In this document: positions 1-64,000 of the stretch, piece by piece
Position numbering within the stretch: the stretch's first letter is position 1
Layout: each line of letters begins with the position of its first letter
NCBI GenBank assembly: GCA_943736015.1
Contig: OX031059.1
Span: 45,767,159 to 45,831,158, forward strand
Reading direction: 5' to 3'
Length of the DNA stretch: 64,000 nucleotides
DNA from: Tridacna crocea
Lineage: Eukaryota > Mollusca > Bivalvia > Cardiida > Cardiidae
Position numbers and translations under genes: made by a program
The notes under the pieces: model-generated
Databases searched by the model: none
What the model was told of the DNA's origin: nothing
What the model saw: only the letters and a program-made list of their open reading frames with translations

Positions 1-174
1 AGACTACAATTTCAAATTTGATAAAGATGGCAGAAAGTTCTCCATATGGGTAGAAAACACTGTGGGAAAAGGAGAAATTGCTCGTTACGAGCAATTTCTC
101 CTTTTCCCACAGTGTTTTCAAAAGACTTGTACTGCAGACACGTAAAAACTAGGGCTTGTTTTGGAAAGGGTTAA
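1..174 (-). mobile_element. TTAA MITE, variant B, cut by the window start
   Basis: Only the end of the long arm, the palindrome and the short arm are present, ending GGAAAGGGTTAA. The palindrome carries the variant core GAGAAATTGCTCGT in both arms, as in the copies at 28440 and 39211. Confidence 0.85.
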
Positions 175-339
175 AGGCACACAAGTTACAAAAGTTGCAG
201 TTTGATCCCAGATCAATGCTGTTGGATTATGTTTGAAGATATTGAACAAAGATAGGTTTTGGCATTGTAATATGTAAGGTTATGCTGCCTGACTTTCATT
301 CCAGTTACCGGTATTTGACTTTCTAAGGGTTATTGATGT

Positions 340-870
340 TGGTAAATATCAGATTATGGGACAAAAATTAAAAAAAAAAATACAAAAAAATCATCCTTAT
401 ACTCCCAAAGTCTTTAAATTTTCATTCCTAAAACCCCAATAGCCAAATACCATCCAAAAACAAGAGAAATTATAGATTACTACAGCCCATATCGACACTG
501 ACGGGAAACCAGGTCTATTTTTACATGAGCAACTCATTTATTTACATACCTGAAAACACAAATGAAGCTTCAAACATAGTGTCCAAAGAAGACATTATGG
601 AAAATAATTCTATGTTTGTTATGTTATGGAATATAAGCGTGATTAGTCACATGCAAGTCACTTAACAGTCCCACAATGCTTTTTTGAATTTTGGCGTGAA
701 ATCTAAAAATAGCTGAAGAGGCTACGTAGCCTTTTAAGGGAATACCATCAAAAAAATTTTTTTTGTAGTTTCATGAGTCATAATTATTGATGACTTGTAT
801 TGTTTTTTCATACAAATTTCAGTGATACATATATTCCTTAATTTGGTGAGATGTGAAAAATCTAGATATC
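340..870 (+). repeat. Left arm of a ~0.5-kb inverted repeat around exon 1
   Basis: The segment matches, as a reverse complement, the stretch 2580-3090. Shared landmarks: GGCTACGTAGCCTTTTAAG at about 720 against the reverse-oriented copy at about 2723; the paragraph around GAAGCTTCAAACATAG; ACATGAGCAACTCATTTA; and the aaaatacaaaaaaatc stretch. Similarity by eye is roughly 75-80 percent with small gaps. It may be a mobile element of unknown class. Confidence 0.75.
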
Positions 871-1153
871 TGCCTTTAAAACACAGGATTGTGTGTTAAG
901 AGTTTATATTTTTCCCCTTTAAAAACTACCCTGTGTAGGCTAAAAAAGAGTTAAAAGCATGAAATAATTAGAACATTTTTTTTTATGCAAGATTGATTTT
1001 TTTTTTATGTTGTGAACATCATCAATTTATTTTCTGTTGTAGTTGCAACACTTGTGAAAAATTACAGAAGATGTTAACTTGATGAAATAAATTTTGATAT
1101 TTCACAATAAATAACCAAATATACCCTGTATATTTTCAGCTTTATAAAGAGAA
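871..1153 (+). promoter_or_regulatory. MSH5: Upstream flank and presumed 5' UTR of MSH5 exon 1
   Basis: AT-rich sequence with several T runs. A possible splice acceptor (tattttcag, ending 1139) stands 14 bases before the ATG. The stretch 1080-1127 matches the right end of the palindromic element at 51431-51603, so the flank is partly mobile-element sequence. No TATA box with a convincing start site was seen; the promoter may lie before the window. Confidence 0.3.
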
Positions 1154-1873
1154 ATGCAACAACAACTACCACCTCCATCAAAACCCATAAAAAAGCTGAA
1201 AACCACTCATAATGACAGGCATGTTGCACGTCAAAGCTCTGATACCCCATTCCTTTTGGTAGATGAGACAGGATACATATCAACAGAAAACCCCAGACAA
1301 GCTGGGCAGCTGTCATCATTCAGTGATAATGGGGATCCAACAGCATTTTCATCATGTGAAAGTGAGAGAATTTGGCAAGAGTCTTTGTCTACATGTGCCT
1401 CTTCAAGTCTTGACCCCGAGGAGATTGCAGTACCAGATAGGAGTTTTTCTGGGCCTCTTGTTTCAACTAAACAAATGATGAGTAAACAGAAAACACGCAG
1501 AAATCTTGCAAAGGCACCATTTTCAAAACAGACCCCATGCTTTTCGAATGAGACACCAATTATCTTGGCCACTGCCAGACATACAGGGTCAACTATACAC
1601 ACATCTTGCAACAGGGAATCTATTAAACTCATACAGAACAATGTGTATGGGCATTCAAACACTACTTCATCCGCTTATTTTACCAACACCACTAGGTCAG
1701 CTATGGCACCAAGCTCCTCTAACATTTTGACTGAGAGATGCCATGACCATTCTAAGATTCCGGGTAATGCCAGAAGTAGTGACTGCACTGCCAGTGATGA
1801 CAATATGGTAGCAGCTGATATTGGACATGTGCGATCTGTAGACAGAACAGAGGAATCTTCAATGGAATCTCAG
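1154..1873 (+). CDS. MSH5: MSH5 exon 1, N-terminal disordered segment (residues 1-240)
   Basis: This is the longest open frame on the + strand. It ends at CAG|gtaatg in phase 0, exactly what exon 2 needs. An in-frame TAA at 1145-1147 lies just before the ATG, so the ATG at 1154 is a natural start. A possible acceptor (tattttcag, ending 1139) suggests that a 5' untranslated exon is spliced on upstream. The protein is rich in Ser, Thr, Asn and Gln with basic stretches ([17 protein letters not shown]), with no recognisable domain and no membrane segment. Vertebrate MSH5 has only about 50 residues before the connector, so this would be an extended N-terminus. It lies 12.6 kb from exon 2; the link rests on phase, strand and the absence of another start, and it could belong to a separate gene. 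Confidence 0.6.
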
Positions 1874-4800
1874 GTAATGCTGTAAATATGTTGAAAAACA
1901 AACATTCAAATATCAATCTAATAGCAAGAAAATTATATCATAAAGAAAAATTATATGGACACCCAGATTATGGTTCAGATAAAAGCCTTATAAACATTAA
2001 CCCACTTCCTTGGGATTTCTGTGATGAGGGTGCATCATATAAGAATCTGAAAGTGAACATTCAAATTTCTTTATGATACATTTCTAATGAAATCAAATCC
2101 TTGCAAGAGGCATTAAACCAGATTTCTGTTTTCCACAGACAACAAGGAATACATACAAGGAATTGTCTCTGAAAGGTTAAAAAACATTGTTGGAAAAGGA
2201 GAAGACTCTGAAAGGTTAGAAAACATTGTTTGAAAAGGAGAAGATGCTGGTCACCAGCATTTTCTCCTTTTCCTACAATGCTTTCCAAAGGCTTCTCTTC
2301 CAGGTTCGTTAAAACTCAGCATTGTGTGGTAAAGGGTTAAGTAACATAGAATGTATGTTCTCTAAGATAGACTCAAATATTGCAAATTAATATCAGTTTT
2401 GGCAACAGTTACCACAAAACAAATGGGCTTTGCATTCTGCTTTTTATTACAAAGTTTTTGTCAGTTTTCAATCTTTGTCAGTAGAACATAAGTGTAATAA
2501 GGCCATTAATTCAAGGATTTTTTGTAATTTCTATCAAAATACAAAAGTTTTAATAAATAATGCATTTACATTAAAGGTGGGTATTTAGAATTTTCACATC
2601 ACACCAAATTAAAGAATATATATGTCAATGAAATTTATATGAAAAAACAATACAACTCATCAGTAATTAAGAATCCTAAAATTACAAAAAAAATTTTTTT
2701 TGGTGGTATTCCCAAAAAAGGCTACATAGCCTTTTAAGCTATTTTTAGATTTCCCGCCAAAATCAAAAAAGCATTGTGGGAATGTTAAGTGACTCGCACG
2801 TGACATTACAAACATGTAGTTATTTTTCATAATGTCTAGAACTTTGGACGGTATGTTTGAAGCTTCGTCTGTATATTTTTGATATGTAAATAAGCGAGTT
2901 GCTCATGTAAACATAGACGGTGTTTCCCTTCAGTGTCGACCTGGGCTGTAGTAAATCTGTAATTTATCTAGCTGTCGGATGTTTTTCGACTACTGGGGTT
3001 TAATGAATGAAAATTATAAGGCTTTGGGAGTATTAGGATATTTTTTTTATGTATTTTTGTAAAATTTTCGTCCCAATATCTGAAGGGCCACCTTTAACCC
3101 ATTACCACACAATCCCTACTTTTGACGCCTCTGAGAAAGAAGCCTTTAGAAAACATTGTGGGAAAAGGAGAAAATGCTGGTAACCAGCATTTTCTCCTTT
3201 TCCCACAATGTTTTCTACCCTTCACAAAACAAATTTCAAATTTTCAGTCACTTTTATTTTGTCGTCTGCAATTGCTTTCAATTTGGACCAGTGTAAAATA
3301 TTGTCGTTTGGTAATGGGTTAAGGTACCTTGTTGATCACAGAAAATTTTTTCTCTGATATTTATATTTGGATAAAAAAAAATCAAAATGCAAAGATAATC
3401 TGTCATACATGATTGCTTTGTACTGCATGAAAAGTACAGACAATGTCATACTTCGTGAAAAAGGGGTTTAATGCATCTGCAATAATTATCAACAAATGTC
3501 AGCCTGCGCAGTCCTCACAGGCTGACATAGGTGAAAACTGCTATTTGTAAATTTTTTGTATGTCCAAACATGCGCGGATCCAGATATCTTTCTCAGGGGG
3601 AGTCCCACTGAAAACTCACTCGTCTTATTATATGATACTTTGATTTCTGGATCTCAGAGGATGTAAGCCGTTTACAAGAAAAGTCAGCGTTTCCAGTTCT
3701 AACCATGAGGAGTTCTCCATATTTAGAACTTTTTTTTTTAAATTTATATTTTACATAAATGCTGTGCAATATCAAACCAGTACCATTTCACGAATCTGAT
3801 AACCACATTTTTGCCGAAATTCCAGGGGGTTCCGGACCCCTGGTCCCCCACTCTGGATCCGCCCATGTCCAAAGACCGTTTTATGTGATGCTTTGGAAAC
3901 TATTGGTTGTTTGACAAAACGGATTTTACGGGTCCAAAATCGTGTGATGACTTGATTGGTGTACTTCATCACAGAGATACATGACGCCACACTTTTGCTA
4001 GAGTGCCGCATTTGTAAATACTTTTATTCATAGCTGAGGAATGTTCTATTGTTTCAGCATGTCTCAAAGTCATGTGACATTTTTTGTTGTATCAAAAGAT
4101 CAGTACTAAGTGATGCCTTATGATCATTTGATGTCTGCTCAAATATAATAACCTTTGACACATCCACATAGACTTCCAAAATATTGGAACACTAACCATT
4201 TTCGATAACTTTGCCATTAGCTTAATGTCATTTCAGCAGAACATACATCTACACAATGCATTTAAAATTCCATTTTTTTAGAAAAATATTTCTGATATCT
4301 TTTTCTTAACTCATTACCCTCAAGTTTAAAAACATCCTTGAAAGTTGTGTGGTTTTGGTCATTAACTCTTTACCGAATGGCCAGATTTTAGACTGGTCCA
4401 AATTCAAAGCACCTGCAGACAACAAAATAAATGTAACTCAAAAATTGAAATTTGTTTCTAGCAGGGTAGAAAACATTGTGGGAAAAGGAGAAAATGCTGG
4501 TAACCAGCATTTTCTCCTTTTCCCACAATGTTTTCATAGGGCTTCTTCCTCAGGGTTAATAAAACTTGGGATTGTGTGGTAAAGGGTTAAGCCTTTAACA
4601 AACAGTCCTTAATCTTTTTAGCTTGGAGAAAGGAGACATTATGGGAAAAGGAAAGAAAAAGTACCAGCATTTTTTCCATTGCTCAGATCGTCTTCTGCCC
4701 TTCCAAACACGAATTAAAAGCATTTGTAGGTGACAAATGCAGTGTGGCTCAGACAGAATTTTTTCTCGAAAGAGTATGAAATAGAATTGAAAAAGCAGAA

Positions 4801-5632
4801 AAGGATGGTGACCAGCACATTCTCCTTTTCGTACAATGTTTCCAAAACCATCTTTCTCATGGTGGAAAAGATGCCTGATTATGTGGTATAGGGTCAACAT
4901 ATAATCTGCAATTCTTTCAAATTTGATGAGTCTTAAATTTTGCTGTTTGTTTAGAGTTAAGTATGATGTAAGACTTATTACATAGGTTACGTACGAAAAA
5001 AACACATTGGTAGTCAGAGAAGATAATCATTATGAACTGTTTCTTGATCTGCAGCAATTTTTCTGATGGTAAAGTGTAAAGTATGGTAAAGTGTTAAAGA
5101 TTAAGCTTGGTCAGTACCATACAAGACTTGGGAACAGGAGGTCTCTGTCTTGATCCCAGTTGTGGCTGATTTCTTTTCGAGGATTGATGATAGTCATTGC
5201 GATAGATTTCATTCCTCTCTTACTGCTGACCATTGTTTCCACAATAGTTATGTAGAAAAGCAGCCAATGGCTTGGAAAGAATATTGTGACAAATACTGTT
5301 AACCCATTACCACACAATCCCTACTTTTGACGCCCCTGAGAAAGAAGCCTTTTGAAAACACTGTGGAAAAAGGAGAAAATGCTGGTAACCAGCATTTTCT
5401 CCTTTTCCCACAGTGTTTTCTACCCTTTCCAGAACAAATTTCAATTTTTCAGTCACCTTTATTTAGTCGTCTGCAAATGCTTTCAATTTGGACCAGTCCA
5501 AAATTTTCTCGTGTGGTAATGAGTTAAAGGAAACTCCAGGAAAGCATGGGTAGGTATACTGGCTACCACATTTTAACTTGAATAATGTTGAAAACAGCAT
5601 TAAACACCATAAATCAATCAATCAATCAATCG

Positions 5633-5663
<31 letters not shown>

Positions 5664-8600
5664 TAGGATTAATAATAGTCAAGTTATTACAAAATTTATG
5701 AGTTGACAGGTTCATTTCTAAGTGATCAGATTGTAACCTCAGGAAGTCTCCTCTTCAACCTTTTTGTCAAGCTTTCATAAGGATTCATGTGAGTGGGAAC
5801 ATTATTCAGCTATTTGTGGTCATTTCTCATTATGAACTTTGATACCATGTTTATAACATGATTGATAGGGTCTCAAAAGCACGTGCAGCATAGTCACGTA
5901 GGGATTTGAACATATACCAGTAGTTTTTGGCATCAGTTGGTCACAAGTTCACTTCCTTATGCTGCTGGATTTCCTTGAGCCAAAGGTCAAATGATTAAAT
6001 CTTAACCCATAGAGGGCCAAACAGAAACCACTATAGACAATTTCAGTTTAGAAATAAGACTTTAATGAGACTGATTTCAAGGTTGTTTAGGATATCTCAG
6101 CAAAATGATCAGGTTAGATCAAAGATCAGACTACATATCCTGTGAGGTCTGATCTTGATCTACAATGGCAGCTAAGACAACTTATGGTAAGTGGTGAAAG
6201 AATTTTCTAAGTGTCAAATTACCGGAACAACATTTTTAACCCTTTACCACACAATGACCACTTTTAAACACCCTGAAAGAGAAGGCTTTTGAAAACATTG
6301 TGGAAAAAGGAGAAAATGCTGGTTGCCAGCATTTTCTCCTTTTCCCAGGATGTTTTCTACCCTACCAAAGAAATATCATTTCATATGAGCCACATTGAAT
6401 TTGTCATCAGCAAATGCTTTCAATTCGGACAGGTATAAGATCTTGTTGTGTGGTAAAGGGTTAACTTTAGAATAGGCCAAATACCAGACTGCACAGAATG
6501 TATTTGAGTTTCAGCTTGTACACTGGTTATGAAACAATTGCTTATTAATTTAATTGATAAATCACCAGCGATAATTGCTTCCTTGAATCATAATGAGCCC
6601 TCACACTATAATGTAGGTATTTTCAATGGTAAACTCCTCAACACAGAAGTAAAAGCATGACCCTTAGATGGGAAAAACTGACGGTACCAAAAAGTGACAA
6701 GTGTTTTCTCCTTGTCAAACATTCTCTTCACTCTGCGCTAAAAGTTATTGTCTGGAAGTGGAAAGCTGTCTATGATATACTTCTTTTATTGTAAGTTAAT
6801 TAAGGAACTGATAGTTCATACCTTGCTGGAATAATCTTGGTTTAGCTCTGAAATTTCCATCACATAATGAATTGCCTATCCAGCCAGTGCGGATCAACAT
6901 CAGACTATACAGAATGTGCAGCCTGATCTTCATTGTCTCTTTTGCTTGGAAATTTCTGGCAAAAGCAACATTAAAATTTCAGTTTTAGGGTCTTGTATGT
7001 AGACTTTAAAGGTTTGTATGGTTTATTTTGTATTCTGAGGGTAAATTTTCTTTAACCCATTACCACACAATCCCTACTTTTGACGCCCCTGAGAAAGAAG
7101 CCTTCAAAAAACACTATGGGAAAAGGAGAAAAGGAGAAAATGCTGGTAACCAGCATTTTCTCCTTTTCCCACAGTGTTTTCTACTCTTCCCAGAACAAAT
7201 TTCTATCTTTTAGTCACCTTATTTTGTGGTCTGCAAATGCTTTGAATTTGGACCAGTCTAAAATTTTCTTGTGTGGTAAAGAGTTAATTAACTCTAAGCC
7301 TGTCATTCACGACTTGAGGTCCCTTTGCAAACAGTTTAAATCAAGGTCTGTAATTTCACCTACATGTGAGTAGTCTTGTGCATTATGGAATACCTTAACC
7401 CTTTACCACACAATACCAACTTTGAAAAACCTTAGTGATGAAGACCTTTGAAAATATGGGAGAAGGAAAAAGATGCTTGTAACAAGCATTTTCTCCTTTT
7501 CCCAGAATGTTTTTAACCCTAGCCAAGACAAATTCTGCTGTTTAAGCTACTTTTATGATTTTTAGCTCACCTGAGCACAATGTGCTCAAAGGGAGCTTTT
7601 AGGGTCACTGCGTCGTCAACAATTCTTTGAACATCAATTCCTCCTAAACCGCTGGGCCAATTTGGACCAAACTTGGCAGGAATGTTCCTTGGGAGGTCCT
7701 CTTAAAAGATTGTGCACAGAATTTGATTCCGTCAAAAACTCTGGTTGCCATGGCAACCAAATGGAATTTTTTAGCAAATTCTTTAAAAATCTTCTCCTCT
7801 GAAACCACTGGTCGGATTTTAAAATTATTTCACAGATATGTTCCTTGGGTGACCCTTTTCAAAAAGTGTTTGTGAAATTTTGATCCATCAAAAATTGTGG
7901 CTCTGGTGAATGGGGGCTACTTGCACTATACAGAAATCAAGGAATTCTTAAAAAATCTTCTCCTCTGAAACCGCTGGTCGGATTTTGAAATAATTTCACA
8001 GATATGTTCCTTGGGTGACCCTTTTCAAAAAGTGTTCGTGAAATTTTGATCCGTCAAAAAATGTGGCTCTGGTAAATGGGGGCTACTTGCACTATACAGA
8101 AATGAAGGAATTCTTAAAAAATCTTCTTCTCTGAAACCGCTGCTCAGATTTTGAAATAATTTCACAGAGTTGTTCCTTGGGTGACCCTTTTCAAAAATTG
8201 ATCGCGAAATTTTGATTAGTCAAGAAACATGGCTCTAGTGAATGGGGGCTACTTGCACTATAGGGAAATGAGGAAATTCTTATGAATTTTTCTGCTCTGA
8301 AACCGCTGGTCAGATTTTGAAATAATTTCACAGAGTTGTTCCTTGGGTGACCCTTTTCAAAAATTGTTTGCGAAATTTTGATTGGTCAAGAAACATGGCT
8401 CTGGTGAATGGGGGCTACTTGCACTATAGGGAAATGAGGAAATTCTTAAAAGTTTTTCTTCTCTAAAACCGCTGGTCAGATTTTGAAAAAATTTCTCAGG
8501 GATGTTCCTTGCGTGACACTTTTCAAAAAGTGTGTGCCAAATTTTGATTGGTCAAGAAACATGTCTCTGGTGAATGGGGGCTACTTGCAATATATGGAAA

Positions 8601-11600
8601 TGAAGAAATTGTTGAAAATTCTTCTTCTCTGAAACCCCTAGTCAGATTTTAAAATAATTTGACAGAGATGTTCCTTGGGTGATCATTGCTCTTGTGAATG
8701 GGGGCTACTTGCGCTATATGGAAATGATGAAATTCTTGAAAATTCTCTTTCTCTGAAACCCTTGGTCAGATATTAAAAGAAATTTTCCGAAATGTTCCTT
8801 GGGTGACCCTTTTCAAAACTTGTTCGTAAATTTTGATCCATCAAGAAACATGACTCTCGTGGATTGATGGCTACTTGCTCTTATACAGAAATGAAGAATT
8901 CTTTAAAATTCTTCTTTTTGAAACTGATGGTCAGATTTCGAAATTAATTTTACATGTGACCTTTTGAAAATTGCTTAGCAAAATTATAAATTTGGTTCCA
9001 AAGTTTCAATACCTCAAAAAAAAATAGGCTATGGTCATCTCAAAAATTCAGGTGAGCGATCCAGGGCCATCTTGGCCCTCTTGTTTATTTGAAGATGCTT
9101 TTGATTTTTACACAATTAATTTGTTGTCTGCAAATTTTTAAGGTTATGGAAAAGTCTAAAGTTTTGTTACTTGTAGAGTGAAGCTTTTGGTATGTGATAA
9201 AGTCATAGACCGAGGAAGCAACTCCAGATGCTTTCTGCAGACAGTATACAGTCTAATCCTTTATATGCACATTTCATATTTAGTAAAATAAATCACTTAC
9301 AGTCTTACAAAGTGCTCAAAGTGAACTTTTTACGATCATACTGTGCCTGTTGTCTGTCATGCGTCATCAGTTGTGCATTGTCCGTCATCACTTTTGCCAT
9401 GTGTATGGGATAGAAGCCACATTTTCAGCCCAATACTCATGAAACTTAGTCAGAATGTTTATCTTTATGATATATTGAATAAGTTTGAAAATGGGTAATG
9501 TTGGGTCACTAGGTCACTTTGTTAAATTGTAGAAAAACTTGTATACACCCTAGAGGCCACAATTATATTCCATTAGCCTTGAAAGCTTGTCAGAATGTTT
9601 GTCTTGATGATATCTCCAACCAGTTTGAAAATCTGTCACTTCAAGTTAAAAACTAGGTCACATGTTCAAACCTTTGAAAAACCCTGTGTAAGCTTTAGAG
9701 GCCACATTTTCTCGATGATATCTCTGTCTAGTTGGAAAATCGGTCTTGTAGGGTGAAAAAAACTAAGTTACTTGGCCAAATCCATGAAAACCCTAAAATT
9801 TTGTCAGAGAGTATGTCTTGTATCTCAGACAAGTATGAAAAAGGGGGACATCAGATCAATATTTTGTACACCTTAGAGGGCACATATTCTGTCCAATACT
9901 CTTGAAAGTTGTTCAGAATTTTTGTCACGACAATATCTCATTTAAAATTGGAAATAGGTCATGTCATGTCAAAAAATAGGTCATCAGGTCAAATTTTTGA
10001 AATGGCTTGTGAGGCACCAATTTTTTTTAGCTCACCTGAGCACAACGTGCTCAAGGGGAGCTTTTAGGATCACCCGGTGACGTCGTCCGTCGTGTGTCAG
10101 TGCGTTGTGCGTCGTCAACAATTCTTCAAACATCAACTCCTCCTAAACTGCTGGGCCAATTTGGACCAAACTTGGCTGGAATGTTCCTTGGGAGGTCCTC
10201 TTTAAAAATTGTTCACAGAATTTGATTCCGTCAAAAACTCTGGTTGCAATGGCAACGAAATAGAATTTTTTAGGAAATTCTTTAAAAATCTTCTTCTCTA
10301 AAACCGCAGGCCAGATTTTAAAATAATTTCACAGAGATGTTCCTTGGATGACCCTTTTCAAAAAGTGTTCGCGAAATTTTGATCCGCCTAGAAACATGGC
10401 TCTGGTGAATGAGGGCTTCTTGCACTATACAGAAATGAAGAAATTCTTAAAAATTCTTCTTCTCAGAAACCGCTGGCCAGGTTTTAAAATAATTTCACAG
10501 AGATGTTCCTTGGGTGACCCTTTCAAAATCTTGTTCGCGAAATTTTGATCCATCAAGAAACATGGCTCTGGTGAATGGGGGCTTCTTGCACTATACAGAA
10601 ATGAAGAAATTCTTAAAAATTCTTCTTCTCAGAAACCGTTGGCCAGATTTTAAAATAATTTCACAGAGATGTTCCTTGGATGACCCTTTTAAAAAATTGT
10701 TCGCGAAATTTTGATCTGTTAAGAAACATGGCTCTGGTGAATGGGGGCTTCTTGCACTATACAGAAATGAAGAAATTCTTAAAAATTCTTCTTCTCAGAA
10801 ACCGTTGGCCAGATTTTAAAATAATTTCACAGAGATGTTCCTTGGATGACCCTTTTAAAAAATTGTTCGCGAAATTTTGATCTGTTAAGAAACATGGCTC
10901 TGGTGAATGGGGGCTTCTTGCACTATACAGAAATGAAGAAATTCTTAAAAATTCTTCTTCTCTGAAACCGCTGGTCAGATTTTGAAATAATTTCACAGAG
11001 ATGTTCCTTGGATGACCCTTTCCAAAAATTGTTCGTGAAATTTTGATAGGTCAAGAAACCTGGCTCTGGGGAATGGGGGCTACTTGCGCTATAGGGAAAT
11101 GAAGAAATTCTTAAAAATTCTTCTTCTCTCGAACGGCTGGTCAGATTTTGAAATAATTTCACAGAGATGTTCCATGGGTGACCTTTTTCAAACATTGTTC
11201 ATGAAATTTTGATTCATCAAGAAACATGGCTCTGGTGAATGGGGGCTACTTGCACTATAGGGCAATGAAGAAATTCTTAAAAATTCTTCTTCTCTGAAAC
11301 GGCTTGTCAGATTTTGGAAAATTTGCATAGAGATATTCCTTGGGTGACCCTTTTCAAAATTGTTCGTGAAAGTTTGATTCGTCGAGAAACATTGCTCTGG
11401 TGAATGGGGGCTACTTACACTACATGTATATGGAAATGAAGAAATTCTTGAAAATTCTTCTTCTCTGAAACTGCTGGTCAGATTTTGAAAGGACTTTTAC
11501 AGGTGACCTTTTAAAAATTGCTTGTCAAATTGATGATTTTGTTTCCAGTGTTTCAATACCTTCCAAAAAAAAGGCTATGGTCCTCTCAAAAATTCAGGTG

Positions 11601-14600
11601 AGCGATCCAGGGCCATTTTGGCCCTCTTGTTTTCAATAGTTATGAAAATCAGTTTGAATGTTTTTGTTGATGATGAATAAATTGAGATTGAAAATGGGTC
11701 ATATTGGGAAAAAACTAGGTCAGGTAAAATCTTGAGAAACTTTGTGTGCACTTGAGAGGCTACCTTTTTTGTCCATGAAAGGTGGTCAGAATCTCTGGTA
11801 ATTTCTGTAAATCGGAAAATGGGCAATGTTGGGCTTAAAGTGGGTCACAAAGACAAAATCTAGAAAAGCTTGTATAAACATTATAGGCCAAAATTTCATT
11901 CCAATACTTATGAAAGTTTGATAGAATGTTTATCATTATATCTCAGAAGAGATGTATTGTCAAAAGGTGTAGCTGAGCAGCTTTAGGCCATCATGGCCCT
12001 CTGATTTCTGTATTGGTTTGAATGACTTCTGTAGTCAATGATTTTGAGGTCACATGATGCTGTGGGAATCCAAAAATAAAAAATCAGGTAGCTGTAAATT
12101 TAGAATTTTTGTTGACTTTTCTACAGAAGTATAGTGTAGAGCATCTTGCTCTTCAGAGGTATTGGGCCCAGTCTCAATGCTGAACTAGATCAGCCTTTGT
12201 AGATATCTAAATCATAATACAAGATCAGGTTATAGGTTAAAAAGAAGTACCAGTAATTATTCTGAGTTAATAACAGAAGAATACTCTTATATAGAAGTTG
12301 TAGGTTGTTGTTTTACAACAGGTACAGATTGAATGGTAAAAAAATTGCATTAATCTTTGGAAAAAGGAGCAGATGCTTTTTGCAAGCAACAATCTGCTTC
12401 TTTTTTCACAATGATCTCCAGCTTAGCAAATATTTTGTGGGGCCTTTTTGTTTGAAACTCAGATTGTCTAAGTAATTCAAGTACTTCATGTGGATAACCA
12501 TTATGAGTCTGTCAATCGTTTTAAGAGTCAAACATAATCACCACCAGTAGTTGATATGTATAAATGATGAGTTTACAAAGTTTAATAGGCTAAATACTGA
12601 TGACAATAGAGAAGAACTTGAAAGATGTTTCCTTCCTTAATTTGTCCCTTTTACTTAATCTATAATAAATATATATATTCCTCATTAAAATTAGATGTAC
12701 ATGACTGCATATATATTTATAATTTTACTAAATTGAAAACTAATGCATTCAATAATCATATCTGATGTATGATATATAGATGTAGAGAAAGATTTATCAT
12801 AGAAGTGGAAAAATGGTTAGTTTCTTCTTTTTCTGCCAAAGTTTGAAAAGTCATCTATGTAGATGCTCAAAATACGCCAACATGAAGGAAAGATTTATGA
12901 CCAGTACAATGGATATAAAGTACTTAAAATCGTGATGTGGTTTTCCTTCAATAGATGATTGAATACAATTGTTCAGTATTGCAGATGCACCTTTGAGCTG
13001 CCTATAAAACTTCCTACATATTCTTGATTATGTTATACTTGGCACGTAAGCCATACTCTTCATCAAATTGCTGATTCTATACCACAATTTAGACTTGTCA
13101 AAGTTCAGAACATTAATTTTGCAACTGAGCAATTCGATAGGTGAATGCAACACTATTCTAAGTGCCTATACAATGTACAGGCACTTAGAATAGTGTTGCG
13201 CTCACCTATTGAATTGTTGTAGCTGAATTGGTGAGTTTTGTCTCCTACTGGGTAGGAAGCATTGGAGTATAGAGAGTAAGTGGAGGTTACCAGTAATTTT
13301 TTTAACCTCAATGTTTCCAAAAATCTTTTTCCTCAGGATTTGATACACAGGATTGTTTTGAAAAGCTTTAAGAAACTTGAGCACTCGTTTTGGAAATATG
13401 TCACAGTTTATTGTCAAAACATCATCACCAAAGCAATGAAAGTGAAATTACCTGTACTTCATTTTAATATCATTAACATGAAATGCATTTTTTGTTTAAG
13501 GTGATGCTGATGTCTTTTTGCTGAATCTTTACCACATGACAAGAATGTAGACTTGACCAAATTGAAATCAATTGCAGACAAGCAAAGAAATATAGTTCAA
13601 ATGATAATTTCTGTCTTTTATTGGATACCAGCATTTGCTCCTTTTCCCACAATGTTTTCCAAAAGCATCTCTTTCAGGGTCATAAGAACTGGTGATAGTG
13701 TGGTAAAAGGGTTGAAAGAAAGTTATTTTTGTTGACCAAAGGCAATGACCTGGCCAAGTAAGGCAAGTAGGGATAAAGTACAAAGTTTGAAAACAGTTTA
13801 AAATACAAAATCCAGTCCCTATCAAATTGTGCTACGCAGTAGCAAAGTTCAATGGCAGGATGAAATAATTAGTGTCATAGTGAGAATCAATATTGATTGA
13901 TTGTATTGTATGATATTTAATGCCATTTTCAACATTATTTCAGTTATATCACAGCCAGTGCACCTATCCATGATTTACTTGATTTTCTTTTGTCAGTACT
14001 CCGCACCTTTTTCATTCCAAGCCACTTGCAGCTTTCCCACATAACCATCATCCAAACAATAGTCAGTGGTTATAGAGAAATTAATCCTGTCGCAATGGGT
14101 ATCATCAATCTTAGGAAAGAAATTGGCCAAGCCAGGTATCAAACCCTCCTGTTCGCACAATCTTTTCTACCCTTCACAAAACAAATTTCAAATTTTCGGT
14201 CACTTTTATTTTGTTGTCTGCAAATGCTTTTGCTTTGGACAAACCTAAAATTTTGTCGTTAGGGAAAGGGTTCAGGGTGTAATACAGACTGCTGTCACAA
14301 GCACTGTCTATAATTGTTTTTTACCAGAGTTTTCAAGAGAAGCCTTCTGATTATGACCCTAGAAATTCGGAATATCCAAGTAGATGTATATTGAAATATA
14401 CATGTTTGAAAATTCAGAACAGACAGGGAAGTGATATAACATAGATTTAGACTTTTTTCTGTTTGCCTTCAGAATGGTAGCTTCATTCTTATTTTTCAGA
14501 TATACATGGCGGCTGTCTGGCAGACTGGAAAGCTTGGTGTTGCTTACTATGATGTTGACACAACTTGTATTTATGCCATGTTAGATAAACAAGAAAATGA

Positions 14601-17600
14601 TAGCTTCAAGCTCCTCACACAAGGTTAGATTAGCCAGGCGGTTAAAATCTTTTATTATATACCTAGCAGTGATATCCTGGAATTTCCCAGTGTAATAAAT
14701 TTTGATATCATCACTAGTGACATTATCGACTTTCACTTCCTGCCGTAATTTGGGAACTACTTTTTTTTTTGACTACATTTTTTTCGATTTTCAAACACAA
14801 AATTACAAATAATGATGTTAATAAGGTATATAATAAATAGAATAATCAACTGGTTATTTTTTTATATGAAAAGTATCTCACGAGGATGCCTTGTCAGGCG
14901 TTAAAAAAACTCATGCTGTGCACTTGTTTTTTCAACGCCTAACAATGCATCCTTGTGAGATATTTTTCATGTCAAAAATAATCAGTTAATTATCCTCTAT
15001 TTATTCACTCCTTATAGCAGTCTTCATTGACGGTCTATACAGATGTGTGTCATAACAGTTTATGGCTTTCATTATTATTGTCATTTTTAACAAAGTAGCA
15101 TCAGGTTAATCGAAAAGGAAAGATTGAATGGTCAGGAACTCAGGCTGGATTTAGGCCATTTGGACCTTTATTTGTTACTTATTTGTTACACCAGTATTAC
15201 CGATATTTTATTTTTTGGAAGCTGGGCTTATTTAGGACAAGGTTTTAGATCTTACAATGATAATTGTTTGAAGGCAGAGAAATTCATACAATGTAATTGG
15301 TATCACTCTTGTGGCCCCAGTCTTCACCCTTTACCAAACAATCCTTGGTTTTTACCACCTTGAGATAGTGCCTTTTGAAAACATTGTAGGAAAAGGAGAA
15401 AATGCTAGTAACCAGCTTTTTCTCCTATTCCTACAATGTTTTCTTCCCTTCCCAAAACAAATTCCAGTTTTTGAGTGGCATTCATTTTGTTGTCTGCAAG
15501 TGCTTTAAATTTGAACTAGTCTAAAATTATTCCTTTTGGTACAGAGTTAACCCCCATTTTAAACATCTTACTTAACTACTGTTACGTTTGCAGCCAGCGT
15601 TGATCATGATCAGATGGCACAAAACAAGCACACTGATCTTTGATCTACACTAATTGCTTTGCTTAGACATTTAGGATATGAATTCTCATGAAATTGCAAT
15701 TACTTGAATGAAGTTTACCTCTTTATAAAATAACAAAAGTTTTAGACCAGCCCATCATTATTTAGTGCATTTACAGTCATGAAACACCATGTGATTCAAA
15801 TGCTGAGATTGGTCTATGAGAGGTAGAAAATATGGTATCCAGCATTTTCTCTGTTTCCAAGAATGTTTTTAAAGGGTTTCCTTTTGAGGGTTCTTGAAAC
15901 TTTGGATCGTGTGATAAATGGTTAATTGGTGATCCATTTTGGGATTATCTCTATTGCAGTAATAAAGCAGATCAATCCTGTACAGATAGTGCTTAGTGCT
16001 AGGCAGGATGAGAGACTGATCCAAGCTGTGAAAAAACAGGGTTTGTAGTTTCTATAACCTGTAGAATGCCACTGTAGTGATACTGCAAAATAGACGAGGG
16101 TTTGTGTTCACCAACCATTCTCAAGAACAGGCTCTTCAGAGTTTTCTACATTTTAAAGTAACAAGACTTCTGATTGGCTAAACCAAATGTTTTACCAAAT
16201 TAGAAATTGTGTTACTTTCAAATGTAGAAAATTTTGTAGAAATAGACAAAGAATATTCTTAGGAATGGTTGGTAAATATGGACCCAGAACAAATTTTTAG
16301 TATTCTGTGAGACAAAAATTGAAACACACATGTCAAAGTAGCTCTGTGCTAGGATACTCAAAATGATGAATTACACTTTTTTGTTCAGTGTCTATTTGGT
16401 GAAAACTGTGTGTGAAGGACTTGTGTATATGCTTAAAAACATTAAAAAGTTCACACCACTTATTGTTTCAATAATCATCACTTAGAATTCCATCATGTTG
16501 TGTTAATTTGCAAAGGTTGTTAGTTTTTAAGACCTTATCATTATATCATTAAATTTTGACATAAGTTTGGTGGGACTTGATGCATCATTAACCCATGAAG
16601 TGAAGGACAAAGGACAGAAAAAGCCATTTCCCTTATCACTTTGCAAAATTTCCACAATCAATCTATGCAGACTATCAAAAGAAAATACCAGGTGATTCCC
16701 CAACATGTAAAGGAAGCCTTCTATGGTAATAGGTTAACCTACCACCACATTTGATTAACATCTGGACTTGGTTTTTAGATTAAGGACATTTGACTTCCAA
16801 TCAAATAGGGACAGCCAGACGGGATGTGATTTTATAGTCCCCATAAACCTTACAAGTTTATAATGAAACCAGAATAGAACATGCACAAAATGAATTCAAA
16901 CAGTTTGTATAGGTTTAGAATTTTTTCCTTCGTTTTTTTTCCCAGATCCTGTTAGTCACAGACAGAAAGAAGTACATGCTTTTGCATGTAAGGTAGAGTT
17001 AAGAAAAATTGGCCAGACCGAAATCTATAACTTTTCTCCCAACTGAACCACATAGTTTTACTCCTTGTCTTACAGTTGCAGGTGAAACAAATGAGAGTTT
17101 TACAGAGGGACATACTAACTTTCTGAAATTTTTACCAAGTATTAATTTTGGTAAGTGAGTGAAATTTCTCTGGTGTATTTTTAGTAACAGAGTGAGAAGC
17201 TGATGATAGATAAAGTGTTTGTGTTGTCCCTGTAATGTGTGATCTTCAGTGGTGGTATGAGTTTCTTCTGTGGATGACATGGATTTAGATCAGGCTAAAC
17301 TGTCCAGAATGTGCTCTCTGATCTTAATGAATGTGTTATGAGATAAGAGAAAGTAGCTTTGTAATGCATGTATTAAGGCCTTATTCATCAAACATTGCAA
17401 ATACTGTTCAAAATCTAAATTCCAGTACTAGCAATCAGACTGACAGAGAAGTTCTGTTTCAGCCAATCAGACTGATTATCTTGGAATTTGGCGTTAAAAT
17501 TTGGTCGAGATTGATTTTCAAACCCAGCCCTTGAAAATTTTTATCGACTGCAAGGTCTGATTCACATAATTTGTCTACAGTCTGTTACCTTAACCAGATG

Positions 17601-19569
17601 CTATATGACCTATATTGAACTTTGCCCTATAACACATGAATATTTGATCATTAAAGATAGGTAATTCAGTAAGATTAACTAGCAGCTTTTTTGGTAAGTC
17701 TGCCAGAGTTCTCTACCTTCTTTACAAAATTTGCGTAATGATTTCTCTCAATCTTTTTTACAGAAAAGCATTTTCGTCCTACCTTTTATTTTTTTAATCC
17801 TTTAACAATGATACCATTTTTAACCCTTTACCAGACAACAAAATTTTAGCCTTGTCTATACTGAAAGCATTTGCAGATGACAAATTACACATGACTCAAA
17901 AATTAAAATTTCTCTTGGGAAGGGTAGAAAACATTGTGGGAAAAGGAGAAAATGCTGGTTACCAGCATTTTCTTCTTTTTCTACAATGTTTTCAAAAGCC
18001 TTCCCTTTCAGGGTGGTTAAAAGTTGGGATTGTGTGGTAAAGGGTTAAACAACTTTTAGGTACTTGTATGAAAGCAGTGTTGGGAAAGTCCAATCATTTT
18101 CCCCTTTTCCCACAAAGCTTTCTATCCTGTTGACTAAGGACAATTATTATTGTTTGAAAAACAATTAGTTTATTGTTTGCAAATACTTTTGATAAACCAA
18201 GTATAAAATATTATGGTACAGTAAAGAATGAATAACTTTTATGTGGATAAAGAAATTGTATGGAGGGTTCAGATTGAACCTTTACCTTTTGTAGATGATA
18301 GAACAGAAAATTTGACCCTCTGTCTCCTGACTCTATGAGGCTTTTCTTGATGATATCTCAGATGAGTATGAAAGTGGGTCACATCAGATCAAAAACTAAG
18401 TCACTAGATCAAATATTTGAAAAGCCTTGTGGACACTCAACAGGCCACATATTAATTAAGTCCATGACTAATTGAAGTTTATCACAATGCACTAGTATGT
18501 CATTATATTTCGGAAGAGTTTAGAAATGATTCATGTATGGTCAAAAGATTCAGGTGAACGATTTCAGGGCCATTATGGCCGTCTTGTTTGATAATTGATA
18601 GATATTCATGTAATTTTGAATAATTACAAATCATTTTAGATGTGGAAGTGTGCAAGAGAAGAGTCATATCTATGGACCTAGCCTCTGTACCAAGTCATTA
18701 CACAGACAATGAGAGAATTTTGCATATGTCATCAATTGTACCATTTGGAAATTTTTGTATGGTATGTTTGTTTTGGATTGTGTGTTTTTTTTTTTTGTTT
18801 TCAAATGTTCTTCCGTTCGTGTGTATGAATGTAAGTCTTATGGTTCCTGCTTCATTTTATTTCTTGTTTTCTTGAGCCATTACCAGAGGCTCTAAAGCCA
18901 TATTGGGAAAATAACAAACAATTACATATTACTAATAGAAGCTTCATTCCAGTGTCCTTTCCCACGCTATTTGCCTGTTCAAAATTAATCTTTTTATGTT
19001 TTGCTTGTATTCTTTGCTCTTGTCTTAACTCATTACCAAACAACAAAATTTTAGGTTTGTCCAAATCAAAAGGGTCTGCTGTGGACAAAATAAAAGTACC
19101 TGAAAATCTCAAATTTGTTTTGTGAAGGGTAGAAAACATTGTGGGAAAAGGAGAAAATGCTGGTTACCAGCATTTTCTCCTTTTCCCACAATGTTTTCCA
19201 AAGGCTTCTTTTTCAGGATCGTCAAAAGTAGGGATTGTGTGGTAATGGGTTAATCTTATTGCTCCTTTTGTTTATTCTGGTATTGTAATCTGCCCAACCT
19301 TGGTAACTCAATCGGAAGTGTACAAAACTTGAGGATAGGAGGTCACTGGTTCAATCCCCAGCTCAGCCAATTTCTTTCTGAGGATTGGTGATGGTCATTG
19401 AAACAGGATTCATTTCTCTCTCACTGCTGACCATTGTATTGATGGTAGTTATGTGGGAAAGCAGCCAATAACTTTGAAAGAATATTGTGCGGAGTACTGC
19501 TGAGAGAAATCCCAGGAAACTATGGATAGGTGCACTGGCCGCCATGATATAATTGAAATGACCATGCAG

Positions 19570-19600
<31 letters not shown>

Positions 19601-22600
19601 ATCAATCAATCAATGGTTATGTAATCTATATTCAGTTTGAGTGCATCATGATCCAGGAATAACATCTCTGGAAAGTTCAAAATTGGCCACCTTAGATCAA
19701 ACTAATGGTGATTAGAAAAATACATATTCCTATTTTATGTTTTTTTCAAGGTGAGGGCTCTTGGGGGTCTCCTGAAATTCCTGGAACAGACAAGAATTGG
19801 TATTGAGTTAGAGGAGGCTGGTACCAAACTTCCAGTTCTAGATGTTAAAATATTTACCCTGTAAGTGTATAAGTACATATTATTGTTATACTTCAAAGAA
19901 ACTTCTGGCAATCTGATTTGATAATATGATATGTGCCAAATAAATACTGTTGTACAATTGCAAGCTCCATGGAATAGCAGTTTTATAGCCAGTGGGAGGG
20001 GAGGGGCTCCATAGACTGTAGACTTAAATGCAAAATACAAGAGGGCGTCGTCAATAGGCACAAGTTGCACACAAGACAAATACACCATTATCAATGCTAG
20101 TTCACTTCATGGTTATCATTAAAGTGGAAAGAATGTACCATTTTTGGAAATGAATGAATATGGATAAATATATAATTGTTTGTTGTCATTCTAAAACAAG
20201 TACACACGATTGAAATGAGCCATAGCTTCGTTAAGTATAAAAACTATGAAGTTCAAATATCATACATTGGTACATTAAAAAAATAAACTTATGGTTGTTT
20301 GAAGCACTATTGGTTGTTCACATTTGCCAAAAAATTATAAAATGAAAAGTTGCATACCTTAAAGTTGTTGAAATCAATGTTCAAATGAAAATAAGCGAAA
20401 CGTGGATCGCAGTGACTTCATGCACCAAACTGCAGGTCTGACACAGTTTGCAGTTTTCATCAATGTCAAATGTCAGTCAGTTTGGGTACTTAGAAGAGAG
20501 ATTCAATTTCATCCTTTATTTGTGAGACCATAAAACAGAAATTTCACATGAATACGTGTTTAAATAGAAACACTTTGCAGTATAATAAATTTCTGTTGTC
20601 CCGTCAAGTGACAGGGCACTTGGAAACTTGTTATACACCCCACAATGAAGTGGGGGGGAGTTATACTGGAATCGCCATGGCTATCTGTCTGTCCCCTGTG
20701 TGTCCACCTGTCTGTCGGTAGACTCAAATTTGTCTGGAGCAATACTCCAACAGTTTTTCACATACTGAACTCAAATTTACACACTGTTTTTATATAAATG
20801 AAGTTCTGCATGTGCACTTTTCATGACCCTGCTGTGATGTCTTGCAGAATTATCTCCCCTTGAACTGTTACTTTTCTACTAAACCATTCTGCATTTTTTG
20901 ACAAAGACCTGTTTTTATGACAAGTAGCTGGGGGGGGGGGAATAATCACCTTTAGTGATAGCTCTAGTTAAATGCTGGTTAATGATGTGGCCATCTTGCC
21001 TGGAGGGACACTAATATAGTGTGTTCCATTTGTATAGGACTTAAATATATTTTGCAGTAATGTGACTGTTACACTTAAAATGTTTTATTTTTGCAGTTTT
21101 TACCGTTTCACTTTCTCCCTTTTCCCACAAAATTTACTACCTTTTCATACACAAGGTTACTCATTTGACATTACATTTGTCTTCTACTTTCAATATTGGG
21201 ACAAATTTTAACCCTTAAAGTGTTTTTTTTTTGCCAGAATATGTAACAAAATAGGGGACATTGTAGATCCAAGATCAGATTGCACAGAATGTGCAGTCTG
21301 ATCTTGATCTACACTGTCCACAAAATCAACTTAAGTTTGTTCCAGCCCTTTAGGGGCTAAGTTATGTTGTGTTATAAAGAGCTTAGGCACCTTATTTTTC
21401 AGGGAAGAACAAATGATCCTTGATGACACTGCATACAGGTAAAGACTGTCTGTTTATTACATGCCTTCTTTTGTAGTTAATGCTCATTTATATGTCTATG
21501 TCTGTATAGATAGGGATCTAGTTATTATTTTGTTTAACCCATTACCAAACGACAGTATTTTAGACTGGTCCAAATTAAAAGCATTTGCAGACAACAAAAT
21601 AAAAGTGACTGAAAATTTGAAATTTGTTTTTTGAAGGGTAGAAAACATTGTGGGAAAAGGAGGAAAAGGAGAAAATGCTGGTTACCAGCATTTTCTCCTT
21701 TTCCCACAATGTTTTCTAAAGGCTACTTTCTCAGGGGCGTCAAAAGTAGGGATTGTGTGGTAATGGGTTAAATGAGTATTTTGAGAAAAATCATTACTGG
21801 TAATACATGTGAATGACAAGCACAAAGGAGAAAATGCTTGTTACCAGCGTTTTTTCCTTTTCCCGAAATGTTTTCTAAAGGCATCTTTCTCAGGGTCGTC
21901 AAAAGTAGGGATTGTGTGGTAATGGGTTAACTCTACAGTCAAAGTGTTAGAAATTTAATATTTTCATTCAGGAGCTTTTAAAGTACAGATGTCAATTGAT
22001 TACATAGGGGAAGCTTAGAAAGAAAGGGCAAACATCTATTTTTGAATATTTCAGTGCTTTACAGATATTCCACAAAGAATATCATCCATCTGTATATAAG
22101 ACTGGGACAAGTGATAGTGGGAAAGAGGGACTTAGTCTTTTTGGTGAGACTTGCATAGCTTATGTGATTTTCTCTCAGCTCAGTTATATTTGATGTTTGG
22201 ATGTTCTGTGAAGTGATGTCTTTGAAGTACCGGTATTTTCGCAGAAGGTTGATTTTTTATGTCTTGTTGTAGGCCAATTTTGAAAAGATAGTTGAAAAAG
22301 AGATCATCAAAGTAGCACTTATTCCTTTACCACACAATCCTGACTTTTAACAACCCTAAGGAAGAAGCTTTTTGAAAACATTGTGGGAAAAGAAGAAAAA
22401 ACAGGTAAACAGCATTTTCTCCTTTGCCCAAAATATTTTCTTCCCTTCCATAAATAGATTTCAAAATTTTACTCACATTTATTTTGTTGTCTGCAGATGC
22501 TCTCAATTTGGACCAGTTTAAAATTTTGATGTTTGGTAAAGAGTTAAACATATTTCTCAAAATTAATGCTCCCTCTAGAACAGTAGTGTCCCCCTCCTCC

Positions 22601-25600
22601 CTCTATATTACTTACTCCAGAGGCCTCCTGGTAACCTCCACCCACACCCAATCTTACTTTAAAATGCTGGAATGACAAAGTTCCAAGCATAATTAAACCA
22701 TGTTATTCAGAGCCGACTATCTGGATATAAATACACTTCTGATAACATAGAAAATTTTGGTTTCAAAATTTGTCAATTAAATGGCAAACTTTAAGAAAGT
22801 GAAGTATCAAAGACCAGTATCCCATATTTATTGTGAAAACTATTTAACCCTTTACCACAGAATCCCGACTTTTTACGACCCTGAGGAAGAAGCCTTTAGA
22901 AAACAATGTGGAAAAAGGAGAAAATGCTGGTAATCAGTATTTTCTCCTTTTCCCATGTTTTCTACCCTTCCCAGTACAAAATTGAAATTTTCAGTCACTT
23001 TTATTTTGTCGTCTGCAAATACATGTACTTTCAATTTGCACCAGCCTAAAATTTTGTCGTTTGGTAGAGTTAATGTCCAAATGAATCATGATCTGTTGTA
23101 ATATTGATATTCTGCATTAATACAGCTGGTTTTTCCAAATGGGGACTGCTTTGCAGTCAGCAATAAATGTGTACAACAATATCTCGGTTGCATTATAGAA
23201 ACACGCGAGGTATCTTTCATGGTATTGTTATGCCCCCCTTCGAAGAAGTAGGGGTATATTGCTTTGCACTTGTCGGTTGGTCCGTCGGTTGGTCTGTCCG
23301 TCGGTCTGTAGACCACATTTTTGTCCGGAGCATAACTCAAAAAGTATTTCAGGTATCATCTTGAAACTTCATAGGTGGATAGATCTCATTAAGGAGAAGT
23401 GCAGTGCACAAGTACAATAACTCTGCCCATCATATTTTTGGAGTTATTGCCCTTTGTTGATTTTCATACTTAATTTTTGTCTGGAGCATAACTCTAAATG
23501 TATTTCAGGTATCACCTTGAAACCTCATAGGTGGATAGATCTCATTAAGGAAAAGTGCAGTGCACAAGTACCATAACTCTGCGCATCATATTTATGGAGT
23601 TATTGCCCTTTGTTGATTTTCATACTTAATTTTTGTCCAGAGCATAAATCAAAAGGTTTTTCAGGTATCATCTTGAAACTTTATATGTGGATAGATCTTA
23701 TTCAGGAGAAGTGCACTGCACAAGAACCATAACTCTGCCCATTATATTTTTGGAGTTATTGCCCTTTGTTGATTTTCATACTTAATTTTTTTCAGGAGCA
23801 TAACTCAAAAAAGTATGTGAGGCTAAAATCATCAACATTTAAAAGTTGATAGTTCATAAAAATGGGAAGTGCAAGTTCCCAAGAATTGTTAATTTATCAT
23901 TAATAATTTTTTAGTAATTACCCTTTGTTTGTTTTTACCCTTTGAACTTAACAGTTTATAATCACATGTTATATTTAGAATTGGATGCCATTAGGGGGGC
24001 ATGCATGTTTTACAAACATCTCTTGTTAAGTTACATTTGTCTGTAAATAGTTTTCTTTTCAAAACATTCAATGCATTTTTTTCTCATTTTTCAGGTATAA
24101 TGAACCGCACAAGATCTAAAGTAGGCAGTCAGATGTTAAGGCAAGTTCTTTTTATTATACCCCTGCAAAACAAATGTTATCCGAGGTATACTGAAATCAG
24201 CCTGTCTGTCTTTGTGTCTGTCCATGTGTCTGTCTGTCCATGCATCCGTCCTTGTCTGTGTCCAAAATACTAGTAATTTTGTGTCACAAACTCCTCCTAC
24301 AGTTTTCCTTCAATTTTATTGAAACTTTGCAGATATACTGATCATATATTGAAAATTTGCAAGATGTAATTTTCAAGTGTCAACTCTTCCTAGTGTAGAA
24401 ATTATTTCCTCTTGAACTTGACACTTTTTAGCTCACCTGAGCAGGAAGTGCTCAGAGTGAGCTTTTGTGATAGTGCTGTGTCTGTTGTCCGTCATCAACT
24501 TTTACCTTGTGTACGCTCTAGAGGCCACAGTTTCAGTCCAATACTCATGAAACTTGGTCAGAATGTTTGCTCGATGAAATCTCGGATGAGATAAAAAATG
24601 GGTCATGTCAGGTCAAAAACTAGGTCACTAGGTCAAATCTTAGAAAAACCTTGTGTATGCACTAGAGGCCACATTTTCAGTCCAATACTCATGAGAGTTG
24701 GTCAGAATGTTGCCTTGATGATATCTCAAATGGGTTCGAAAATGGGTCATGTCGAGTCAAAAACTAGGTCACTAGGTCAAATCTTAGAAAAACCTTGTGT
24801 ACACGCTAGAGGCCACATTTTCAGTTGGATACTCAGGAAAGTTGGTCAGATTGTTAACCTTGATGATATCTCGGCGAGTTTGAAAATGGGTCATGTCTAG
24901 TCAAAAACTAGGTCAATAGGTCAAATCTTAGAAAAACCTTGTATACGCTCTAGAGGCCACATTTTCAGTCCGATACTCATGAAAGTTGGGCAGAGTATTT
25001 GCCTTGATAATATCTCGGATGAGTTCGAAAATTGGTTATGTTGGGTCAAAAACTAGGTCACTACATCAAAACTTAGAAAAACCTTGTGTACGCTCTAGAG
25101 GCCACATTAAATTTTCAGTCCAAAACTCTTGAAAGTTGGTCAGAATGTTTGTCTTGATGATATCTTGTATGAGTTTGAAAATGGGTCATGTCCAGTCAAA
25201 AACTTGGTCACTAGGTCAAATGTTAGAAAAACCGTTTGGCTCTAGAGGCCACATTTTCAGTCAAAAAAATGTTTTAAGTTGGTCAGAATGTTTGTCTTGA
25301 TGATATCTCAAACAACTTTGAAGATGGGTCATGTTGGGTCGAAAACTAGGTCATAAGGTCAAATATTAGAAAAACCTTGTATATGCTCTGGATGCCACAT
25401 TTTCAGTCCAACACTCTTGAAAATTGGTCAGAATGTTTGCCTTGATAATATCTTGGATAAGTCTGAAAATGGGTCATGTTGGGTCAAAAACTAGCTCAAT
25501 AGGTCAAATATTATAAAAATCATATGTATGCTCTGGAGGACACATTTTCAGTCTAATACTCCTGAAACTTGTTCATAATATGTGTCTTGGTGATACCTTG

Positions 25601-28600
25601 AATGATTTTGAAAATGGGTCATGTGGAGTCAAAAACTAGGTCACTGGGTCAAATAATAGAAAAACCTTGTGTACACTCTAGAGGCAACATTCTCTGCCTG
25701 ATACTCCTCAAACTTGGTCAGAATGTTTGTTTTGGTGATGTCTTAAAAGAGTTTGATAATGGGTACTTGTCTGGTCCAAAACCAGGTCACTTGGTCAAAT
25801 CTTAGAAAAACCATCCGTAGAGGCCACATTTTCAGTCCGATACTCATGAAACTTTCTCAGAATGTTTGTCTTATTGATATCTCAAACTTGTTTGATAATG
25901 GGTAATGTCTGATAAGAAAGGAGGTCACTGGGAAACTAGATTGAAAATGGTTTATGTTTGGTCAATAGACTCAGGTGAGCAATTTCAGGGCCATCATGGC
26001 CCTCTTGTTTCTGTCAAAGTGCTGGCAGGGGTATTAAGTCACATTCAGTGACAGCTCTATTTCATCATGGACTTAAAAGATTGTGTTTGTTTTAGTGAGA
26101 TCAAGCTGCTATTTCATTTTTTTTGTTAATTGCCGTGAAAATAAACATTTTTTTCTTGATCTATTATCTGATATCAAAGGAAATACTTTTGTGGAAGCAA
26201 AAATCTTTATCTCTGACAATGTGTTTCTGAAGGATTGAATTACATTTTATGAGGCCTATCATGTTGTATAATCAATATTGTTACCTTGAAAATAAACACA
26301 AAAGTGCACAAGCCTTGTTGGAAAGGGTAGAAATCATTGTGCTGTAAGAAAAAGGAGATAATTCTTGTTTATAGCATTTTTCCCATGATGTTTTGAAAGG
26401 TGTACCTCTTTAGTAGGATAAAGAATGGGTTTGTTGGATTATGGCATAATCCTTTACCAAACAACAATATTTCAGGGTTTCCCAGAACCAAAGCATTTGC
26501 AGACCACAAAATAAAAGTGACTGAACATTTGAAATTTGTTTTTGTGAAGAGTAGAAAGCATTGTGGGAAAAGGAGAAAATGCTGTTTTAGCAGGATTTTC
26601 TCCTTGTCCCACAATGTTTTTTAAAGGATTCTTTCTCAGTGTCATCAAAAGTAGAAATTGTGTGGTAATAGGGCAACAAGCCCTTTCACTATTTGTGAGT
26701 TTGTTAAGCACTATTATGGATATGCCTTCTAATGATCTGAAGTGATAAGTTTATAGTAATTGTAAACATGGAAAATTCATCACATGAACTTACAGTTTAG
26801 ATTTGTTTAAACATACAATTAAACATGACTTATAGATTATTTTTTTGTTTGTACAAATGGGTAATGAGATAAGTCTTTGTGAGATACTGATAGAAGAAAT
26901 CTTGCCATAAAGGTTTTTTTCCTGAATTACAAAGGCAAATAACCCATAATGTGACTGTAGAATGCATAGCAGCTGTTACTCCCCTTTGTAACCATGTTGG
27001 CTCTGTCTTGATGAAGTTTTCTTACACACAATCCTTATTTTGGCTTAATCAAATTAGAGTTAATAGTGGTTTTGAATAACATTCAATATATTATGCTTTT
27101 TTAAAGTAAATAAATGATAAACTAGAAGTAACTGCTTCAGTTTTGCCCGCTGACAAAACTTTACACTTGCCAAGTTCTAAAGTATGAAATTTTGCAGACT
27201 TCAAGTAAGATGTTACTCAAATGACAGAGTTTATCTGTGGAAGGGAAAAAAGGTTTGTTGTAAAAGGAGATAATTCTTGGTAACAACATTTGTTTCCTTT
27301 TAGTCCTTTACCACACGGCAAAATTTTAGACCTATCCCAATTGAAATTCATAGTGGCTAAAATGACACAATTTTTCTTTGATAGGTTAGAAAATTTTGTG
27401 GGAAAAGGAGAAAATGCTGGTTTCCAGCATTTTCTCCTTTTCCCTCAATGTTTTAAAGAGACTTCTTCCTCAGGTTTATTAACAGTTCTCATTGTGTGGT
27501 AAAGGGTTAAACAATTTTTTCAAAAACCTTTTTCATGGGCTGCTGTCATAGACTGGCTTTACGAGTGTGGGTGTTAGGTATTGCAACAGCCTCCTAGACA
27601 TTCCTTGGTTCATCCTCATATCATTCTAGAAGGAGCTTCCACTGCCCTACCTCAGCTATGCAAAAATAGTGTTATACCCCCAAACTGAAGTCTTCTCTCC
27701 CAGGTTATCCATTGGCTGTTTCATCATCTCCTGTGACTCCTACCTGAGCTCCTATGTTTCCCTTTGAGCCCCTGGATTAGCTGGACGACCTGCTTGACAT
27801 GGAGAAGGATTCCAAATTGCTTGATTACTCTTCCATCATGCACTATATCAGCTAGTTAAAAACAAGAAATTTGTTAGTTCAATCAAATTTTACAATAGTT
27901 TTGCTTAAAATTACCACCCAAAACCTTTGGAAAGAGAGGTCTTCATCACCAATCAGCCACCAATCACTGCCTATTTTTCAACCATAACTGACAGAAAGTG
28001 TTTTGGCCGCCCATGACTGATTACCAACCTCCAATCAGTGGCCAACATCCCCCAATTCAAGACTGACTTGCACTTGCAAGAGATGAGAATCAATGCCATT
28101 TTAGCATTTTCAATTTGTTTGTATTGGAGTTACTGTTGCTTGCTACAGCTTAGGTTGTATCATGGTGATCAGAGCACATGCATATGTCTTTCGGAGTTTC
28201 CTGACCTTCTCTTACCAGTGCTGACACAGCTTACTTTCCAAGCACTGAATAATTTCTCACATGCTGCAGAGGTGAAAGGTGAAAAAATGCTGGATAGAGA
28301 GGTTGCCTAAACTAAGTTTTGAACTTGCAACCACCAGGTCAGAAGTCACATAAGCTGACCACTGACCTACCCAGCTTTTTTAGCAATGAAGTATCTCCAA
28401 GTATTCAACAATGAGAGTATCCTTACTGGCAACTCAACATTAACCCTTTCCCAAACAACAAATTCTGGACCCTTCAAAACTGAAAGAGTTTGCAGACAAC
28501 AATTTTAGGTTCGGAGAAAATTGTAGAAAGTTCTCAAAAAGGGTAGAAAACTCTGTGTGAAAAGGACAAATTTTCATTATGAGCAAATTCTCCTTTTCCC

Positions 28601-31600
28601 AAAGAGTTTTCAAAGACTTTGACTGCAAACACGTAAAAACCAGGGCTTGTTTGGGAAAGGGTAAAACAAGCTACTGCCTGTCACTCCAGAACCCATGAGT
28701 TGTATATTTTGACCAAGTGAATACATATTCATTGCCAATACCTGTTAGCACAGGACAAGTAAGGGCCCAGAAGCAAACAGTGCAGGTGTAAACTTTACCA
28801 AATTTGTCCAAATTGAGAACCTTTGAAGATAACAAATTGAATGTGACTTAAATGATGAAATTTGTCCATGACAGGGTACCAGCATTTTCTCCTTTTCCAA
28901 CAATGTTTTCAAAAGCCCTTTGCTCCAGGGTTGTCAAAAGTTGGGATTTTGTGGAAAGAGTTAAGATACATTTAACCCTTTACCAAACAATCCTGACTTT
29001 TAACGACTCTAAGAAAGACAGCCTTTGAAAACATTTTGGGAAAAGGAGAAAATGCTGGTAACCACCATTGTCTTCTTTTCCCACAATGTTCTCAACCCTT
29101 CTAAATCAAATTTCAATTTTGAATCACATTTATTTTGTCGTCTGCAAATGCTTTCAATTTGGACTGGTCCAAAATTTTGGCGTTTGGTAAAGAGTTAAAT
29201 CATACCATTTAAAAGTATGGAAAGTATTGTGAAGATGATCACCTTTTAATTTTTACCAAACAACAAAATTTTAGACTTTTCCATATAGAAAGCATTTGCA
29301 GCCAACAAAATTAATATAATTCAAAAATTGAAATTTGTTCCAGCATTTTCTCCTTTCCTCTTGGTGTTGTCAAAAGGCTTCTTTCCCAGCGTCGTGAAAA
29401 GCAGGGATTGTTTAGTAAAAGGTTAATGTGCACCTTGTTCAAGTGTTAGTTGCTGGCAAAAATATGAATTTTAAAATCCGGAAAAAGTAAACAAAAGATT
29501 TAGCAGCATGGCAACATTTGACCTAGTTCTAAGGTTTATTTTTCTGCTAGCAACTAGCACTTGGACCAACCATACTTTAAGAGATTATCATCTTCACAAT
29601 ATTTTCCATATTCTTAAATAAAATTATTTAAAGAACTCATTTTAATGACATGTTGTTTACTAATAATTACTATTTGGCCTTCAACTCTTTACAAAACAAA
29701 ACACTCTAGTCTTGTCCAGATTGAAAGCATCTGTAAATTTCAGATTATATTTGACTAAAAAACTGAAATTGGTCTGTTGAAATTCAGAAAACACTGTGGG
29801 ACAAGGAGAAAATGCTGGTTACCAGCATTTACTCCTTGACCCACAATGTTTTCAAAAGCCTTACTCCAGTGGTGATTAAAATTCAGGATTGTGTGGTATG
29901 GGTTGGAGACCCAGTATGTCAAAAGAAATCAAAGGTTTGTTATAGGACACATTTAAATTTACATCATACTATTTCAAAGTATGGAAATTATTGTAAAGAT
30001 GACTACCTGTTATTGTATGGTCGGTCCTGGACAAAAAACTTAAATTTTAAAGTCACTTATCTTTTGTTTACTTTTTACTGGGTTTGAAAAAGTCATTTTT
30101 CATCATTTGATTAAAACTCATTACCAAACGACAAAATTTTAGGTTTGTCTAGATGGAAAGCATTTGCAGATGACTTAATAAAAGTGACCAAAAATACGAA
30201 ATCTGTTTTATGAAGGGTAGAAAATATTATGGGAAAAGGAGAAGATGGTGCTTACCAGCATTTTCTCCTCTTCCATCAATGTTTTCTAAAGGCTTTTTTC
30301 TCAGTGTCATCAAAAGTAGGGATTGTGTGGTAATGGGTTAACACACAGATGGATTATTTAAATACAGTTTGCCATTTTCACAAGAATTTCCATGCTTTTA
30401 AAAGGAGGATATAAATTAAAATGTTTTTGAACACCCTCATTATTTTTCAATTTTAACCGCTGTCTGACAGTTATTAAGCCTGAAAATTAATCACATATGA
30501 CCACCAATCAAAAATGGCAAGAAATAAGATTAATAAGAATAATTACATGTTGAGTTAAGTTCGAATAGTCTTGGTCTCTTAGAGAAGCAAAGTAATGGCT
30601 AATGCTTTGATCTGCAATTAGCATCAATCTTCATAAAGAATTTTTCTGCAGTTTATTATTTCAGAAAGTTAAATAGAGGATAATCAACTGGTGGTGTGTG
30701 ATATTAAAAATCTGTCACAAGAATGGGGTGTGATACGGTTGAAAAACGAGTCCGAAGGACGAGTTTTTTAACCGTATCTAACCCCATTCGAGTGACAGAT
30801 TTTTAATATACCACACCACCAGTTGATTATTCTATTTATTATATTCCTAATTCTCCCTTTGTTTTCAAATAATTATCAAGAACAGTAGGTATGTATACAT
30901 AATATTGGACTTTTCTGTACAAACACATGATCTGTATTTGGCTGAAGCAGCTGACGCAATAGATGACGTAATGCTCGAGGGTATGTTACGTCATCAATCT
31001 CTCCATTCGAAGTCATTCATTGTTTTGCACTTAAACCAGCCGTATAAAATTAGAAGATGAAACAGTTAACCCTTTCCCACATGACAATTTTTAGATTTTT
31101 TTTTTCAAATTAAAAAGATCTCAAAAGGACAAATAATAAATTATGACAAAGGATCTTAGGTTTTCTGATAGGATAGAAGCATTTTGGAAAAAGGAAAAAA
31201 TGCTGGTTGGTAGTATTTTCTCGTTTTTCCACAATGGTTTCAAATAGCTCTCTCCTACAAAGGCTATTTTCTTTTCTCGAAATGTTTAAAAGATTTCTCC
31301 CACCAGCTTGTTAACTCAATGTTGTTTGGATAAACTTGCAAAATTTTTTTCACTGTGCTATTGTTTACCAAAGATGTTTGAAGTAGAGATAGAAACATTA
31401 GACTGTGAGCAATATAGGGAAAAAAAAGTAGTTCCGGCAAACATTCTAAAACGATATCATCACTAGTGATGATATTCACTGTGAAAAACTGAAAAAATAA
31501 TACACTGAGAAATCCCGGTAATTCACTGATAGGAATATAATAAAATGAAATAAAAGTCATTTGTTGTAACTGAAACAACCAGAAGTACTTTGTTATTCAC

Positions 31601-34600
31601 GTGTGTAAGTTTTGATAACTTTTATTGACTAACCAGAGTGAAATATGTAAATTTTTATAACTTTTATTGACTAACCAGAGTGAAATATGTAAATTTTTAT
31701 AACTTTTATTGACTAACCAGAGTGAAATATTTAAATTTTTATAACTTTTATTGACTAATACTTCTGACAAGAAAACTTAAATAAGCAAAAAAGAAAAAAA
31801 AAATCATGAACATTACAGTTTTATACCAGCATATCAATTAAATACAAAAGAAAGTATTTTCTAGTCTCATGTTAGTCCTTTACCAGACAGTGTGAGTTCT
31901 TAATGACTCAGAGAAATATAGTTTTTAAAACTTACTCAGAAATTAATGTAATGCCAGTAACTCTTTATCAAAGATCAAATTTTGAGACTTGTTATTGAAA
32001 ACTTTTGCAGATGACATCAATAATGTTGCTATGATGATGAAATTTGTCATTAAACAGCAAAATACATTGAAAGAAAAGAGGCATGCTGGTTACTAGCATT
32101 TTCTCCTTTTTACCTTATTCCACAGGATTATGAAAATATGAAATTGTTTGTTTTAGGGTTTACTCTTTTAACATATAACTCTCTGTTAGTGCAGTTTTGT
32201 TGAATACTGGGCTTTTCAAAATATTAAGGGTCAAGGAGACAATACTGGTGCTTAGTACTTTACCCTCAATGTTGTCCACCATTTGAATGAAAACACTCCA
32301 TGTATAAACCAAATTTAGTTTATCATATCCTGCTTTGCAATTACAGCTTTAATAACTGACCAGAGTCAATAAAATAAAAAGAGAAAGCATAGTTGGTTCA
32401 GTACTGTCATGCATCAACTTCTACATCTTGAATAGAATTACGTATTTTATAAAGTTCTACCTTATTTTCATTTCTTGGAATGGCAAGTATATGTTTATCA
32501 ACATTATATGCAATAGCTTCAGAATAATTAATACTCTTAGTTCCTTTTAACAAAACTTTTACATATTCTCTGTCAGCCAGTATCCATCGAATACTCCCAT
32601 GTTTACCTAATATATAAATGTTACTATGTTTATCACACACAAGGCCCTTTGGATCTTCCATGTGATGGTTGTAAGTTAGTTCCCCTGATTCTACATTCAG
32701 ACATTTTACACGATTATCCTCCCCTTCTGAAATAACTAATTCTTGTTTATTCGGAGTCAGTGTTATATATTTGGCATCATAAAATAAGGCTTGTCCCTCT
32801 GAGTCATGTGTTAACTTTCTTTTCACTGTTCCCGAGGTGGACATAATGTGTATCTGCCATATGGAGTCAGTTATCTCTACATCAGCGTGTGTGGAGAATT
32901 TCATGCTGACAATGAGATCAGTTCTATAGTCAACAATTCCTTGGCATTCACCTTCTGTTGGAAATGTTGACCTTTTTAAAAGTTTTCTATCTACACAACA
33001 CATAGGAAAGGTGATATTAAGCTTTTGTATAAGTTTTGCTTCTGGAACTGTTACATAGATGTCACTGCCAACTTCACAAACATCAAAAGGACTTTCATCA
33101 AATTCTACAAATGACTTACATTTCATGTCATCATCAAACAGTTTCACTCTTTTATTATTAAAATCTACTAAAACAAAGAACTTATTTGTCAAATAAACAC
33201 ATCCTGTTATTTTACACCTTTTTTCTGGAACTATGCGTATTGTACCACAGACTGGTATACAAGCAGAGTTTTTGTTTAATTGATCAGTAGGTTGGTTTGC
33301 TGGGGCAATTGGAGAAAATGCACATCCCATTTCAGTTTGGTACACCTCTTTTTCACTACTTATCGATTGGCCTGTCAGTTGAATTTGAGCCCATTTTGCT
33401 AAAGCTTCATCAATATCTATTTGACACTATTCATGGTTTCCATACTGTTGTGAATTGAAACTTCATACAACTTATATATTCATGAAATCACATATCCAAA
33501 CACTTTTATTTTGAGATATCTGAGTACACATCTTAAATTCTGATTCATATGGAATTCCCCTCTGAAGAAAGTAAAAAAACCAAAAATAAATGTACAAAAT
33601 TTTAATATGTCCACTATAAGGTCTCCTTTTGCAGAAATTTACATTTATTTTTTTTAAAAAACATATCCAATTTCAAAAACACACATTTTCATCCAGAATT
33701 TATGAATAACAAAGAAACATGTTATCAGCAGAATTTGATATTCATTGCAATAAGCCTATCACTTCTAGCCCATCTTGTCTGTAACTATGCGATTTTGACA
33801 CATAGGCAAATTTAAATTACATTTATGATAGTGTATGGTAAAATGTTATAGCTTGATTTTCTATACATACTGTATTGAAACATTACAGCACTGATTCATG
33901 TAGATATCAGTATGTGTGTTTAGTTGTAACTCTTTACCAAATGACGAAATTTTGGACTGTTCCAAATTGAAGCATTTGCAGACTACAAAATAAATGTGAC
34001 TTAAATATTGAAATTTCTTTTGGGAAGGTTAGAAAACACTGTGGGAAAAGGAGAAAATGCTGGCTACCAGCATTTTCTCGTTGTCCTACAATGTCTTTTA
34101 AAAAAGGCTTCTGTCTAAGGGTCGTTAAAAGTTAGGATTGTGTGGTAAAGAGTTAACCTTTACACTGCTAAGTTACAGACAGACAGTTTGAGTTTGTAGA
34201 AAATAAATTCAATCTGTGGTTTATATATATATTTTGTTTTAAACCAGTATTTCCAAAGTAATTAAGACAGGGCTGATCCAGATTGCTGAACAGTCTAATC
34301 TTGTTGTTTACTGCCCAAAAAGTGCAATGAGTGATGTCTTGTAGCAAAATGCTGGATTTTCATCAAAACACTGCCATCATTTATAAAAAACTTAGATACA
34401 CTGTGCATTTGTGCAAGAATAAATGCCTCTTTTTTGGTTTGTGCTTGATACTGGTATATTATTTGGCTTTATTAACAAAGAATATGATTGATTTATTTAC
34501 TTAACAATTGTTTTTCTGTAGATTGTTGATAGAACAACCACAAAATACTAAGTGATAAAGGGTATTTAAATCTTTACCCCCTGACAGTAATGGTTTTCAT

Positions 34601-37600
34601 CAGAAGATTTTGAAATCCCTCTTAGATATGGATAAAGATCATGATTTTAGAAAAAATTGGATCGCTACATGCAAAAGCATTAAAGTACAAACAAAAATGA
34701 GCAAAGTCTTGTTTTGCCACAGACTGTCCTCCAGTTTAGTCTGAAACAAGATCTAATATTTTGGGAATAAGAGGTAATGACTTAGTCTTTTACCAAACAA
34801 TCTTGTGTTTCAAAGACCCAAAGGAAGATGGCATTTGGAAACATTGTGTGAAAAGGAGCAAATGCTGATAAGCAGCATTTTCTTGTTTTCCTACAATGAT
34901 TTTTACTCTTACAAATTTGGTCAGTGAAACCAGATGTCATTTGCCCTTAGCAACAGCCTAGAATACAGAAGCATCTAAACTTTTGTCTTGTGTAAATGGT
35001 TAAAGTGTAGGAAGTTTGACTCTTTTGTCTGAAGGTATTCATATGCTATTTAAATTGATCCTTTGTTTTATTCGAAGTATTTCTAATTTTGTTCTGATAG
35101 ATTAAATGGTTAAAAGAGTCCATTTTTATGTTGAATTGAGTTTTGAATTTTTTCATGTGAAAGTTTACCTTTCTTTTCCTTCTATAATTATAAGAAATAA
35201 TAAAAAAGAAATCTTGCTCTCATTTACAAGGAATGTCATAGATGGGTTTAAGAAATAAAAATTTCTGTTAGAGTCAATTCTTTCTGTATGAATATGCCTT
35301 TAAGTGTAGTGGATGGGATATTAAACCATTGCTAGGCAAGGAGTAACTATTTATAAAATGTGTTGCTCTTAGATTATAACCTTCTGTTATGTTACTTAAT
35401 TCCTTTTTTTCAAATAAGTCTTAGTTTAATGATTTCTACCATTTATCATTTGGTTTGGATCTAGGTTGATAGATGAATGGATTAATCATTCAAACTCAGT
35501 AACAGCTTTATTTGCATTTCTCACAGTTTAAGACAAGATCAGAATGCAAAGAATTATGCAGGTCTAGACTGTCCAGTTGTCTGTTTAGAAATTCTTGTTG
35601 AAACAGCATTGAAAATCAATATTTCTTTTATATTTTAAATGGACTAAAAATATCCATTATAAATGATTTATTAAAACGCTTTGTACTGAAGTTAAGGATG
35701 AACATGAAGTCTTTATCTAGAGGGTATAATTGTTCAAGTTGTTTTTCAATAGTGGTTTACAGTTGACAAAATATTTTAACCCATTGTTTTATTGTATTGG
35801 CATGAAGGTTCAAATACTGATGTCAAAAACTTGGCGAAAGATATTTCAACATTATGTTAAATTCCCATTGAATACATTACTTAGAATAGACATTTATTTT
35901 TATTTATGAAGGACACTTTGGAAAACACAATGGCAAAAGGAGAAGTGAGAAAATGCAGGAATTCATCTACCAGACACATTAAACTTTTCATTTGCTAATA
36001 GAATGCTATTTCACAGCACAGAGTATGCCTATCATTATTTTAGTTTTTTTCATGGACAGTTAGTCAAGCACTTGATCAGGCTGCAAACAAAAGGCAGTCT
36101 GATCTTGATTTTCACCTGTCTGTAATTTTTAAGACTTTTTTTTAACACTGATGTCCTTGACTTTGCACTGTTTGGCTATAATTCCTGAATAAAGTGTTAC
36201 ATCATATGTTTTACAGATTGGCATTACAAAGATTAATCATTCTTGTATTACTCTTTACCAGACGAAAAAATTTTAGCCCTGTCAGAATTGAAAGCATTAA
36301 TTTGCAGACAACAATTTCAGTGTGTGGCTCAAAATTGTGCAACTCTTTTATTTATAGGGTAGAAAACATTGTGGGAAAAGGAGAAACCGCTGGTTAACAG
36401 CATTTTCTCCTTTTCCCACAATGTTTTCAGAAGGCTTCTTTCTCAAGGTTGTGAAAACCAGGGATTGTTTGGGAAAGGATTAAGTCTTTACCACACAATC
36501 ACGACTTTTAACACCAAAGTATAAGAAGCCTTTTGAAAACATTGTGGATAAAGGAGAAAATGCTGGTAACCAGCATTTTCTCTTTTTCCCACAATGTTTT
36601 CTTCCCCATCCAAAATAGAAATCATTATTTAAGTTACATAAAGAGTTAAGACAGTATACAGAAGGTTGCTTCTCAAGCATGGCTGACACTCGCACGACTT
36701 TTGGCCACGATTTTGTCTTGGCAAGTCGTGCCAGTTTGTGGTACAAACTGAGAGGCTCGTTTCTGCTTTGTTTTAGGCATCTTGTCTCTGTGATATAAGG
36801 TTGTCTCTTCGCTGGCAATCTCTTGAATGGCGAGCAGTGTCCAGGAAGCCCAATATATACCCCCCCCCCACCAATGCGAGCGCCACTGTCGCGCAGTAGT
36901 CATGAACTGCTCGTGAACATGCTGTGAACTTGACATGAGCTGTTTGTGAACTACTCGTGGCAGTTCGTGACAGTGGTGGCATGGCGCGCACTGCCACGCA
37001 CTGGCACACATCCTCCCGCGTTGTCCCGACGAGTGCACAATGAGCTCAGGAACATTTTGTGCATAGTTCACGACCTGGATGCGAAATTTTATCGTGACCA
37101 AAATTTTGAACATTTCAAAATTCTTGTCCCGACATGGCACGCAGTCACGGCATGTTTATGCACACTTCGCTCCAGCATACATCTAGTTTGCGCATTGGCA
37201 CGACTCGAGTCGTGCTAATGCGTGTCACAGAATCGTGCAAGTTTCGGCCTTGCTTAAATCTTGTTTTTGTCTCATTAGAAGCCAAATCCACTAACCTAGT
37301 GGGTAGTATACCAAACTTGAAAATTCATATTTACAGCCAGAAGAAAAATGCTATTAAAACTTGATAGTGTGTAGAATGTTTCAGATATTGGTCTGCTGTC
37401 TATAAAACATAGATAAATAATTGATAAATATGATGTAAGGAAAAACGAAACTGAAGGGATATGTCTGCATTTTAAAACTGGAAATGACAACTGTTACAGT
37501 GTTTCCATTGATGGCCCCAGGAGACTGAAATGCATTCCTTATCAGTCATAGTCTGTTCCGTCTTGCAATCATCAGGAGCAACACTGGACGTGAAGATATA

Positions 37601-40600
37601 AGAATGATATGGAGTGCAACACGCGAAAAGGGTCATTCGGACATTTGCGTAAAGTGTCACCTGTGATCAGCGTGTGCACTCCGCGCAGGCTAATCCGTAA
37701 CGACACTTTCCGATTTTATGTGATTTTCTGTTTTACGCAACTCTACTGTAACACAAAATCTAATGTAGTCGTAAAGTGCCGTCTCGGATTAGCATGCGTG
37801 GACTGCGCAGGCTAATCCGAGACGACACTTTACGCAAATGTCCGAATGCACCTTTTCGCGTGTTGCACTCCATATGTAGTTCCATAAAATAAAAAGATAA
37901 TATAGGTTAAAGAACTGGCTGAAAACGAGTAAAGATGTATCCTAAAATCAGCAGGTTGATGGTTCTTTACAACGAATAATGATAGTCATTGTATCAGGAT
38001 TAATTCCTGTTTTACTTCTGATCATTATTTTGATGATGGTTATGTAGAAAAGCAGTGCTCATTGACTTGGAAATAATATTGTGCAAAGCACTAGTAAAAG
38101 AAACTGCAGGAAAGCAGCATTGACTTGGAAATAATATTATGCAAAGTACTGGAAAAGGTTATGTGGGAAAGCAGCATTGACTTGGAAATAATGTTATGCA
38201 AAGCACTGATAAAGGTTATGTGGGAAAGCAGCATTGACTTGGAAAAAATATTGTGCAAAGCACTGGTAAAGGTTATGTGGGAAAGCAGCATTGACTTGGA
38301 AATAATATTGTGCAAAGCACTGGTAAAAGTTATGTGGGAAAGCAGCATTGACTTGGAAATAATATTGTGCAAAGCACTGGTAAAGGTTATGTGGGAAAGG
38401 ACCATTGACTTGGAAATAATATTGTGCAATGCACTGGTAAAAGTTATGTGGGAAAGCAGCATTGACTTGGAAATAATATTGTGCAAAGCACTGGTAAAGG
38501 TTATGTGGGAAAGGACCATTGACTTGGAAATAATATTGTGCAAAGCACTGGTAAAGGTAATGTGGGAAAGGACCATTGACTTGGAAATAATATTGTGCAA
38601 AGCACTGGTAAAAGTTATGTGGGAAAGCAGCATTGACTTGGAAATGATATTGTGCAAAGCACTGGTAAAGGTTATGCAGGAAAGGACCATTGACTTGGAA
38701 ATAATATTGTGCAATGCACTGGTAAAAGAAACTAACTGTACCAGCTGATGCAGTGTAACTGAAATAACCCTTTACCAAATGATAAAATTTTAGACTTTTC
38801 CGAATTGAAAGCATTTTGAGACTATAAATAAGGTATAATTCAAAATATGAAAGCTGCCTGTCAAAAAGCTGCCTGTAGAAAACATTTTGGGAAAAGGAGA
38901 AAATGCTAGTGACCAGTAAAGGCCCTCTTCCTCAGGTTTGTTAAAAGTCAGAATTATGTGGTAAAGGGATAACCTAACATTAACTGACCACTATTTTTTA
39001 TTGCACTTTTAACACAGCTTCTGTTTTGAAATCATTGAAAGAAGGAAGCAAAGTGGTGGCAGAATATTTAGTGAAAGACCAAAATATCACATACCCAGGA
39101 GTTATTATGGCTTGATTTTTCATGAAGTATTAAAGGGTTGGTCTGAAATCAGACTATTAGTCTCAAATCACCTGATCTTGTTGTTAAGTTTTTACTGCAT
39201 CACCTAATGTTTAACCCTTTCCCAAACAACAGATTTTAGACTCTTCCAAACTCAAAGAGTTTGCAGACGACAATTTCAGATTTGATAAAAATGGAAGAAA
39301 GTTCTCCAAATGGGTAGAAAACACTGTGGGAAAAGGAGAAATTGCTCGTTATGAGCAATTTCTCCTTTTCCCACAGTGTTTTCAAAAGACTTGTACTGCA
39401 GACATGTAAAAATAAGGGCTTGTTTGGGAAAGGGTTAACCCAGCATACCAAAAGGGATGTAAAAAGAGATTGGCAGTTTCCTCTGATTTCGAAAAAAAAT
39501 TGAAGTTAAAAGAACAAATTTCTGAAGTTGTCAACAATATTTTAAAAGAGCTTTTGTGTTGGTGGGAAAAATTTACTAGAAGGTTGAGCCACCCGTTATT
39601 CAACAAATTAATTTAGTGCTTAAACTTTGACCCTACTTTGAATAGTACAATTCCTGGGGTGTTTCTTGTAAAATTTTGCAGAGTAGCCAGTTCATATTTT
39701 ACTTAACCCTTTCCTACACAATACCAACTTAAGACGACCTTGAGAAACCGGACTTTTAAAAACATTGTGGGAAAAGGAGTATCAGCATTTTCTCCTTTTC
39801 CCACAAAGTCTTCTACCTATTTTCTACATCTTCCACATTAGCAACATGGAACTGTGTGTCTACATATGCTTTGGATTTGGATGGGTCTAAAATTTTAACA
39901 TGTGGAAAAGGGCTTACTAAAAATCTTAACCCTTTTTTCATTAAGCCTATCCGTTTTTGTTTTGTTACTGATGCTCTCAGATTGTATTGATTGGTGATTA
40001 ACTCTGTACCTCACTTCAAAATTTCAGATTTGAACTTAACCATAAGGTTCAAATGATGATATTTGTATTTGAAATGGTTACATGGGAAAGGAAGACGATG
40101 TGGGCTACCAAGTTTCTTCCTGGTCCAGTAATATTTTAAAACAGTATTTTTCCCCGCAGTTTTTTAAAACATGGGATTGTGAACATGACACATTATTCAA
40201 AATACACTCCACTATTGCTGAAAGCTTTATAAATATATTTGAATGAGCAATTGATAGCAGGACAGCTATTTGCAATTATCCTTTGCTTCTGTTTAAAAGT
40301 TTGTTCTTTGTTACACACTCCTTTATGTACTTGAATAGGTTACTTTTTTCCAATCTTTACAATTGAGACCATCTTTGACCAGACCACAAAATATTGTATA
40401 AGCAATTTGGGGGAGAAAAAAAAAATGAAGGAACAGAAAAGAAAATAGGTTTTTTTTAATAAGACAGAGATTAGTTACAAGATTTTAAGTCTGACTTTTG
40501 ATCCTCAACCTTTTGTTATAATTTTCTCCAGTTTCCTGGCTGATATGCTTTCTTTTGAATTAATGACAAAAGCTGTACAGGGTGCTTGATAGAAAGGTTT

Positions 40601-43600
40601 AATTTTACATTTTCAGAACTTGGTTCCAGAGGCCACTGAAGTCTTTCTCAGTAATTAAAAGTCGTCATGATGCTGTGGACTTTTTCTCCAACCCAAGGAA
40701 CTTTGAGTTGTTCAGCACCTTGCAAGATGCATTAAAACATACGAAGAACATTACGGTAAATGATTTGTAGTTTTAATTACTTTATTTGAATACTCTTCAC
40801 CTCGTTTTGCTTTGTGATTCTTTAGCTCAGCTATTTTGGTAGAAAAAAATGGAGGTATCATTATAATTGCTGTCATACAAAAACTTTGACATCTCACAAT
40901 GTCATTACTGAAGGTATTTACTTTAAACTTAGACTAGTTGTTAATTATCAAAAGGGGATACATGTACAACAAGGGCATGTAACCATTCAGTTTTTATTAC
41001 ACAGTTGATAACTTTTTGACTGAAAACATCAACTAGAATATATTTTTTTCTCAAAGCAACTGCAGCCAAGGGTAGGCACTAGTATGCTGTACTCTTGTTA
41101 TGAGCATGGGGTGTGTTTGGTTGGTGTTTAGTGCCATTTTTGGCATCATTTCAGTTATACTGTGGTGGCCTTTGCTGCATCTATCTACGCTTTCCTGCAG
41201 TTTCATTTATTGATACTTTCTACAATATTACTCCCAAGCCACTTGCTGCTTTTCTTTGTAACCATTGTCAAAACAGTCATCAGTTGTGAGAGAAGAATGA
41301 AGCTGTTGCAATGACAGACCACCAGTAATTCTTTGAAAAAAATTGATTATGATGAACACAGACTTTGTTCTGTATTACTTGTAATGGAAAAATCTCAGAA
41401 TTTGTTGATCAATTATGAGGATCAATTATGAGAAGCAAGTAAATGTTTTTTTTACCCAAAAAAAACCATCACTTTGCGTAAGTAAGTGTGTTGGTCGCAT
41501 ACTTGGTTAGCCTTAAAATAGTGTTTTATTATAACCCTTTCGCAAACAGCAAAATTTTGGACTAGACCAAATTGAAAATGTTTGCAGACTACAGATCAAG
41601 TGTAATGTAAATGATGATTTTTGTCTATGAAAGAGTAGAAAACCCTGTGGGAAAAGGAGAAAATGCTGGTTACCAGGATTTTCTCCTTTTCCTACAGTAT
41701 TTTCAAAAGCATTCTTTCCAAGCATCATTAAAATCAGGGATTGTTTGGGAAAGGTTTAGCCAAAAATTAATGTTAAGATATGAAAGCTAGATTTGATATA
41801 TTTACAGAGAGTTCTTTCCAGAATGAAACAGTCACATATATCTGTTGGTGATTGGCAGGCTCTGTACAAGGTAAACCAAGGGTTGCATTTATTAATGGAT
41901 TTATTATTCTAATTCTGAAAACTATGTGAAGCAGTCTTACTGGCTTAGGCAGAATGTTGTTCCCTAAATTAGAGATGAATACAGCTCAGGGTCCATATTC
42001 ACTGACCATTCTTAATTACATTTTTTGTCAAATTCTCAAGAATTGTCTAAATGTATGAAAATTTATGATTGACTAAATCATAAACCAAAGGGTTTAGCTA
42101 ATCAGAAATTGTGCTACTGTCTTAATCCAAAATAAGATTAAGAATGTTGTTTTGTGAAAGCATGCACAGGCTTTTGTAGATTATTCACTCTAGCAAAGTA
42201 GGGTTGCCACTTTCTTTCTCAGGATACAGGTTTACTTCTCTCACTACCAAAGGGGAACAACTGCAGTGAAGACTTTCTTGTAACTTTGTATTGTTTTGAG
42301 AATCAAAGGGCCAAACAGTGGACATCAGAAATCTAAAATCTGATTGCTCTGATCTGTTTTAAAATTAGTTACACATTTTTGCAAAATGTTTAAGTTTATA
42401 TGTTGCCCCCAACCATAAAAGGGTTACAACCATAACTGATGAAGTAAATGTATGCTTTCGTTTAAACCAAACGGATATATGTTCAAAAGCTTTGCTTTTG
42501 GTGAATACATCTGAAACCTAAACGATTGCTGTCTGAAGGTGTAGAAAAACTCTAAATCTTGACTTTGTTCATCAGGGAAATTAGAACATGTAACCTCCCT
42601 AGCACTAATAAAAGTTTCTTCTTTTTCTGTCATATGTCAAAACTGGATTAAATACTCAATCTGATATACCAGGCTTACAGAGCAGGTTCTGTAGAGGAAG
42701 GAGATTGCTTAGAACCTGCAAGCTTGTCTGTGATCTATGCTATCAGATATTTTATGAAACAGATTAAAATTTCTATGAAATTGGAACTACAGAGCTTTTG
42801 AGCTAAAAGAATCTGATACCAAAGCTAGTAAACCTTACCAAGACATCTAAATATTTATATGGCTTGCAAGATGTGAAAAGGGGCATTTGGACATTTTTGT
42901 AAATTGTCTTCTCGGATTAGCCTACACAGTCTGCGCAGGCTAATCTAAGACAACACTTTACAACTGTGCTACAGTGGACTTGGGCAAAACAGAAAAATTA
43001 CATAAATACAAAGAGTGTTGTTTCTGATTAGCCTGTGAGGACTGCGTAGGCTGATCTGACACAACACTTTACGCAAATCTCTGAATGCCTCTTTTTGCTG
43101 TTGCAAGCCATATGGCATTGTAGATGCCATAATGGCATTGTAGAAGCTTTCTACCATATATGGTTTTCAGCATAATTATCTTCTATGTATGATTTTCTTC
43201 TTCAGACAGTCTATAGTGCAACTTGCATTAAAGAAATCTGTTATATGCAGCCACAATCGATTCAAATTTTCAAAAAGGTAACTTTATTTTTATATATTAT
43301 AGCTCTGGCATCTTCTGTGCATTGTTTGTGTCTTGCAAGAATTTTGACTTTTTCAAAAACTGACATTTTATAAAATTACTGATATTCAGGAGATATTTAT
43401 TTCAAACTTAAACTAGTTGTCAAACATCAGGAGGAAACTCATACAATAAGGGCAGTCAACCATCTAAGTATTTCTGACAAAGCTATGACCCTTTTTTTTT
43501 TACTTAAAATTTTACCGGAAATCAAGCATCCATCGGGGGTTTTACCTGTTCAGCTTGAAGTTGGAAATATAACCCTTTACTCCGTAGATACTCATTTCTA

Positions 43601-46600
43601 CGCATTGCTTGTAGGAGCCTTTGGAAAACATTGTGGCAAAAGGTGAAATTGCTTGTCATGAGCAATTTCACCTTTTGCCACAATGTTTTCTATGCTATCA
43701 AAAGGTGTCATATACACATAAGAAACGGCTTCATCCTTGCTGTCACTTAGGGTCAATGAAAGCTACAACAGAAATGCCTTATGAGTACATTGCACTGTAT
43801 GATTCAGTGAGATAAAATGGATTCTGTGAATCCATAATTATGATGATGCCATGCTTGTAATAATGCAATACTCCTCCCCCCCCCCCTCCCCCCCCCTCCT
43901 TTTTTTTTTCCCCAGAGTGCTGCTCAAGTATGCGCCAATGGAATGTTGTAGTGCTTTACTTAATTATGTCTCCCTTGGACAGGATTATGAGACATTTTTT
44001 TTCCCTATGCGTCAGTCTGTCTGTCACAAATCATTTCTGCTCTGTAACTCCAAAACTTCTAAGATGTTTTGATAAAATTAACACATTTTAAAAGCACCCT
44101 GAGAGGAAGTGTCATGCACAACAACCATACCTCAGGCTTGAATATTTATTGAGTTGTTTCCCTTTGATTAGTTTCCATACTCATTTTACATAGAACTCCC
44201 TGTCTGCTCTATAACCCGAAAAGCTTTACAGAAAAATGACCATTATTTCAGTCAGAAACTGCCTTGGTGATATATCAGTCCTTCCTACACCAAAAAGGGG
44301 GAGACATCGTTTTTTTTTTTGTAGGAAAATAAGTTCTAGTGATTCATTGTCTATCATCCTGACTAAGAAGATGGGTGAGAATATTGTGGGAAGGTGAGAA
44401 AGTGCACTCTCTCTTTTGCTCTTTTAACCCTTTACCAAACAATCCTGGAAGATAAGGCTTTTGAAAACATTGTGGGGAAAAGAAAAATGCTGATAACAAA
44501 CACTTTCTCCTTGTCCCATAATGCTTTCTACTCTATCAGAGAGCTAAAGCTTACTTATTCCAATTTTGAGAATGTAGTCCACAGATGTTTTGAATTTGAA
44601 AGACTGTAAATTTCCTTGTTTGGGAAAGGGTTAAGTAAAAATCTAATCACATGAGTCATTTTATTTGTCCTCTACAAATTCTTTTTCTTTGGATTCTGGA
44701 ATGGTTTTGTAAGATAAAGAGTTAATTAATCTCATTAAGTGTTATTGTATGACAGGTTGTGGAAAAGTTCACTGATGATCTAAAAAGGGTCACAAATCTG
44801 ATTGATATGATAGTGAGTATTGTTTATCTGATTCTTATATCTTTTCATCCTCACTAGAAGGAAGAACTTTTGACTGAATGGAAAGCATTTCTGGACAACT
44901 TATCAAGTGTGGCTTAAATGATCTGTATTGTCTTTTGTAGAACAGAAAATGCTGTGGAAGAAGGAGAAAATCGATATTAACTCATTACCACACAATCCCT
45001 ACTTTTGAGAAAGAAGCCTTTAGAAAACGTTGTGGGAAAAGGAGAAAATGCTGGTAACCAGCATTTTCTCCTTTTCCCACAATGTTTTCTACCCCTCACA
45101 AAACAAATTTCAAATTTTCAGTCACTTTTATTTTATCGTCTGCAAACGCTTTCAACTTGGACCAATCTAAAATATTGTTGTTTGGTAATGAGTTAATTTG
45201 ACCACGGCAAAAGCAATTGGAGGAGTAAATTTAGTATGGCACAAGTGATGGTACATGCCTGTCTTTAAAATGGTAGGAAACATTGTGGGAAAGAGGGAAG
45301 AAAAGCTGGTTATCAGTATTTTCTTTTCTCATATTTTCAAAACTTCCATTCTAAGTGGTTGTTAAAACAAGGGATTGTTTTGCAAAAAGTTGCATTGTTT
45401 AGCATTCAGTTGGATTGGATAGAAATACATCAGAGCTAGAAATTCAGTGTATGGATGTTTTGCTCTTATTGTCACTGTTGTTGCGCAGGATGAACGTTTA
45501 TCATATTGCTAGAAAAAAAATGAGTACAGAGTTACCCCATGTGTTGTTGTAACCATGTGCCTGTTATTTCAAAGAAAGATTTTAAATGGGCACCTGCACA
45601 TGATTTGTCATTATGTAACTAAAAAAAAAATTAAAAAAGAATTTTTGTCAATTGTAAGTCTATAATTCATGAAGTATTTCATTTCAGTTACACAACATTT
45701 GCTTTTTTCCTTCCTTTTGGCTCTTTATAGTCTGTTCCTGTTTCCATGATTACCCAAATACCGTTACTCTATTTGAAGGAATTTTTTCCCTTTTGCCACA
45801 GTGTTTTCAGAAGAAATCTTTTGCTTGTGAGCAAAAGCTACCAATTATTGATATATTTTGTATGTTTATTTTTTATCTACACTATTATCCCTTTACCACA
45901 CACTGCACACAGTCCCAAGTGTTACTGACCCTTTTGCAAAATCTTTTTGAAAACATTGTAGTAAAAGAAGAAAATGGTAGTAACTTTTTTATCTGCTTTT
46001 CCCACGTTGTTTTTTGTCCTATCAAAGATGAATTCCATCATTTTAACCATAATTGCCTGCAAATGGTTTCAACTTTGATAAGCTTGATAAGTATATCTTT
46101 CTATTGTGTGGTAAAGAGTTAACAAGTGAGTGTGATGTAATATTTTTATTTTCATTGTAGGTTGATATTCCTGAGTCGGCACAACAGGGACGTTTTGTTG
46201 TGAAACCTCATGTTGATGAAAATCTGGACAAATGTAACTTTCAATTTTTAGCTCCACTGGCCAAAGGCCAGCGGGCTTATGTCATGGCCCAGTGTCCATC
46301 ATGCATACGTGTGTGCGTGCGTGTGTCCGCGCGTGTGTCATTTTTTATTTCAAACATCTTCTTCTCTGAAACTACCCTTCCAATTTTGATGAAACTTCAC
46401 AGAAATGAACCTGTGATGGTCCTCTTCAGAATTCCTAGAAAGAATTTTATTCCTTCAAAAACTCTGGTTGTCATGGCAACAAAAGTGAAAAATATTGAAG
46501 ATTTTTAAAAATCTTCTTCTCTGAAACCATAGGGCCTAGGGCTACCAAATTTGGCATGCAGCTTTATCTAGTAGACCTCTACCAAGTTCCTTCAAATAAT

Positions 46601-49600
46601 AGCCCTGGGATCAAAATTGGCCCTGCCCCGGAGTTCACAAGTTTTATATGGGCTTATATTGGGAAAACTTTAAAATCCTTGTGGTACCTAGCCATAGTGC
46701 CTAGGGCTACCAAAGTTGACATTTAGCTTTATCTAGTAGACCTCTACCCAGAGTGCCCAGATGATAGCCCAGTGGTCAAATTTGGCCGACCCTGGGGGTC
46801 ACAAGTTTTATATGGGCTTATATGGGGAAAACTTTAAAAATCTTCTTGTACCAAGCCATAAGGCCTAGGGCTACTCAATTTTGCATCTAGCTTTATCAAG
46901 TTGTTGTGTACCAAAGGTGCCCAAATTGTAGCCCTGGGATTAAATTTGGCCCCGTCCTAAGGGTCACAACTTTTACATGGGCTCATATTGGGAATTTTTT
47001 AAAAATCTACTTGTACCTAGTCATAAGGCCTAGGGCTACCAAATCTTGCATGTAGCTTATCTAGTGGGCCTCTACCAGGAGGGCCCAAATAAAAACCTTA
47101 GGGTTAAGTTTGTCCCCACACCAGGGGTCACAAGTTTAACATGGGCTTTTGTGGTGAAAACTTTCTAGCTCATCTTTTTACTAACCATAATAAAGACTAT
47201 GGCCACTAAATTTAGCCCTGTCTCATGGATTATATGTTTTACAAGGCCTTTCATTGAGAAAACTTTGAAAATCTTCTTGTTTATAACCACACATTCTAGA
47301 CCTGTATTATTTGGAATGAGGCTTTATCTTGCAGATCTCCACCAGGATTCAAGTAATCATAGCTTTGCTGTCAACATTGTGGGAAAAGGAGAAAATGCTG
47401 GCTACCAGCATTTTCTCCTTTTCCCACAGTGTTTTCCAAAAGTTTCTTTCTCAGGGTCGTCAAAAGTAGGGATTGGGTAAGTAAGCACCAAACATATCAG
47501 TTCATCCTCTTTTGACAACTGAAGGTACACTCCTCTGATAATCAGAAAAGGTATTATCTGATAGGTTTACTAGAACAAGCAGGTGTTATACATCCAAGAT
47601 CAACTGCATCTATGTCTGATCATGGTCTACACCCTCAAGAAATGTGCCTATTTTTGCCTATAGTGTTGAAAGATATAATGCATGTAAGTGTGTTTATCAA
47701 AATGTAGTGTAAGAGGCAATAACTGTACAAAAGAATGGGACGCTGATTCCATTATTTTCTTTTGAAATCTGTGTATTTAATCAAAGGTCGCAAAGCTTAA
47801 GACATGTTGCTTTTGAAGACATTAATGATCACAATTATCCTGCAAAGAAGGTCCAGTCTGAGCTTCAATCTACGTTTTCCATTGTTCTGCAAGGTTTTCC
47901 AATTAAAACAGCTTTCAAATTACTTTACAGGAGTGTTTGTACATACCATCAATTTCAGTTTTATTACAAGTGTAACTTGAGTGTCAAAAGATATGAAACA
48001 AAAGTGATTGAATTATTTTTTCTTATTGTTGTTTCAGTAAAGAGAACATTTGAAGGTTTGCCTGACTTTTTGTCAACAGCTGCTCAGGAAGAACTGAACA
48101 AACTTGGGGATGATGTGTCTGAGTGCACTGTCCTCTATATGCCACAGGTAGGCTTCCTCTGCTCTACTGCTTTGCCTGTTCTTCCTTTCTGTGAAAAAAA
48201 AAAATATAAAAAAAAATCCTGACAGAAATGACTCTAACCTTTCCCTGCAATAGGCATTGAATTAGCCATTTAACCCTTTACCAAACGACAAAATTTAAGA
48301 AAATCCAAATTGAAAGCATTAGCAGACGACAACATTAAGGTGACAAAAAAATTGAAATTTGTTTTCTGAAGGGTAGAAAACATTGTGGAAAAAGGGAGAA
48401 AATGCTGGCTACCAGCATTTTCTCCGTTTCCCATGTTTTCAAATGGCTTCTACCACAGGGTTGTCAAAAGTCATCATTGTGTGGTAAAGAGTCAATTGAT
48501 TTTAAGATGCAGTCATTTTTTTATACGCCCGTCGAAGACGGGACGTATTATGGGATCACCCGTGGCGGGCGGGCGGGCGGGCGGGCGTCCGGGCGGGCGG
48601 GCGGCATCCAGTTCTTTGTCCGGAGCATATCTCCAAAACTATTCTAGCTAGGGTTATGAAATTTCATGGGTGGATACATCTTATCGAGGGGGAGTGCAGT
48701 GTGCAGGAATCATAACTCTAGCTTGCTTAATTTTTGAGTTATTGCCCTTTGTTGTTTTTCATACTTGAATTTTGTCCGGAGCATATCTCCAAAATTATAC
48801 TAGCTAGGGTTATGAAATTTTATGGGTGGATAGATCTCATTGAGGGGGAGTGCAGTGCGCAGGATTCATAACTCTAGCTTGCTTAATTTTTGAGTTATTG
48901 CCCTTTGTTGTTTTTCATACTTGAATTTTGTCCGGAGCATATCTCCAAAACTATACTAGCTAGGCTTATGAAATTTTATGAGTGGATAGATCTTATTAAG
49001 GGGAAGTGCAGTGCGTAGGAATCATAACTCTATCTTGCTTAATTTTTGAGTTATTGCCCTTTGTTGTTTTTCATACTTCATTTTTGTCCGGAGCATATCT
49101 CCAAAACTGTACTAGCTAGGGTTATGAAATTTCATGGGTGGATAGATCTCACCGAGGGGGAGTGCAGTGTGCAGGAATCATAACTCTTGCTTGCTTAATT
49201 TTTGAGTTATTGCCCTTTGTCGTTTTCCATACTTGAATTTTGTCCGGAGCATATCTCCAAAACTATACTAGCTAGGGTTATGAAATGTCATAGGTGGATA
49301 GATCGCACTGAGGGGGTGTGCAGTGCGTAGGAATCATAACTCTTGCTCACTTAATTTTTGAGTTATTGCCCTTTGTCGTTTTTCATAATTTAATTTCGTC
49401 CGGAGCATATCTCCAAAACTATACTAGCTAGGGTTATGAAATTTCATGGGTGGATAGATCTCACCGAGGGGGAGTGCAGTGCACAGGAATCATAACTCTT
49501 GCTTGCTTAATTTTTGAGTTATTGCCCTTTGTCGTTTTTCATACTTGAATTTTGTCCGGAGCATATCTCCAAAACTATACTAGCTAGGGTTATGAAATTT

Positions 49601-52600
49601 CATAGGTGGATAGATCTCATCAACGGGGAGTGCAGTGCACAGGAATCATAACTCTTGCTCGCTTTATTTTTGTTTTTCATACTTGAATTTTGTCCAGTGC
49701 ATGCCCCAGCTTTACAACTTGGGGTAAGACGGGCGTATCTTGCGACAATTTGCCGCTCTTGTTCAATGTTCTTTTGATAACAGGTTGGATACTTGCTAGC
49801 CATACCAGAAGCTGCATTGACCAACATATCAGACAGAAATGAAGGTTATCATAAAGAGGGACTTGAATTTGTGGTAAGTGTGATTTATTTAACACGTTAC
49901 TTGCAGATATGACTTTGAAAATCTTCCAAAATATGCTTTTTAACTCTTTCATAGATAACAAAACTTCTGACTTGTTTAACCCTTTACCACACAATCCCAA
50001 GTTTTAACATCCCTGAGGAAGAAGCCTTTTGAAAACATTGTGGGAAAAGGAGAAAATGCTGGTAACCAGCATTTTCTCCTTTTCCCATAATGGTTTCTTT
50101 CCAATGAAAGACAAATTCCATCATTTGAGGCACATTTGTATTGTCGTCTGCAAATGTTTTCAGTTTGGACAAGTTTAAGATTTTGTCGTGTGGTAAAGTG
50201 TTAAATTAAAGAAAACAAATTTGATGTGGCTGAAATAATGGGATTTGTTTTTGAAAGGCGAGGACAAATTGGTTACCTGCATTTTCTCGTTTTTCCAGAA
50301 TGTTTTGAAGTCCTTCTTGTTTTATTTGTTAAAACCGCGATTTTTGTGGACAGTTATAAAAGGATTATTTAACATAACTAAAGGTTGAACTTAGGCAAAA
50401 AACACCAGAATAAAGAGAGAATTGCCTTATTCAGACAATATTTTCATTTGTTCTATTGTTTTGTGATGAATCTCTGTCAAGCTATGATAGGGCTGAAAGC
50501 ATTATGGGAAGTGGAGAAAATGGTAGTTATTAGCATATTCTCTTTTCTTATTATGTTCCCATAAGCCTCCTATGTGATGGTCTTTAAAGGTCAGGATTGT
50601 TTGGTATAGAGTCAAGTTAAGTGTTATAATTATGATTATCATGCTAGTACAAATAGTAGTTCTCTACAGTAAAAGAAGTTTTAAAAATTTGTTTGGAATA
50701 GGATAGGGCCTTTTAACATGCAGTTATGTCTTCATAGTCCAATATCATCTGTGCAAGGATGTAAAAAGATAAACAATGTATAGTTATGTATTTCTTCTGA
50801 GCGATTCAATATATTTCAGTTTAGCTCCAATTTTGTACTGCACTATAGAAGTGAAGGAACAAGAGGTATTGAACAAACTTTAACAGTTCAAGTTTGCTGT
50901 TACATGAAATCCAGCATTGCTGCAATGCAGTCTAGGCGTGTTCATCCAGTAGGAAACAGCCTTTGAAACTGTTGTATAAATAGAGCTACTGCTCTTAATA
51001 CACAATAGTTCCTTTTCCAGGATTCTTTTGATATCATTTAAAAAAAAGAGAAACCTTTTTTCATCCTTTTGTGCTTCAACTGTGTCATGGTTATCAGAGT
51101 TTGACATGTCTAAAATGGTATACTCAGCATCAATAAAAAAGTCACCAGTTAGTCAATCAAAGTTTACTCTGGACTGATGAAAGGGCATAATTCCTCAAAT
51201 AGCTTTATGTTTTCCAGCATGCTGTTACAGTTTCAATGTGAATCACAAAGGCATAGAGACATTCTCATGTCAAAAAAATTAAATTGGTAAATGACATAAT
51301 TGAAAATTTCTCTCTTGAGTCAAGGTGAAAATTATTCAACTTTATTACCTGGTAACTTTTCATTGACACTGAGTATATTTGTGGTAATAGATATATGCAT
51401 GGATCAAGCTAGAGAATGTCAAAAAGAAAGAAATAGAGGATATTTGGTTTTTTTTACAGTAAAAATTTGAAATTATTTCATCAAGTGAACATCATTGTTT
51501 TTATTTTCACAAGTAGCTCAGCCACGAGTGAAAATATTACTCATGATGTTCACAAAATGAAATAAATTTTGATAATTCACAAAAAAACCCAAATATTCTA
51601 TTTATTTCATACTTTTAACCCTTTCATGGATGAACTTAATCAAAATCCAGTGCAGTTCTTTTCGTGTATTCCTAGAGGCATAACCCCTCCGCATTGCAAC
51701 CCATTATGAAATTAAGTCAAGCGCGAGAAATGTAAGGTAAATTATATTTCCATCTGATTGCAATAAGTACTCTGGAACAACTGTTTCTATCTTCAACTGA
51801 AGAGTTAGAATATAAAAATTGGTATTTTCACTGGAGGCATAGCCCGTCCGCATTGCAACTCATTACAAAATTATGTCAAGTGCAAGAAATGTAAGGTAAA
51901 TTATATTTCCATCTGGTAGTAATAAGTAGGCTGGAACAACTGTTTCTATCTTCTGCTGAAAAGTTACAATATGAAAATTGGCATTTTCACTGGAGGCATA
52001 GCCCCTTCGCATTGCAACTCATTACAAAATTATGTCAAGTGCAAGAAATGTAAGGTAAATTATATTTCCATCTGGTAGTAATAAGTGGGCTGGAACAACT
52101 GTTTCTATCTTTAACTGAAAAGTTAGAATATGAAAATTGGTATTTTCACTGTTTGTAACCATGATATATCGAAAAAATATTTCACTGATATTTCTAGAAA
52201 ATCCTACCGGAAAGCATATGAAATACTTAATGGATATTTTAAGTTGTGGAAAATGCTTGTTGGAATACAAGATTGCTGTAGTCAAAATGTTTCACAAAGT
52301 ATCAGACAACGTGTACTGATGATCAGAGTCAACATTCTATGCAGTCTGATCTTGGGTCTCAACACTCAATTTGCCTATACTGTTTAACTGTTTACCACAC
52401 AATCCCGACTTTTAACGACCCTGAGATAGAAGTCTTTTGAAAACATTGCGGGAAAAGGAGAAAATGTTGGTAACCAGGATTTTCTCCTTTTCCCACAATG
52501 TTTGCTACCTTGCTGGAAACAAATTTCAATTTTTGAGTTGCATATAATTTGTCGTCTGCAAGTGCTTTCAATTTGGACCAGTGTACAATTTTGTCGTTTG

Positions 52601-55600
52601 GTAAATAGTTAACACATAACACATTTTTATAGTCATCCATTAGAAGAGATTTTGCAAATTACTAAACCAGAATGGCTAAAACCATGAGACTTGCCTTTGA
52701 TGGTAAATGAAATATAATGTGAAAAGAGAAAATGCTGGTTACCAGCATTTTCTTCTTTTACCTTAATGTTTTCAAAAGCAGACTATGAAAGCATTGGTAA
52801 AAGTCAGGTTTACAAAATAAATGCTTAAGTTTTCTGTGGCATTTTAAGACTTTTTTGTTCTTTCTTTTGAATTTTTCTGGTTACAAGCATGTTCTCCTTT
52901 TCCTATATTGTTTTCAAAATTGTTCTTCTTTAGTGTCATTTAAACACAGGTTAGTTAGGTAATGGGTCAATAATTTTCCAAGTTTTCACTTATTCTGGAA
53001 GGTATTTGTAATCAAAATCTTTGAAATATTCATGGTGTTTAATGGAGTTTTCAACATTATTTCAGTTGTGTCACAGTGGCTGGTGGGTCTATAAGTACTG
53101 TCCTGGAATTTGTTTTAGCAGCACTTTGCACAGTATTCTCTCAAAGCCACTGGCTTCTTTCCCATGTACCCCAATTGTCTAAACAATGATCAGCTCTGAA
53201 AAAGATATAAATCCTGTCACATTGGCCATCATTAATCCTCAGAAGGAAACTGGCAGAGCTCAGGATTCAATTTAACAATCTCTGTTCTCTAGAGCTGTAC
53301 TAAAATGTGACAATCTCCTGGAATTATGGGCCATCACATGAATACAAGTGAAACATTTTGGCAGTGGAAGTTGTTCTGTATGAGCTTTTTATGGTGTAAA
53401 AAAAAAAACAATGAGAGAAACTTTAGTGGAAGGGTTATGATTTCAAAATATTAAATTCTGTTTTTAATCAGACTATCTCACTACGATTCTGTGCAAACTT
53501 ATGATTAACTAAACTTATTGCAATAACAATTGCAATAAAGAGTTAGGAAAACTAATCATTTTTTTTTTTCAGAATTAGATTCACTGCTAGGAGACACAAG
53601 GTGTGATATTACAGGTAAGATAAAATTCAATGGCTCAGAGGATTTTTAATGTATAAGTTAAACTTTTGCTAGGCTCTTAACTACACAATTCTGACTTTCA
53701 ACAACCTTTTGTTAGAAAGCTTCTAAAAACATTGTGGGAAAAGGAGAGATGCTGTAACCAGTGTTTTCTCTTTTTCCCCACAACACTTCCTACCCTATGT
53801 AAGAACTTCAGCTTAATTTTACATTTGAAATTGGTTTTTAGCTCTATTTGCAGAAGGCCAGCAGACTTTTGTTATGTCTTGGTGTCCATTGTACATCTGT
53901 CCATGCATCCAGTGTACGTGTATATCAAATGATTATTTTGCCTGAGGTAGGGAAGGAAACATGTTTGGAAATGGAGAAAAAAATTGCTGACAATGTTTTG
54001 TCCTTTTCCTGCAAAGTTTTCTAAAGCCTTCTCTTTAAAGGTCATTAACAATCCAGTTTATGTGGTAAAGGGCTGAAAAGCCAGTGGAGGGTACATGGCC
54101 ATCTTGGCCCTCTTGTTTGTAGATGCTTTTGAAATTAGGAAGGGTTTTTCCATTCATCTAAATTGGAAGTCTCTGCCAACAGCTTATTTCAACCTTGTGG
54201 GAATGGGAGCTTTGGCTTGTTTTAAGTTTTGATTTCTTTCTCACTCAAACTTTTTCGCATCTTTCAATGAATTAATTATGTTCCATTCAAGGTCCATGTG
54301 AAATAGCCATAGACAAGGATTATTTATCAGTAGTCAATGCAGCAAAAAAAAAGTCATTCGTGAAAAAAGATAAATAAATAGTTTGGAAAAAATAGAATAA
54401 TTGGTCTAAATAATCACTGTACATGTGCATATATATATATATATATATTTATGTTTTGTAAATAAACAGGTATTTATTGTAACAATGGAAATTTTTTGAA
54501 CATTACCAACAGTAAAGCACCATGTCTCCAAAAATTTACCATTCTGTTACATTTTTTTCTCTTTTTCATCTGAAAAAGTCTTCTGCATCAATAATTTGAA
54601 ATGATGTCACCAGTAGGTCCACATCTTTAACTTTTCACAACAAAGAAAATTGGACTCATGCATATTAAAAGCATTTGCAGACAGCAAATCAAAGGTTACT
54701 CGGAACAAAATTATTATTTAAAGTTTAGAAAATGTGTGTGTGTGTGGGGTGGGGGGGGGGGGACAGGAGGAGGAGGAGAAAATGCCCCAAATCAGCATTT
54801 TTACTATACCTTCACTGTGTTCAAAAGCCTTTTCTTATGGGTCATTATAACTTAGGATAGTGTGGTAAAGGATTATTAAGATTATTTATGGATATCTTTT
54901 CTTCCATTTATTAAAGATTAAGTAACGTCAAGTATGATGCTTATATGTCATGATTGTCTTTTGTTACTTTCAGATATGGAGACGACAATAATGCATAAAC
55001 TTCAAGACAGTATACTTGAACATACAGATGCACTACTTGGGGTGATAGATATTGCTGCAGAATTGGACTGGTATAGAAGTGAATTATTTATGACTAGTTT
55101 TTAGCACTACTGGCTTTCAGCCAGCAGAGCTTATGTCATGGCGTGGTTTCCGTCATCTGTCCATCCGTCTGTATGTCTGTCTGTCTGTCCGTCCGTCCGT
55201 TAGTCATTTTCTTGTTTACGCGATAAAGTCTGCATTTGTTGCCCGATTTTCGTGAAACTTGCACAGTTTGTTTATCTCTTCAATAGCTTCAACCCTATTG
55301 ATTTTGAGAAAAATCCAACAAACAGTATGGGAAAAGTAGCTATTTCAAGTTGAAAATTTCAAATTCTTGTTTATGCGATAAAGTCTGCATTTGTGGCTTG
55401 ATTTTTGTGAAACTTGCACAGTTTGTTTATCTCATCAATAGCTTCAACCCTATTGATTTTGAGAAAAATCCAACAAACTTTATGGGAAAAGGAGGCTTTT
55501 CAATTTGAAAATTTCAAATTCTTGTTTACGCGATAAAGTCTCCATTTGTGGCCTGATTTTCGTGAAACTTGCACAGTTTGTGTATCTCATCAATAGCTTC

Positions 55601-58600
55601 AACCCTATTGATTTTGAGAAAAATCCAACAAACAGTATGGAAAAAGTAGCCATTTCAAGTTGAAAATTTTTAATTCTTGTTTATGCAATAAAGTCAGCAT
55701 TTGTTGCCAGATTTTCATGAAAATCACAAAGTTTGTTTATCTTATCAGTAGCTTCAACCCTATTTATTTTGAGAAAAATCCAACAAACAGAATGGGAAAA
55801 GTAGCCATTTCAAGTTGAAAATTTTAAATTCTTGTTTACGGGATAAAATGTGCATTTGTAATTAGATTTTTGTGAAACTTGCACAGTTTGTTTATCTCAT
55901 CAATAGCTTCAACCCTATCTATTTTGAAATAAATCCAACAAACATTTTGGGAAAAGAAACCATTTCAGGTTGAAAATTACCAATTCTTGTTTTCGAAACA
56001 AAGTCTGCATTTGTTGTCAGATCTTCATGAAAAAGTAAAATTGAATTCTCTGCCAGTAGAGCGTATTCAGGCCCTTCAGGGCCTTCTAGTTTTCTTTTTT
56101 TATGGCTTTTAGCATCATTTTAAATTGTATTGTAGTTTCATCATGATGGCAAGGACACCTGTCCATCTTCCCTCTTAATATCGTATAGTAATACACACAA
56201 TCTTCCTAAAATTCTACCAATAAGTTTATTTACAGTGTTGCCTCCATTGCATTAGGGGAATCCCATAATTACTAAGCATTGTGTCTCAAAATGAATTTAG
56301 TTGGTCTCTTTTTGTAAAGAAAAAATCAAGACCAGAAATAATATGAAAAAAAGTTTGTATTTGTCTCTAATGTCAGTATTATTTTTAGTATGAGAAGCAC
56401 AGGGTAAATTGACACTCACTAAAAAAAACCCTAATTGGTTTCCATCAACTGATTTTGTCCATCAGAACATCACACTAACTACCTCCATCAACCTTATGCA
56501 GTGTAAGCCAGTAGCCATTCCCCAAAGGATGAAAAGGAAACAACACCTTTACCTTTTTAGCTCACCTGAGCACTAAGTGCCCAGAGTGAGCTATTGTGAT
56601 AGTGCTGTGTCCGTCATCCGTCGTCAACTTTTTACCTTGTGTACGCTCTAGAGGTCACATTTTTCGTCCCATACTCATGAAACTTGGTCAGAATGTTTGC
56701 CTGGATGAAAGCTCACATGAGTTTGAAATTGGGTCATGTTGGATCAGAAACTAGGTCATTAGGTCAAATCTTAGGATAACATTGTGTACGCTCTAGAGGC
56801 CACATTTTCAGTCTGATACTCATGAAATTTGGTCAGAATATTTGCTTTGATAAGAGCTATAATTAGTTTGAAAATGGGTCATCTCGGATAAAAAACTAGG
56901 TCACTAGGTCAGATCTTAGAAAAACCTTGTGTATGCTCTAGAGGCCACAATTTCAGTCCAATACTCATGAAAGTTGGTCAGAATATTTGCCTTGATGATA
57001 TCTCGGATGAGTTTGAAAATGGGTGATGTCGGGTCTAAAACTAGGTCTCTAGGTCAAATCTTAGAAAGACCTTGTGTATGCTCTAGAGGCCACATTTTCA
57101 GTCCAAAGCTCTTCAAAGTTGGTCAGAATATTTGTCTTGATGATATCTTAGATGAGTTTGAAAATGGCTATTGTTGGGTCAAAAACTAGGTCACTAAGTC
57201 AAATGTTAGAAAACATTTTGTACATTCTAGAGGCCACATTTTCAGTCCAAAACTCTTGAAAGTTGGTCAGAATGTTTGTCTTGATGATATCTCAGACGAG
57301 TTTGAAAATGGGTCATGTTGGGTCAAAAACTAGGTTACTATGTCAAATCTTAGAAAAACCTTGTATACGCTCTGGATGCCACATTTTCAGTCCAACACTT
57401 TTTAAAATTGGTCAGTGAAAATGGGTCATGTTGGGTCAAAACCTAGGTCAATTGGTAAAATGTTATAAAAACCTTGTGTATGCTGTGGAGGACACATTTT
57501 CAGTCTGATACTCCTGAAATTTGTTCATGATATTTGTCTTGGTGATGCCTTATATGATTTCGAAAATGGATCATGTGGAGTCAAAAACTAGGTCACTGAG
57601 TCAAATATTAGAAGAATCTTGTGTACAATCTAGAGGCCACATTTTCTGTTTGACACTCTTCAAACTTGGTCAGAATGGTTTTTTTTTGGTAATGTCTCAA
57701 AGGAGTTTGATAATGGGTAATTGTAGGGTCCAAAACTAGGTCACTTTGTCATATCTTAGAAAAACCTTTTGTATGCTGTAGGGCCACATTTTCAGTCCAA
57801 CACTCATGAAACTTGGTCGGAAATTTGTTTTATTGATATCTCGAAAGTGTTTGATAATGGGTAATGTCTGATAAAAAACTTTGTCACAGGGAGACTGGAT
57901 TGAAAATGGTTCATGTTTGGTCAATAGACTTGGGTGAGCAATTTCAGGGCCATCATGGCCCTTTTGTTTTGATTCCTCCAGGCAGATATTATATGTGTTA
58001 ATTCGACTTCAATTGTAATTCAAGACAGTAACAAAATAAGACTGGTCCTCTTTAAAGAAATAAGAGATACATGTTCTATAAGAGCTTTCTGGTAATTGTC
58101 ATTGTAAATCAATTGTAAATACATGTACATGTTGTTGTGTAGAATATTAATTTTGTTTTTACTATACTGTCCCATTAAATTTACTGTCCCCCAGAATTCC
58201 CAGGAGTGGGCCAAGTTTTTCCATTGAATAAAAAGTCTAGATGCAATAATCTTATGGTGGTCTTTAAAGACTGGAGGACAATGATATTATTCATAGGCTG
58301 TTGATAAAGTTGTAATGAAATATCGGGAACTTTTGATTTTTGTCATATTTCCATGTTCTTATTGTGTTTACTTTTGTATGAAGTATTTTATCCCTGGCTG
58401 TTTGTGCTAGAGAGTATGGCTATGTCAGGCCTACCATGACGGAAGACAATATCATTGAAGTTATTGGGGGCAGGTAGGTTGCTATGAACCTCAATTTGTG
58501 TTTTGAATTCATTATTCCACAGTTATAACTTTTTAACATCAGAAAGTGACAGGTTTTGACAGGTTTTGTTAGGTCTTAAATTATTCCAAAGAGTATTTTG

Positions 58601-61600
58601 TTCTTTATTTCTTCAACTTAAATTGTTTATTACAATTTGTTGTTGTCATGCAAGAAGCACTGACACCTCACATGAGATACCATGTATATGTTTCAGACAT
58701 TTTAATGATGTATCAAAATCTAAAGGCTGCAGACTTAGTTAAGTGGCATTTAACTAGTGATTGTACTGTTTAGAATAAATGGTGCCATATTGGTTGTTTC
58801 AGACACCCCATACAAGAGATGTGTTGTGGCACTTTTGTACCCAATGATATATACAGTGACAGTGAGACAGGAAGAATCAAAGTACTAACGGGACCAAATG
58901 CTTGTGGAAAATCTGTGTATTTGAAACAGGTCATGTGGTTTATTGTATACATTGTACTTACTTACAAATTTTACTGAGCTAAAGAGTGGCAAAAATTAAT
59001 TTTGCTAAGTTTAGGTTGACTGTTTGTGGCAACTATCTCATGTGTATAATAATATACAAGATCATTTTAGGAAAAGATCTTAATATTCAAAATCTTGGTC
59101 CTAGATACTGACTGTTTGAATACTGTACATTTCATCCATTTGGTACTCTATTCAACTCTGTATCAAGCAACAAGTATTTAAACTATTTCAGTTATTTTTG
59201 AGACAGCTAACTTTGATCACTAATTATAGAGTGATATTTTTATTTTGGAAGAACTATGAAACAATTATTATGTTGCTTTTCAATGCTTTTTTTCCCTCAT
59301 GTGTTTCAGGTGGCACTGATTGTATTTATGGCTCAGATTGGTAGTTTTGTACCTGCAAACTCCGCCAAACTGGGACTGATAGACCGGATTTTTACAAGAG
59401 TTAGTTCTCTAGAGAGTGTGTCTGTGGGTCTGTCTACATTTATGATAGATATTAACCAGGTATTTTTGATGCAAGAATACTCCTCTACTATTATCTTGAA
59501 TGAATAAAACGGGCAAAACTAGTCAGAAGTAAATGCCCAGACATTTCAAGGCTGTTTTTGCCTAAGATATCATGCAAAACACTGTATGTTTCTAGCTGCT
59601 GATCTTGATTAAACTGTCCACAGAAAGCACAAGAAGGAAAATTAGTATTTACTATTATCAAATGGATACATGCTGTATGACTATATAGTGGATGATACAT
59701 GAAAACAGTACAAGAAAAAGGGTAATCATGAAACTTTTTTTGAAAAAGAAGGAGAGAATTTCTTCTGAATTTGTATTGCTGTTCTGGTCTCATATACAAT
59801 ATTGATATTAACGTTTACATGCAAACCTACAATCTGTAGAAAACAACAGGTAGAATTTTTTAATATAAAATTAAGATCAAACTTTCCTGAGCTTGCTTTT
59901 CAAATATACACATATTTACATGTTGGTGGTGATACAGGATGAAAGAAATGACAATACTTAATATATACATTTTTTTCTTTATCTAAATAGATTCTAATAT
60001 TATCAGAGTATTTGTGTAGAAGTTGCATGGTTTTCTGTTGGCTTTGTTGCAGCCTATAAACAGGATGGACGCTGTCAATCATGGAAAATGACCAAATACT
60101 TCCATCTCTAGTCTCAAGACTTTCAAGAATGCTTTTTCATAGAATGCCTAAATGCATTTTGGACACTTAATATCAAAGATCAGACATTTTATTTTGATCT
60201 ACACTCTCTGGTTAATGATAGTTTTTCTATAGGATAGCCTTCCTCTGGTCTTTCAGATGTCAGATGCTCTCAGGAATGCTGGGAAAAGTTCTCTGTGTAT
60301 TGTAGATGAATTTGGTAAAGGGACAGATATGGTAAGCTAGAGCATGTGTAGTATGCAACAGTCATCATTGTTCTAGTGTGTCAGTGAAAAAAAAGCTTTA
60401 TGGAGTCAAATTATTCACTTTTTAGCTCACCTGAGCACAACATGCTCAAGGGGAGCTTTTAGGATCACCCGGTGTCTGTCGTCTGTCGTGCGTCAGTGCG
60501 TCGTCAACAATTCTTTAAACATCAACTCCTCCTAAACCGCGGGGCCAATTTGGACCAAACTTGGCTGGAATGTTCCTTGGGAGGTCCTCTTTAAATACTG
60601 TCCACAGAATTTGATTCCATCAAAAACTCTGATTGCCATGGCAACGAAATGGAATTTTCTAGGGAATTCTTTAAAAATCTTCTCCTCTGAAACCGCTGGT
60701 CGGATTTTGGAATAATTTCACAGATATGTTCCTTGGGTGACCCTTTTCAAAAATTGTTCGTGAAATTTTGATTCATCAAAAAATGTGGCTCTGGTGAATG
60801 GGGGCTTCTTGCACTATATACACGTAGAAATGAAGGAATTCTTTAAAAATCTTCTCCTCTGAAACCGCTGGTCGGATTTTAAAATAATTCCACAGACATG
60901 TTCCTTAGGTGACCCTTTTCAAAAATTGTTTGTGAAATTTTGATCCGTCAAAAAATGTGGCTCTGGTGAATGGGGGCTACTTGCACTATGCAGAAATGAA
61001 GGAATTCTTAAAAAATCTTCTTCTCTGAAACCGCTAGTCAGATTTTGAAATACTTTCACAGAGTTGCTCCTTGGGTGACCCTTTCCAAACAGTGTTCGCG
61101 AAATTTTGATTGGTCAAGAAACATGGCTCTAGTGAATGGGGGCTTCTTGCACTATACAGAAATGAAGAAATTCTTAAAAATTCTTCTTCTCTGAAACAAC
61201 TGGTTAGATTTTGAAATAATTTTACAGAGTTGTTCCTTGCATGACCCTTTTCAAAAATTGTTCGCGAAATTTTGATTGGTCAAGAAACATGGCTCTGGTG
61301 AATGGGGGCTACTTGCACTATACAGAAATGAAGAAATTCCTAAAAATTCTTCTTCTCTGAAACAGCAGGTTAGATTTTAAAATAATTTCACAGACTTGTT
61401 CCTTGGGTGACCCTTTTCAAAAATTGTTCGCAAAATGCTGATTTGTCTAGAAACATGGCTCTGGTGAATGGGGGCTACTTGCACTATACAGAAATGAAGA
61501 AATTCTTGAAAATTCTTCTTCTCTGAAATGGCTGGACAGATTTTGGAATAATTTCACAGAAATGTTCCTTGAATGACCCTTTTTAAAACTTGTTCATGAA

Positions 61601-63092: not shown

Positions 63093-63135
63093 GTGAGTAC
63101 CTGTATCTGTTGCCACACATTTGCAGACTTTTCTA

Positions 63136-63600
63136 ACCCTTTACTAAACAATTCTGAGTTTTGAAAATGTCTTGGGAAAAATACCATGGAAAACACTGGA
63201 ATAATGTGAACATGCTGGTAACCATAATTTTTCTTTTTTTTTCCCACATTTTTTTTTATACAATTTCAAAGACAAATTCCATCTTTTGAGCCACATTTAC
63301 TTTGTTTTGTGGAAATTATTTCAATATCCATGAATCTTAATTTTCATTGTCTAGTGAAGGCTCAAGTTTCTACCACAGAACAAACTTCTAGAGTCGTTCT
63401 TTTTGAAAGCATTAGCAGATGAAACATCAAAAATATGGGTTAACTAATGGAACTGGTCTTTGGAAGAGTAGAAAACCTTGTCAGAAAATAAGAACATGCT
63501 GGGTTTTTATCACATTCTTCTTTCCCACTGTTTTCAGAAGCTTAACCCTTAGAGAGCTGAATGAACCATTCTTCTTCAGGGCTCTTGAAACACAGGATAT
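63136..63600. mobile_element. Two very decayed TTAA MITEs
   Basis: The + copy (63136-63330) has TAACCCTTTACTAAACAATT and CATGCTGGTAACCATAATT. The opposite copy (63385-63600) has TTGAAAGCATTAGCAGATG and TTCTTCAGGGCTCTTG. Confidence 0.5.
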
Positions 63601-64000
63601 TTCAGTTAAAGTCTAAGCCACCATTGAGCTAAATGAATATTACGGACATTTTCAGTTTCTAAAGACCTTAATATTTTAATTTTTGATCTGTATCTTGTAA
63701 AGTATGTTGAAGTTTTTCGTGCTTGTTAAAATTCAGGCTGTGCCATAATCATAACATTGTGTTGTTTGTGCAATAAGAAGGTCTGAATGAAAAGCAAGGT
63801 TATTATGGACCCCATTTTTTGCTGTAGCAGTCATGACACTGGTGTATTTGGCACAAAGAAGAAATCTTTTAAGAAAAAGTCTTTATTGAATCATTATGAA
63901 AAGTGTTGTGGGAATGGAAGCACTTGCTTGTAACAAGCTATTGGTCATTTTCTCTCATTGTTTTTAAAAAAAATGTCTTTTATAATAACATCAAGTCATG
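63601..64000. other. Intron 25 beginning, nothing secure
   Basis: No further MSH5 exon recognised. 63895-63970 (GTTGTGGGAATGGAAGCAC ... CATTTTCTCTCATTG) is a possible MITE trace. Confidence 0.35.

Follow-up and report, generated by a model that had tools for sequence, protein, structure and literature searches.

It has long been asked why some MITEs come to be present in very many copies, and the locus studied here raises the question in a particular form: what does a long palindrome do in the middle of a short element that recurs throughout 64 kb of a clam genome? The window, that is, the whole 64-kb stretch of DNA that was analysed, comprises positions 45767159-45831158 of contig C4 in a genome of 1,048,827,098 bp and 31 contigs. 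We favour, with a probability of about 0.6 for the whole explanation, the reading that the element is a non-autonomous MITE of the piggyBac superfamily, moved in trans by resident elements of 6.4-7.2 kb, and that its palindrome probably matters while the element is mobile.

With an HMM built from full copies (E<=1e-3), we detected 71 non-overlapping matches to the element in the window, including 36 full-length copies and 59 that cover the core. The matches span positions 1 to 63970 and occupy 12,631 bp, or 19.7% of the window. The number 71 is slightly high, as at least one pair of matches (29252-29340 and 29340-29426) represents one copy that has suffered a deletion; read in this way, it bears out an earlier note on this DNA, which had claimed more than 50 copies or remnants. 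The same HMM has no match on the reversed window and none in each of five dinucleotide shuffles, and the motif TTAACCC occurs 44 times in the window compared to 9.6 expected occurrences. The element is 229 bp long with both TTAA included, where about 228 bp had been proposed. Being non-coding and short, with many copies of equal length (36 full-length ones in the window), it qualifies as a MITE. The extent first given for the finding and the parts of the type copy are as follows.

3094..62625, no strand: extent of the finding as originally given
3094..3322, plus strand: type copy of subfamily B, full length, with a perfect 71-bp palindrome; 40 scored genome places at 96-100% identity, itself included
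3094..3113, plus strand: TTAA and left terminal repeat CCCATTACCACACAAT; 17-nt inverted repeat with 3306-3322, 94% complementary
3114..3146, plus strand: left spacer; its first 18 bp (3114-3131) lie within the 38-bp stretch compared with autonomous left ends
3147..3217, no strand: palindromic core, 35-base arms around one base
3222..3254, plus strand: right spacer; of all blocks, this one differs most between lineages (193/314 = 0.615)
3255..3318, plus strand: right end including the right terminal repeat; 13-nt direct repeats at 3256-3268 and 3298-3310

The terminal inverted repeats are short (17 nt including TTAA, 94% complementary) and start with CC(C/T), as expected for piggyBac. The left end reads TTAA-CCC and the right end GGG-TTAA or, about equally often, GAG-TTAA; the ends TTAA-CCC...GGG-TTAA reported earlier are thus correct on the left and hold for part of the copies on the right. 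The type copy has CCC at both ends, and copies such as those at 5299 and 19025 combine CCC on the left with CTC on the right. Among 32 copies, the terminal pair 6-224 is CG in 14, CA in 13, TA in three, TG in one and CT in one. Pair 5-225 is CG in 25 of 27 copies, and the right end is often CTC. Like the core, the terminal repeats covary, with TA in 24 copies, AT in seven and mixed bases in four at pair 8-222. Of the 51 left ends in the window, 32 have TTAA near the expected place, as do 28 of the 45 right ends; young copies outside the window have it at both ends in 34 of 39 cases.

TTAA is the target of the element and is duplicated on insertion. The earlier note had proposed to look at empty sites for a target other than TTAA. 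One copy (L077 844-1070) lies within a piggyBac element of another family, and a single TTAA is present in 8/9 uninterrupted relatives that are 95-98% identical. For a second copy (L046), the seven empty places, 80-89% identical, read TTAA in five cases (5/7) and TTCA in one, with a deletion in the last. These results were drawn from the L077 and L046 rows among the matches listed, selected for long non-MITE flank alignments at >=80%; most other flanks contain MITE copies. The wider empty-site test started from 124 insertions, of which 77 were bounded by TTAA on both sides and had flanks that could be used. Within the window, one full copy is inserted into an unrelated repeat, and four empty relatives of this site (69-77% identical) are gap-free at the junction once one TTAA is kept.

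5299..5527, plus strand: full copy inside unrelated repeat
13892..14142, minus strand: uninterrupted relative of the repeat holding 5299-5527; site reads ACAA
19370..19614, plus strand: uninterrupted relative of the same repeat; site reads CTGA
41122..41315, minus strand: uninterrupted relative of the same repeat; site reads ATAA
53021..53249, minus strand: uninterrupted relative of the same repeat; site reads CTAA
36250..36640, no strand: two opposite-orientation copies with a common TTAA; 134-base inverted repeat, 80% complementary
29252..29426, minus strand: single copy without model positions 88-133, right arm included

The copy pairs 4362/4587 and 36250/36481 each have one TTAA in common, which is expected if TTAA-bounded copies themselves offer targets. 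Neighbouring matches lie at most 12 bp apart 13 times, where random placement averages 1.2 (at most 6 in 2,000), with at least one of the 13 cases being one split copy.

The assignment to piggyBac made in the earlier note is supported by these empty sites and by longer elements with matching ends that encode a piggyBac transposase (PF13843). The genome has 118 matches to PF13843, and the best 30 of 118 were taken as loci (L-numbers), most of them without an internal stop. Element ends were resolved for some of these 30 loci and not for others (e.g. L055, L056, L058 and L084), and a better-matching partner than the two described here, L086 and L092, may exist. L086 (204-7406, contig C5) is a 7.2-kb element with an open reading frame of 492 aa (PF13843, E 2.7e-88), and the solved structural relatives of the partner transposase are piggyBat and piggyBac. 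Copies of L086 on C3, C9, C10 and C15 are 99.6-99.96% identical; those on C18 (about 98%) and C17 (about 95-97%) have diverged further. TTAA adjoins both ends in four of its seven copies; in two others TTAA is absent from one side, and the last was traced short of its right end. L092 (1155-7530) is a 6.4-kb element with an open reading frame of 508 aa, whose protein is 79.7% identical to that of L086; its left end carries repeated units of about 35 bp.

When the first 38 bp are compared, the left end of L092 matches MITE subfamily A at 34/38 positions and that of L086 matches subfamily B at 31/38. Autonomous piggyBac elements with a matching left end, for which the earlier note had suggested looking, are thus present. 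As a control, twelve other piggyBac ends, taken from six loci, agree with the 38 bp of the MITE at 12-21 positions, and several piggyBac families in the genome have ends unrelated to the MITE. The right ends of L086 and L092 agree with the MITE at 12-14 of the first 14 bp, compared to 7-11 for other families; between the MITE and the autonomous right ends, no match was found beyond the terminal repeat. L086 furthermore has CCC on the left and CTC on the right, like the MITE copies 5299 and 19025. Judged from this similarity of the ends, the transposases of L086 and L092 probably mobilise the MITE. Within L086 and L092, the palindrome is found only where the sequence matches the MITE model, and MITE ends can be recognised in several of these stretches; the two elements thus do not need it to move themselves. 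A 22-nt inverted repeat of L092 (1807-1853) is unrelated to it. Kolobok elements use TTAA as well, which would make them another candidate superfamily; however, their termini are 5'-RR and YY-3' (PMC9587614), compared to CCC and GGG/GAG here, and the partners encode PF13843 piggyBac transposases. An origin from Kolobok is thus scarcely credible.

The earlier note had described the copies in the window as a burst. Ten 3-kb stretches on ten contigs, hand-picked at round-number positions (30 kb in all), contain 36 matches over 5,806 bp, or 19.4%, with three of the ten having none. Bootstrapping this 30-kb sample results in a coverage of 9.7-29.3% and 1.2 matches per kb (0.63-1.73). As the average density elsewhere equals that of the window (19.4% vs 19.7%), the element is not a local burst, and we dropped this idea. 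The copies also belong to several lineages of different ages: the flanks of the tabulated full-length copies diverge from the consensus by 0.11-0.36, those of fragments by as much as 0.54. Were the whole genome as densely populated as the 30-kb sample, the broad family would extrapolate to about 100-300 Mb of the 1.05-Gb genome and to about 0.7-1.8 million matches, which corresponds in order of magnitude to a million copies or fragments. At such a density, the cores would be a large natural experiment on the decay of palindromes of about 70 bp. The copies in the window that inform the following comparisons, besides the type copy, are listed here.

1..174, minus strand: lineage C copy truncated by the window edge; perfect 33-base arms at 53-119; vs 3094, core 6/67 and flank 33/76 sites differ
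39211..39438, minus strand: lineage C full copy with the three compensated pairs of 1-174 and one single change
28440..28664, minus strand: older lineage C copy with five compensated pairs and five single changes
4362..4590, minus strand: full copy, perfect 33-base arms (4469-4535); vs 19025, core 0/65 and flank 30/110 sites differ
19025..19253, minus strand: full copy, perfect 33-base arms (19132-19198)
21534..21771, minus strand: full copy of subfamily B
44977..45196, plus strand: full copy of subfamily B, one arm mismatch
49976..50204, plus strand: full copy of subfamily A
62397..62625, minus strand: full copy of subfamily B
43569..43756, plus strand: divergent-lineage copy with decayed ends, extent approximate; flank 56/88 sites differ from 3094

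Arms of about 35 bases around a single base, as first described, are present at 3147-3217, and several copies have perfect arms of 33 bases (53-119, 4469-4535 and 19132-19198); in many other copies the arms reach up to 33. Four copies had been named as perfect: this is correct for 3094 and 19025, whereas one mismatch is present in 44977 and a single mispair close to the centre in 39211. As DNA, the core of copy 3094 folds into a hairpin with a 3-base loop (-39.1 kcal/mol), which contradicts the description as loop-free. A chance palindrome was rejected: 0/200 shuffles fold as well, and no HMM match occurs in shuffles. Position 55 is A, which extends the arms, in 9 of 51 copies; many subfamily B copies owe their longer palindrome (35 instead of 33) to this change from T to A, in which the partner base is unchanged. 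The centre base is A in 41, T in six, G in two and C in two of 51 copies, and A in 38 and T in one of 39 young copies; inversion of the core is not established by these counts. Pattern scans of viral contigs gave no true match (seven matches cover one arm only and are chance-like), and a pattern scan of genome contigs gave no match.

The fold might also act as RNA, with small RNAs regulating the family and selection maintaining the RNA stem. The inner 221 nt of copy 3094 fold at -85.4 kcal/mol (z -12.2). The human MITE Made1, unlike the clam element, derives from mariner and has TA as its target. This short MITE gave rise to the mir-548 microRNA genes, and MITE-derived microRNAs exist elsewhere (PMC1784062). 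However, no match to Rfam was found at gathering thresholds, and a source of small RNAs would be expected to harm the element rather than help it. We therefore consider selection on an RNA stem quite unlikely.

Compensated changes occur in well-preserved copies of divergent lineages, as a comparison of their arms shows. In copy 1-174, six arm changes relative to the consensus form three complementary pairs; the positional chance that six random places form three pairs is 5e-5, before complementary bases are required. The copy at 43569 has 30-base perfect arms around 7 bases, with three compensated transversion pairs and one or two single changes near the centre, and two of its three pairs are absent from lineage C. 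In the L067 copy, whose left end is similar to that of 43569, five pairs and one mismatched pair occur without any single change. Among 33 copies with an HMM score >=100, a matching partner is present in 35 of 71 carriers of variants seen at least three times (8 of the 35 concern position 55, which pairs with an unchanged base), compared to 7 of 47 for doubletons and 2 of 52 for singletons. For all 51 window copies, the corresponding values are 81/302 for frequent variants, 9/79 for doubletons and 7/54 for singletons. These 51 copies contain 42 complementary double changes and a further 25 that are non-complementary, where independence would predict 39.3 of any kind; the compensated total is thus near independence because old copies have decayed. 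A signal of compensation emerges once frequent variants are set apart from singletons, and in the well-preserved members of divergent lineages. A filter of at most three mismatched pairs (48 of 122 copies) favours compensation by construction, and the argument thus rests on single lineages.

After insertion, the arms decay uncorrected, one side at a time. In the 39 young copies, the most similar to 3094 in our search, all 35 arm changes are single-sided and none is compensated, with 16 of 39 palindromes still perfect; correction of the arms after insertion was rejected on these grounds. Private divergence in these copies amounts to 1.28% for the arms, compared to 2.4-2.8% for the spacers and 1.6% for the left end. 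The arm divergence is somewhat low even after insertion.

Between source lineages, the core is conserved far beyond the spacers, as follows from the alignment of copies. With CpG positions masked, core and flank of 23 young full copies have about equal numbers of singletons per site (0.68 vs 0.74), whereas variants in at least three copies are about fivefold rarer in the core (0.092 vs 0.482 per site; Fisher p=3e-4). This is a contrast similar to that of McDonald and Kreitman, under the assumption that singletons mostly arose after insertion and widespread variants are mostly changes of the source lineage. Other sets of copies result in p=0.006 (score >=200), p=0.001 (the 26 of lowest flank divergence) and p=0.069 (the 20 lowest). 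For all 36 full copies p=3e-10, but singletons are here unequal (1.0 in core vs 0.58 in flank per site).

The same pattern is observed in direct comparisons to 3094. In eight copies of other lineages, 36-64% of flank sites differ but 9-23% of core sites; these are the other-lineage members of 13 hand-chosen copies. Besides 1-174, the differences in core and flank are 7/67 and 44/115 (39211), 15/66 and 49/115 (28440), 6/67 and 42/116 (41532), 10/67 and 56/88 (43569), 9/66 and 48/99 (44424), 5/56 and 50/112 (39703), and 11/66 and 46/94 (31066). Pooling the ten pairs of five representatives, also hand-picked, results in a divergence of 94/622 = 0.151 for the core, 28/160 = 0.175 for the left end, 0.475 for the left spacer, 0.615 for the right spacer and 0.324 for the right end. 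The core is thus clearly better kept than the spacers, whereas its margin over the left end is small (0.151 vs 0.175). The earlier statement that many copies keep the palindrome perfect has to be divided accordingly: inserted copies are not protected and their arms decay, whereas the core of the source lineages is preserved.

Instead of being selected, the core might be homogenised while the flanks drift, if palindromes that break or stall replication are restored from other copies, by gene conversion or exchange between lineages. Palindromes are recombinogenic (PMC7999016), and the left edge of the low-diversity region is gradual (diversity 0.155, 0.188 and 0.281 in successive outward 9-bp windows). 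The best argument for exchange or recurrence is the C-G pair 63-115, which is scattered over different backgrounds: it is carried by lineage C, by 41532 and by 5299/7052, and the flanks of 5299/7052 are close to 3094, which is without the pair. However, the right edge is abrupt, with diversity changing from 0.119 to 0.393 between adjacent 9-bp windows, where ragged tract ends would be expected from conversion. Furthermore, singletons in young resident cores are nearly as frequent as in flanks, and with 0/35 single-arm changes compensated in the 39 young copies, recopying of residents is not seen. Homogenisation is thus an unlikely explanation of the conserved core.

Symmetry might also be a by-product of template switching, if the arms of source copies were corrected during the replication or repair that accompanies transposition, without selection. 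The change at position 55 that lengthens the palindrome in many subfamily B copies fits this process. Template switching would explain the symmetry, but not why the core sequence changes slowly beside the turnover of the spacers, and the young resident copies show no correction. As an account of the core, we regard it as improbable.

Constraint in sources combined with decay in residents points to something that acts when the element is a source and not when it is resident. We infer that the core may be a cis-acting DNA module that raises the chance of a copy being mobilised or amplified. This could happen by two routes. The dyad might bind a dimeric protein, either a transposase dimer or a host factor, by analogy with the end palindromes of piggyBac and piggyBat; alternatively, a hairpin might be extruded in the course of mobilisation or replication. 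A copy whose core is broken would have few descendants, and successful sources would therefore keep both sequence and symmetry. It is possible, if doubtful, that the palindrome is an independent amplification module, in which a hairpin would be used by the transposase or by replication during mobility and would be retained, with its symmetry, across many source lineages whose left ends match differing autonomous partners. If this were true, the spread of piggyBac MITEs would need more than ends and a borrowed transposase, and such a module could explain how the family came to occupy nearly 20% of the clam sequence that was sampled.

Related features have been described in other systems. The piggyBac and piggyBat elements use a TTAA target, excise seamlessly and have asymmetric ends, and their subterminal palindromes (19 bp in piggyBac) are bound by dimerised C-terminal domains (PMC7351741, PMC11707139). 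These palindromes, as described there, are imperfect, about 14-19 bp long and located in the ends, whereas the clam MITE has one of 67-71 bp near its middle. In the bivalve Lucina pectinata, the promoters and introns of haemoglobin genes contain a MITE-like 'consensus sequence 1' of 210 bp with 30-bp terminal inverted repeats and a central self-complementary region of 77 bp (96% identity) (PMC4732748). By its description, this repeat resembles the clam MITE in host group, size and palindromic centre. However, its authors could not identify a target duplication, and the accessible text of that report gives no superfamily or autonomous partner (PMC4732748). The CMITE families of Acropora have a TTAA target, CCC ends and tandem arrays, and one family has a piggyBac-like partner (PMC2872659). 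An internal region of 75 bases is better conserved between these families than their terminal repeats, with its origin given as unknown (PMC2872659); in the clam MITE, the margin of the core over the left end is small, as noted above. Unlike the clam MITE, CMITEs are about 100 bp long, with about 1,600 copies estimated in A. millepora, and a palindromic internal region is not reported in the accessible text (PMC2872659). PiggyBac elements were found in all mollusc genomes analysed by one study, which left the many MITEs unclassified (PMC10294476). In the literature searched, which comprised sources other than subscription journals, Repbase and Dfam, no paper on this family or on a palindrome-cored piggyBac MITE was found beyond those on the Lucina repeat and CMITEs. 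Within that literature, what is new is the combination of a palindromic core, compensated changes, constraint at the level of sources and likely autonomous partners in one genome. As likely partners with open transposase frames and a constrained MITE module are found together in one genome, the role of the internal sequence is directly testable.

Lastly, a Pfam scan of ten open reading frames in the window found nothing relevant to transposition. One open reading frame in the window (32407-33426, minus strand) identifies the DNA as that of a bivalve by its matches to bivalve proteins, with 58% identity in Mactra antiquata, 54% in Mya arenaria and 93% in an unnamed record.

In four copies of the MITE (5299-5527, 7052-7287, 41532-41758 and 39211-39438), we found an identical compensated C-G pair at model positions 63 and 115, which face each other in the palindrome arms, on backgrounds that otherwise differ among these copies. 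This combination may reflect either an exchange of cores or a recurrent change. Furthermore, the HMM search yielded four hits that end or are interrupted within the palindrome:

14146-14272
21824-21930
29252-29426
47373-47478

These look as if deletion or breakage had occurred inside the palindrome; the pattern might also be due to chance.

Among the piggyBac families of the genome, the 7.2-kb autonomous element (L085-L091) contains several MITE-like stretches at positions that are constant among its copies; these stretches move along with the element. A separate family of ~2,765 bp, with ends CCCTTTATATAC, is found at L060-L065 and L069 and, among the best 30 of 118 PF13843 matches, includes several stop-free copies on different chromosomes.

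The window also contains the following features:

13130-13216, 30664-30846 and 37607-37875, inverted repeats that appear dissimilar to the MITE family
32407-33426, minus strand, frame of 339 aa
38060-38726, minisatellite (57-bp unit, 11.7 copies)
7776-8682, 10274-11490 and 60665-62042, 166-bp tandem repeat arrays 1, 2 and 3

TTAA-CCC ends were not seen in the stretches read at the three inverted repeats. The 339-aa frame is conserved in other clams, and its similarity to beta-propellers is weak (under the Pfam cut-off). Both strands of the minisatellite carry open frames of >210 codons. The three tandem arrays have one repeat unit in common, and their sites are the stretches of the window with the fewest MITE hits.
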